64,000 nucleotides of DNA, taken from NCBI GenBank assembly GCA_033439265.1, contig JAVTVX010000013.1, positions 20,812,500 to 20,876,499 of the forward strand, given 5' to 3'. The stretch's first letter is position 1; each line of letters opens with the position of its first letter. Positions 1 through 64,000 of the stretch are shown piece by piece. This DNA comes from Dillenia suffruticosa. Taxonomy: Eukaryota; Streptophyta; Magnoliopsida; Dilleniales; Dilleniaceae. The position numbers and the translations under genes are program-made. A model generated the notes under the pieces. It saw only the letters and a list, made by a program, of their open reading frames with translations, had not been told where the DNA came from and made no database searches.

Positions 1-539
1 TATGAAACGCGTGCCACAGTGTTATTCCCCCATCTCTCAAAGGGCATATGTCAGATTTCTCTAAGACTGTACAGGTATGGGACTCAGTCTACACATAAGA
101 CTTTACCCAGAGATCTCAGAGAGAGTATCTCAGAGACAATATCACAAATCGCAGGTGATATCTGAGATCTCAAACCTGACTGCTTACAGGCAACATGGAT
201 GTGGGTATTTCCATGTCGGTCATATCGCATATGACCTCATCCTGAACACATATCAGGGCGACTTATGTTCTAGTAGGGCCACTCTCAAAGCCTCTTACGA
301 CTAGAATCCGTCTCATCTCCGCTCACTCAGAGTCGAAGGTGGTCACTCGTGTGAGAGAGTCAACCACGCCTGCCTGACATATCATTTATCACAACAAATC
401 AGAAAATATATGACAATAAAATAGTGCTATAAGTAAGTGACTCTATCATGCACTCATGTCATATATATATAACGCAATAAGTATCAGCACAAAGTGAGAA
501 ATGTTAATATACATACAAACCCTATGATTCCTATATCTC

Positions 540-1900
540 ATACAGGAATCTCTCATAATGGGTTTATTGAAGGGATCAGCCAACACGCTGTATAGTAATG
601 TACTTAATTTGTCACTTCACCCTTCTCGGTGATGTATCTCATAACGTAGTATTAAGTATCAATGTGTTTAGACTTACTGATGCTTAGGGTCTCAAGTGTG
701 GTCAAGGGCGGCCTGATTGTCTCAATAAATCATCACTGGCCTCCCACTGTTTACCACAACCCCTAAATGATCCAGAAATTTCTGGAGCCAAACACTCTCC
801 TGAACTGCAGCTGAGTGTATCACAAGCTCAGCCCCTATCATAGATAAAGATATGTAGGTTTGCTTCTTGCTACTCCAAGACAGCAAAACCCGACATGGAT
901 TTGCATACATTCATATCACCAACTCAGTTGGTATCTGAATACCCAACAACACAAGATGCAAATCACCTCCTTCTTAACACAAGGAGAGGTCCGCAGTTCT
1001 CTCGAGATATCTCAGAATCCTTTCACTGCTCTCCAGTGATCCCTTCTAGGATTCGATCAATACCTAATTACCATACTGACTGCTAAGCAAATGTTTGATC
1101 GTGTACGCAACACTGCGTATATCAGGGTACCCAATGCACTGGTACAAGGATTTCCATTGCCCTTCACTGAGTCTTAAGGCTTATGTCAAGAATTAGCGTT
1201 TAACCTTTTAGCAATAAGAGTATCTTTAGGGTCGTAGTCGATTCCTCTGGATCTTAACTTCGAGGAAGAACTGAGTCTCACCCATGTCCTTCACATCAAG
1301 ACTCGACAATGTCCACGTCATCGTGATCATGAGATACTCTCTGTTGTTCCCAATCAACAGACTGTCATACACATAAGGACATGATCACAAGAACGTAAAT
1401 GGTATGCGCGATGATCCTCCTCGATCATCACTAAAACGTGAGATATCACCTTCTCGTAAAATCTCAAGTGCTACTGCCTGGATTGATGATTAAGGTCGCA
1501 TGTCGACTTCCGAAGTCAATGGACCTTATCATTCTGATCTATAGGAATAAAGCCAGATGTTCTTTATAGATCTTCTCATCCAAAACTCCCACTCAGGAGA
1601 ACAGTCTCAACGTTCATCTGGTCTACTCTAGATTTATATCATGTCCACGACAATCGCTAAAAGTAAACGGATCGAGATAATCTCGCCCTTAGTCTGAGTA
1701 ACCCATGATTATCAGATAGGCCTTATCCCTCAACACCGATCCATCGACCTTTTTCCTGATATTGAGAACCCACATGTTCTCAACAGCCCTACTACCCTCA
1801 GGCAAATTAATTAGATCCTAGATCTCATTGATTCTCATCAACTCCTTTTATCCATGGCCTTTAATTAATGGCTCTTCACAGAACCCCTAAGAACCTCTTG
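540..1900 (-). other. Copia pol remnant: reverse transcriptase and RNase H
   Basis: The best preserved protein-like part of the copia fossil. Reading the minus strand, the RT-like block lies near 1700-1900 and the RNase H block ends near 540. This order (RT, then RNase H, then the LTR) is the standard Ty1/copia arrangement. It fixes the element's orientation independently of the primer-binding site. It is a fossil with many breaks and is not a gene. Confidence 0.8.
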
Positions 1901-4374
1901 GACAGTTAAAAGATTTCTCGTAATCCTCAAGAGTCACACTGAGAGCCTCTCCCTCAATCGGGAAGCGACGGTTAGGTACGCGTCCTCGACTACTCTTAAG
2001 AGGAGGGGAAACCTTTTTAACCTCTAGATGAATCGCTCCCACTCGGACCTAGATCCATAATGGATTCTTGAGTCCTGCCACTGGGATTAGCCAACCACTA
2101 GGCTTATCCATCTCATAGAAGGTAAAGTCCCAATTGCTTTCATAGCTCATAGAGTTTAGGGTGTCATTTGTATGTTCATTAGATACAATCCCCTGGTGTG
2201 TTCTGAGTATCTCATAGAAATACATCATTTTTCTCGCAGGCCTAACTCACCGTGTAAATGCGAAAAATAGTGAACATACGCGACACAACCCCATAATCTC
2301 AAATGGCTAAGGTCAAGACTGCCTCCTTGTCCAAAGCTCATATGGAGTACTGACCGCGGACTTTTATAGAACACGATTGAGGACGTAGGCTGCAACCAAT
2401 AACATATTTCCCCAATGGGAAACGAGTCAATTGGCTTGCGTCATCATCGACCTCACCGTCTCAAACAAAGTCATATTCCTCTCTCACAGCTACTCTACTC
2501 CACTGAGTAGCAAGGAATAGTCAGTTTCTCGCAATGCCCTTTTTAAAAGAAAGTTCTTCAGACAAATACTCGCGCTCTCGTTCGGTTATGAGAGTCTCCA
2601 CGTTCAAGTCTTATTGATTCTCAATTTCGTTAGTAAACCTCCTGAAGCATCTCAATGTCTCAGACTTGTACGAGATCGGATCAACATAACCAAAACGCAT
2701 GTAATTGTCTGTGAACGTATTAGAGTACCCAACACCATCTCAGGTTCTCACGTTCATAAGACCATAGATGTCAGAATGATCCGACTGCAATAGAGTCCCA
2801 GCCTTGATTGCATTGTCGAATGGTTTTCTTATAAGTTTGTCATTCAAGCAAGACTGGTTAGCGGGCCTTACAGACCACTCACTGCTAACCGGTTTATCCT
2901 CTCTCACACTAAGAGGATAACAAGAAATACCATTGAAAGTAATCACTTCGAGTGCATATAGTCCCTCACGGACCAGTATAAAACCAATCAAAGTATTATC
3001 GTAATAAATTGAAAATTATAAAATCTCCAAATTAATAGAGCATATCCTAAACTGAAATCAAGTTCCGTCGAATATCCAAAACGCAAATAACGTACAGAGT
3101 TTAGCAACTTTGCAACTCCAAGTTGCAAGTGCTAATTCCTCTGATGTCGACAAACGCTCCGTTTCAGTATGTAAATCCTCCTTCTCGAGGACTCACTGAG
3201 CGGAACTACATAAGCGCGCTCCTATCTCGAGCTACGTAGTCGGTTGCTCCCGTGTTCATAATCCACGAAGGAGAGAAAACAGAGAGTTATTCAAACTACA
3301 TAAAGAAAAAAGAGTTAATTTTCACTCGTCGCACTCACGAGCGAAATGACCAAATCTATTATAGGTAACACTATACCTTGGTCAAATTCAACTCTTTCTC
3401 GCTGCGCATTAATATCATCGGTTTTCTCGATTGTTTTCTTCTTACCTAAATCTCGAGTCCCACAGGAGTCCTTGCTCGACTCCTCCGCATAAGCATGACC
3501 CGAGTATGGCCTACTCGCCTCTAGGTACTCCCACTCGAGTCCACTGTGCCTAGTCACATTAGTGAAAGTACGAATACTTTCATCGTATGTGAAATAGATT
3601 TTCATGATTTCTCATGAATCAGGTAAAGAACTGGATCGCATCCAGCACAAGAAAACATATCCGAAATGGGCTCGGTCACATTCCCCAACTCTACGACTAT
3701 ACTCGACATTTTTATCGAATGTTACATCATCGTATGATCAATCCTTTTGTTATAAGTTATTACACTTATAAGTCAGTATCCTTATCTCAGGATCTGTAAG
3801 AGCACCACAATACTCTTTATAGGGTGAACCTAACCGATAAAACTATAGGATATTGCTTATAAACTGAGATCATATCATCACGCATGCTACTCAAGAGAAT
3901 TGCCCAAACTCGGCCATTATTCCTCTTCCATGCACGTGATGTCCCCTAATCTCGTCTGTCTGAGGTGTGGTACCTTCCCCAAAGTCCACTATCTCATGCC
4001 TCAGGATTTTAATTAGATATTACTCCTCGAGGATAAATTGAATCTACCGGTGAAAATCAAGTAATTATCACCATTCAATTTTATCTTCCTTGCAAAGATC
4101 TAATACGACAATTTTAAAAACAGTCAAATAGATATTCGTGACTTGTGATACTTATTTTCACATTTTGTGCACTCTTCGAATCAACATGACCCAAATAATT
4201 CGAATACAAATCCCAAAACGAGCGTATGAATCAACAGACACCATACACCACAATCCGGGATTGCATCTTACCATTCGGATTGGGATTCCGTACACAAAAA
4301 CCCACAAAAAATCACTCTTATGGAAGTAGGAACCTCAAAAAATTGAAAAATTTCAATTCTTGACGACCGAACTT

Positions 4375-4790
4375 GCCGCCGGGAGGTTCCACGCGCCGCC
4401 ACGAGCCGCCACGCGCCGCCAGCACGCGTCAGACTCGCGGCGCGCCTCACACGCGCTGCCACGCGCCTGGCGCGGCTCGGCTCACGCGCGCCCAGTCGCG
4501 GCGCGCGTTACACGCGCTTCCACGCGCCAAGAGTGGCTTGGCTCACGCGCGCCCAGTCTCGGCGCCAGGCTCACGCGCCTTCACGCGCCGAGCCGTGTCG
4601 AGCCGGGTCTGGACCGGGGTCGGTCAACGGGTCATGGTTTGACCCGACCGCCCGGTCAACGGGTCGAGATCCGACCCGAAAACCCCGTTCACGCTCCTCT
4701 TTAGCGCGTGAAGAACACGCGCCATCTCCAAGGCGCCAGACGCGCCTTACGGCGCGTGCGCTGCACGCGCCCGGGTCGGACCTCTTCGTC
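4375..4790. repeat. GC-rich CACGCGC repeat island in the copia leader
   Basis: About 400 bases of very GC-rich DNA inside an otherwise AT-rich element, built from irregular repeats of ACGCGCC, CACGCGC and GGCGCG words. A GGGTCAACGGGTC-type palindromic patch follows near 4610-4680. Arg/Ala/His-rich reading frames on both strands are by-products of this composition. It lies between the primer-binding site and gag, so it is leader sequence rather than coding. Confidence 0.75.
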
Positions 4791-5331
4791 TTCACCCGAA
4801 AATTTCTGTGTCCGGGTCTTTCGACCCGGTATCCAAAAAACACATTTTTGGGATCTATTTTCGCCGGATTTTTTATGAAATCTCTTATTCCATTTATTCC
4901 AAATATCCTTGACTCGATTTTTGGAATAATCGAGCCCTAATCTCGACGTATTTTGGATTCAAAATTTTGGCCCTCCGCGGCCAATTTTGAAACCTCAATT
5001 TCCGGCCACAATAATACTCAATATATATATCAAATCGAAGAGCATGAATCAAGGAATACAGATCTATAATTTTCATGCATTGATTTGCCCTAAAACTCGA
5101 CAAATCTGGGGTTGAGTGGTTCGGTCACTATTCACGGCCGAAACTTTCAACCGGAATTTTCTTCGCCTGATCGTGCTCAGAAAATTATGGAAAAATTGTT
5201 TTCGTATTCTACAGATCATGGGTAACACAGTGATGTTTTCAGATTCACGAAACTCATCCGTGATCCGAACCCCAAATTTTATACCCGAAAAATTAAATCC
5301 GAAAAAAATTATTTTTCCTAATCCAACGTAT

Positions 5332-5343
5332 GCTCTGATACCA
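5332..5343 (-). other. Primer-binding site, initiator tRNA-Met type
   Basis: The minus strand reads TGGTATCAGAGC, the usual plant Ty1/copia primer site complementary to the 3' end of initiator tRNA-Met. One base separates it from the LTR edge at 5345. Confidence 0.9.
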
Positions 5344-5344
5344 A

Positions 5345-5957
5345 TGTTGGAATTTAATTGATTCGATTCACATGCAGCGGAAGCATTCGAACAATTTTCA
5401 GAAAAACAAATATAGATCGGATATAGGGTATAAATACCTCGAATGTGTAGAGACTCCAAAAGATCAATCGAACGTCCCTCGATCCAATTTCGCGGTCGGG
5501 ATGGTGATCACAAGGTTAGTCGAATCACCACCACAGTGTCACAACGCCGCAACCCTCAATCCGGTGATTTTAGCGACGGGAAAATTTTCCTTCACGAAAA
5601 TTTCTCATTCCCTCATTCTATATTTTTCTCTCTTCAGCAAGAACATCAAGAACAACATTCTGTTTTTGTTTTGTATTTTTGTTACATTCAATAGGTTACT
5701 TGGGGAGAGGTTATTAAATCAAAATGGGAGTTATGGGAAGTTATCCCATAACCCCTCAAATGCCCCACGATGGGCAATATTAAAACCAATAACTACAAAG
5801 TGATCATTGATTCAGATTAGTCAGAACAAAATTTCAGATATTGAGTGATAATCATGGTATCAAAAAAAAGAAATTAGATCCGCATGATTAATCCCATAAA
5901 GGATTTATCCCATTTTATGGAAAATATTAGTACATTTCAATGGTAAATCTCGCCACA
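5345..5957 (-). repeat. 5' LTR of the copia element (outer edge approximate)
   Basis: The inner edge is firm: on the plus strand the LTR begins TGTTGGAATT directly beside the primer-binding site. The outer edge is uncertain because the partner LTR is not in the window. I placed it at a CA dinucleotide near 5957. The LTR holds a T-rich stretch (5600-5690) and a short inverted repeat around TTATCCCATAAC. Confidence 0.6.
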
Positions 5958-6559
5958 AAATTCCCTCCTATGGTGGGTTGATAAAGGGTGTTACGATGCT
6001 TAATTTAGCAGAGTTGCCATGTTTAATGCTTGTAGATGGCTTTAAATGCAGAGAGAATTATATGTACAATCTCCGAAATATAGAGACAGTGCATGTTTTA
6101 AGTTTTGAATTTTAAAATATAATATTTAAAAATTTAAATTTAAAAAAGGACAGTAAAGTGATCTTCAGGTACTTATGTCGACACGCTGATAGTTAATGAT
6201 TGAGCTGTTTCGATATGATCTTTGACACAAGAGTTGGTGAGTTAGCACACAATCGGACAGAAATGCCTAACAAAAAACAAACTTCAGAATGTTTCAATGA
6301 AATCCTCATATTTTCAAACGCGTAAATATTTTTGAATGGTTCACATAAAAATTTCGCTTACACAAAAATTTACTTTCCTATCTCAATGAATGGTCTTAGC
6401 CATTTATTATTATTTTTTTAATTTTTGTTATTCGACGGATTTGAAACATTATTATTATCATCACCATCATCAATGGAGTTAAATCTGACCGATCAATTAC
6501 CTCCTATTAATTAGGCTTTATCTTTTGCGTTAGCATCTCTCTCTCTCTCTCTATCTCTC

Positions 6560-6605
<46 letters not shown>

Positions 6606-8204
6606 GTGTTTCACGATCATAAGGATTGCTATACATAGTCCTAGATGGAGATCACAACACATGGAAGGACCAGTCACATATATTCTTAGATGAAGACCTC
6701 CAAGCATTGTACCAAAAAAGAAAAGAAGACCTCCAAGCATGATGAATCTTAAGCTATTGTTGCACTCCTTACTTTCGTCACCGTCGATCATCCCTTTTTA
6801 AGACGGTCAGTTTTTTATATTTATTTTTTAAATATTTTTGTCGAGTTTGATTTGAGCTCTGCTTTTATTTTTCATGCCTAGTTAAATTATCAAATTTCGG
6901 AAAAAAAAAAGGATTTACTTTACTAAAAGCATCCTTTGTTTACATTATTGTTAATTATGATATTAATTTTTCTCGTTTCTTTATTGAACAATATATTAAG
7001 GAACGTGTATATCGTAAGCCGCCCAGCTTTCTTACAAGCCCGTATTTGATTGGACAACTTTTTTAGTAACAATTCCATGAGTTTTTACTTTTTTGAAATA
7101 TTTTGAATTTGTATCAAATTGTACATATTAATAATAATTGAAAAATAGTCATTTTCTTTTTCAAAAAATAAAATTTTGAATACTAATCAGAGTCACACCA
7201 TGCTTAATCATATACAGATCGTGCTAGGTTAAGGGGGCCAAGCCAAACGAGACCCATTTTTGATTATCTCCATACGTAATTTCAACTAGATCATTTATGT
7301 TTTTGTCTAATTTATCTTCCATGTATTTGAAAACAGGTCATGGCTTTGAGAGCAATAGAATTTTTGAATCAGGAAGGGTAATTATCAATGACCAAAGGTG
7401 GAAATGGGAGAAAAAATAAAAATAAAAATAGATGATTTGTGGTTGATCAAATGCTATCGAGTAGACTTCTAATATATAATATCAATTTCGATACACTAAA
7501 TTTTAAGAGTACTCGTGTGTTAAAAAAATTCTAATTTATTTCAAATACTAAATCACGAGTTTATTTATTTATTATTTGTCAACAGTTGAGAGATGTGACG
7601 AAGTGAAGAAAGCACAAAAATACAATTTTACACTCATTTCAGGTGGAGAATTGAGAAAACGTACTGCTCTTTTACGGTAGGGATATGCTATGATAACAAA
7701 TTCTCTGCCGATGCCTTCCAGACGCTGACAAGCAACCTCTGCCACACGTACTGCTCTTTTTCCATTTTCGATTTTCAGTTCATATTAGGTATTTAATATA
7801 CTGATTTCTTCTTGTCTCTTGGAATGCATTGCTGATACGTGAGGTGCACCCGAACCATCCCAGTCGGTACGTTGCATCGTCTTTCTAAACATTTTGCTAT
7901 GTTTTATTATGGATTAAACTTAATTTGAGTAATGGAAAATAATGCAGTCCCTCTGGCCCAGTATGCGCATTTAGCAGCATTCATAGGTTAAGAATGGGTC
8001 CCAACCTTTTCACTGTTAGTTATCAGAGACCAGTAAATACATATGTTAGAATCAGTTGTATAACTTTCCTAGGGCTGAACTTCCTGTTAAGGGAGTCACA
8101 TACATTGTTTAAAATTTAGGTGTAAAAATAAATTGTGTCAGTCCTGAAATACAAAATTTGGCTGCAAAGAGTTTTACACATTCTAACCGGACAAGCAAGC
8201 AACA
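5958..8204. other. AT-rich spacer and CACTIN 3' flank
   Basis: No gene seen. It contains a CT/GT/AT microsatellite (6537-6600) and long A/T runs. The right part is the 3' flank of CACTIN. On the minus strand an AATAAA word at 7903-7908, about 300 bases past the stop codon, could serve as a polyadenylation signal. Confidence 0.6.
6537..6600. repeat. Compound microsatellite (CT)n-(GT)n-(AT)n
   Basis: Uninterrupted CT repeats pass into a few GT units and then about 20 AT units. This is a simple-sequence repeat with no coding content. Confidence 0.95.
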
Positions 8205-9173
8205 TCATCTACGATATCTGTACCGCTTGAAGTTGAAGTATACGTGCAAAATCCCACGTTCAAAGGTGCACTTGAACCCCTTCTTATGAGAATATTCCCA
8301 TTCTTTGTTAACAATCCGGAAAGCCTGTATATACAGTCAATGGAGAAAGTTAATCATTCCATACTCGATAAAACAGAGAACAAAAAGTTAGAAAATCCCG
8401 AGAACAGTCCTTAAAGAGATCCAAAAGTAAATAATTAACTCACAATGTCCTCGTATGGTGGGCCCGCATGGAACCTAATGATGCATGTCTCGCCATTGCT
8501 ATCATCTTTCTCTATTGAATAAACTGGAGCCTTTGTTTTGTCCACAAGATCTGGGTAAAATATATTGAACTTGTATCCTTGCACAATCTTTGGAGGTGGA
8601 TTGTCATGATCATAGTGAGTTTGGTTGTATTTGTTCCACTCATATCCAGTGTGGACGCGGTTGAAATACTTTGGCTTTCTTGGACGGTACTTGTCATGCC
8701 ACCAGTATACCTGCATCAACATTGACAAAAATAATGACTTTTGCTTTAACCAACAAGGATTGGAACAGAGAGGAATGGCCATGATAAGATACCTGTGAGT
8801 CTAAGTTTACTTCTGCCCCAGCACCAAACACAGAATCACCTTCCTCCATTGCTCCCATAGCTTTTATAGCCTTGAGTTCCAAATTATCTTCTGAAGCAGC
8901 CGGCTTTGAAGCCATTGCTTCTTGTATCCGTCTCTGTTGTTCTTCTAATACAGCTTTACGCTTCCTTTCCTGTTTAAACAAAACAGTGTTCAGCTTGCAG
9001 AAAGAGGAAATCATTACCGAACCAATCAATCAGCTCTACTGTAAATATAACAAATGTAATATGTTACTCAAGATACCAGAATAGCCCTATCATCTTCTGG
9101 ATCAATAGCTTCTTCATTGTCATCACCATGCAGCAGCTCTGGGGAAAATGATCCAGCCTCTTCTTCTTCTTCT

Positions 9174-9208
<35 letters not shown>

Positions 9209-12200
9209 TTCATGAACATCCTCAGTTGATACCATCAGTGCGGGGGAGAATGCTTCAGCATCTACAAGGGAATGTAAATATCCGTGACCTCCTTCAAAAA
9301 GTAAAGGGAAAGAAGAATGAAAGGAGTGAGAGCACCAAGGTTGCAATGAAGTGACACCTTCTCTGTCATGCTCAATATCCACCTCTTCCGGTTTTAAAGC
9401 ATCTTCTGTGTCAATATTATCCACATCCTCCAAAGGTTGCTCAAGGCGCTGAAGATGCTTCCGCAGCATCTTAGAATGAATCTCCCTCAAACAAGCCTGA
9501 CAGTGCACGAGCTCAGCAATGAGATTTAACATACAAACATAACAAACGATCATCGTGCATTGACGAATGTCCCAAGTATAGTACCTTTGCCTTGTAGATA
9601 TGTAGGCGCTTGTAGACAGCCTCCCAAAATTCAACTACCTTTGCTGTCCCGTTACGCATTTGAGACTCAATACTAGATTGCACTTCCTCCAGTTCCTCGT
9701 ATGTCTTCCCTTGCAAGACATTCCTCACATCAGCCTCAATGCTAGAATGCAAGCCTCTTTCTTCGGCAAGCAACTCAGCAGGTGGTTCCTCCCCACGCAC
9801 TCTGGCACGATCCAGGACATCCTTTCTCCTAGCTTCAGCAAGCTCCCAATCACAAACCACCAAAAGCGCCTGTTAATTTCCATAGCATAAAAATTGGTAT
9901 TATAAAGGTGATCAAATAAATGATATACGATGAAAATAAGAACTCATCTGCAATAGAATGCTGAAGAAAGACATAATGGAAAAAGGAAAATGGATGTGGC
10001 TGAGAGATTTGGCTAAAATGGTCATCCAAATGAATCAAAACATTTGGATCATGATAAATGTGCTCAGTTTGATTCTTACCCCCTTCCCGCCACAAAGAAA
10101 AAGAAAAAGGAAAATGGACGCATCAAGCAATTTGTGAATCCTACTAATCAAACACAATAAAATCCAAAGAGACATATATACCTCCCAAAATTCAATGTGG
10201 GTTGGTGTTGCTCGGTCTAAATCCAAATGCATCTTGATGTCCTCCCGAAGTTCTTCCATCTCTTTTACAGTCAAACCCTGTACAACACAAGTCATACAGG
10301 TGTAAGTTTGTCTGAAAAAAACTCAGACAGGAAAAAGTAATGCTCAAACATGTAGAAAAACCAATATCCATGAATCAGATCACAGAATCTGAAGGCCTTC
10401 CAGAAGCAGCATAGGGAAGAATGGGCCTATGATGCTCAACTTGTCACAACAAACTGATTCTGGCAGACAATTCAGATATTTAAGAAATTAAACCAAGTAA
10501 AAATTCAAAATCTAAAGTGAGGAACTTGGAATTCCATACTCCAATGCTTGCATCCCTTTGAGGATGAGCATGACCTGCAGCATCTTTGACACAAAAATGA
10601 AGGTAATATATGTCTCATAGTCATAGCAATCTATTCGTGAATAAGGCCTTGCATGGAGCAAAATGGAGAGAGATACCAATGCAGCTATCATAGGTAGAGA
10701 TGAAGTGGAGCTAAGCCATGCAATTTATGAAGCTGAAGTTTCTGCATTTTGCAGGAAATTGTTCCATACACCATTCAACCAACAAGCAACTCACACACGC
10801 GCGTGCACACATGAAGGAAAAACAATTACATGATCAGGATGCTCATGTCGCAACACAATAATCATATTTCTTTTATGCTGATCTCCAAAATTTTTGCTCA
10901 TATGCTTTCATTTTCTTCTTTTATTTTTTTAAATCTTAAAATTTATACTACCAACTAGATTCACAATTTCACATATTAAGTATCGCTCAAACAAAATACG
11001 ATTCACATTTAGAAATTACTCTGATCAGCAAGGATACAAATACAACTGCAAGTTTTAAAACAATTGATCTCCAAACCACGTAATAACAAGAGTGAAACAG
11101 CATAAGCTAGAGTATTTACCATCAAAATAATCCTAAATTTGAAGATCGAGGAACAGATACCTTGAACACCATATATGGCTCATTTATTTCTATGTCAATG
11201 TCATCTGAACCATTCAAGTGCTTAGAAAGAATATCAATCGGTTTTGTACGCCCTTCACGTAATCTGATCTCTGACCTGATTTTGCTTTGCTCAAAGTGAA
11301 ACTGTAAACAGAAAGTACCGTCTTAAATATAATTCATAAAATACAGAATGATGAAAAAGGAGGTGGAAGAAATGCGAGCACCAAAAGCAAACCTCTTCTT
11401 CTTTCTTCTCCCAGTCTTGGAACTCAGCTCGCGAGCGTTCCCTTGCCAACAATGCCTGCCAGAAAAAGAAAGGAAAATTAAATCATACTTCTTCTAATTA
11501 TATGTGAGTGAAATCCAATGAGAAGCTGACTATGTAAACCACCAAAAGAATAGTAAATTCTCCCCATTTCATAACAGAATAAACAAGAAATGTTCATCTT
11601 TTTTGTGGAAAGCACAAAAGATAATACATTAAAGAGCAAAGAGGAAAAGCAGGAGGCACCCAAGAACCCCGCAAAACCTTTATTTATTTTCTTTATTCTT
11701 AATTTTTATTTTTGAATCCCAAAGATAAACATATTATGTAACATTATATATATACTTAGTTATTTATACATTTACAAATTTCTAACTTGAAATTTTGTCA
11801 CCAGTACTATATTTTACCAACCATTTCTTCTTCATGTTGTGCTTTTTCAATTGCCCTCTGCTCCCTCCTCTTTTTGACTTTTTCAATCTCTGCCTGCAAG
11901 AAGAAGGTGAACAGAATTGTTAATTGATGAACATTAAGGGCAATAGATTGTCAAACCTATAAAATTGAGAAAGCAAAAAATATACTAACAATAAATTGGT
12001 CATCTCATCACATCCCATCGAAACCAGTGAGATGGACCAAATAACCAAATCAGGTATGAACCAAGGCTCCATCAAGTTGAGACAAGAACAAGAGGGACTT
12101 GTTACGCACCATACCCTCTTTCGTTCTCTTTCTTGCAGCTTTAGTTGAAAACGCCTCAAGTGGCACACCACCCGCAATATCACGCTCGATCTTCTTCTTC

Positions 12201-15200
12201 CATACAAATCTGCAATACATGCATTGAATTTCTTATTATACAAATTGTAGTAGCAAACATGACCAATATGCCATATTATAGATCATTTATGTGGAGGCTT
12301 TCTATTAAGAACACTCAGCAAGTTATAATCAAGGTTTGAATCAACAAAATATTAACTTCCAAGCAAAACTAACAAAAGACAGAGAATTAACAATCTGGAT
12401 ATCTAAACAGGATTAGACACTCACATTCACTCAGACACTGTTTAGGAAACAATCCTCAAAATTTTCCCGACATTTTTCACAGGTAAGCAGATATCAAACC
12501 CTCATTGGGGTCGAGATATACTTTAGAAGGAAAGAGCACAAAAGAAGCACTAAATGATGAAACAGCAATTATTCTCAAAATGCAGCATTCTAGACTGTTG
12601 ACTCAAAATCGTTTACAAATACTTAGAGAATTAAGATGCAGGATAATCCATGGGAGAGGCTCCTCCTTGTTGCACCAAAGCACTCTAAGTTGCCCCAAAG
12701 CACTGGACTTCTCCAATGCTCCTTTTCATTTGTACACATGGTGTCACCAAAAGAGCGCACTGGACATGTCTGGTGCTTTGGCGCAATGAAGCGGAGCCGT
12801 GCCATCCAAATTCCCAAGTATCCAAACATGGATCGCTCTCTCCTCCATCAAATGCCCTTTTGCTTCTATCCTCCTTAATTAACCATAATATAGATACAGG
12901 GCTCAATGAAATCATTTTTCATTAAGTTGTTTAATGTCCAAGGTTTACAACTCACTAGGCACAGATCATTGAGCAAGAAGGAATATATATATAATAATTC
13001 GTAGACAAGAAGCTAGACAGAATATGGTCCAAGGCAGTGCAATAATAAATCAACAACTGTTTACATGTTCCTTCTGTAGATGGGACACTAAATGAGTAGA
13101 ACAATCCCCCCCCAAGGCAAGCTGTCTAGGTCAAACAATACTCCCTGCAAGCCACCTTCACCCACTTGCACTTGTACCTCATATTTAGTCTAACTACAAG
13201 CTGAAAATTCCAGTTTCTAGTCATAAGTGTGTATGATGAAATTTAAATTTCACCGCACATGGCTGTTTGAAGTAGATAAGAAGGCGATCTCAAAATGCTA
13301 CTGATCTATGACATGTAGCTTAAAAACAATCTTTCCATGGTAACAACGTCACAGCAAGCACTAGCCAGAGTCCAAATGGAGAAAGCATACACTTAAATAC
13401 CATTATACCTTCTTAGGGATAAGGGCTCAGTTCATACTCTTATACACAACATCATTAGCTACAAATTAGCCACCATCACCTCATTTTCCCTGAAAAGAGC
13501 CCCAGAGTCTCTTCTGATTAATGCTAGAGACTATGTTTTAATTTTCACTTCACCACCTGGACATATTGATGATACTTATTGAATTCTTGCTTCCTACAGT
13601 CAGAGTAAATCAAGGTTTATCAAGGAAAAAATATTTCCTCACTCTAATTCCCAAGTCAAAGTAATGAGGCCATTTAGAATAGAAAACTAATAATCATGGA
13701 GATCCACTTCACGTCACTTTTCCTCTTGTAGAAAGAAAGTCAACAAATTTTCCATTAAAGAGGAGAGGAACATGCTTCCGACCATGTAATATTGTCCGGT
13801 GGGGGGAATCTATCTTCTTTTATCCTAATGGTCTGAGATTAAACTTGAAAGGAGGTCCCTAACCCCCCTCCCAAAAAAAATAAAATAAAATAAAAAAGAA
13901 GGCAACACCTGACCAGTCTGTCACTCTCTTCTACCCCAGACAAGTCTATGCCACACAGGCATAAACAGCAAATGCAGCTGGCACAATGTGCATATTTGCA
14001 AATAAGCAAGATAGAAAGGATGCACATCTACATCATCAAGACTAAAGAATACAGGGTGTGGAAAGGTCTTTCAACTTAAGTACAGGGAGATGAAAGATCT
14101 CTAACACGGAGCACGTGGAGACAACTACAGATACAGGATAGTAAATCGGTTCATCTAGTTGAACTGTTGTTGAGGTGGACAGAGCCTATACACGGGTAAT
14201 TAGGGTCATTTATGCAATGTCAGGCATAAAGTGGTCAGAGCCCTTAGTCTTGTACATGCTCTTGTGCAAGTAATCCAAGGGCTCTTCCAAAGACATCATG
14301 CCTCAGGCATGTGCATGTGCTTGTTTTTGCATTATGTGGGGGTTAGCATGGCGTAGCAATTCCATGCAAGGAACAAGTCGGCTGATGGCTTGGTAAAGAA
14401 GATCAAGGTCATTTACCTAGGTAATCAAGAAGGGAGATTCGCCTAAGCATAAGACAGGAAAAGCAGGAAGTGGTTTATTTAATGTAATAAAGCTGGTAAA
14501 CCTTTTATGCAAGGGGCAGCAAAATTAAACTTTTCCTTGGAAAGCGGGAGTGAGCCAATGAGTTGATCAGCCTAGGTGCACAGAGATTAATACTTTGATA
14601 TCCACTTGAATATTATTAAAAAGAATTATTTTAAAAAGTGCATATCGTTGAAAAAAGATTTTTTAAAAGGGTATTTAGAAAACAGTAAAAAAATATATTT
14701 TAGAAAAATAGCATTTTTCTTATTTTAGTTTAAAACAATCTTTTTAATTAGCAGTTATCTTAAAAATTAGCAGTTATCCTATTGTTGAAAGATCTTTTTA
14801 AAATAGTAGCTTTCATATTAGGAATGATTATTAGATTTGTTTTCAGTAATAATTCTATTTTTTTATAAACCCTAATTTCCTATATTTAAAAGAGGTATGA
14901 TCAATAAAGAGATAAGTAAAATTTCTCTTAAAGAAGTGTGGTGAGAGGCTTGTTAGGGAACAAGTTTCCAGCTGTCAAAAATGGGGTTTAAGAAAGGGAA
15001 AAACTTGAGTAAGGGAAAAGAGGAATTCCCTGCAAGGTATCCATTGACTAGATTTTATACTAGAGTCTATATCAATTTGATATGAGAGCCGATCGTCATG
15101 AAAAATTTTGCAAAATGGTTTAGCCAGACGAAGAGATTCATGAGGAAATTCGAGCAACGAATGGAGCAGCAAATGGAGCAACTAATGGAGTAGACATTGG

Positions 15201-18200
15201 CCGGGGTGGAGGAACTCTGGCAGTCCAACAAGAAGTTGCTGCAGCAACAACAAACAGCACTGAGTTTGCTAATGGGAAGGTTTCAGCAAGAGCTGCAGGG
15301 GCACAACAAGTTCCAAGAGTTGAGGAGCAGCAGCCACACCTTTGCAAACCAAGGGGAGGAAAGGAGTAGTTTGTTGGAAGGAAGGACTGTGATCTCCACA
15401 AAGTATCATGACTTCAATAGCTATGAATATAATAAGTTTGGGCAAAATCTTCAGCTTTCAATTGCTAATGGTCAGAGATCTTCTGGGGAGGAAATATCTA
15501 AGAAGGCGAGAGAGAAGAGCCACGAATCTTGGAGTAAATCTGACCCGACCCCAAGATACCGATCTTTCTTTGGAGGAGGTCCATGTGGCCTATACTGCCT
15601 GTCTACAAGAGCAGTATCTTTATACAGAAGCATGTCCTGATGATTCTAAATTTGCAGGAAAGGGAAATTCTGAAAAATCCAAAGAAGATGATGAGAGAGG
15701 AGGCTTATCGGGAGTTCTTGAAGACTTGAGAAAACCTATCCTTACTTCGAGCTTGAGGACAAGCTCTTTGTCTAGGAGGGGAGTAATCATATGCACTTGA
15801 ATATTAGTAGAAAGAATTATTTTAGAAAGTGCATATCATTAGAAGGAGATCTTTTAGAAGGGCATTCAGAAACCAGTAAAAAAAAATATTTTAGAAAAAT
15901 AGTAATTTTCTTATTTTAGTTTATAACAACCTTTTTAATTAGTAGTTATTTTTAAAATCATTAATTACCCTATTGTTAGAAGATCTTTTTAAAATAGTAG
16001 ATTTCATATTAGAAATGATTATTGGAGTTGTTTTTAGTAATAATTCTATTTTATTATAAACCCTAATTTTCTCTATTTAAAGGGGGCATGATCAATAAAG
16101 AGGCAAATCTAATTTCTCCTAAAGAAATGTGGTGAGAGGCTTGTTAGGGAACAAGTTTCCAACCGTCAAAAATGGGGTTTAAGAGAGGGGAAAACTCAAG
16201 GGAAAACCCGAGTAAGGGAAAAGAGAAATTCCTTGCAGGTTATTCATCGACTAGATTCTATACTAGTGTATATATCATACTCATGGATGATGAAGGTGGA
16301 AGGTTAAATAGTAAGACCTGTATTTGGGGGGGGGGTGGATTTTCACTGATACCAAAATGGAGTAGAACCAATTGCAAGACTAGGATGCTAGGGAGGGGGG
16401 AATTAGGAGAGAAATCAAACTATTCTAAAATAGATTAGGGAGAATAACAGAACACAAGTTCAAGACACCAATAATGTTAATACAAAGAAAGAAGTCAATT
16501 TAGCATTGATCAGTAACCATATCTACAGTATAACATTAATCCTACATTAATCCTAGAACCTTTACTTATTGGCAAAAGCCCTATAGAATATAGAAACCGA
16601 ATCATATCAAAAGCCTAAACCATTCTGAAATTTATCTCAATTTTGCCACCTCCATCATAATGTGCCGTGGGGAATTCCTTGGTGAAATGTTTGAGATGCA
16701 CATATGAAACCACAAGAAGCCACCCAAGTGGCAGGCATGGCTCAATGCTTAACGAGGTGAAGGGCAGCTAGGTTGATGGCTAATTCAAAGCTTTCCACGC
16801 AGAGAAGGCCATAAAGGCCTTAAGCATAGACTGTGGTGGCTTGAGTAACAAGACCATAGTGCCATGCAAATATCAGGCCTATGGAGACATTAGGTTCTCA
16901 TTGGCAAATTGAGCATTGAAGAAGCCCAATGACCATTTGACAGCATTGAGGAAAGCATATGCTTTCCACATGACAAGTGCTAGTTGGGAAAGCGAAGCAA
17001 CAAAGGGCAATTCATGTCACAGCTAAGGTGGAAACTAATAGCAAGTCATGTGAGGGGCAAGGGGCCATTTGAATTAATCAGGAGGCCAACCAGCCATATG
17101 ACAGTATGTCATAAGCAAGGAAAGGTGGGAATGTGGTGTGATAGAAAGCACAATCCAAGTGGCAACAAGGGGTTGGGAGAGCATGCAAGTCAAGAAGGAA
17201 CTAGTAGGTATTTGACTAGAAATTAGCTTGAAAGGATAGAAAGACCAGTGGCATGCTTAATTCATGATAGAACACCTACAGTCTTGAAATACTAATTGTA
17301 CCAAAGAAGCATGTCACAAACCAAGCTTCTCATAGGACGCCCCATTTTTCAAGAACTAAATCCAAAGAAAGAAAAGTAACAAAAAAAAAGGCAAGGCAAA
17401 CTGACCTCTAAAATATGTCTATTCCCTAGTCCAACTGAACTTGATAAAAATACCAAATCCCAAGATTGAATACCGCAAAAACTTTGACAGCTACAGTATA
17501 TGGGCCTATAAAAAGTACCTCCACACATTCAACATCCAAATTACACAGGTAACTAAAGAGTGGAAAAGCATGCATCATCTATAAGTAACACTATTTGATA
17601 ACTTATCAAGATAAGAAGGCAAAGTTCTACCATATTCAAATCAGATCTTAAAGAGGAGACAAGGTTGACAGTAAACCACAAACACTACACCAAGATGATT
17701 TCATCTGTGGGAAACCCTAATTATTTTTGGTTTCTAGTTTCAACATTACGTGTTACATACATATTTGTCACGAATTCTGGCATACATTGCACTGGCCAAT
17801 GAAATTTAAATTATACTTCTAATATGAACTTTTATATACAAAAAAAGGGATATAAATGCAATGAAGAAAACCTTACTTCTCGCCAAGATTGGAATCACCA
17901 AAGGGATTGGAGTCGTTTGCGTAACCAGACAGAGACTGTGACTTCAGCTTCTTCGCCGCTCGAATTGCCTAAAAGTTAATCAAAAAAATAACATAAAAAA
18001 CAGTAACGAAACGAAACCCTAGAGTAGGAAATTATAACAATGGAAATAGAAGCAAAAATTGCTTACCTTCTTCTGAGCTTTCTTGACCAAATAATCATTA
18101 ATTTCTTCTTCGGTGATCCTCGAAGATCGACGACGATTACGACTCCTTTCGCTTCCGTCGCTGCTTTCCGAGTCGTCGCGATGTCGAGATGGGCGGCGGC

Positions 18201-18339
18201 GGCGACTGCGATGGCTACTTGTGCCGCGACTTCTCTCTCTCCTACGGGCCAGCGAAGAATCTGAACTGTCCTCGGTGTCTGACTCGTCGGAATACCGACT
18301 ACGCCTCCGTCGCCGTGAAGACGAAGCCCCTTCACCCAT
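8205..18339 (-). CDS. CACTIN: CACTIN homologue, 13 exons
   Basis: Cactin is a conserved nuclear protein linked to splicing in plants and animals. Exons in gene order: 18067-18339, 17877-17968, 12115-12209, 11822-11889, 11393-11455, 11161-11301, 10182-10277, 9585-9869, 9358-9496, 9077-9261, 8793-8969, 8444-8710, 8205-8324. All joins are GT-AG and in frame, giving about 666 aa, close to the roughly 670 aa I recall for Arabidopsis. Residues 1-91 are Arg/Ser-rich. The middle carries the Cactin_mid region (motifs VVCDWELAEARR, RVRGEEPPAELL). An 18-residue Glu tract follows. The C-terminal 130 residues are the highly conserved CactinC domain (YWWHDKYRPRKPKYFNRVHT, GYEWNKYNQTHYDHD, ending NFKRYRYRR). 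I chose the ATG at 18339 (MGEGASSS). An in-frame upstream ATG at 18390 would add 17 residues. No break is seen. Confidence 0.93.
9158..9211 (-). repeat. GAA/GAG trinucleotide repeat coding a poly-Glu tract in CACTIN
   Basis: About 18 consecutive Glu codons (CTT/CTC units on the plus strand) in exon 10. Homologues have a shorter acidic stretch here, so the repeat is likely length-polymorphic. The long Leu-rich frame on the opposite strand is only its shadow. Confidence 0.9.
9262..9357 (-). other. 96-nt in-frame intron (possible exitron) in CACTIN
   Basis: GT at 9357 and AG at 9262 bound 96 bases. Removing them joins DRE to DAEAFSP, as in homologues. Keeping them adds 32 codons with no stop, which would give about 698 aa. 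It could therefore be spliced or retained without loss of frame. Confidence 0.55.
14596..15074 (+). repeat. Left LTR of the intron-2 element
   Basis: It begins TGATATCCACTTG, ends TATATCA, and is followed directly by the PBS-like site. It is collinear with 15787-16277. Confidence 0.8.
15787..16277 (+). repeat. Right LTR of the intron-2 element
   Basis: It begins TCATATGCACTTG after a purine tract and ends TATATCA. It is the second copy of 14596-15074. Confidence 0.8.
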
Positions 18340-19928
18340 ACTCTCAGTTCTCTCTATCTCAACAAACTCGAGCAACACAAGTCGCTCCACTAAATAATGC
18401 TACGCGGACTCAAATAAAAAAAAAAAAAGATACTTCTAAAATTTTATAATTTTAAATTTATTAAAAATACTTTCAAATTAAATAAAATAATTTTTAAAAT
18501 ACCTTGAAAGCACGCATTTTATCCATAAAATGATATTTAAGCTGCAGCTTTAAGAAATCTAACTACAAATTGAAAGAAACTTTAATATAATATCTTTCTT
18601 CTTTATAAAAAAAAATCAATTTTTATTTGTAGAATTTTATATTTTATACTAAAAACATAAAAATAAAATAAAATAAAATAGAAATAAATTAAATTAAATT
18701 AATGCAAATTTTTTAAACAAGCTCAGACTATGCCAAAATTAGGACAATTTAAAAGATCAAAATTAAAGAGCAATCCAACCCGTCTAGATTGGACCCAAAC
18801 CAAACAAGAAAAAGTTTTTTGAGTAAAATATATAGAATTAATGTGTAAATAAAATTGATTTTTAATAATAATATATTTATTTTTTGTTTCACTTGATTGA
18901 TTTGAGTCTTCATCAGAAGTATTTGGTGTGTGCTCTCTCTCTCTCTTTTCTAACTGTGATTTCTTTTGATAATTCTCTTGTGAAATATTTTATTATTCAG
19001 ATTTTATAATTTCTAATCGTTGATTTAAAATATAAATAACAAAAAAAAATTGATTCTAAATACAAGTTTTACAAATAATAATGCAATTTTACATTTTTTG
19101 TTTTAGCTTTGGAAATAACAACAAAAATAATTGATTTTAAATATAAGTCCAAGGTTGCTTCATGGATTAACGACGTAAAGGTCAAACTTTAATATTTTAG
19201 TTTCTTTCATTTACCCAAAATTTGCCTTTTTATTTTTGCTCCCTGCTCGGATGAGACCCAGGTGGTTTTATTTTTACTTTGTTTATTCTAATTGTAATAT
19301 ATTTTAATTAATGAGGAGTAAGGGTTAATTTTTTTGTAAAAAGATTAAATTAATGTCATATTCATTTAAAAAAAAAAGGAAAATTCGATTAATCTAACAT
19401 TAACTTTCCAGAAGAGTTGTGGATTTGAAAAAACTATTACAGACCATCTAAGGGAACACTTTAAAATGTAAGGGAATGGATTTGATGTCTTTTGTTGTTA
19501 TTTCAGTAGGAGAAATATGATGTATGTGGAGCTAAATGAGAAGTTTCCAAACCGGCACAACACAGGCAAAAAGCCGAACACTATGAGTATTTCTTTTTCC
19601 GTTTTCGTTGAAGGGTCCAGTAAAAAACATAAACAGGAATCATCATCAATGCTGTGCCCAGCGCCTTTTTCATCTAAAATAGGCTGCCTGCATGTGCGCG
19701 TCATAATTTAAAGAATCCATTACTCTCTGCACGGACACAATTCTTTTAAATGTCAAATTCTTTTACCCAAGACTAGAGAAAACATATTAAAAGTGCCGGA
19801 AATAATTCATTCCCAAACTTGGGAAAAGTCTGCTTCATTATTACGTATTTCTCGTGAAGTTGTACCTCAATTATTTGCCTACAGACCTTATAAAAACCAC
19901 CACACTGCCCACTGCTTTGGTCACCCCA

Positions 19929-19954
19929 TCTCTCTCTCTCTCTCTCTCTCTCTC
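19929..19954. repeat. (TC)n microsatellite
   Basis: About 13 TC units. TC tracts like this are common in plant 5' leaders, and the following 150 bases are also CT-rich. Confidence 0.9.
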
Positions 19955-20654
19955 CCTAATTCTAGGTGGAGTTATGAAGTTGGGGACGGTTGGATGACAC
20001 CTCACAGACACAGAGTTTGAATGTTTCTATCTTCCATCAACAAAATTAATCTCTTTGATAAACATTCGACGAACAGATCCCTCGTCTCAATCCTCTCACC
20101 AACCTCTCTCCATAGGTATTTTTCAAAGCTTTTTGTTTCTGATGAGTTGAATCCTGGTATTTTTCAAAGTTTTTTGTCCCCAACTTGGACAAATACTCCA
20201 AGCCTTACTGCTCTGACCTCTCTTAGCAGTTTGACATTTAGTTCTTTATTTCTGCATCACATTTTCTATGGTATTAATGGCTAGTTGATTTTTAAAGCTA
20301 TCACGTCCTTAAGAAAATTGTATATGAATAATTCTTAGGGTACTAGTTTGAGCAGGTTGCATTCATTTTATTCTGGTACTTCCTCCCCATTATCTTAGTA
20401 TTTGATTTGCTGGGGTTTTAGTTCGTAACCACTAGCCTCGGTTGGTTAGTGCTGTGAAACTGGTCCTTTGGCTTCATTGATTGTGTGAAGAGCACGAAGA
20501 AGAGAATTTCAAGGTCTTGATTGTCATCTACCGGCATATTAGCATATTACCATAGTGACTCACAAGTGTCATCTTCATTGTCATTTTACTTGTCAAAGTG
20601 CATTCCATTTTATTGCCTAATAATTTATCTTTGTCTGAACAGGGACTCACAAGG

Positions 20655-21123
20655 ATGATTTTGAACTTAGCTCACATCTTGTGGGCTCAAGATTCAGTGG
20701 GATTCGGTGGCATGGGAAAAAATGGGTATTTATCCTTTTTAACTATAATTTCTATATGTTTTCAATTCTTGAGGTTTACATTTAAGCATTTTACATTTGA
20801 AGATGGTTTTGTTTTCACTTTTTTTTTTTTGGTAAAATTTGTTGCTTATAAGAAAAGTTTATCACTTTTTTCTGTATTCTTTTTTCATATATCTAAAAAA
20901 AAAAAATCAAAGTGACTCTTCGTTCTTTAAATCTTGCCACAGAGGACTCTATGGTCGGGTGCTAACCATGATTGCATTTCATGGGAGGAGGAGACGGATT
21001 TTCTCTGCCCTCAATACGGTTCCCGTGTCAAAAGTAGCACCCCTATATTCTCCATCAATGAATGCAAAAGGACCAACGCACTGCATTTGTCCATTGACGA
21101 AGTTGAAAGTTTCTTGGTTATAA
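20655..21123 (+). CDS. Possible small two-exon gene, unknown
   Basis: A weak candidate. An AG acceptor at 20641-20642 opens an exon with an ATG at 20655 and a GT donor after 20725. An acceptor at 20941-20942 opens a second exon that stays in frame to a stop ending at 21123. Together they give 83 residues with no stop (start MILNLAHILW, a basic patch GRRRRIF, end KLKVSWL). A TC-rich stretch 700 bases upstream resembles a 5' leader. I recognise no family. An alternative frame of the first exon (HKDDFELSSHLVGSRFSG) also looks protein-like, so it may instead be a fragment of a decayed gene. Confidence 0.15.
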
Positions 21124-24100
21124 GAAAAAAAAAGCAAAGCCTTAAACCTAATAGAAAAAGACATTACTAAATTTCTCTGATTCCTATCTATTCTTCCAAC
21201 ACAAAATCCATAATCAAAAAACAAAGTAGGTGGATATCACCAAACTCTTGCAGACTTGATTTGTAAATTTCATCTCTTTTTGTTAATAAAAATTTATGAT
21301 TTGTATGGAGTTAGAAATAAATTTTATATTTTTATTTTTTAGTTTCAAATAATAAAACTTGAATTTAAAAATTAATTCAAAAAATGGAGGTTTAAGCATG
21401 AGATTTAATAATGTAATAAGCTCCACAAAATTTGGATGGAAGCAGAGTTTTGGGAGACTTTTTAAGCATAAGATTTACTATTACAATGAATGGTGAATAA
21501 CCCTCCATCCCACACACAAAAATTTTTGAAGGGTAAGATCAAGGCCGCGAGTTACTTTGTTGAACTTGTTGGAGATGCACTCAGACACTCTACGCGTGCA
21601 AAACAGACGTGGGGACGCGGCATAAATTACCAATACTGGCGTGGCAGCTAGCCAAATGCGCACTCTCTGTTCAAACCTTTAGAGTATCTACGGCTTATAA
21701 CATCTAAATCAAACATAACCATGGGCAAAATTCGAAACTCCAGTAGACACAAAATCTCTATTCCTAAAATTCTATTTAAGTAACTTCTCCCATAATCAAC
21801 TGAAACGTTTAGAACACATGAATTAGATTGTAAGACAACAAATTACAAGTTGGAATAGAAAATCACCCAACGCCATCATTCATCATCTCTTTTAAAAAAA
21901 TTGTGAAATCCTTTTACCAATAATACAAAAATCATATTAGTTGTTGAAATGATTTGCTGCCCAAACTTAGGTGATGTATGCTTTATATCTCGCGGTTTCT
22001 TGGCATCACTTTTTCGCATAGGTTTTAGAAAAAAATGTCTTAGTTACCTTAAATGCTCTGTAATATTTCTTTAACTTGCATAGGTGACACATAACCCTCC
22101 ACCTATACATCAAAGACGATCAAGAAAACTTTTGGGTTAGTGTTCCCAAACAAGCTATTTTATTAGGGTTCTTGCAATCGTCAGTAATTTACCTGATTAA
22201 TTGGTAATTTCATTAAATCCGTTCTTACCTAATAAACCAAAATTTGTGCACAACAAGGTAATCAATAATTCAGACGAAGATGGGGGGGAGGCAATAGGGA
22301 CATCTAGTTGGACCTTAATGTGGTAGTTCATTTTGTATCTATTCGGTGTAAATTATTATCTAAAGGGAATACAAGCAAATGCTGCCATCTTAAACTAGAA
22401 AACTTTAATAACTTCGTGGCCCATGTCATTTAATTTGCACATTTGATAAAATAAGCAATGGGTCCTCTTTAGAGAGCCAAAAAAGAAAAAATGTTAAAAT
22501 ATAGAATCAAAACTCATCTAAAATCATCAGAAAATGGGAAACAAATAAAAAGCATTAGAAATGATTCATTCCGGAGGAATTTGCATCGGACATATTTACC
22601 CTTAATTCTTTGCCTACAACCTCAACACTGTGAAAGCACCATCCAATGAGTTCATCTGATTTCTTCTTACTGTTTTAAGATATGAAGGTTGGTCTCTCCT
22701 TTACAAAATTAATTATAATTATTATTATCTTTTTCGCATCAAATTATCTGATTTTTATATGTTGGTAGATGGGACTTTAATTATTTGGATTAGATCTAAT
22801 GATGCGATTTGGCTCTGGATCTTCTTTTGTTTTCTTTATTAGTATTTTTTTTTTTAAAAAAAAGGGGGGGAAAAAAGAGAAAAACTCATGAAGCAATTTA
22901 TGGCATTTGTTCTTGGTTCTGTTCAATGCAATCTACTTAAGGTTTCAAACCCTATTGTGAAGAAAGGCTTAATTTTTGCCAATCATTTTTGCCGTACCAA
23001 CTTTACATCTAGATTTTGGCTTACCGATGTTAGTCAATTAGACAATTCCATTAATAAAAATAAAATTTATTGGGGTTTTCAAGATTTAAGGATATTCTCT
23101 TTAGTTGATCTGGTACCATGATGCAGCAATAAAGTTGCTCTTGAGATATTTTAAATTGCTGCATTCGTATAGTTAATAATCTAATATTATGCTTTAGTCA
23201 AACAATATGGGGCTGCCCCTTTTCGTAATGTGAATTGAATTTAAATTAGGAATTATTTGACTGTTATAGGTTCTTGTTTCCATCTGAACATGTATAGTGT
23301 GATTAAAGCACTGAGAGTGCTTAATTAGGCCGTGTCCTCTCCATAAGTGATTTGAGGGGTCTGACATTGAGGTTCACATTATGCCCCATCGTTTGAGTGA
23401 TTCTTCAATTTATGAGGTATCTCAGGCGAAAATTTAGACATCACGGTTTTGACTTTTAAGATATCTCAATTATAAAAACAAGAGTTGCCCATTATTAACA
23501 TGAGTTTTGAAGATCAAATATCCTCTAGGGATCAGCTTCAGTATAGCTTTAAATATCTCATACTCATGACAAAAGACCTAACAGAAAAGACTCTGTTCCC
23601 TTTAGTGCAGAGAGTAGCCAGGCCAAATGTAAATGATAACTCTGTCCCGCATCCTCGGGCTAAATTATGTCTTTTAATGCAGTTATGGAGAGAGTAGCCT
23701 CTCCTGCCTCTTCCTAGTTTGCATCCCTGGCTACCATGAAATCAGAGACTCCTCCCAAAGAATATTGTCCACAAATCAATACAGCAGGCAGTCTGATATG
23801 AGCCTTCTACACTGGTTGCATACTTTGCCGCACATGGATCCTACTTGGGGTAAAATCAAATTTTTTTGCATAATAAAAATTAGTAAAAACAGAGAATTTT
23901 TTTATTATTTAGACCTTTTTTTTTTCTTGGTTGGGCCCTTCACCATTTTGATATGAAAAACTTAACAACAGCATCTCCATTTGGTTGCACGATGAGGCTT
24001 AGTTCAAGCTTCAGCTGGGCAGATTCTATTGGGTTTCTCCCATTACCTGAGCAGTGAGGGCAATGCGAGTGGCATTCTTGTATTCAGGGAGGCCATAGAT

Positions 24101-24189
24101 CAAAGAATTATGTAGCGCCCTCTTGTTCCATCCACCTGTCTTTATTTTTTTTAAGTATTTCAACTTGAGACTTAGTAGATTTACTTTTC

Positions 24190-25260
24190 AGAAGTTCACT
24201 ACTAGTACATGTTCAGTTCAGTTCCTGTGTTACTCGATTACTTGCTATGCTCAGATCCAATAAGTACGTTTAATGAATTTTCCTCATCCTTTTTTTTTTT
24301 CGTGGTGGACTTCTCCTTTGTCGGAGATTCCAGGGGCACGGTTGAGTCCAACCTGCTTCGTTTACATTATACAAGCCCTTTTTGTTTGCCTTCGATCTCT
24401 TTGCAGCTTTATAGCATGTGGAACAAGAATTTTTCCCAAAGAAAAATCCGTCAATTTTTTCTTCTATTGTGGTTCCAATGTTCTAATTCCTTCTTCAGAT
24501 TTTTCGATTTTTCTTTATCCTATTCCCACACCATCATAAGCTTTTCCACCAGTCTACCACTTTCCTCCCGAAGTCTTTTTCTTCCCACCAACGGTCGATT
24601 ACCCTAAATGGTTTTGGCCCCTAATCTTCAACCCTACTCCATCAACATGATCGGAGCATGGTCTGTAATGGACCGTCTTAAGCCTGTCTGGTCCTGGTGA
24701 CACCATTGCTCAGCCCAATCTTGATTAATCAGAACCTATCTAACCTGCTCAACTGTTCACTATTAGCAGTATACCAAGTAAATCTCCTTCCTCATAAGGG
24801 TAAATCAACGAGACCGCAATCATCAAGGAACCTCTTGAAGTTCTCATGTCGCTCAATAATGCTTTGCATCCCAATCCTTCTCATGCAGAACTACATTGGA
24901 ATCTCCTGCCAAGTACCAATTTTCATCATAGATCTCCATTGCCTCCATCAAACCCTCCCACATTTTCTTTGTGGCCTTCCACGATCCATTAACATTTGCT
25001 AAGTTACATATAATTATTTCTCTTCCCCATCCATATCCCAGTGTGGCCCTTACTCCAGGTTCACCTGATGGAGGGCAATTGCTACAACCCTTGTAATTAA
25101 GCCAAGTCGATTACTCTGGTATCTTTTTGGGTAAGCTTTTCTTTGATGCTCTGCGATCTGCACAGCCCTTGACGCGGTAGTGGGATCTTGATTTTTCATG
25201 CTTTGCATCTCAGACAATGACCCCACCTCGCTTATTTTCCATTCCAAGAGAATTGAAAAA
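24190..25260 (-). mobile_element. LINE (L1-type) endonuclease fragment
   Basis: On the minus strand several frames carry pieces of a plant L1 endonuclease. These are a GDSNVV block (NWYLAGDSNVV, near 24890; GDFNVV is usual), a 'FTWYTANSEQLSRLDR'-like block (24740-24790), the NQDWAEQW and SITDHAPIM blocks (24640-24720), and a WWEEKDFG block (24570-24600). The order matches the C-terminal half of the APE-type endonuclease domain. The frame shifts repeatedly and no reverse transcriptase follows, so this is a dead internal fragment. Confidence 0.7.
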
Positions 25261-26142
25261 TGGACCAGTTTGTCAGAATTAAACCATCGGAATCAATTGA
25301 TGTTAGACTACATAGATGTGGCTCACGCATGAAGGCATGCCTATTCATTGGTGGCACGATGTTTTTTTTTTTGGGTCAATTTAGTGGGAAATTTGTGGTG
25401 GCAGTGTTGTGAAGATGGATGAAGCTACGCTTGAGCGAGGTAGATTTGAAAGTGGGTGAATGTTAATCCCAGCTCATGTTAAATAAAAATGCCGTAAAGA
25501 ATTGAACAGTACAATAGGTTAATTTAGTTAATATATATTTGAAATAATATTAATGTATTAATATTAGAGTTGAAAAACTATATGGGTAAAGAAGAACCAT
25601 CCTTAAAAGAAAAGAAATTCGTGAAGTAGAAATATATATATGTATGTATGTATGTATGTATATAGTTTTCATCTTATGCTACTGTTTGTGCTTTTTTACC
25701 CAATTTCTTTAGCAAGTTATTTAAAAATTCATACCATATAAAACTCAATCAACCATATTCATATCTCACATTATTTATCAACATTCAAAAGACCAAATTT
25801 TTTTTGAACTAGTATTGAATTTGAAATACAATGTTGAATGATATGTATTCGTATAGATGTGAAAATCAGACGCACATTTATTACCAACATTGGTTGGTGC
25901 AGTTGGATAAAGAGATTGTACCATTCCATCACTTTTGGGGTTCAACTAAAGGTGGAAGCTAAAAAAATGAATGTTGAGAGATCTGTTTTCACAAAACGGG
26001 CTCTATAACAATCAATCCAGAATAATTAAGACAAAAACACTGAACACCAGGCGATAACATAGTCAAGATACCATAAAAAAAAGACACATTTATTCAAAAG
26101 GCACAAAGCCACGTTCTTAAACTATCAAATATGAGCAAAATA

Positions 26143-26604
26143 TTAAATTTTTTGCCCATTTATTTTCAAAGAAGGGTGAGATCCAGTCCCGCCCCCCCAG
26201 CAAACCGGATCGTGATTACACTCGTCCCAAGAGTCGCGACAATAGTCGTGACAACATGTACAGCAGTAGCAAATTTCTTGACCGGGGAATGGACAATTAT
26301 GGGTCTTTTGAAAACATAAATGAATACGTGGGGCATTAGTATCATCCATTGGCGGTTGTGAAGGTGCATTTGTCAACTCAATTGCGTTCTTCCCATTCTC
26401 CTCGTAACCATTGCCTATTTGCCAGTAATGAAAAATAAAGAATAAAAGTTAGCCATTAAATCATAATAAATATCTCATTTCTCAAAATAATTAAAATCCA
26501 TAATTACAATACAACATAATAGAGATTAAAATATTTTTACATTTGTAAAAATACGCAGACACAGCAAAAATGAAAAGAACGATTAGGAGGCTAATATTCT
26601 TCAT
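26143..26604 (-). CDS. Secreted cysteine-rich peptide, ESF1/MEG-like (copy A, divergent)
   Basis: Two exons, 26541-26604 and 26143-26414, give 111 aa. Exon 1 codes a signal peptide (MKNISLLIVLFIFAVSAYFY). The GT-AG intron splits a Cys codon. Exon 2 has a pro-like region with APSQPP, then a Cys-rich domain (LCFQKTHNCPF, ICYCCTCC, YCRDSWDECN, VCWGG) with ten Cys, and a basic C-terminal tail of about 20 residues absent from the other copies. The C-x-C-C core and spacing recall EMBRYO SURROUNDING FACTOR 1/MEG peptides, which are secreted around the embryo sac. The family call is from memory of the pattern. A TATA-like box on the minus strand lies at 26671-26677. It has the same exon design as the array copies further right, so it is probably an older duplicate. 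Confidence 0.6.
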
Positions 26605-26670
26605 GGCTAGAGCTTAATTTGAGAACAATTATGATGATATATGATGATTTATGTGAATGAGATGGAAGGA

Positions 26671-26677
26671 ATTTATA
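26671..26677 (-). promoter_or_regulatory. TATA box of peptide copy A
   Basis: TATAAAT on the minus strand, about 70 bases before the ATG. The same box at a similar distance precedes all other copies of this peptide gene. Confidence 0.5.
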
Positions 26678-28500
26678 AGATGGCTGGGTGGGATTTGTGA
26701 TTTATATCAATGGAAAGTATTTACTACATAATTGGTGGGATTGAACCAGGAGAATGATTTGGTGGCTTTAATGAGTATATAAGTAAAGAAGCGATGGTTC
26801 CCTTTATTAGGAAAAATTATTCATGATTTTTTTTTAATATAAAATTTGGACAAATTGAACCAGACTTTTCCAAACAAACGAGAACACCTATAGTAGCCAT
26901 TGGTTGGACACTTAAGAAAATTTGATTTAAATGCTTCCACTGTGAAGTCATAAAGTATATTATTAATACTAAATAAATATTTATATTTTAAAAAATTACA
27001 ATTAAAGTTTAGTACGACAATGAATAGGATTTATCTTCTAATGGGTTTTAACAATTATTTAGTTATTTACTTTTTTGAAGGGGTAAATAAACTCTTTTTT
27101 TTTTTCAAAAAAAAAAAAAAAAAAAATCTTACATTGGACTCACATGTGCCCCTGGAATCCCCGGCGAAGAAGAAGTCCACCCCGAAAAAAGAAAAGAAAA
27201 AAAATCAAATCGGAGAATTCATGAAACGGACTTGTTGAATGTGAGCATAGGATTAATCAGGTAATACACAAGAACTAACCTGAACATGAAATTAATTTGA
27301 CGTCTATGTGTCCACCACCATTCGGGCACCATCACATATCAAACTTAAGATAGAGCTAAGGCCACTGCTGCCAGTTTTACTTTTATGTGAAGACCTGAGA
27401 GAGAATGCCCATGAGGATTGAGTCTCGTGAATCGCTATTTCATCATATAAATCTTCTTGTTCTTATTTTTAGAGCCGATTTGAAATTCTGGAAGCTCTGG
27501 TTCTACTGGATTTATTTATTTTATTCTAATGGACTAAATGTACGATAATTCTCTCTCTTTTTTTCTTTTCAGAAGATCACCCATTTCTCTTATCTAAAAT
27601 TTAGCAAGTCCATTTTTTTTTTTTTTAATCCTGTCATTATCAATAATCCATCTTAACCAATTGACAAAGAGTAATACAGTGCAGATATCTTCCCCCATCT
27701 TATCCTCTAGGAGTATAAGGAGGCCATGGACTTCATGGATGTAATGCTTTCAAGCACACCGTCAGAGAAACCAATTACTGCACCGATCCATGGTCTTCAT
27801 CGATGTAAAGCTGTCAAGCACACCGTCAGAGAAACCAATTACTGCACCGATCATCTAGTCTTGCTGGGGCAAAAATAGTGCGGATGAAGTGACCGCACCA
27901 GACGAACCTCTTTAAGTCAATCCTTCAGCTTATTTGGGAAAATAAAATAGGCTTCGAGAGGGAGCTACTGTCCGGAGTTGGTAGTACGTCCATGGTATTT
28001 GAAAATTGGGCGTACACAAAATAAATAAATTGGGCGGAGTCCATTGGGCTCACAAAGAACCTTCTTTTGGAATCCTCGGGCTTCTTCTAATATTAAAAGT
28101 TCCCCAGTAATTTAATCTTCCACCTGCAAGCCCAAGCCCAAATATCAACTTTTAATCTGCAATCGAATTTCAGTCTGTTTTTGCCGCTATGGAATGGATG
28201 GGTTCAAAATAATATTAGCGTCATGAAATTGGCAAAAAAGAGAAAATGTTTTTAAAAATCACAATTCAATTTCACGTGTTTGTATACCCAATTTGATTCT
28301 CTCTCCCAACCGAATTCAATTGATAACATTCAAATCTCTATCTACCAATAATGTGTTGCATGTGAGATAAAATTCAATCCATCAAATTCATATCTCATAT
28401 TATCCGTTCGGTTCAACATGCAGAAAGCAAGCTTTTCTCGAACCAGCTTCGTCTTAAATTTGAAGTACAATTTCACATGATATGCTTGTATATATATTCA
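26678..28500. other. Spacer with a short tandem duplication
   Basis: AT-rich, with poly-A/T runs near 27.1 and 27.6 kb. The only structure found is the 64-bp tandem pair at 27725-27852. Confidence 0.5.
27725..27852. repeat. 64-bp tandem duplication
   Basis: Two adjacent 64-base copies, both beginning CATGG and ending CACCGATC. The last 38 bases are identical and a few substitutions fall in the first half. Confidence 0.9.
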
Positions 28501-29534
28501 GGTGGTGTTTCGCACTCAGGAATTAAAATTGAAATCGAAATAAAAAATTTTGAATCAAATTCTGATATTAATTAATTGTTTGATTTAAATTCTGAAATAG
28601 ATATAATTATCGTTATTGATATTTGGTTTGTATATTTTTCGTAATGATAATTATTTAATTATCAATTTTACCCTTAACAAACATATTTTCAAATTTTTAT
28701 TTTATTTTCTTATATTAAAACATAATTTTATTTATTTTATTTTTTAGTCAAAATTTTAAATAATTCTTATTTATTCTAATTACTTAAAGTGATTTAATTA
28801 ATTTATAATATTGAATCTAGTAAAAAATCAATTAAATGACTAGATAATAAATTTATCATATATAATTAGATATAAACTTAAAAATAATTTTTAATTTAAA
28901 TATTAATACTAAAATTATATAAAATAATCCTTATAAATCAGGAGGAGAAGATGAACTCCAGGAGAACGCCGATTGTGACAGGCGAATGATGAAGAGGATA
29001 ATGAACTCCAGGCGAACGGTGATCGTGACTCCAGATGGTGAAGGAAACTCATGGTGTTGATTCAAAGATGGTGACCGAAAGTTGGAACTTGAATAATGAT
29101 GGACAGAGATGGCGAAGAGGAAGAAGCATAGGCAAAGATGACCAGATCGAAAGGACTGGTTGATAGATTAGACAATGGCAACTTCAAACAAGGGAGATTG
29201 ACTTACGAATTGAGTCAGACACAATTGAGAAGATGAATCGAGGCAGAGATTGAGGGGTGATTGAAGAGCCAACGAGTGGTAGTGAAGATCGAAGACGAAG
29301 GGCGAATTAAGGCCAAGGAGAGAGAGAAAGAGAGGGATCTGAGGTTTTTAGAAAGAAAAATGAGGGATCAGAAGAGAAATGGCCAGGGATTGGGTTTTAA
29401 ACATATGTTTCAACTGAAACTCATGGATGTACTTGGGTTTCATAAAACCCATAACTTAATGGTTTCATTTCTACGTCTTTATTTTCATTCTATTCTATTG
29501 ATTCAAACAATTTCTTATTCTGATTTCTGAAACC
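28501..29534. mobile_element. Possible non-autonomous DNA transposon (hAT- or Harbinger-like MITE)
   Basis: The ends are imperfect inverted matches (left GTGTTTCGCACTCAGGAATT; right, reversed, GGGTTTCAGAAATCAGAATA). The outer flanks, ATATTCAG and ATATTCTAG, may be a short target duplication. The interior is AT-rich on the left and purine-rich on the right, with a repeated ATGAACTCCAGG word at 28950 and 29000. No transposase is seen. The 89-aa Lys/Glu/Arg-rich frame near 29.3 kb is not recognised. Confidence 0.35.
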
Positions 29535-29638
29535 CATATTCTAGGAGTCCCTGGGATCACATCTATTCAAAAGCAATAAAAAGCAACATTTTGCTCATTT
29601 TATTTCAAAAGAAGGGTGACCGGTGAGGTGCAGGTATT

Positions 29639-31351
29639 TTAGCACCCATTAATACAGAGAATCCAATGGTCAAAACAATGTAGCTGGTTATGGAGACAAC
29701 AAACGCAAATTTTTTGGAGACATGTTCCCAAATGACCCAAAAAAAAAAAAAATTTTTTTAAAACAACCCCAACCCAAAAAAATTTCCCCAAATAACCCGA
29801 ATTTGTCGCGTCTTAGAGACGCGACAACCCAAAGTCCAGAGAGAGAGAGAGAGGAGTCCGCCGGGGGGAAGGAGAGAGGGGAGGAGAGCGGCGGGGGGGA
29901 AGGAGAGAGAGGGGAGGACCGCGGCGGGGTGCGTAGGGGGAGGGATGGAGAGAGAGAGAGGGGGAGAGGGCCACGGAGGGGGGAGGGAGAGAGAGAGGGA
30001 GGGCCGCGGGGGGCCGAGGGGGAGGAGAGAGACAGCGGAGGGGGGAGGGAGAGAGAGAGGGAGGGGCCGCGGGGGGGGGGGGGGGAGGGGCGCGGGGGCG
30101 GAGGGGGGAGGGAGAGAGAGAGGGGAGAGGGCCGTGGAGGGGGGAGGGAGGGCCGCGGGTGGGGCGGAGGGCCGCGGGGAGCGGAGGGCCGCGGGGAGTG
30201 GAGGGGGAGGAGAGAGACACAGTGGAGGGGGGGAGGGAGAGAGAGAGGGAGGGGCCGCGGGGGGGAGGGCCGCGGGGGGTGGAGGGGGGGAGGGAGAGAG
30301 AGAGGGAGGGCCGCGGGTGGGCGGAGGGGCCGCGGGGGCGGAGGGGGAGCGGAGGGGGAGGAGAGAGACACAGTGGAGGGGGGAGGGAGAGAGAGAGAGG
30401 GAGGGCCGCGGGGGGCAGAGGGGGGGAGGGGGGGCGGAGGGCCGCGGGGGGAGCGGGGGGGGGGGAGGAGAGAGACACAGTGGAGGGGGGAGGGAGAGAG
30501 AGAGAGAGGGAGGGGTGCGGAGGGCCGCGCCCCTCCCTCTCTCTCTCTCCCTCCCCCCTCCACTGTGTCTCTCTCCCCCCCCCTCCCCCGCGGCCCTCCG
30601 CCCACCCCGCGGCCCTCCCTTTCTCTCTCCCTCCCCCCCCTCCACCCCCCGCGGCCCTCCCTCTCTCTCTCCCTCCCCCCCTCCACGGCTCTCTCCCCTC
30701 TCTCTCTCCCTCCCTCCCCCCCCTCCGCACCCCGCCGCGATCCTCCCCTCTCTCTCCTTCCCCCCGCCGCCCCCCCGCCGCGCTCCTCCCTCCCCCGCCG
30801 CTCTCCTCCCCTCTCTCCCTCCCCCCGCGGACTCCTCTCCCTCCCTCTCTCTCTCTCTCTCTCTCTCTGGACTTTGGGTTGTCGCGTCTCCAAAACGCGA
30901 TAAATTCGGGTTATTTGGGAAAAATTTTTTGGGTCGGGATTATTTTAAATTTTTTTTTTTTTGGGTCATTTGGGAATATGTCTTAATTTTTTTATCGCGC
31001 CTAGGACACTCCTTTGACAGAAAACATATATTAGCATTACATTGTACAAGCACAGGTGGTTGTGATGGTCCATTTATTAATTCAATTTTGCTTTTTTCAT
31101 CTTCTTGACACCTTCTTGACACGTTACCTATTTGTAATAATTAATAAAAAAAATTTAGTCAATGATAAATATTTTTAATAAAATATTACATTTATGAATT
31201 AAAAATAACACATTTTTTTATAATAATTAAAATTATATTATATATTGTACACACACTACAATTAAATAGAGATCATAATATTTTTACATTTGTAAAATAT
31301 TGCGAAGGTAACAAAGAAGAGAAGTGTGACCAGAAAGCTAATATTCTTCGT
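29639..31351 (-). pseudogene. ESF1/MEG-like peptide pseudogene (copy B), split by an inserted element
   Basis: Same design as the intact copies. Exon 1 is 31288-31351 (64 bases) and the exon 2 acceptor is at 31127. The start codon is ACG instead of ATG (31349-31351). Exon 2 reads INGPSQPP and then ECPRRDKK before being cut at about 30985 by a 1.27-kb inverted-repeat element. It resumes at 29716 with a CVCC core and runs to a stop at 29639-29641. A TATA-like box survives at 31447-31454. It has two independent lesions, start loss and insertion, so it is dead. Its neighbour to the right is aspartic protease 1. Confidence 0.75.
29717..30984. mobile_element. Foldback/Mutator-like MITE with a GA- and G-rich palindromic core
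   Basis: Terminal inverted repeats of roughly 130 bp: the left begins GAGACATGTTCCCAAATGACC and the right is its near reverse complement ending at 30984. Each arm carries a GTCGCGTCTC word and an AAAGTCCAGAGAGAG junction. Between them, about 1 kb is made of GGGGGGAGGGAGAGAGAG-type units on the left half (29830-30525) and the complementary CCCTCCCTCTCTC on the right half (30530-30870), so the whole element could fold into one hairpin. Flanks AATTTTTTG and AATTTTTTT suggest an 8-9 bp target duplication, as made by Mutator-like elements. It carries no transposase. Long Gly/Arg/Glu- or Pro/Ser-rich frames on both strands are composition artefacts. Confidence 0.7.
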
Positions 31352-31359
31352 AGCACTGG

Positions 31360-33009
31360 TTTGATCTATAAACAATTATATATCCATATTTTTTAGAACT
31401 TTTAAAAGCAATTCTATCTGATGATTTATATGAATGAAATTAAGAGTATTTATAAGATGGTTTGATGAGACTTGCAACTGATATAAATGAAAAATATTTA
31501 TAAGATAAGTTTGGGATTTAGGGATGAGAAACGATCAGTAGCTTTAATAAGTATAATAATAATAATAAAGTTGCCATAATTCCTTTTATAAGAGAAAAAA
31601 TTCATGCTTTTTTTTTTGAAACAAAAAAAAAACTATTTTTAAGAAAAAAAGAATTTATATGATAGAATTTCTCCTCGGTGAAAAGAAGCCGGTCAAACAG
31701 ACACTAAGTTTTATGAATTCAAAAGAGGTCACCATGAGAGGAGCTGTTTTCCTCATTCCACTTCCACTTGGAAGGTCACAGGGCATGTTGGGGGTGTTTT
31801 GACCGTTGACGTATCTAACGGTTAAGAAAGTGTTTGGTGACTCAGAATAGACGATGAGATCACAATTGACAATGAGTTATAAAAAAAAAGGTCATTAGCA
31901 CTCGACGATTTTTTTTTTTAAATATGTTATCCATTTTTCTTAATAAAAATATTCAAATAATTAAAAATTATTTATATTATTTTATCAAACTATCATTTTT
32001 TTCCTTTTTTTTGCTTTACATTAATTTTTAATTATTTAAATCTTTTTATTATAAATAATTTATGTAGTTAAAAAATTGTTTTTCTTATAAAGTCATTGAT
32101 GCTTGTGTGATTTACATTAATTTTTTTATAATATGTAATTAAATTAATTATTTTTTAAATTATTGATATAATATTTATTAATTTTATAATTTAATATGTA
32201 GTAATAACATGAAAAAAAAATATCTTAAAATATAAAACAGATTTAATTAGTAAAGAGTTGTACTTTTTGGTTAATTCTATACGTGAATAGTAGCCGTTAC
32301 CAGTTATACAACCAAACACTATTATCAACTAACAATAATTATTACTTATCAATCATTAGCTGAATTTTATTCGTTAAATTAAATATATTTAAATTAAGAC
32401 ATTAATATTTTAATTAAGGACAAGGATGATATCGATAATCAACCTTTGTATTGCTGAGACATTAATACAACTTAATTGTACTTTTACCCTTAAAAAGTTA
32501 GGTCGGGACTGTGCTAGGATTTTTTTTTTTCTTTTTACCCTTTGTATTTTTTTTCTTTTACCCTTAATTAAGGGGAGGCTCAAATTGTGAATAAACATAC
32601 ATCTTTTATTAGTTCCTAAAGACTGGTTTCCAACTTTCTCCAGATTTATTGTTTAGAGCAATGGGTCGGTTTTCTTGATCATTGTTAACCGGTCTCAATC
32701 AAATATATATATATAATATGCACAAGTACAAGCCTGACATTTTTGATTGATCAAGTTCTTATTGAAATGCCCTCCTTTTTTATTCCGATTTGGCAAAGGC
32801 CGCCATTTATGATCATTATTAACATCAACATTCATGATGAAGATTAGATCTTGGACGAGGACTAAATAAAAAACATACTATGATTCGAGGTTCCATGAAG
32901 AATCTTTTGGTGGTTGTGAAGGAACATCAACCACGTCAAGCATCATACTATACAATACGCCCGGCTCTCGTTTAAAAAAAAAGGGCCAGCCTAGCAAATA
33001 ACAGAAGAA
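31360..33009. other. AT-rich spacer of the array unit
   Basis: It parallels 45.7-47.5 kb. Near 32880-32960 the minus strand shows a short VPSQPP-containing remnant also seen near 47370-47450. No gene is supported. Confidence 0.5.
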
Positions 33010-36000
33010 CTATAAAAGCAAAAGATGAATAAAAACTGCAATGTGCACGATGAAAGACAGCTTCCCTTTCCTGGAACCGTTGGCCCTATGTGTTCTTCCA
33101 TTGTTGTTTTGGCCAATGGTAAGGTTGACCTGCACATGAGAGGAACCTGGGAATAGAAACATAGAAATCGTAAAAAAGGATTTAATTTTGAAAAAATAGA
33201 AAAAAGACGTCAAAGGCCAGGCTTGACTTGTTGACTTACAATTATAGCCTGCCCAACCAAGTCTTTGTTGAGCTAAATCATAAACAAAGACCCTGTCTTG
33301 CATGGCAAGATCTGCATGAGAGAATAATCAAAGACTTTGTTATTGCTCTAATTGCATAAAAGAACATATTTGACTATATTCCTTTTTGTACCTCAAAATA
33401 ACATACTGTTGTTGTTATAAAAGGGTTGCTCTAAAAGTTTTAGGTTGTAGCTAGTAATTTCTTTGTTAATAAAGCAATGGAAAAAAAAAAAAAAAAGAAA
33501 GAGTCTAGGATTTTACCTCCTAAAATAGTAATCCCTGTATCAGACCTCAGAATTCCAAGGCACCACGGATAACCAGAATCCTACGAGGAAAAATAATTAT
33601 CTGATCTTAAGATAGAACAAATGACATTTTTCAAGATATCTTGACATGCAAATGAAAACACTCACTACTGGGGGTACGAAGTAATCCTTTGCCGTTAAGA
33701 TCAAATTTGCTCCTCCCACAAAATTGAAACTAATTGCAGGGAAAATCTCGTTTATGCTGTTTCCAAAATTCAAACTATAATTTTAACTAGGGCACAACAT
33801 TTGGTAGCAAAAAATAAATATGTGGATGTTTAGTACTTGGTGGAAATTCGGTAACAACGTAGTCCTCCTAATAGAATTGGAGGCAGGGACGGGGGAGCAG
33901 CCGCAATTATCTGCATCATAACTATAATAATCAGCTTCATTATGCACATCAGATAAATGTATTGGACCTATGATCTTCCAATAAAACATAAATAGATTAA
34001 TCCTTCTTTCCAGTCCATCGAAGAACTTTTATAAGACTTGTTTTCTTTTATTTATTTATTTATTTATTTTTCCAATTGCATTTACTTAAGTGCAATTGAT
34101 AGTCTTCACTCTTCGCACAACTGCATGCATCAGGACTGGTGTTACACACTACATTGGTAGTTAGATCTTTTCTTCAGTTATACCTTCCGTCCCAACAATC
34201 CCATGCACCAAATACCTTTAGAATTCCTTCTTTTTTCCCCAAAGCTACTAAAGATATATTTGCGCTCCATTATATGGCACTATTTTCATGACAATTCACA
34301 AATAATCTTGTTTCTAATTAGGGTAATAGAACTACTAAATTGTTTGACCCCCATCCCCATGTATGGATCCACACTGACTTGGAAGAAGGTACACATGTAA
34401 TTCAATTTCACAGTGCATTGAGCCAATTAGACATGAATTTTGTGCATTGCAAACTTTCACCAAAGAAAAAAAAAAAACTTACAAGTTTGCGAACTGGATA
34501 GTAAGCTTCGCTGACAAGGTATATGAATGTTGTCCCTGAGTCCACTAAAGTACCTTGATTCATTGAAGTTGGAAATATGGCCGGATCAATAGGTAGAACT
34601 TGCCCATTAATAACAATTCTCTCAAGATTCAAATTATAAAATCCACTGAAAGGTTTATGCAGAAAAGATCAAACCATATTAGTCAACAACCTATTTCAAT
34701 TTACAAAGACCATCCAACATAATACAAAAGCAAGTTTATGTTAAAAGTTGAAAGTGACAAAAAGAAATTATCAGCTATAGTGGGGTTGGATGGTGAGCAA
34801 AACAATGCATCAAGAAGTTGGTCAACTTTTGCATGAAAGAAGGTAAATATTAACAGTAGACAAGTCACTTATAAACTACATGCGACTCCATTCATTTCAA
34901 ATGGGTAAAATGAAAAGGAAGGAAGGAAAGAAAGAAAGAAAGAGAGAAAGAAAAGGCAAAAAAAAAAAAATTAAAAAAGAAAGAGTACTTCATATCCCGG
35001 AGGAACCAACAAGGTTACTAGACATGGTTTAGAAGAACTATGAATTCAAGTATACACGTGCAAGCAAACATAAAAGACGTACTAGCAAATATCACAAAAT
35101 ACAATTCCAAAGACTAGAATAGAATATAAAATTTGCGAGTCTGCGGGTGCATGAGGATCCAATATCGGAAAATCTAATTTTTAATATAATTATTATAATG
35201 CTTCATACCAAAAAGAATACGTACCGTCCAGTGTCAAGTGGGCTGTAAACCTTATGTGGTGTCACAATCTCCCCAAAGACCAGGACTCCCCCACCAGCTC
35301 CCTCTCCTTTTAGACAATGGGAAAATACATCGGTGGTTATTCCCTGTGAAGATAGCTGCCCTCTCAGAGATAGATCCCCGGGTCCTAATCCGAGAATTCC
35401 ATCAACAGCCATAGCAGTATTTTTCAATGTCCCATATTGGCGGGTGCTACACCTATTTACAGCAATTTGAAAAGAAAAGGCAATAAGCAATAAATAAAAT
35501 GAAAACTTTAAATTGAAACTAATCATATTGTTGTATTAATCCTCAGCTCACTTCCCTAATTCTAAGCATGGATGGGAACTAATATTTCCCAAGAACTAAA
35601 TTTGATTATTATTATTATTATTACATAAATAGTGCATGAGAATGAGTGTTTGACCATGGATCAGCATGGCCTAAAAGACAAGCACAAATCAGAAAGACAA
35701 GAAACCAAAAACAAGAATAGTTACCCGAAAACAACTTGAGCTGATAAGTGAGTGACCGCATTCTCGAAAAACAAGTCCAATGATAGCTGATCATACAGAT
35801 AATTTCCTGATGTCCCACTGCCATCTGCATATTCCAATCTGTAACTGCAATGAGATAGAGCAGGGCACGTAGTGGCAGTTTGAGGACAAGTCTTGTCCAA
35901 ACAAGAGAGGTGTGAAACTGTAGATGATCTTCTCGTATCAAAAGAGTTGAGTACAATCTACAAATTCCAAAAGAAAGAAGGGGAGAAATCAAGTTTAATC

Positions 36001-36667
36001 TACAAAAATGAATTAAAAATTTTAGAATATTTGAATGTAGAAAAAAGAATCAAAACATACTCCAAGGTCACTTGATTGGGGGCAATTGATGCAAGTGCTA
36101 CAGGTCACCCATAAAACATCACTTCCGGTGTCAATCTGAACTGTGAGTTCTTGGGAAGGAGTGCCCAGTTTTACTTTGGTGTAGTATAAACTAAGCAAAT
36201 AAAAATTATCAATAATTTTAATCCTGAGTCATAAAATCCAATAATTGAACAAATGATTCCCCTATATGTTTTCTGTTTCTATCTAAATAAAAGTACAATA
36301 AGATTGATTCATCATGACAGTGGGAGCCTAGAGTTCGGCTTTGATGAACAAGAAGGTTAAAAATGAAAAATTTGTAAACAACCAGATAAATTAGTTTGAA
36401 AAAATTAAGATAAGGGTAATGATTGTACCCATCGATGGAGGAGCCGGAAAGTGGATATTCAATGATAGAATGGGCATGTCCACCTTGTTGCATGAATATT
36501 TGATGGTGTCGAGCTCTATCCCAAGCTATTAGTGAATTAACATCCACTTGTTTGTTCAGCGGAATCACACGCTTCAAATTGAATTGAAGAGATTGAGTAA
36601 CTACTATGAAGAAAGAGAAAATCAATATGGAATCGACAACAAAATTCAGACTCATTTTTGGCATCAT
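33010..36667 (-). CDS. Pepsin-family (A1) aspartic protease 1, GPI-anchor type
   Basis: Ten exons: 36429-36667, 36061-36190, 35725-35957, 35225-35452, 34483-34645, 33837-33910, 33666-33774, 33517-33580, 33240-33311, 33010-33146. All joins are GT-AG and in frame, total 482 aa. A signal peptide opens the protein ([13 protein letters not shown]). A pro-region is followed by [12 protein letters not shown], the first active site IDTGSDVLW in exon 2, paired Cys (CSTCINC), and the second active site [10 protein letters not shown] in exon 5. The end of the fold reads [18 protein letters not shown] Ser/Asn-rich spacer and a hydrophobic tail ([13 protein letters not shown]) suggest a GPI anchor. The nearest relatives I recall are Arabidopsis A36/A39-type proteases, GPI-anchored and active in pollen and ovule. 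It lies beside the peptide genes of the array. Both active-site Asp are present and no break is seen. Confidence 0.9.
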
Positions 36668-36712
36668 GAGAATTATCAAATTCTATTAAAATGACAAGAT
36701 ATTAATCGATAC

Positions 36713-36813
36713 TATATATATGGTTTTGAAAACCTTGCAAAAACACGTATGAGTATGAGAATCATCAAACTCTGTTACAATGATAAAATACTAATCGATA
36801 CTATTTATATGGG
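36713..36813 (-). promoter_or_regulatory. Duplicated core promoter of aspartic protease 1
   Basis: A TATATATA box lies at 36713-36720, about 50 bases before the ATG. A second block of near-identical sequence (ATGAG, ATCGATACTAT) lies about 89 bases further upstream with its own TATAAATA at 36803-36810. The same doubled arrangement is found before protease 2. A (GA)n tract follows upstream at 36829-36848. Confidence 0.5.
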
Positions 36814-36849
36814 AGGGACGGTGGGGGGAGGAGAGAGAGAGAGAGAGAG

Positions 36850-39120
36850 CCACTTTACCTCACTTCTAGGGTTTTTGCAATTTGAAGTAAAAGTAACCGT
36901 TTCTTTCAAATTTTTGTAACTCTCTCAACTGAGTATATACTTTTATCTAAACAATATATAAAGCCATCAACTTTTTGAAGCCTAGTTCTCTTTCTCTCTC
37001 TCTTTCACGCACTGTGGTTCAAAATTAGAACATATTCATAGCTTTCTTATTTCCAAATATTTATAGTATAAAATCTCTTCCACTTGCACAAATAATGTTA
37101 AAACTTTTGCTTATTTTGTTTCTGATACTCTTGTAAGCTTTCGCATAACTTTAAGAATAGTGGGTCACAACATTTTGACCGGAGGCAAACCAATGCAGAG
37201 GCCATAATATTTTTTTCTTCTTTATGCATGTTGTTCTTTTAAGTGACGCGTAAGAATGTCCACATGCACAAAAATGCAAACTTACCCAAACTAATCTTGA
37301 CAAGACTTTGCAACTTTTAAAAATATGATTACCGATTTGAACCATTGAATTATAGTGGATGAATCGGCCCTTCTTTTTTATTTTTTTAAAAGAAAAAACA
37401 AAATAGTTTAGTAAGTGGTCTTGAAAGGCATACAAGTTGTAATGTGAAGATAATCTTAGGTTATGGAATTTTAGTTGAGTGTAGGTGTAGCACAGTCATT
37501 TTTTAATTTATTCAAATATGAAAAAAATATTAAAATGACCTTATTATTATTATTATTAATTTAAAAACTATAGGAAACATATTTTGATTAATCTAAAAAG
37601 GTTCCGAATGATGCACTCAGAGAGAGAGGGGAGGGGAGGGGAGGGGAGGGGAGGGGAGGGTTCCAATTAGAATTGGTATACATTAATACTTCAAAGATTA
37701 GGCAATACAATTTACCTATAATAATTACATCCACTAACTAAAGAGATATTTCCTTTAATGTGAAATATCATTCTATTCCTACACTACTTCACTAATTTGG
37801 AAATGAAAATGAGTTGTAATGTATGTATGTGGTGCGTTGTATTTTGGCACTAAAGCTCCCAAGTTTTCAATTGAAACGGAACATCCTTTTCTTTTGGCAT
37901 TTTGATTGTGATTGATGCGGGACGTTCAACTTTCCCTCACACTCTCTTTTCTCGTCCTTCAATATTATTATTTTTTTATTACACCGATCAATATCTGAAT
38001 TCATATTATTATTAATCTGATTCGAAATTTACAGTGACCTATTTAAGGAGATTACTCTTCCAATATAATCTACTTTATACCCAAATTACGAGTCAAATTT
38101 GTGATCTTGATTAAAAAACCTAACATCATATTCTATTAGATCAACTGATCGATCCTTCAATATTATAATGCTCTCGTGACACTCTCTGTAATGTTTTATC
38201 TTTTATGGTGTTGTGACGAGAGAATATGCATGGCGGTCTACGTGGGGCCTGTAAAAATGGTTGTAGCTTTTTGTCGTTGATGCGAGTGCACTATTGGATG
38301 CTACGAAGATTAGTTTAATGTTTGCCTTCTTTTACCCAATTTGACTTTATTTTGCTGAGCTTATGAAAAAGAAGATTTGGTTCACCTCACTTTTTTTTTT
38401 GGGTGAACGATGATGCAAAACAACAAAGAAATATCTTGATAAGACATGGGGTATTTTGATTGCGGACCCAATGATATTGACAACTAAATATAACCTCCTT
38501 TTTTTTTCTTCATTTTTTCTAAAAATATTTTCCCTGAAGATTATTGGTGGCAATGTAGCCAACTTCGTTTTCTTTTCCTTGTTCACTTTAGTCATGTCCA
38601 CCTGATTATTAGTGCGTAACGAAGCTTTTGTTGATGAGCACGTCTTCGTCTTACCAACACAAGTTAAAGGAAGACGAAATATAATAATGTAAGCTAGTAA
38701 ATAATATCTTATATCGTTATATACAAAATATACTAATTGTAAACTTTCTCCTAATTTATTATTAAAAGCACCCAAAGATTTTGTAGGGCCGGTTCACCGG
38801 TCTACGATTCACGTCTGATGGTCATTGTTGCACAGGCACGAGCCAACATTTTTGAATGAGATCAAGTTGTATTAAAATGCATGCTCATTTATTCTGGTTA
38901 AAGGGTATTATATCAAAAACTCGGCCAAGGGATTGTGTCCTATATATATATTCAAAACTATAATTTAATTAATTCGATTTTAATATTGTCGGGCTTAATT
39001 TAAGAAAAATTTTCTCAACATAATTTTTTTCATTTTTAAATTTTGAATTCAAAATTAAATTAAGAATAAAAAATTTAAAATCTTAAGCACTAAGTTAACT
39101 ATTCATTTGTATTAACAAAT
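36850..39120. other. Protease upstream flank and conserved non-coding block
   Basis: No gene seen. It contains a (GGGGA)n tract (37617-37660) and the array-wide block beginning near 38.2 kb with GGCGGTCTACGTGG. A 142-aa minus-strand frame at 38347-38775 is not preserved in the sister blocks, so I do not call it a gene. Confidence 0.55.
37617..37660. repeat. GA/GGGGA simple repeat upstream of protease 1
   Basis: GA units pass into about seven GGGGA units. The equivalent place upstream of protease 2 (51617-51701) holds pure GA repeats. Confidence 0.9.
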
Positions 39121-39124
39121 ATGT

Positions 39125-39245
39125 TGATCAGGCTTTGAAAAGCATCATTTGTGGCTTCCCACCAGAAGAATTTGTTGGTGGTTGCGAAGGCTTTGAATAC
39201 TACTCATATCATATTCAGCCTCATATCCAAAAATCACAAGCAAGC
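39125..39245 (-). pseudogene. VPSQPP-type remnant, unit 1
   Basis: The minus strand reads a YEAEYDMSSIQSL block as in the sister at 43400-43582, but the following VPSQPP part is out of frame here. It is a short remnant of unknown parent, possibly an old peptide-gene exon 2. Confidence 0.35.
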
Positions 39246-39289
39246 CAACTTTGTTCGTTAACCCAAAAAAAAAGGGCAGCAAACGAAAT

Positions 39290-40158
39290 TTTCAATTAAT
39301 AAATTTGAGAAAAATCTGAAATTACTTCCACATTCTTGGGGCCATAACAGGCTCTTCCTTCATCTTTCAACAAGGTTGCCTGAAACTCCTTAAAAATCCT
39401 AATTTCAATTGCAGTGCTCGTGTCTTTAATCGCGTTGATTATGTTCGAATCGGAAATTACTTCTTTAAGACTCTTTTCATTTCCAGACGTTGCTTTTGCG
39501 AGGATGATTTTGGATTTGTTGTCTTCGATTTGATTCAATTTGAGAGAAAGCATGTGACTTGAACTCGTCTTTGATTGATCAAGGACTCGCGATTATGGCA
39601 CAACGAATTAGGTTAAAGTCGACATGTTGTAGGAATTCAATCTCGACTTTCTCGAAGAACTTTCTAGATCCTTGATTTTGGAGGCTAGTTTCGTCTTTTC
39701 CTTTCTGATCAAGAATAGGTTTGCCAAAATGTCTTGCATTTGCAGAATCGCTAGATCTGGAGCGGCGGACTTGTTCTCGCCATCAAGGACGACTGATATT
39801 GAATCTGGATCCCATCCCTCTTCGTCAAATCAAACAGTTTGTTAATTTCCAAATCGAGCGTGTGGAAAATCCAGAAGAAACATGCTCTATTTCATTGACT
39901 GTTTTTCCTCGAATATGAAACTCCGATCAATTTTTGCTAAAATCGACGGTAGGAGATTCCGATCTGGAGGTTAATTTTGACGCTAGATGTGATGTTTTTG
40001 CCGGAATTAATCTGGTGGTCGGCAGCGTCAAGGTCTCCGACGGAGACTAGATTGTGTAGAAGCCATAAATCATCAGCGTCTTTCATAATGATTTTGACCG
40101 TTCCAGGTTGATTTTGTGCGAGTTTTTCTCTCTCCGCACCTTCATTATTATAGAACAT
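39290..40158 (-). pseudogene. PELOTA pseudogene 1 (most complete)
   Basis: PELOTA rescues stalled ribosomes with HBS1 in no-go mRNA decay. Minus-strand segments match in order. N-terminal domain: PGTVKIIMKDADDLWLLHNL, about 40050-40130. Central region: FFEKVEIEFLQHVDFNLIRC near 39640, then IIASP, followed by a stop codon. C-terminal half: KIILAKATSGNEKSLKEVI and RACYGPKNVEV, 39310-39500. Several stops and frame changes interrupt it and the third domain is missing. No introns are visible over about 870 bases, which fits a retrocopy or an intronless parent. The call rests on remembered Pelota sequence. Confidence 0.75.
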
Positions 40159-40159
40159 T

Positions 40160-40960
40160 AACCTTAGAAATCTTTTATTGTATCAAAAGTAGCTCTACTA
40201 ATCTTTTACAGCAAATTAATGAAGAAAAATAACTTTGCTTATTGATTAGATTCGAGAAACAACTGGATCATTTTGTTTATTGTTTTTTTTTTTTTTTTTT
40301 GAAGTTTTATTCTATGACGGAACGATCTGCATGTGAGAGCTTATTGTGTTGATTTTTATTTTGAAAGCAACTGCCAAGCTACAAACGACAAAGAATGAAA
40401 AAAAAATATAAATAGAAGTTTTGTGTAAATCTTCCTTTTTTATTTATTTCAAATTCTTTGGTAGCTATTTTTTTTTTGTACCATAACTAGGCTACCAATC
40501 CAGTATCTAGGGTTTCACCCCGACTAATCTGGGTCGACTGCTTGCAGAGTCCAATTGAGGGGGCAGATCTTCCGGCGCTGATTTTTCCATTCCCATAAGG
40601 GATCGAATTCCAGATCATGGTTAAGGGATATCAGTCCCTGAACCAACTGAACCATTAGACGTTGATCTTTGGTAACTATTTTAAGTTATTTGATAGCAAG
40701 CCATTCCATTTGGATGAATGGAATATCATCCTAACAAAAACCCTATTCCTTCCTATCACCTTTTTAATTGATCTCATATCATAATTCTTTTTTTTTTAAA
40801 TAGTATGCTGGTTTATTTAAATCATATATTTTAAATACAAAATATGCTAGTTTACTTAAATAGGTATGAAAATCAAACAAGCAACATGATTAAATGCTTA
40901 AATTTGTGCATAATCATGAATTTTGCACATTTATTTCCACAGAAGGGTGACTGATGAGGT
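40160..40960. other. Conserved spacer between PELOTA pseudogene and peptide gene
   Basis: AT-rich and collinear with 44.41-45.03, 54.23-54.80, and the two sides of the solo LTR at 58.74-59.01 and 61.71-61.91 kb. No coding signal. Confidence 0.6.
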
Positions 40961-40963
40961 CTA

Positions 40964-41415
40964 TCAACAACCAGCTTGACATGCTTCCCAAGTGTCATAA
41001 CAAAGAGTTGGCTTATGGGTACAACAAGCGCAAGCTTTTTGATCACGCCTTGGACAGTGGATTGACGCAAAACAATGGTTAATAACACCTCGTTTGTTAT
41101 CCGGTGCAAAGAGTGGTGGTAGTAACGGTCCACTTGTCAAATTGATTATATTTTCCTCAACATTTTTGACCCCGTCACCTATTTGTCGTAATAAAAAAAA
41201 GAGAAAAGTTAGTGATCGAAGAAGAATAAATGTTTCTGAATAAAAATATTACATTTATGAATTAAAAATAACTCATTTCTTATAATAATTAAAATTAAAT
41301 AACATATTGCACACTCACACTATAATTTTATAAAGATCAGAATATTCTTACATTCGTAAAATATTGCGGAGGTAACAAAAATGAAAATTGCAACCAGAAG
41401 GCTAATATTCTTCAT
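40964..41415 (-). CDS. Secreted cysteine-rich peptide, ESF1/MEG-like (copy C)
   Basis: Two exons, 41352-41415 and 40964-41178, give 92 aa. Exon 1 is a signal peptide (MKNISLLVAIFIFVTSAIFY). The intron splits a Cys codon exactly as in the sister genes. Exon 2 begins CDGVKNVEENIINLTSG, keeps a PLLPPLFAPDNKRG pro-like stretch, then the Cys domain: HCFASIHCP, ACACC, PTLCYDTWEACQAGCC, and the stop. The domain has nine Cys with the C-x-C-C core typical of ESF1/MEG peptides. It is the least similar of the four intact array copies (HCFASIHC instead of HCFATLNC). TATA-like box on the minus strand at 41511-41517. Longer overlapping frames on the same strand are shifted and lack the Cys pattern. Confidence 0.65.
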
Positions 41416-41510
41416 AGCACTAACTCGGTTTGAGAGTAATTATGTATATTTTTTTATAACTTTTGAAAGTAGATCTATCTGTGATTTATTGAATACTATA
41501 GAGAGCATTT

Positions 41511-41517
41511 ATTTATA
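41511..41517 (-). promoter_or_regulatory. TATA box of peptide copy C
   Basis: TATAAAT about 100 bases before the ATG, within a segment conserved upstream of all copies. Confidence 0.45.
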
Positions 41518-42039
41518 AGATGGTTTGGTGTGATTTATAATTGACATGAATGGAAAGTATTTATAAGAATACTTGGTAGGATTAAAGGAGGAGAAGCGAT
41601 AATAGATTTAATAAATGTAATAGTAAATGTGTTATATTTCCTTTTATAAGAGAAAAATATTCAAACTCCCTTTTGGAATGTAACTTTATTGCCTTCGTAG
41701 ATTTTACATCTACCATTCTCTTTGTAAAAGTTTAATGCATTGATGTGTACAAAGACAGTTTTGAACTTTGATCGAGATTTTTAGAATTTTCTCCTTTATT
41801 TAAATACATTCCTTGATCACTATTTTTCTTTTTTTTTCGCTTTCTTCTTCATTTCTCTTTTGAGGATGTTTACAAAACCAAAATGATAATTGAAGCATTA
41901 AAGTTATTGGATGGTTCAATTATCTTACAGTGGTCACATCTTTTGAGTGATAAAATATTATAAAATATAATGTATAATTATATAACATTATATATAAATA
42001 CATTTGTCACGTAATCGTGAAAAAAATATGTCAATACCA

Positions 42040-42270
42040 ACATATAAATTTTTACTAAAATTCACGGAGGGAGATTTTGATCTAGACGTGAGATATGATG
42101 TTTTTGTCAGATTTAATCTGATTTTTTTTGCATGGTGTCGGTGGCGACAAGATCTCCTACCGAGACTAGATTGTATAAAAGTTATAAATCATCAGCATCT
42201 TTCGAAATGATTTTGAAGGTTCCGGTTTGATTTGACGCGAGTTTTTCTCTCTCCACACCTTCGTTATCGT
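42040..42270 (-). pseudogene. PELOTA N-terminal fragment
   Basis: The minus strand shows a TGTFKII-like start, then DADDL and LVSVGDL words, as in the N-terminal domain of the larger copies, with stops. It ends abruptly against a peptide-gene fragment at 42283, so it marks a recombination join. Confidence 0.6.
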
Positions 42271-42282
42271 ATGAGAATCATG

Positions 42283-42385
42283 ATCAGCACATGCTTCCCA
42301 AGTGTCGCAACAAAGGGTTGGCTTATGGGGACAGCAAGCACAAACTTTTTGATGGCGTTTTGGACAATGGACCTTTGGGCAATTT
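42283..42385 (-). pseudogene. ESF1/MEG-like peptide fragment (exon 2 end only)
   Basis: The minus strand reads VHCPKRHQKVCACC and then HKPTLCCDTWEAC, the second half of the Cys domain. There is no exon 1 and no pro-region. It is fused to the PELOTA fragment on its right-to-left side and followed by an unrelated hairpin-bearing sequence. Confidence 0.65.
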
Positions 42386-42392
42386 TCTTATA

Positions 42393-42434
42393 GAGGGATA
42401 AGAAAATTTTCAACGCAAAATTTTCTTATCCCTC
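42393..42434. repeat. Perfect 18-bp inverted repeat with a 6-base loop
   Basis: The arm GAGGGATAAGAAAATTTT (42393-42410), loop CAACGC, and the exact complement arm (42417-42434). The following 190 bases (to about 42625) recall copia LTR wording (GTTACCCGTTATCC, CCCCTGTTGGGCATT), so this may be an LTR scrap that landed in the array. Confidence 0.8.
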
Positions 42435-42629
42435 GATATGTCCCTCAAAATGTGTGTTGTTCTTCTCAAAACCCTAGCCTCTCAAAATTGAAGAAAGAGA
42501 GAGGACATCCACGTAGGGACATTCACTTGTGTTAATTAGGGAGACATAATAATATGGTTAATGGGATAATAGAAGTTACCCGTTATCCTAAAATTATCAA
42601 AATACCCCTGTTGGGCATTTACCAACGGG

Positions 42630-43390
42630 AGAAGATGCATGGCGGTCTACGTGGGGCCTGTAAATGGGTTAAATAATGGTTGTAGCTTTTTGTCGTTGAT
42701 GCGAGTGCACAATTGGAAGCCTGGAAGATTAGTGTAGTGTTTGCCTTCTTTTACCCAACATGAGTTTATTTTGCTTAGCTTGTGACAAGGTAGATCTGGT
42801 TCACTTCACTTTGATTCTTGATAGAAAAGTAAGAATAAGACATGGGGTAACCTCCTTTTTTTTTTTTCTTTTCTTTTTTCTAAAAATATTTTCCCTAAGA
42901 TTATAGGTGGCAATGTAGCCATTTCGTTTTCTTTTCCTTGTTCACTTTAGTTAGGTCCACTTGATTATTAGTGCGTAACCATGCATTTGTTGATGAGCAC
43001 GTCTTTATGTTACCAACACAAGTTAAAGGAAAATGAAATATAATAATGTAAGCTAGTAAATAATATCTTATATTGTTACATACAAAATATACTAATTTTA
43101 AACTTTCTCCTAATTTATTATTAAAAACACCGAAAGATTTTGTTGGGCCGGTTCATCCGCCTACGATTCACTTCTGATGGTCATTGTCGCACAGGCACGA
43201 GCCAACATTTTGGAATGAGATCAAGTTGTATTAAAATGCTTGCCCATTTATTCTGGTTAAAGGGTATTACGTGAAAAACTTGGCCAAGGCATTGTGCCCT
43301 ACATTAACAATTATATTTTTTTTCTTAACTAATTGATATTTAAAACTATACACTGATTATGATTTTTTCAAGTTTTGAAGTAAGAAAAGG
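42630..43390. other. Conserved non-coding block, unit 2
   Basis: It starts with ATGCATGGCGGTCTACGTGG and is collinear with 38.2-39.1, 52.4-53.2 and 57.3-58.0 kb. In units with a protease it lies upstream of that gene, so this unit seems to have lost its protease. Confidence 0.6.
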
Positions 43391-43399
43391 TTAATGGAA

Positions 43400-43582
43400 C
43401 TAATATCTTAATCCACTGAGTTGACTATTTGTTGTATTAGCAAATATGTTGATCGGGCTTTGAACAAGCACCATTTGTGGCTTCCTATTAGACGAAACTG
43501 TTGGTGGTTGTGAAGGAACATGAGAAAGGCTTTGAATACTACTCATATCATATTCAGCCTCATATCCAAAAATCACAGGCAA
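43400..43582 (-). pseudogene. VPSQPP-type remnant, unit 2 (open frame)
   Basis: An open minus-strand frame of 60 residues: IFGYEAEYDMSSIQSLSHV, then PSQPPTVSSNRKPQMVLVQ. PSQPP also occurs at the same place in the peptide genes' pro-region, so this may be an exon-2 remnant without its Cys domain. No Cys, no signal peptide. Confidence 0.3.
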
Positions 43583-43639
43583 GACAACCTTTGATCATCA
43601 AAAAAAAAAAAAAAAACTGGAAAAAAGAAAAATGCGACA

Positions 43640-44410
43640 AACCAAATTTTCAATAAATAAATTTGAGCAAAATCTGAAATTACTTCCACATTCTTGGGTC
43701 CATAACAGGCTCTTCCTTCATCTTCAACAAGGTTGTCTGAAACTCCTTAAAAATCCTAATTTCAGTGCTCGTGTCTTAATCGCATTGATTTTGTTCGAAT
43801 CTGAAATTACTTCTTTAAGGCTCTTTTCGTTTCCGGACGTTGCTTTTATGAGGATCATTTTCGATTTGTTGTCTTTGATTTGCTTCAAGAAAGCATGTGA
43901 CTTGAACTCGTCTTTGATTGATCAAGGACTCGCGATTATGGCGCAGCGAATTAGGTTAAAGTCGACATGTTTTCGGAATTCAATCGTGACTTGAACTCGT
44001 CTTTGATTTCTTGAATTCTTGCATCGGCAGAATCGCTAGATCTAGAGCGGCGGACTTGTTCTTGCCATCACGGACGGCTGAGATTGAATCTGGATCCCAA
44101 CCCTCTTCGTCAGATCAATCGTTTGGTTAGTTTCCCAATCAAGTGTGGAAATATCCAGAAGAAACATGCTCTATTTCATTGACTGTTTTTCCTTGAACAC
44201 GAATCTCGATCAATTTTTGCTAAAATCGGTGGGAGATTCCGATATGGAGGTTAATTTTGATGCTAGATGTGATGTTTTCGACGGAATTAATCTAGTGTCG
44301 GCAGCGACATGACAAAGACTAGATTGTGTAGAAGCCATAAATCATCAGCATCTTTCAGAGTGATTTTGACCGTTCCAGGTAGATTGTGCGCATGTTTTTC
44401 CCTATCCACA
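43640..44410 (-). pseudogene. PELOTA pseudogene 2
   Basis: Collinear with pseudogene 1 but shorter, with an internal gap of about 60 bases. The C-terminal half is at 43690-43900, the central region at 43900-44000, and the N-terminal domain at 44200-44400. The frame is interrupted several times. Confidence 0.7.
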
Positions 44411-45033
44411 CCTTCATAATTATAGAAAATTAACCTTAAAAATCTTTTATTGTATCAAAAGTAGCTCTACTGATCTTTTACAGCAAATTAATGAAGAAAA
44501 ATAACTTTGTTTATATATGAGATCCAAGAAACAACTGGATCATTTTGTTTATTGCTTTTTTTTTTTTTTAAGTTTTATTCTATGATGGAACGATCTTCAT
44601 GTGAGAGCTAATTGTGTTGATTTTTATTTTGAAAGCAACTGTCAAGCTACAAACAACAAAGAATGAAAAAAATATATATATACAAAAGTTTTGTGTAAAT
44701 CATCCCTTTTTATTTATTTCAAATTCTAGATAGCAAGCTATTCCATTAGGATTAATGGAATATCATCCTAACAAAAACCCTATTCCTTCCTATCACCTTT
44801 TTAATTGATCTCATATCATTATTCTTTTTTTTTTTTAAAAAATAGTATGCTGGTTTATTTAAATCATATATTTTAAATACAAAATATGACGGTTTACTTA
44901 AATAGGTATGAAAATCAATCACATATCATATTTATTAAACCAACAAAGTAGCAACATCATTAAATGATTAAATTTGAGCAAAATCATGAATTTTGCTCAT
45001 TTATTTCCAAATAAGGGTGACTGATGAGGTCTA

Positions 45034-45444
45034 TCAACAACCAGCTTGACATGCTTCGAAAGTGTTATAACAAAGAGTTGGCTTATGGGTACAACAAACG
45101 CAACCTTTTTGAAAGCCTCTCGGACAATTGAGTGTCGCAAAACAATGGAGAATAACACCTCGTTTGTTATCCGGTGCAAAGAGTGGTGGTTGTGACGGTC
45201 CGCTTGCCAAATTGATTATGTTTTCATCATCATTTTTGGCCCCCTCACCTATTTGTAATAATTAAAAAAAAAAGAGAGAGAAAAATTAGTGGTTGAAGGA
45301 TTCATTTCTTATGATAATTAAAATTAAATAACATGTTACACACTCGCACTACAATTAAATAGAGATCAGAGTATTCTTACATTTGCAAAATATTACGAAG
45401 GTAACAAAAATGAAAATTGCAACCAGAAGCTTAATGTTCTTCAT
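45034..45444 (-). CDS. Secreted cysteine-rich peptide, ESF1/MEG-like (copy D)
   Basis: Two exons, 45381-45444 and 45034-45248, give 92 aa. The signal peptide is MKNIKLLVAIFIFVTFVIFC. Exon 2 begins with a split Cys codon (CEGAKNDDENIINLASG), then PSQPPLFAPDNKRG, then HCFATLNCPRGF, GCVCC, PTLCYNTFEACQAGCC and the stop. Intron phase, exon lengths and Cys positions equal those of copies C, E and F. It differs from E at only a few residues (for example Asn for Asp in CYNTF). TATA-like box at 45535-45542. Followed on the right by protease 2. Family assignment to ESF1/MEG is by Cys pattern and is moderately sure. Confidence 0.65.
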
Positions 45445-45534
45445 AACACCGACTCGGTTTGAGAATAATTATGTATATTTTTTTGTAACTTTTGAAAGTA
45501 ATTCTGTCAGTGATTTATTAAATACAATAAAGAG

Positions 45535-45542
45535 TATTTATA
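45535..45542 (-). promoter_or_regulatory. TATA box of peptide copy D
   Basis: TATAAATA about 95 bases before the ATG, conserved with copies C, E and F. Confidence 0.45.
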
Positions 45543-45549
45543 ACATGAT

Positions 45550-47147
45550 TTGATATGATTTATAATTGACATAAATGGAAAGCATTTATAAGAATACTTG
45601 GTGGGATTGAAGGAGGAGAAGAGATGGTGGATTTAATCAGTGTAATAGTAAAGGTGCCATATTTCCTTTTATAAGAGAAAAATATTCAGGCTTTTATTTG
45701 GGATGTAACATTATTTGCCTTTGTACACTTCACATTCTACCATTCTCTTTGTAAAAATTTAATGCATTGATGTGTACAAATACAATTTTAAACTTTTATC
45801 GAGATTTTTAGAATTTTTTCCTTTATTAAAACTGATTCCTTGATTTCTATTTTTTTTTCCCTTTCTTCTTCGTTTCCCTTTTGAGGATGTTATAAATCAT
45901 AAAAAATTTTAATGTTTACAAAAATTAAAATGATTATTGAACCAGTGAAGTTATTGGATGGTTCACTTGTCCGTCGGTGGTGACATCTTTTGAGTGATAA
46001 AATATTATAAAATATAATATATAGTCATATAACGTTATATATGAGTACATTTGTCATATAATCGTAATAAAATATGTCAATACCAACATATAAAATTACT
46101 TACATTTTAAGTAAGTTAAATAACTTTCATACAGTGTTATAATTTTATCTACAGAATTTATTTTTTAAATAACATCAGAAAAAAATTGATTTTTTGACAT
46201 GCATATCCAAGCAGATATAGAGAGACAGCACTGCCACCTCTATTTTTACACAATAAAAAGATTTAAATAGTTAAAATTTTATTTAAATTATTTTATCAAT
46301 CTTGCATTTTTTTTTTTTTACTTTTTCACTCCGTAACTTTTTTATAAGATAGGATTTATTTAAATTATTATGGTATGCACCGGGCGGTTTTTTATATTGT
46401 TAAAAGTTATCATTGTTTGTATGATTTATATCAATTTTTTTTTATAATATGCATTTGAATTAATTATTTTTAAAAAATAATAAATATAATATTTATTAAT
46501 TTTATAATTCAATATATAGTAATAATATGATAAAAATATCTTAAAAATATAAAACAGATTTAACTAGTATAGAGTTATACTTTTTGATTATTTTATATGT
46601 GAATACTAACCACAATGAGGACAGCCTAACATTAATATCAATTAACAATAGTTATTAATCATCAATCACGGTAAATTAAACAGATCTAAATTAAGACATT
46701 GATATTTTAATTAAGGACAGGAATGATATCGACAACCAATCTTTGTATTGCTCAGACATTAATACAACTTAATTGTATTTTTCCCCTTAAAAAGTTAGGT
46801 GGCCATGCGGCACCGAACTATGCTAGGAATTTTTTTAAAAAAATTTCTAACCTAATTCACTCTAATTGTTTCCACATAATGATTAATGTTATACTGCTAT
46901 GTTTAAAGTAAGCCATTGTTAGTATGCCTTTGCTGATGAGCTCGTCCCTATATTACCGCACAAATTAAAGAAAATGTACAAGGATAATTTGAGAATCAGA
47001 ATAAATAATATGAAAATTAGCGGAGGCTCAAATTGTGAATGAACATACATCTTTTATGAGTTCCTAAAAATTAGTTTCCAACTTTCTCCAGATTCATTGT
47101 TTAGAGCAATGGGTCTGTTTGCTTGATCATTGTTAACCGGTCTCAAC

Positions 47148-47178
<31 letters not shown>

Positions 47179-47499
47179 CGAGCACAAGCCTGACATTTTT
47201 GAATGATCAAGCTCTTATTGAAATGCCCTCCTCGTTTATTCTGATTTGGCAAAGGCCGGCATTTATGATCATTATTGACAACAGTGATATTTTTGAGCCT
47301 AACAACATCAACATTCATGATGGAGATTAGATTTTGGACGAGGACTAAATACAAAATATACTATGATTCGCGGTTTCATGAAACATCTGTTGGTGGTCGT
47401 GATGGAACAGCAACCACATCAAGCGTCATACTATACAATGCCGGGACGTTGTTAAAAAAAAAAAAAAAAAGGCACCAGCCTGGCCAATATACAGATGAA
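45550..47499. other. AT-rich spacer of the array unit
   Basis: Collinear with 31.4-33.0 kb. It holds a poly-A run of about 29 bases (47147-47175) and a VPSRPP-type remnant on the minus strand near 47370-47450. No gene. Confidence 0.5.
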
Positions 47500-50400
47500 C
47501 TATAAAAGCAAAAGATGAATAAAAACTGCGATGTGCAAAATCAAAGACCACTTTCTTTTACTTGAACCGTTGGCCCTATGTGCTCTTCCGTTGTTGTTTT
47601 GGTCAATAGTAAGGTTGACCTGCACATCAGAGGAACCTGGCAATAGAAACACACAAATTGTAAATAAGTATTTAATTTTGGAAAAATAGAAAAGACGTCA
47701 AAGGTTAGGCTTGACTCATTGACTCACAATTATAGTCTGCCCAACCGAGTCTTTGTTGAGCTAAATCATAAACAAAGACCCTGTCTTGCATGGCAAGATC
47801 TGCATGAGTGAATAATCAAAGACTTTGTTAATAACAAAAGAGTTGCTTTAAGTGCATAAAAGAACGTATTTGACTGTATTCCTTTTTGTACCTCAAAATA
47901 ATATACTGTTGATATTGTAAAACAGGTTGCTCTAAAAGCTTTAGGTTGTAGCTAAGTAATTTCTTTGTTAACAAAGCAAAGGAAAAAAGAACAAGAGAAT
48001 CAGTCTAGGATTTGACCTCCCAAAATAGTAATCCCTGTATCTGACTTCAGAATTCCAAGGCACCACAGATTAGCAAAATCCTACAAGGAAAAAAATTATC
48101 TGATGTTATGGTAAGGCAAACGATAGTTTTCAAGATATTAAGAGATGCAAATGAAAACACTCACTATTGGGCGTATGAAGTAATCCTCTGCCATTAAGAT
48201 CAAATTTGCACCACCCGCAAAATTCAAACTAATTGAAGGGAAAATCTCGTTTAAACTGTTTCCAAAATTCAAACTGTAATTTCAACCGAGACACAGTATT
48301 TGATATCTAAAATGCAAATAATAAATATGTGAATGTTATGTACCTGGTGGAAATTTGGTAACACCATAGTCCTCCATATGGAAAAGGAGTCAAAGACGGG
48401 GGAGCAGCAGCAATTATCTGCATCATAACTATAATAATCAGCTTCGTGAGAAACATATTGGACCAATGATCTTTCAATAAAACATAAATAGATTAATCCT
48501 TCTTTCCGGTCCGCCCAAGAACTTTTATGAATTTTTTTTTTAATACAATTTCATATACTTAAGTGAAATTGATAGTCTTCACTCTTACCACAACTGCATG
48601 CATCAAGACTCTTAAGTTACACACTTCTTTTGTAGTTAGATCTTTTCTTCTGTTATACCATCCGCCCCAACAATCCCATGCACCAAATACATTTAGAATT
48701 CCTTCTTTTTTCCCCATAGCTACTAGAGATACATTTGTGTTCCATCATATATATGGCAATATTTTCATGACAAACCTGTTCGCCCCCCCACCCCCTATGT
48801 ATGGATCCACTATGACTTGGAAGAAGGTACACGTGTAATTTAATTTCACAGTGCATTGAGCCGATTAGACCTGAATTGTGTGCATTGCAAACTTTCACCA
48901 AAAAAAAAAAAAAAACTTACAAGTTTGTGAACCGGATAGTAAGCTTCACTGACAAGGTATATTAATGTTGTCCCCGAGTCCACTAATGTACCTTGATTTA
49001 TTGAAGTTGAAAATATGGCCGGATTAATCGACAGAACTTGCCCATTAACAGCAATTCTCTCAAGATTCAAATTATAAAAACCACTGAAAGGTTTATATAG
49101 AAAAGATCAAACCATATTAGTCAACAACCTAAAATACAACTCCAAAGACTAGAATAGAATATAGAATTTGCAAGTTTGCGAATGCGTGAGGATCCAAATA
49201 TTGCAAATTGTAATTTTTAATATAAAGAGTATAATCTTCCTCTTTAAGTTCAAAGTATGCTTCATACTAAAAAGACTACGTACTATCCCGTGTCGATTGG
49301 ACTATAAACCTTGTTTGGTGCCACAATCTCCCCAAAGACAAGCACTCCCCCACCAGCTCCCTCGCCTTTTAGGCAATGGGAAAATGCATCGGGGGTTATT
49401 CCCTGTGAAGATAGCTGCCCTCTCACAGATAGATCCCCCGGTCCTAATCCAAGAATTCCATCAAGAGCCATAGTAGTATTTTTCAACGTCCCATATTGGT
49501 AGGTGCTACACCTATTTTCACCAATTCGAAAAGAAACAATAAGCAATAAAATAAAATGAAAATCTTAAATTGGAACTAATCATATTACTGTGTTAATCCT
49601 CAGCTCACTTTTGGGAACTAATGTTTCCAAGAAATAAATTTGATTATTGTGTTTGACCACAGATCAGTAGGACCTAAAAGACAAGCACAAATCAAAAAGA
49701 TAAGAAACGAATTATTACCCAAAAACAACTGGAACTGACAAGTGAGTTAGCCCATTCCCAGAGGACAAGTTCAGTGACAACTGATCATTCAGATAATTTC
49801 CTGATGTTCCACTGCCATCCACATATTCCAATCTATAACTGCATTGAGATGAAGCAGGGCACCTAGTGGCAGTTTGAGGACAAGCCTTGTCCGAACAAGA
49901 GAGGTGTGAAACTGTAGATGACCTCTCTATATCAAAAGAGTCGAGCACAATCTACAAATTCCAAAAGAATAAGGAAAGAAATCAAGCTCAATCTATGAAA
50001 ATTAATTAAAAATTATAGAATATATGAATGCAGAAAAAAGAAACAAAAACATACTCCAAGGTCACTTGATCGGGGACAATTGATGCAAGTGCTACAGGTC
50101 ACCCATAAAACGTCACTTCCGGTGTCAATCTGAACCGTGAGGTTTTGGGAAGGAGTGCCGAGTTCTATTTTGGTGTAATATAGTCTAAGCAAATAGAAAA
50201 TATCAACGGTTTCAATCATCAGTCGTAAAGTCCAATAATTGGTAAACAAATGATTCCCCTATATGTTTTTTGCTTCTATCTAAATAAAACCACTATAAGA
50301 TTCATTAGGATAGTGGGAGCCCGGAGTTCGGCTTCAATGAACAAGAATATTAAATATGAAAATTTTGTAAAGAACCAAATAAATAAGTTTGGGGAAATTA

Positions 50401-50654
50401 AGATAAGGATAATGATTGTACCCATTAATGGATGAACCAGAAAGTGGATATTGAACGATGGAATGAGCATGTCCACCTTGTTGCAACATTTGATGGTGTC
50501 GAGCTCTATCCCAAGCTATTAGTGAATTGACATTCACTTGTTTGTTCAGCGGAATCACACGCTCTAAAGTGAATTGAAGAGATTGAGCAACTACTACGAG
50601 GAAAGAGAGAATCAATATGGAATTGACAACAAAATTCAGACCCATCATTGGCAT
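47500..50654 (-). CDS. Pepsin-family (A1) aspartic protease 2, GPI-anchor type
   Basis: Ten exons: 50422-50654, 50055-50184, 49719-49951, 49284-49511, 48921-49083, 48344-48417, 48165-48273, 48017-48080, 47728-47799, 47500-47636; 480 aa. Exons 2-10 have exactly the lengths of protease 1, and exon 1 is two codons shorter. Active sites IDTGSDVLW and [10 protein letters not shown] are intact, as are the CSTCINC cysteines and the end [12 protein letters not shown]. The signal peptide ([13 protein letters not shown]) and the tail with a hydrophobic end ([14 protein letters not shown]) point to a secreted, GPI-anchored enzyme. One donor (after exon 8) reads GTCAAA where protease 1 has GTAAAA, so splicing there may be weaker. 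The two proteins differ at scattered residues, which suggests an array duplication that is not very recent. Confidence 0.9.
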
Positions 50655-50702
50655 TATGAGAATTGTCAAATTCTGTTAAAATGACAAAATATTAATCGAT
50701 AC

Positions 50703-50800
50703 AATTTATATGGTTTAGAAAACCTTGCAAAAACATGTATGAGTATGAGAATTTTCAAACTCTGTTAAAATGATAGGATACTAATCGATACTATTTATAT
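50703..50800 (-). promoter_or_regulatory. Duplicated core promoter of aspartic protease 2
   Basis: TATAAATT at 50703-50710, and a second TATA-bearing block about 89 bases upstream, ending near 50800. The arrangement equals that of protease 1. A (GGGA)n/GA tract adjoins at 50800-50850. Confidence 0.5.
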
Positions 50801-50849
50801 GGGAGGGAGGGAGGGAGGGAGGGAGGGAGAGAGAGAAAGAGAGGGAGAG

Positions 50850-51613
50850 CCATTTTACCTCATTCCTAGGGTTTTGCAGTTTGAAGTAAAAGTAATCATT
50901 TCTTTCAAAATTTTCAAACTCTCTCAACTGAGTATATACTTTTATCTAAACAATATATAAAGCCATCGACTTTTTGAAGCCTAGTTCTCTTTCTCTCTCA
51001 CTTTCACGCACTGTGGTTCAAAATTAGAACAAATTCATAGCTTTCTTATTTCCAAATATTTACAGTATAAAACCTCTTCTACTTGCATAAATAATGTTAA
51101 AACTTTTGCTAATTTTGTTTCTGAGACACTTGTAAACTTTTGCGTAGCTTTAAGAATAGTGGGTCACAGCATTTTGACCGGAGGCAAACAAATGCAGGGG
51201 CCATATTATTTTTCTTCTTCTTTATGCATGTTGTTCTTAAGTGACTCGTAAGAATATCCACATGCACAAAAATGCAAACTTACCCAAACTAATCTTGACA
51301 AGACTTTGCAACTTTTAAAAATAGGATTACCAATTTGAACCATTGAATTATAGTGGATGAATCAGCCATTTTTTAAAAAAAAAAAAAAAGGAAAAATCAA
51401 AATAGCGTAGTAAGCGGTCTTGAAAGGCAAACAAGTTGTTATATGAAGATAAATACTTAGGTTATGGAATTTTGGTGGAGTGTGGGTGTAGCACAGCCAT
51501 TTCTCAATTTATTCATATAAGAAAAAAAATATTAAAATGACCTTATTATTATTATTAATCTAAAAACTATAGGAAACGTATTTTGATTAATCTAAAATGG
51601 TACAGAATGAAGC

Positions 51614-51680
<67 letters not shown>

Positions 51681-53250
51681 GAGAGAGGGAGAGAGAGAGG
51701 TTTGTTTCTTGATTTTCCTCTGGGCAGATTATAAGAGGAGATTTTGGTTTATAGTAACTATGCTTTCTAAATGTAAAAGAATAATTTGGAAATAGATGGG
51801 GTTAAGGGGAGGGATCCAATTAGAATTGGTACAATACATTAAGACTTAAAAGATTAGGCAATACGATTTACCTATAATAATAACATCCAAACAACCCACT
51901 AACTAAAGAGATATTTCCTTTAAAGTGAAACATCATCCTATTCCTACACTACAGGTTATCTCTTCACTAATTTGGAAACAAAAATGAGTTGTTTGTATGT
52001 ATGTAGTGCTTTGTATTTTCGCACTAAAGCTGTCAAGTTTTCAATTGAAACGGAACATCCTTTTCTTTTGGCATTTTGATTGATGCGGGACCTCCAACTT
52101 TCCCTCTCACTTTCTCTCTTTTCTCGTACTTCAATATATTGAGTCAATAATTAAATAAATTAAAATCTTATATAATATTTTATATTAATATATTTTAATT
52201 ATAATTAAAAATATATATTGATATATAATATTTAATTTATTTAATTCTTTAATTCTTAATTCTATTTGATTTAAGTAATCTTATTCCTCCACCACGTCAT
52301 CAGCCAAAAGCAATTTCTACTATTTAGACACGACAGGTAAACCAAAGCCAGAAAGAGTTTTAGGTAGTGAAGGGTGATGATCTTATTATAGTGATCTCGT
52401 AACACTCTCTTACTGGTGTAATGTTTTATCTTTTATGGTGTTGTGATGAGAGAAGATGCATGGCGGTCTACGTGGGGCCTGTAAATGGGTTAAATAATGG
52501 TTGTAGCTTTTTGTCGTTGATGCGAGTGCACTATTGGAAGCCTGGAAGATTAGTGTAGCGTTTGCCTTCTTTTACCCAACATGAGTTTATTTTGCTTAGC
52601 TTGTGAAAAAGTAGATTTGATTCACTTCACTTTGATTCTTGATAGAAAAGTAAGAATAAGACATGGGGTATTTGATTGCGGAACCAATGATATTGACAAC
52701 TAAATATAACCGCCCTTTATTTTCTTTTTTCTAAAAATATTTTCCCTAAGATTATTGGTGGCAATGCAGCCATTTCGTTTTTTTTTTTTTTTTTTTTCCC
52801 TTGTTCACTTTAGTTATGTCCACTTGATTATTAGTGCTTAACAATGCTTTTATTGATGAGCCTGTCTTTATCTTACCAACACAAGTTAAAGGAAGATGAA
52901 ATACAATAATGGCAATTCTCCTAATTTATTATTAAAAACACTGAAAGATTTTGTAGGGCCGGTTCATCCGTCTACGATTCACATCTGATGGTCATTGTGG
53001 GACAGGCAGGAGCCAACATTTTTGAATGAGATCAAGTTGTATTAAAATTCATGCTCATTTATTCTAGTTAAAGGGTATTACGTCGAAAACTTGGCCAAGG
53101 CATTGTGCCCTACGTTAATAATTATGTTTTTTCTTAATTTATCCTTATTCAAAACAATACTCTTATTATTATTATTCTTTTCAAGTTTCAAAGTAACTTA
53201 GATAAGGTTAACAAAACTAATATTTTAATCTATTAAGTCAACTGTTCATT
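50850..53250. other. Protease 2 upstream flank and conserved non-coding block, unit 3
   Basis: Collinear with 36.85-39.12 kb, including the GGCGGTCTACGTGG block near 52.46 kb. It includes the GA tract at 51617-51701. No gene is supported. Confidence 0.55.
51617..51701. repeat. (GA)n microsatellite upstream of protease 2
   Basis: About 85 bases of nearly pure GA. The Glu/Arg alternating frame across it is an artefact. Confidence 0.95.
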
Positions 53251-53264
53251 GGTATTAACAAATA

Positions 53265-53405
53265 TACTGATTGAGCTTTGAACAAGCACCATTTGTGGCT
53301 TCCTATCAGAAGAAATTGTTGGCGGTTGTGAAGGAACATAGGAAAGGCTTTGAATACTACTCATATCATATTCAGCCTCACATCCAAAAATCACAGGCAA
53401 GACAA
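53265..53405 (-). pseudogene. VPSQPP-type remnant, unit 3
   Basis: Minus-strand reading CEAEYDMSSIQSLSYV, then PSQPPTISSDRKPQMVLVQ, parallel to 43400-43582. The frame is open over the shared part, with no start or Cys domain. Confidence 0.3.
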
Positions 53406-53449
53406 CCTTTGTTCATTAAAAAAAAAAAGGAAAAAAGAAAAACCAAAAT

Positions 53450-54225
53450 TTCAATAAATAAATTTGAGCAAAATCTGAAATCACTTCCACATTCTTGGGT
53501 CCATAACAGGATCTTCCTTCATCTTTCAATTAGGTTGTCCGAAACTCCTCAAAAATCCTAATTTCAATTGTAGTGTTCGTGTCTTTGATCGTGTTGATTA
53601 TGTTCGAATCTGAAATTACTTCTTTAAGGCTCTTTTTGTTTCCGGACATTGCTTATATCAGGATGATTTTCGATTTGCTTCAATTTGAGAGAAAGCATGT
53701 GACTTGAACTCATCTTTGATTGATCAAGGACTCGCGATTATGGCACAGCGAATTAGGTTAAAGTCGACGTGTTTTCGGAATTCAATTGTGACTTGAACTC
53801 GTCTTTGATTTCTCGAATTCTTGCATTGGCAGAATCGCTAGATCTGGAGCGGCAGACTTGTTCTTGCCATCACGGAAGGCTGAGATTGAATCTAAATCCC
53901 AACCCTCTTCGTCAGATCAAACGTTTGGTTAGTTTCCCAATCGAGTGTGGAAACATCCAGAAGAAACATGCTCTATTTCATTGACTGTTTTTCCTCGAAC
54001 ATGAATCTCCAATCAATTTTTGTTAACATTGACAGCGGGAGATTCCGATCTGGAGGTTAATTTTGACGCTAGATGAGATGTTTTTGCCGGAATTTATCTG
54101 GTGTCGGCAACGACAAGACGAAGACTAGATTGTGTAGAAGCCACAAATCACCAAAATCTTTCAAAATGATTTTGACAGTTCCAGACTGATTTTGTGCGAG
54201 ATTCTCTCTCCACACCTTCGTCATT
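53450..54225 (-). pseudogene. PELOTA pseudogene 3
   Basis: Collinear with pseudogenes 1 and 2: C-terminal half at 53470-53700, central region at 53700-53800, N-terminal domain at 54010-54210. Interrupted frame, third domain absent. Confidence 0.7.
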
Positions 54226-54801
54226 ATAAAAAATTAACCTTAAAAATCTTTTATCGTATCAAAAGTAGCTCTACTAATCTTTTACAGCAAATCAATGAAG
54301 AAAAATAACTTTGTTTATTTATGAGATCCATGTTTTTTTTTTAAGTTTTATTCTATGATGGAACGATCTTCATGTGAGAGCTAATTGTGTTGATTTTTAT
54401 TTTGAAAGCAACTGTCAAGCTACAAACAACAAAGAATGAAAAAAATATATATATACAAAAGTTTTGTGTAAATCATCCCTTTTTATTTATTTCAAATTCT
54501 AGATAGCAAGCTATTCCATTAGGATTAATGGAATATCATCCTAACAAAAACCCTATTCCTTCCTATCACCTTTTTAATTGATCTCATATCATTATTCTTT
54601 TTTTTTTAATTAGTATGCTGGTTTATTTAAATCATATATTTTAAATACAAAATATGACGGTTTACTTAAATAGGTATGAAAATCAATCACATATCATATT
54701 TATTAAACCAACAAAGTAGCAACATCATTAAATGACTAAATTTGAGAAAAATCATGAATTTTGCTCATTTATTTCTAAAGAAGGGTAAGTGATGAGGTCT
54801 A

Positions 54802-55210
54802 TCAACAACCAGCTTGACATGCTTCGAAAGTGTCATAACAAAGAGTTGGCCTATGGGTACAACAAACGCAACCTTTTCGAAAGCCTTTCGGACAATTGAG
54901 TGTCGCAAAACAATGGAGAATAACACCTCGTTTGTTATCCGGTGCAAAGAGTGGTGGTTGTGATGGTCCGCTTGCCAAATTGATTATGTTTTCATCATCA
55001 TTTTTGGCCCCCTCACCTATTTGTATTAATTAAAAAAAAGAGAAAGAAAAGTTAGTGGTTGAAGGATTCATTTCTTATGATAATTAAAATTAAATAACAT
55101 GTTACACACTCGCACTACAATTAAATAGAGATCAGAGTATTCTTACATTTGCAAAATATTGCGAAGGTAACAAAAATGAAAATTGCAACCAGAAGCTTAA
55201 TGTTCTTCAT
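54802..55210 (-). CDS. Secreted cysteine-rich peptide, ESF1/MEG-like (copy E)
   Basis: Two exons, 55147-55210 and 54802-55016, give 92 aa. The signal peptide is MKNIKLLVAIFIFVTFAIFC. Exon 2 is CEGAKNDDENIINLASG, then PSQPPLFAPDNKRG, then HCFATLNCPKGF, GCVCC, PTLCYDTFEACQAGCC and the stop. It is nearly identical to copies D and F, including about 600 bases upstream (D and E share long identical stretches at 45.3-46.0 and 55.1-55.8 kb). That makes D/E the most recent duplication or a gene-conversion pair. TATA-like box at 55301-55308. Confidence 0.65.
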
Positions 55211-55300
55211 AATACCGACTCGGTTTGAGAATAATTATGTATATTTTTTTGTAACGTTTGAAAGTAGTTCTCTCAGTGATTTATTAAATACAATAAAGAG

Positions 55301-55308
55301 TATTTATA
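55301..55308 (-). promoter_or_regulatory. TATA box of peptide copy E
   Basis: TATAAATA about 95 bases before the ATG, conserved with copies C, D and F. Confidence 0.45.
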
Positions 55309-55309
55309 A

Positions 55310-58020
55310 CATGATTTGATATGATTTATAATTGACATAAATGGAAAGCATTTATAAGAATACTTGGTGGGATTGAAGGAGGAGAAGAGATGGTGGATTT
55401 AATCAGTGTAATAGTAAAGGTGCCATATTTCCTTTTATAAGAGAAAAATATTCAGGCTTTTATTTGGGATGTAACATTATTTGCCTTTGTACACTTCACA
55501 TTCTACCATTCTCTTTGTAAAAATTTAATGCATTGATGTGTACAAATACAATTTTAAACTTTTATCGAGATTTTTAGAATTTTTTCCTTTATTAAAACTG
55601 ATTCCTTGATTTCTATTTTTTTTTCCCTTTCTTCTTCGTTTCCCTTTTGAGGATGTTATAAATCATAAAAAATTTTAATGTTTACAAAAATTAAAATGAT
55701 TATTGAACCAGTGAAGTTATTGGATGGTTCACTTGTCCGTCGGTGGTGACATCTTTTGAGTGATAAAATATTATAAAATATAATATATAGTCATATAACG
55801 TTATATATGAGTACATTTGTCATATAATCGTTATAAAATATGTCGTTACCAACATATAAAATTTATTACATAAATAACTCTAATTCAAGTTTTCTAAACG
55901 TTTCATTTATCATCAAAGTGTCTAAAAGTCTGCACTTGAAGCAAATTTTGTATTTTGAAATTACAAAAATCTTTTTACTCCAATGTAGCCAAAAAAAAAA
56001 AAAAAAAAAAAAAAAACATAGTACTTAGCCCTACGATGAAAACACACACACACACACACACACGTTCTCCTGCAATGACGACCAAATCAACCTTTTTGAT
56101 ACCGATTTCGATTACTAGCGTTGTCTTTATTAATATGACCGTACAAATATTAGGGTTTGTTAACATAACATCGAAGATTGTACAGGTCCCCAAGAGTGTA
56201 AAACAAAAAAAAAAAATCAAAGATTGTACAGGTGAAGGTTATTCCACTTAGAAGGCCACAGGACCCTCTCCCTGGAACTGGAAGGCGGAGGCCTTGACCG
56301 GAAACAATTTGGGCCTCTTAATCACCATCCAATGCAATTTTTTCACGTGCCTTGATGGTAACACCATTTCAAAACTTTTGGAACCCATCTCCATTCGGTT
56401 CAGTTCTGGAGTTAACGCCTTTGTTTCTTGGGTTGGAGTTGAATCCATTTCATATTACATTTATGCGTATATTATGTATAAATAGATACTGAATAATACA
56501 TGTGTTTTTCTTCTTTTTTTTTTGTTACCTTCTTATTTGCCTAAAACAAAATTAGTTTTGATAGGAATGACTAAAAATAAACAAGAAAAATTATAACTAA
56601 AAATCCAATAATTGATAAACAAATGATTCCCCTATATGTTTTTTGCTTCCATCTAAATAAACCTAGGTTATGGAATTTTGGTCGAATGTAGGTGTAGCAT
56701 AGTCATTTCTCAATTTATTCAAATAAGAAAAAAATATTAAAATGACCTTATTATTATTATTAATCTAAAACTATAGGAAACATATTTTGATTAATCTAAA
56801 AAGGTACAGAATGATGCTCGGAGAGAGAGATGGAGAGAGAGGTTGTTTCTTGTTTTCCGCTGGGCAGATTATAAGAGGGGATTTTGGTTTATAGTAAAAT
56901 ATACTTTCCAAATTTAAAAGAATAATTTGGAAATAGATGGGGTTAAGGGAAGGGATCCAATTAGAATTGGTTCAATACATTAATACTTCAAAGATTAGGC
57001 AAATACAATTTACATATAATAATTACATCCACTAGCTAAAGAGATATTTCCTTTAATGCGAAACATCATCCTATTCCTACACTACACATTATCTCTTCAC
57101 TAATTTGGAAATAAAAATGAGCTGTATGTATGTATGTGGTGCTTTGTATTTTCGCACTAAAGCTCTCAAGTTTTCAATTGAAACGGAATATCCTTTTCTT
57201 TTGGCATTTTGATTGTGATTGATGCGGGACATTCAACTTTCCCTCACACTCTCTCTTTTCTCGTCCTTCAATATTATAGTGCTTTCGTGTCGCTCTCTTA
57301 CTGGTGTAATGTTTTATCTTTTATGGTGTTGTGTTGAGAGAAGATGCATGGCGGTCTACGTGGAGCCTGTAAATGGGTTAAATAATGGTTGTAGCTTTTT
57401 GTTGTTGATGCGAGTGCACTATTGGAAGCCAGGAAGATTAGTCTAGTGTTTGCCTTCTTTTATTATTTTGCTTAGCTTGTGAAAAAGTGGATTTGGCTCA
57501 CTTCACTTTGATTCTTGATAGAAAAGTAAGAATAAGACATGGGGTATTTTGATTGCGGACCCAATGATATTGACAACTAAATATAACCTCCTTTTTGTTT
57601 TTCTTTTTTCTAAAAATATTTTCCCTAAGATTATTGGTGGCAATGCAGCCATTTCGTTTTCTTTTCCTTGTTCACATATGTCCACTTGATTATTAGTGCG
57701 TAACCATGCTTTTGTCGATGAGCACGTCTCCATCTTACCAACACAAGTTAAAGGTAGATGAAATATAATAATGTAAGCTAGTTTATATACTAATTTTAAA
57801 CTTTTTCTTAATTTATTATTAAAAACACTGAAAGATTTTGGAGGATTGGTTCATTCGTCTACGATTCACATCTGATGGTCATTGTTGCACAGGCAAGAGC
57901 CAACATTTTTGAATGAGATCAAGTTGTATTAAAATGCATCCTCATTTATTCAAGTTAAAGGTTATTATGTCGAAAAGTTGGTCAAGGCATTGTGCCCTAC
58001 ATTAATAAATATGATTTTTC
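55310..58020. other. Spacer of unit 3-4 with the protease missing
   Basis: It continues like the flank of copy D to about 55.85 kb, then holds a poly-A run (55990-56016), a (CA)n tract (56041-56063) and about 400 bases I cannot place. At 56.59 kb it jumps into protease intron 1 sequence and then the protease upstream flank. No intact gene. Confidence 0.55.
56590..56665 (-). pseudogene. Scar of a deleted third aspartic protease
   Basis: About 70 bases (AATAATTGATAAACAAATGATTC and on) match intron 1 of protease 2 (50225-50290). At about 56660 the match switches to sequence that lies some 1.2 kb upstream of the protease (51450 onward). All protease exons are gone. Confidence 0.65.
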
Positions 58021-58029
58021 TTAACGATA

Positions 58030-58215
58030 TTAACAAATATGTTGATCGGGCTTTGAACAAGCACCATTTGTAGCTTCCTATGAGAAGAAACTTTTGGGGG
58101 TTGTGAAGGAACATGGGAAAAGGCTTTGAATACTATTCATATCATATTCAGCCTCATATTCTGCAGAAACCTAATCATATTCAGCCTCATATCCAAAAAT
58201 CACAGGCAAGACAAC
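58030..58215 (-). pseudogene. VPSQPP-type remnant, unit 4
   Basis: The same remnant as at 43400-43582 but with a frame shift in the middle, and a small local duplication of the TCATATTCAGCCTCATAT word (58140-58190). Confidence 0.3.
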
Positions 58216-58249
58216 CTTTGCTCATTAAAAAAAAAAAAAAAAAAAATGC

Positions 58250-58735
58250 AGCAAACCAAATTTTCAATAAATAAATTTGAGCAAAATCTGAAATTACTTC
58301 CACGTTCTTGGGTCCATAACAGGCTCTTCCTTCATCTTTCAACATGGTTGTCTGAAACTCCTCAAAAATCCTAATTTCAATTGCAGTGCTCGTGTCTTTC
58401 ATTGCATTGATTATGTTCGAATCTGAAATTACTTCTTTAAGGGTCTTTTTGTTTCCGGACGTTGCTTTTATGAGGATCATTTTTGATTTGTTGTCTTAGA
58501 TTTGCTTCAAGAAAGCATGTGACTTGAACTCGTCTTTGATTGATCAAGGACTTGCAATTATGGCGAAGCGAATTAGGTTAAAGTTGACGTGCTTTTGGAA
58601 TTCAATCGTGACTTGAACTCGTCTTTGATTTCTTGAATTCTTGCATTGGCAGAATCGCTAGATCTGGAGCGGCGGACTTGTTCTTGCCAACACGGACAGT
58701 TGAGATTGAATCTGGATCCCAACCCTCTTCGTCAA
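58250..58735 (-). pseudogene. PELOTA pseudogene 4 (N-terminal part deleted)
   Basis: The minus strand keeps the C-terminal and central parts (ILIKATSGNKKTLKEVISDS, RACYGPKNVEV) but stops at about 58735. There it joins directly to spacer that in other units lies beyond the N-terminal domain. A private deletion of roughly 500 bases explains this. Confidence 0.7.
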
Positions 58736-59014
58736 CCGGATTATTTTGTTTATTGTTTTTTTTAAAGTTTTGTTCTATGATGGAACAATCTTCATGTGAG
58801 AGTTTATCGTGTTGATTTTTATTTTGAAAATAACTGCCAAGCTACAAACAACAAAGAATGACAATAATATATATACAGAAGTTTTGTGTAAATCTTCCCT
58901 TTTATTTATTACAAATTCTAGATAGCAAGCCATTCCATTTGGATTAATGGAATACCATCCTAACAAAAATCCTATTCCTTCCTCTCAACTTTTTAATTGA
59001 TCTCATATCATAAT

Positions 59015-59024
59015 TGTAATACCC

Positions 59025-59065
<41 letters not shown>

Positions 59066-61705
59066 ACAAAATTAGGGCTTAAAGCCCAATTTTCTCTCTT
59101 TCTTTCCCCTCTCTTCTCTCTTCTCTCTCTCTCTTCTCCTCTCTCCTTTTCTTCTCTCTTCTCCCGATCCCCCGCCGCCGCGCCTCTCTCTTTTGCTGCC
59201 ATCCTCCGCCGCGAGCGACCGCCCGAATCAGCTGCACGATCTTCCTCCCACGAGTGCGCCGTGGCCGTCGCTGCTCCAATCCTCTGCGAGCGCGAGACTG
59301 CAGCGCGATCTCCAATCCTCAACGAGCGCGAGCACAGCCGCGCGATCATCTCCGCGCGAGCGCTAGCGCCACCGCGCAGTCTTCCTCGTGAGCGCGCGAG
59401 CGCTGCAGCGCGACCCTCCCTCACGTGAGCACGCGATCGCTCGAGCACGCCGTAGCACGAGCCCCAGCGCGCCCCAGCGCGTCCCAGCGCGCTCCAGCGC
59501 CGAGCCAGCGCCCGAGTCAGCGCGAGCCCAGCACGCGAGACCAACGCGCGAGCCCAGCGCCAGCCCAGCACCAGCCCAGTGTGAGCAGCCCGCGAGCAGC
59601 GCTCGATCAGCGCACGAGCAGCGCGCGACACCCAGAGCGCGACCCCAGCGCACCCTTGCGCGCCTCTGCCCGAGCCCCTGCGCACCTCCAGCACGAGCGC
59701 AAGCGCTCCAGCGTGCGACCCACTGCGTGAGTGCTCGATCCAGCTCGCGAGTGCGACCCTAGCCACTGCGGCCCAGTCCGGCCCGCGGCCCACCAGGCCC
59801 ACCAGGCCCGCCAGCCCATCAGCCCGCGGCCCACGGCCCGTGACAGTCCGTGAGCCTCTGCGAAGGTAAATGACTCTAAGTTTCGATTTTTCGCACTTGG
59901 ATTTCGAATCTCTTTAGTAATTGGACTTAAATTGTTCGCAATTGTTTCAAATTTGGAAACATTCAGGTTTTAGACCAAACCGACGGGCGAACGAAAGCTA
60001 AATCTGAGATCCGAAGAATCCTAGGTGAGAGAAATGAAATCTCTTTAACCCTTGAATAAACTTTGTCAAATTAGGTAGCATTAGTTGATTTGTTTATAAA
60101 TTGAGGAATTTAGGGTTCGTACGAATTAAGAAAAAAAAACGATAAACCCTGAAATAGTCGGAAATTGATAAAAATCGTGATGATTGATTAGGTTGGCTAT
60201 TTTGGTGACTCGATTGAGGGGCGCCTTGTTTTACGTATTTTGGTATTATTGGGGAGTGCGCTACCTTCCCCAAAACTGTGAGTGGGATTTATTTCAATAC
60301 TTTTGTTTAATATGTAAATCCTGTTTTACAACATTTTGATAATGAGCATGATTTGTCGTATGTTGGAAATGTTTTGACCGGTTTTAAAATTGACTTTTGT
60401 GAACCGTTGGAGTGTCCAAAAAAACTGTATTGAATTATGAAATTATGCATCCATGTGGTTGAAATGTATAATGTGCCATTTTATACTCTATGTTGCATCG
60501 GTTTATGAACCTAACTTTGGCACAATTTGATATGATATTGATTGGCCTTGAGGGCTTTGATATGTATTGTTCCGTAGCTACGAAGGACACCGTGAGAGGC
60601 GCTTTGGTGGCGTCCGGATATGCCTAGGCCTGGGGTATCCCACGAGTTGTCGTGATTTGATTATCTACACGGTACTAGCCAGGTTGAACCCGAAAGGGGG
60701 AGGATTTGGATTTGGATTGGATATCCTCTCCAAGTCTAGCACCTGGACGAGGTTCGTCGCCAACGCCGGGGTAGAGAGCACTTTAAAGAAATTTGCATAT
60801 AACACCCCCGGTGCGCCTGTCATAGGTCGCGGTAGACCTCTGCCAGGACATTTTCGGCTGGCAGCTCTATGATTTTAATGACAGTGCTTTGGATGCATAT
60901 TTGACTTGAAAATGCGTGAAATGATATATTGTTGAAATAAAGAGCATGATGATTTGAAATATGATTTATATACTTATGTTTTGACACTCCAGTTTCACAC
61001 TCCATATTTGATGACTGCATTGACCCACTCACTCACTGAGTATTCTTTCCCGAGTACTCACCCCTCATTTCCCTTTTGTTTCAGAGATAGTATTTGACAA
61101 GGAGTGTCGCTTTTAGGACGCTCAGTTTCTTTGGGAGATCAGGCCTGGACTTGAGGAATTATTGTATATTTCCGCTGCAAATTTGTATTGGTGATGTATT
61201 TGTATTCTGAGGTCTATAGATGACCATTTTTATAATTCTGGGATGACTGTATAAATATGGACATTTAAATTGTGGAACTCTCATGTCACTGCATGACATT
61301 GCATTGAGGCATTTCTTTTTCGTTGCGTCTGTATTTGGGAATGTGTCATGTCTTAGAATTGTCCTCTAGGATCGCTCGGTGCCTCCTCTAAATCACAGGA
61401 GGGGCGACTGGCGGCTGTCCATGCCTTTGACGGGGGCATGGCAGTAGAGGTCTGTGGTTAGGACTGTGGAGAATTGTTTGTTAGCCTTGCGTTGCCCTGG
61501 ATTGTGCAGTAGGATGATCTGATTTGTTGTTGAGGATAATATATGCATTTTGAGGCCGGGATGACCCCTTTTGGACAGATAACAGGTTTATTTTAATATG
61601 GGAGACCTCCGATATATGGGGAGGTTCTGCCCGATTTTCTGTAAAAATACAGCCGGCATCCAAGGTAACGGGCGGCTGCTCACGATCCCGGGTCGGGGCG
61701 TGACA
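59015..61705. mobile_element. Solo LTR, 2.69 kb, probably Ty3/gypsy (Tekay/Del-like)
   Basis: It begins TGTAATACCC and ends GGGGCGTGACA, with perfect 5-bp direct repeats ATAAT on both sides (59010-59014 and 61706-61710). The sister units have the uninterrupted target (CATAATTCTTTT, 40.79 kb), so the insertion is certain. There is no internal region, primer site or second LTR, so it is a solo LTR left by recombination. Its length and the TGTAACACCC-type start suit long-LTR gypsy chromoviruses; the lineage is a guess. It contains a poly-A run, a GC-rich GCGCGAGC-rich stretch (59170-59860), and one chance frame of 101 codons. Age: younger than the array duplication, since only one unit has it. 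Confidence 0.85.
59170..59860. repeat. GC-rich CAGCGCGAGC repeat island inside the solo LTR
   Basis: Irregular repeats of CCAGCGC, GCGCGAGC and CGAGCAGC make up about 700 bases. The several long overlapping Ala/Arg/Ser frames here, on both strands, come from this composition. Confidence 0.75.
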
Positions 61706-61915
61706 ATAATTCTTTTTTTTTAAATAGTATGCTGGTTTATTTAAATCATATATTTTAAATACAAAATATGCCGGTTTACTTAAATAGGTATGAAAATCAA
61801 ACACATATCATATTTATTAAACCAACAAAGTAGCAACATCATTAAATGACTAAATTTGAGCAAAATCATGAACTTGGCTCATTTATTTCCAAAGAAGAGT
61901 GAGTGATGAGGTCTA

Positions 61916-62319
61916 TCAACAACCAGCTTGACATGCTTCGAAAGTGTCATAACAAAGAGTTGGCCTATGGGTACAACAAACGCAACCTTTTCGAAAGCCT
62001 CTCGGACAATTGAGTGTCGCAAAACAATGGAGAATAACACCTCGTTTGTTATCCGGTGCAAAGAGTGGTGGTTGTGATGGTCCACTTGCCAAATTGATCA
62101 TGTTTTCATCATCATTTTTGGCCCCCTCACCTATTTGTAATAATAAAAAAGAGGGAAAAGTTAATGGTTGAAGGACTCATTTCTTATGATAATTAAAATT
62201 AAATAACATATTACACACTCACATTACAATTAAATAGAGATGAGAGTATTCTTACATTTGTAAAATATTGCGAAGGTAACAAAAACGAAAATTGCAACCA
62301 GAAGCTTAATGTTCTTCAT
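61916..62319 (-). CDS. Secreted cysteine-rich peptide, ESF1/MEG-like (copy F)
   Basis: Two exons, 62256-62319 and 61916-62130, give 92 aa. The signal peptide is MKNIKLLVAIFVFVTFAIFY. Exon 2 is CEGAKNDDENMINLASG, then PSQPPLFAPDNKRG, then HCFATLNCPRGF, GCVCC, PTLCYDTFEACQAGCC and the stop. It shares exon lengths and intron position with copies C-E. The solo LTR sits about 200 bases beyond its 3' end. TATA-like box at 62410-62417. Nothing is broken, so I expect it to be functional if expressed. Confidence 0.65.
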
Positions 62320-62409
62320 AACTCCAGCTCGGTTTGAGAATAATTATGTATATTTTTTTGTAATTTTTGAAAGTAGTTCTGTTAGTGATTTATTAAATAC
62401 AATAAAGAG

Positions 62410-62417
62410 TATTTATA
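62410..62417 (-). promoter_or_regulatory. TATA box of peptide copy F
   Basis: TATAAATA about 95 bases before the ATG, conserved with copies C-E. Confidence 0.45.
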
Positions 62418-63129
62418 ACATGATTTGATATGATCTATAATTGACATAAATGGAAAATATTTATAAGAATACTTGGTGGGATTGAAGGAGGAGAAGAGAT
62501 GGTGGATTTAATCAGTGTAATAGTAAAGGTGCCATATTTCCTTTTATAAGAGAAAAATATTCAGGCTTTTATTTGGGATGTAACATAATTTGCCTTTGTA
62601 GACTCCACATCTACCATTCTCTTTGTAAAAATTTAATGCATTGATGTATACAAATACAATTTTAAACTTTTATTGAGATTTTTAGAACTTTCTCCTTTAT
62701 TTAAACAGATGCCTTGATTTCTATTTTTTTCCCCCTTTCTTCATCATTTCCCTTTTGAGGATGCTATGAATCATAAAAAATTTTAATGTTTACAAAAATT
62801 AAAATGATAATTGAACCAGTGAAGTTATTGGATGGTTCAATTTTCGGTCGGTGGTCACGTCTTGAGTGATAAAATATTATAAAATATAATATATAATCAT
62901 ATAACATTATATATGAGTACATTTGTCATATAATCGTTATAAAATATGTCGTTACCAACATATAAAATTTATTACATAAATAACTCTAATTCAGTATTAA
63001 AATTTTATCTATAAAATTTATTTTTTAAATAACATCAGAAAAAATTGATTTTTTGCCATGCATATCCAAGCAGCTATAGAAAGACAGCACCACGACCTCC
63101 GTGAATTCAGGTTGTTTTGACTCCGATTC

Positions 63130-63405
63130 CTATCAAGAGTGTGGAAACATCCAGAAGAAACATGCTCTGTTTCGTTGATTGTTTTTCCTCGAACATGAAT
63201 CTCCGATGAATTTTTTGCTAAAATTCACAGAGGGAGATTCAAATGTACACGTGAGATGTGATATTTCTGTCAGAATTAATCTGGATTTTCTATGGAGACT
63301 ACATTGTATAAAAGCCATAAATCATCAGCATCTTGCGGAATGATTTTGACTGTTCCAGTTTGATTTGGCGCGAGTTTTTCTCTCTCCACACCTTCATTAT
63401 TATGG
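63130..63405 (-). pseudogene. PELOTA N-terminal fragment 2
   Basis: The minus strand reads TGTVKIIPQDADDLWLLYN, later HVRGKTINETEHVSSGCFHTL, matching the N-terminal domain in order, with stops between. The C-terminal half is absent. The spacer on its right (63.66-63.78 kb) matches the one between PELOTA and the peptide gene elsewhere, so another unit may follow outside the window. Confidence 0.65.
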
Positions 63406-64000
63406 AAAAACAACCTTCAAAATCTTTTATTGTATCAAAAGCAGTCCAACTAACCTTATTTGAGAGATCTGAGAAACAACCGGATCTTTTTTTTTTTTTT
63501 TAAGTTTTATTCTACGTTCTAATGATCTTCATGAGGGAGTTTTTGTGTTGATTTTCATTTGGAAAACAACTGCCCATCTATAAACAACAAGTGTCATGAA
63601 AAAAATGAAAATTATTGAAAATTTATGTAAATCTTCAGTTTCTAATCATTTGAAATTCTTTCAAAAGCTATTTTGCAGACATTAGATAGCAAGCCTTTCC
63701 ATTTGGATAAATGGAATATTGTCCTAACAAAAGCCTGATTCCTTCCTATCACCTTTTAAATTGATCTCATATTATAATTATTTTTTTCAGAAAAATAATT
63801 AGTACCTAAGATTCAATTAGATGTACAAAAAAGGAGTATTACCAACCTTTTGCGTTTGTTGATTGTTAATTAAAAAAAGGAGAAAAAATCATGTACAAAT
63901 ATAATTAACCAATGATCTGACTTGAGTTATAATAATGGTGATATCAAAAATTTATTCTGGGGGCAATATCCAAGAAATAAGTAGAGAAGAAAATGCAAAA
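63406..64000. other. Array spacer to the window edge
   Basis: AT-rich. Its middle part (about 63680-63780) matches the conserved spacer at 40.69-40.80 kb. No gene. Confidence 0.5.

What the first reader, a model, noticed from the sequence alone, without database searches (positions are those of the whole stretch)
29600..64000. Co-duplicated cassette of secreted Cys-rich peptides and GPI-anchored aspartic proteases
Seen: at least four tandem units combine a two-exon Cys-rich secreted peptide gene with an A1 aspartic protease (two intact, one deleted) and a PELOTA pseudogene. Known: ESF1/MEG peptides and A36/A39-type proteases both act in plant reproductive tissue. Inferred: repeated duplication of a peptide and a membrane-anchored protease together could reflect a working pair (processing, shedding or turnover of the peptide), or simply hitch-hiking. 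I know of no described system of this kind.
Basis: partly seen in the sequence, partly recalled or inferred. Interest (0 to 1): 0.75.

Follow-up and report, generated by a model that had tools for sequence, protein, structure and literature searches.

The report
Conserved peptide-protease gene cluster in plant
In this plant genome, fast-evolving genes for small secreted peptides repeatedly sit beside genes for one kind of probably membrane-anchored protease, an arrangement that seems older than a large chromosome-block duplication; whether the two work together is unknown.

Summary
The window carries four modules of intact peptide gene and decayed PELOTA copy, two of them with an intact protease, plus two broken peptide copies. 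The peptides are two-exon, secreted and 8-Cys; the proteases have ten exons, signal peptide, DTG/DSG and a GPI-type tail. A unit of 40-42 kb holding the array recurs just downstream (99.1-99.3% in the two main blocks, gapless junction). The same pair, same order and orientation, lies in a paralogous block on C35, fixed by three flanking genes, so the pairing very likely predates that block duplication (protease dS about 0.25). Genome-wide, 7 of 10 peptide clusters (80 of 85 hits kept) contain or lie within 50 kb of an A36-type protease; random placement gives 0.08. Proteases are constrained (dN/dS 0.43); intact peptides evolve near neutrality but keep eight cysteines. Pfam Meg matches are all below its cut-off. 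Direct processing is untested, and the pair is not one-to-one: two of four modules lack the protease, the C35 protease has a frameshift, and C21 and C34 hold many more peptides than proteases. I read it as an old, persistent mixed cluster, probably sharing reproductive expression, not a proven enzyme-substrate pair.

The parts
26143..26604 (-). divergent relative of the peptide gene (exon 1 MKNISLLIVLFIFAVSAYFYK, exon 2 with 8-Cys domain)
29642..31351 (-). degenerate peptide copy: ACG where the others have ATG, exon 2 split by an insertion; its twin at 71.2 kb also has ACG but an unsplit exon 2 with 8 Cys
29718..30986 (.). 1.27-kb GA/CT-rich insertion with inverted terminal similarity (29718-30137 against 30525-30983), absent from the second copy of the array
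33010..36664 (-). aspartic protease A (A1, 10 exons, open model: signal peptide, DTG and DSG, GPI-type tail)
39265..40098 (-). decayed PELOTA copy (module 4)
40964..41415 (-). intact peptide gene p41 (2 exons)
42277..42384 (-). truncated peptide exon 2, next to a PELOTA fragment (42137-42214)
43600..44370 (-). decayed PELOTA copy (module 3; protease absent from this module)
45034..45444 (-). intact peptide gene p45, 2.06 kb 3' of protease B, same strand
47500..50654 (-). aspartic protease B (A1, 10 exons, 478 aa, open model)
53424..54176 (-). decayed PELOTA copy (module 2)
54802..55210 (-). intact peptide gene p55
56654..57277 (-). remnant of the protease 5' flank; no protease coding match here (module 1)
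58190..58605 (-). decayed PELOTA copy (module 1)
61916..62319 (-). intact peptide gene p62
27312..64000 (.). part inside the window of a unit (27312-69149) that recurs at 69153-109281 downstream

Best explanation
This is an old mixed cluster of rapidly evolving MEG/ESF1/PCP-B-like secreted 8-Cys peptide genes and A36-type, probably GPI-anchored aspartic protease genes, with a PELOTA-derived passenger. Shown: the two gene types are linked far beyond chance in this genome, the array has been amplified by tandem duplication, most recently as one 40-42-kb unit, the proteases are under purifying selection, and intact peptides change at near-neutral rates while their eight cysteines stay. Best read from shared position: the protease-peptide adjacency existed before the C13/C35 block duplication. 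Inferred: both are expressed in reproductive tissue; the peptide acts as a secreted ligand and the protease at the plasma membrane of the same tissue; the linkage persists through inheritance of the old adjacency and shared regulation of the neighbourhood. If the protease acts on the peptides it does so in trans, one serving many, not as an obligate one-to-one partner.
For: Array and gene models. On C35 a protease ends 1.45 kb before a peptide ATG, same strand; in the window protease B ends 2.06 kb before p45. Paralogous block fixed by SRPK (96%), threonine-dehydratase-like (93%) and CACTIN (98%) in collinear order. Protease dS C35-A 0.249, A-B 0.218. Linkage: 7 of 10 peptide clusters contain or lie within 50 kb of an A36-type protease, mean 0.08 and at most 2 in 50,000 random placements; 0 of 9 clusters of the earlier count for 56 other A1 loci up to 200 kb. 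Linked proteases fall in at least three supported clades. Constraint: protease A-B dN/dS 0.43, bootstrap 0.31-0.58; 8 of 8 Cys kept between p45 and the C35:4603 peptide with 34 of 70 residues identical, P=0.0019. Reproductive roles of relatives, from passages only: A36/A39 (PMC9114714, PMC6726743), ESF1 and PCP-B (PMC5215366), Meg1 (PMC4236715).
Against: No expression data, so reproductive expression is carried over from relatives. Pfam Meg matches are all under the cut-off, and the window's p45, p26 and the 71-kb copy give none. 16 of 23 A36-type protease clusters and 3 of 10 peptide clusters are unlinked. Linked clusters may share one origin, so they are not independent; one of the seven (C12) consists of a peptide that has lost cysteines and protease exons on both strands. 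The peptide tree is mostly unresolved, so co-divergence with the proteases was not tested. Peptide dN/dS near 1 fits relaxed constraint as well as diversification.
Confidence: 0.6

Rival explanations
1. Enzyme-substrate pair: the GPI-anchored protease trims or inactivates the linked peptides at the cell surface, for example at the hydrophobic stretch before the GPSQPP motif of the propeptide (NII(N/D)L in C13 and C35, KMLDL in C21), and linkage keeps matched alleles together.
For: Linkage in at least three protease clades. Proteases constrained beside fast-evolving peptides. GPSQPP recurs in peptides from C13, C35 and C21. A36/A39 mutants are defective in pollen and in micropylar guidance (PMC9114714 passage).
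Against: Protease absent from 2 of 4 modules with an intact peptide; frameshift in exon 3 of the C35 protease beside an open peptide gene; protease A's 3' neighbour is broken; many more peptides than proteases on C21 and C34; a KR pair in the propeptide of several members would suit subtilase-type processing as well (recalled).
Confidence: 0.2
2. Pure hitch-hiking: one chance adjacency was copied by tandem and block duplication; the peptides and proteases share neither tissue nor pathway.
For: Tandem duplication is frequent here and also copied a dead PELOTA gene several times. All linked clusters may descend from one region. In an older paralogous stretch on C10 an A36-type protease stands near SRPK and threonine dehydratase and the roughly 3.7 kb examined 3' of it hold no 8-Cys motif.
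Against: Linkage is seen in at least three protease clades and on five contigs, while the PELOTA copies in C13 decayed. Relatives of both families act in reproduction according to the passages cited.
Confidence: 0.35
3. The second copy of the array, and so part of the apparent expansion, is an assembly artefact (unpurged haplotype).
For: Substitution divergence of the two main blocks, 163 of 37,981 aligned bases (0.43%), is in the range of heterozygosity in trees (recalled).
Against: No N in the 264 kb examined; the copies abut without a gap at 69.15 kb; they differ by a 1.27-kb insertion and a segment of 95% identity.
Confidence: 0.2

Closest known systems
Meg (Maternally expressed gene) family of maize, Pfam PF24153
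   Same: locally duplicated, two coding exons with one intron, cysteine-rich, possible positive selection (PMC4236715 passages); profile matches that end at the same C-terminal positions, 87 or 88 of 88
   Different: all scores below the Pfam cut-off of 27 bits; no linked protease is mentioned in the passages seen
ESF1 / PCP-B peptides of Arabidopsis
   Same: 8 Cys in the mature peptide and rapid divergence around a conserved Cys motif (PMC5215366 passages); the low-confidence model has three strands and a helix, the elements named in that paper
   Different: no solved chain of this family was matched; whether Arabidopsis genes lie near A36-type proteases was not tested (I recall that they do not)
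A36/A39 GPI-anchored aspartic proteases (A1 group II, subgroup II-D)
   Same: TAXi_N, Asp and TAXi_C domains, 9 introns against a group II mean of 8.53 (PMC9937552 passage), signal peptide, hydrophobic C-terminal tail
   Different: arrayed in tandem next to peptide genes; placement inside II-D not tested for lack of Arabidopsis sequences
Maize Ga1 locus
   Same: seven linked genes of three types that act on pollen tube growth (PMC9349285 passages)
   Different: includes pectin methylesterases, no protease in the passages seen; function shown there, not here

Membership tests
MEG/ESF1/PCP-B peptides | eight cysteines with a C-x-C-C core in the mature peptide | tested here: met
   motif found in p26, p41, p45, p55, p62 and the 71-kb copy, in the downstream twins of p41, p45, p55 and p62, in the 130-kb peptide and in the C35 and C34 peptides fetched; the C12 and C13:7.61 relatives have lost Cys
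MEG/ESF1/PCP-B peptides | two coding exons, signal peptide in exon 1 | tested here: met
   (signal peptide judged by eye); two-exon structure of Meg1 from PMC4236715 passage
MEG/ESF1/PCP-B peptides | profile match to Pfam Meg above its cut-off | tested here: not met
   7 of 9 relatives match at E 3.3e-5 to 0.49, none reaching 27 bits; p45 no match; genome-wide 4 matches at E up to 1, none over the cut-off. Filed as resembling, not as a member of PF24153
A36-type A1 aspartic protease | A1 domains with two catalytic Asp motifs (DTG, DSG) | tested here: met
   (TAXi_N 4.4e-40, Asp 3.3e-31, TAXi_C 3.7e-21); motifs read
A36-type A1 aspartic protease | intron-rich gene (group II) | tested here: met
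   10 exons; group mean from PMC9937552 passage
A36-type A1 aspartic protease | GPI anchor | tested here: inconclusive
   hydrophobic C-terminal tail after small residues, read by eye; no predictor available
A36-type A1 aspartic protease | phylogenetic placement with At5g36260/At1g65240 | not testable with these tools
   no Arabidopsis sequences held
PELOTA | eRF1 domain 2 (PF03464) | tested here: met
   pieces of the 43-44-kb copy, joined with X: Pfam eRF1_2 2.8e-7, PDB Pelota chain 5lzw E 1.6e-9; genome search finds C13:20856292 and its twin
PELOTA | eRF1 domain 3 (PF03465) | tested here: not met
   no match in the C13 array; present at C35:4551172 and in part at C35:4615184. The C13 copies are remnants. 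Domain 1 was not searched

The most novel reading that the evidence does not exclude
A linked ligand-protease locus: a membrane-anchored aspartic protease and its own fast-evolving peptide substrates are kept together on several chromosomes, a two-component reproductive recognition or turnover system that can duplicate as a unit.
Probability: 0.17. Interest if true: 0.85.

Novelty: new variant of a known kind. Interest (0 to 1): 0.56.

Why it matters
The substrates of A36/A39-type proteases and the processing enzymes of ESF1/MEG/PCP-B peptides are, as far as I recall, open questions in plant reproduction. A genomic pairing that seems to have outlived a block duplication names concrete candidate pairs to test, and the peptide arrays (85 hits kept) are a clear case of rapid turnover in a family of reproductive type.

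Tried and rejected
Solved structures: no ESF1 or MEG chain matched, only a weak LURE 1.2 match (E 0.044) and one that looks like chance (E 1.9). AlphaFold of p45 exon 2: mean pLDDT 55.5, too weak for a fold search, so none was run. Rfam in 29600-64000: 0 matches at gathering scores. Strict co-duplication of peptide and protease rejected: 2 of 4 modules lack the protease, and the stretch with p45 (44560-46105) is 97.9% identical to that with p55 while the protease coding sequences are 89% identical.

Counting rule. The first linkage count had 9 clusters, weak hits included, 6 linked. The final count used hits (10 clusters, 7 linked). Dropped as weak: C19:2288867 (E 0.62), C24:19041022 (0.41), C13:21013515 (0.81), C13:20842138 (3.9, second half of a split exon). 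Kept although weak: C13:20843487 (1.9, positional copy at 31 kb) and C35:4637019 (1.9, 8-Cys motif seen). The 33 protease loci were picked by hand from the 107 matches (150 of 207 candidates scored), and the 56 control loci by hand (126 of 163 scored), so both are lower bounds and depend on my sorting. In the tree I had labelled C21:2.203 linked and C34:6.043 unlinked; by the 50-kb rule it is the other way round. The supported clades do not depend on the labels.
Full report
Setting. The window is G000:C13:20812500-20876499 of a 596-Mb genome in 37 contigs, a plant by its genes; the species was not identified.

Anatomy. Self-comparison gives a dense set of direct repeats between 31 and 64 kb. 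On the minus strand, read 5' to 3', the order is: peptide p62, PELOTA remnant, protease 5' flank only; peptide p55, PELOTA remnant, protease B; peptide p45, PELOTA remnant, no protease; truncated peptide at 42.3 kb; peptide p41, PELOTA remnant, protease A; degenerate peptide at 31 kb. Protease B is followed by p45 after 2.06 kb and protease A by the degenerate peptide after 1.66 kb, same strand. The peptide gene has exon 1 with a signal peptide (MKNIKLLVAIFIFVTFVIFCK in p45) and exon 2 with the propeptide and eight cysteines; four copies are open. The proteases have ten exons, a signal peptide, DTG and DSG motifs and a hydrophobic C-terminal tail of GPI type. Pfam gives TAXi_N, Asp and TAXi_C. 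PELOTA pieces from the 43-44-kb copy match a Pelota chain in the PDB (E 1.6e-9); the four main remnants each carry a stop.

The array is doubled. Window 27312-69149 recurs at 69153-109281. The two main blocks are 99.28% and 99.08% identical, with 163 substitutions in 37,981 aligned bases; a shorter stretch near 28-29 kb is 95% identical. There is no N in the 264 kb examined, and the copies abut. The four intact peptides have the same coding sequence as their twins, protease B has the same protein, protease A differs by three non-synonymous changes. This looks like a young tandem duplication; an unpurged haplotype is less likely but not excluded.

Linkage elsewhere. A peptide query from the window, a divergent peptide from 130 kb and a C34 peptide together give 85 hits on C13, C35, C34, C21 and C12 after the weak ones named under Tried and rejected were dropped. 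The protease query gives 33 A36-type loci in 23 clusters, as I sorted them. 7 of 10 peptide clusters, with 80 of 85 hits, contain such a protease or lie within 50 kb of one; 50,000 random placements of the same cluster lengths gave a mean of 0.08 and never more than 2. As a control, 56 loci of other A1 proteases are near 0 of the 9 clusters of the earlier count, even at 200 kb. The random model treats clusters as independent, which related clusters are not, and some clusters are long (0.4 Mb), so that 'linked' there means tens of kilobases. Conversely 16 of 23 protease clusters have no peptide near, and the linked C12 pair looks decayed.

The C35 copy. At C35:4596161-4601456 lies a protease about 84% identical in nucleotides to A and B over 419-420 codons compared, with a one-base deletion in exon 3 relative to A and B, followed on the same strand by a peptide gene with ATG at 4602909. 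SRPK, threonine-dehydratase-like and CACTIN genes lie in collinear order on C13 and C35 at 93-98% identity, so this is a duplicated block, and the pair is best read as older than it (protease dS 0.249). PELOTA-like sequence is also present on C35, at 4.551 Mb in an open frame of 361 aa and at 4.615 Mb, so the passenger probably predates the duplication too. An older paralogous stretch on C10 has SRPK and threonine dehydratase near an A36-type protease; about 3.7 kb examined 3' of that gene held no 8-Cys motif. On C13 itself a protease fragment at 126.27 kb is followed by a Meg-like peptide at 129.9-130.3 kb on the plus strand.

Protease clades. A tree of exon 4 from 23 loci (77 columns) puts linked proteases in at least three well-supported clades. 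The alignment is short, and 10 of 20 inner branches are open. A tree of 17 peptides is mostly unresolved, so co-divergence of the two families was not tested.

Selection. Protease A against B: dS 0.218, dN 0.094, ratio 0.43 (bootstrap 0.31-0.58); C35 against A and B 0.62 and 0.59. Divergence is 0.14 in the introns of A and B, and 0.06-0.13 among the PELOTA remnants. Peptides: ratios of 0.98 to 1.45 between p41, p45, p55 and p62, with wide intervals, and 0.39 to 1.17 in exon 2 across more distant pairs, two of which, both with p26, have intervals below 1. All eight cysteines are kept between p45 and the C35:4603 peptide although only 34 of 70 residues are identical (P 0.0019). So the intact peptides look alive but fast, the proteases alive and slower.

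Identity of the peptide. The window's p45 and p26 and the 71-kb copy match no Pfam family. Of nine relatives, seven match Pfam Meg below its cut-off, best 3.3e-5, and one of them also BAP; the 130-kb peptide matches Meg at 0.0026. With two exons and the 8-Cys motif this makes a MEG/ESF1/PCP-B-like peptide the best reading, by resemblance, not by a passed family test.

Mechanism. Shown: linkage beyond chance, repeated amplification, constraint on the protease, fast but cysteine-preserving evolution of the intact peptides. Inferred from relatives: reproductive expression (A36/A39: PMC9114714, PMC6726743; ESF1 and PCP-B: PMC5215366; Meg: PMC4236715; passages only). I favour an inherited neighbourhood with shared expression. 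A direct protease-peptide relation is possible, but nothing here requires it; modules without a protease and the surplus of peptides on C21 and C34 argue that it is not one-to-one.

Novelty. Searches for ESF1 with aspartic protease terms, protease with cysteine-rich peptide clusters and ESF expansion listed no paper whose title or shown abstract describes such a mixed cluster; only open PMC papers were searched, and only passages of a few were read.

Noticed in passing
G000:C21:2063478-2117834: Sixteen peptide exon hits with the same score at about 3610-bp spacing, all minus strand: it looks like a young, homogeneous tandem array of a cysteine-rich peptide gene.
   Followed up: partly
G000:C35:4550905-4551465: PELOTA-like open frame of 361 aa (eRF1 domain 2 in part, domain 3) beside the C35 peptides; its C13 counterparts are decayed.
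   Followed up: partly
window 29718-30986: GA/CT-rich insertion with inverted terminal similarity, inside a degenerate peptide exon; absent from the second copy of the array.
   Followed up: no
C13, 126.2-130.3 kb in window coordinates (outside the window): Protease fragment followed by a Meg-like two-exon peptide on the plus strand.
   Followed up: partly
window 14598-16277: A direct repeat of about 480 bp at 85% identity (14598-15074 and 15789-16277) in a region of uncharacterised open frames.
   Followed up: no
window 59.0-61.7 kb: Relatively GC-rich stretch without counterpart in the other modules of the window, possibly an insertion that split module 1.
   Followed up: no
G000:C34:6008579-6727521: Twenty-two peptide hits over 0.72 Mb with only two A36-type proteases found: a peptide-dominated expansion.
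   Followed up: partly
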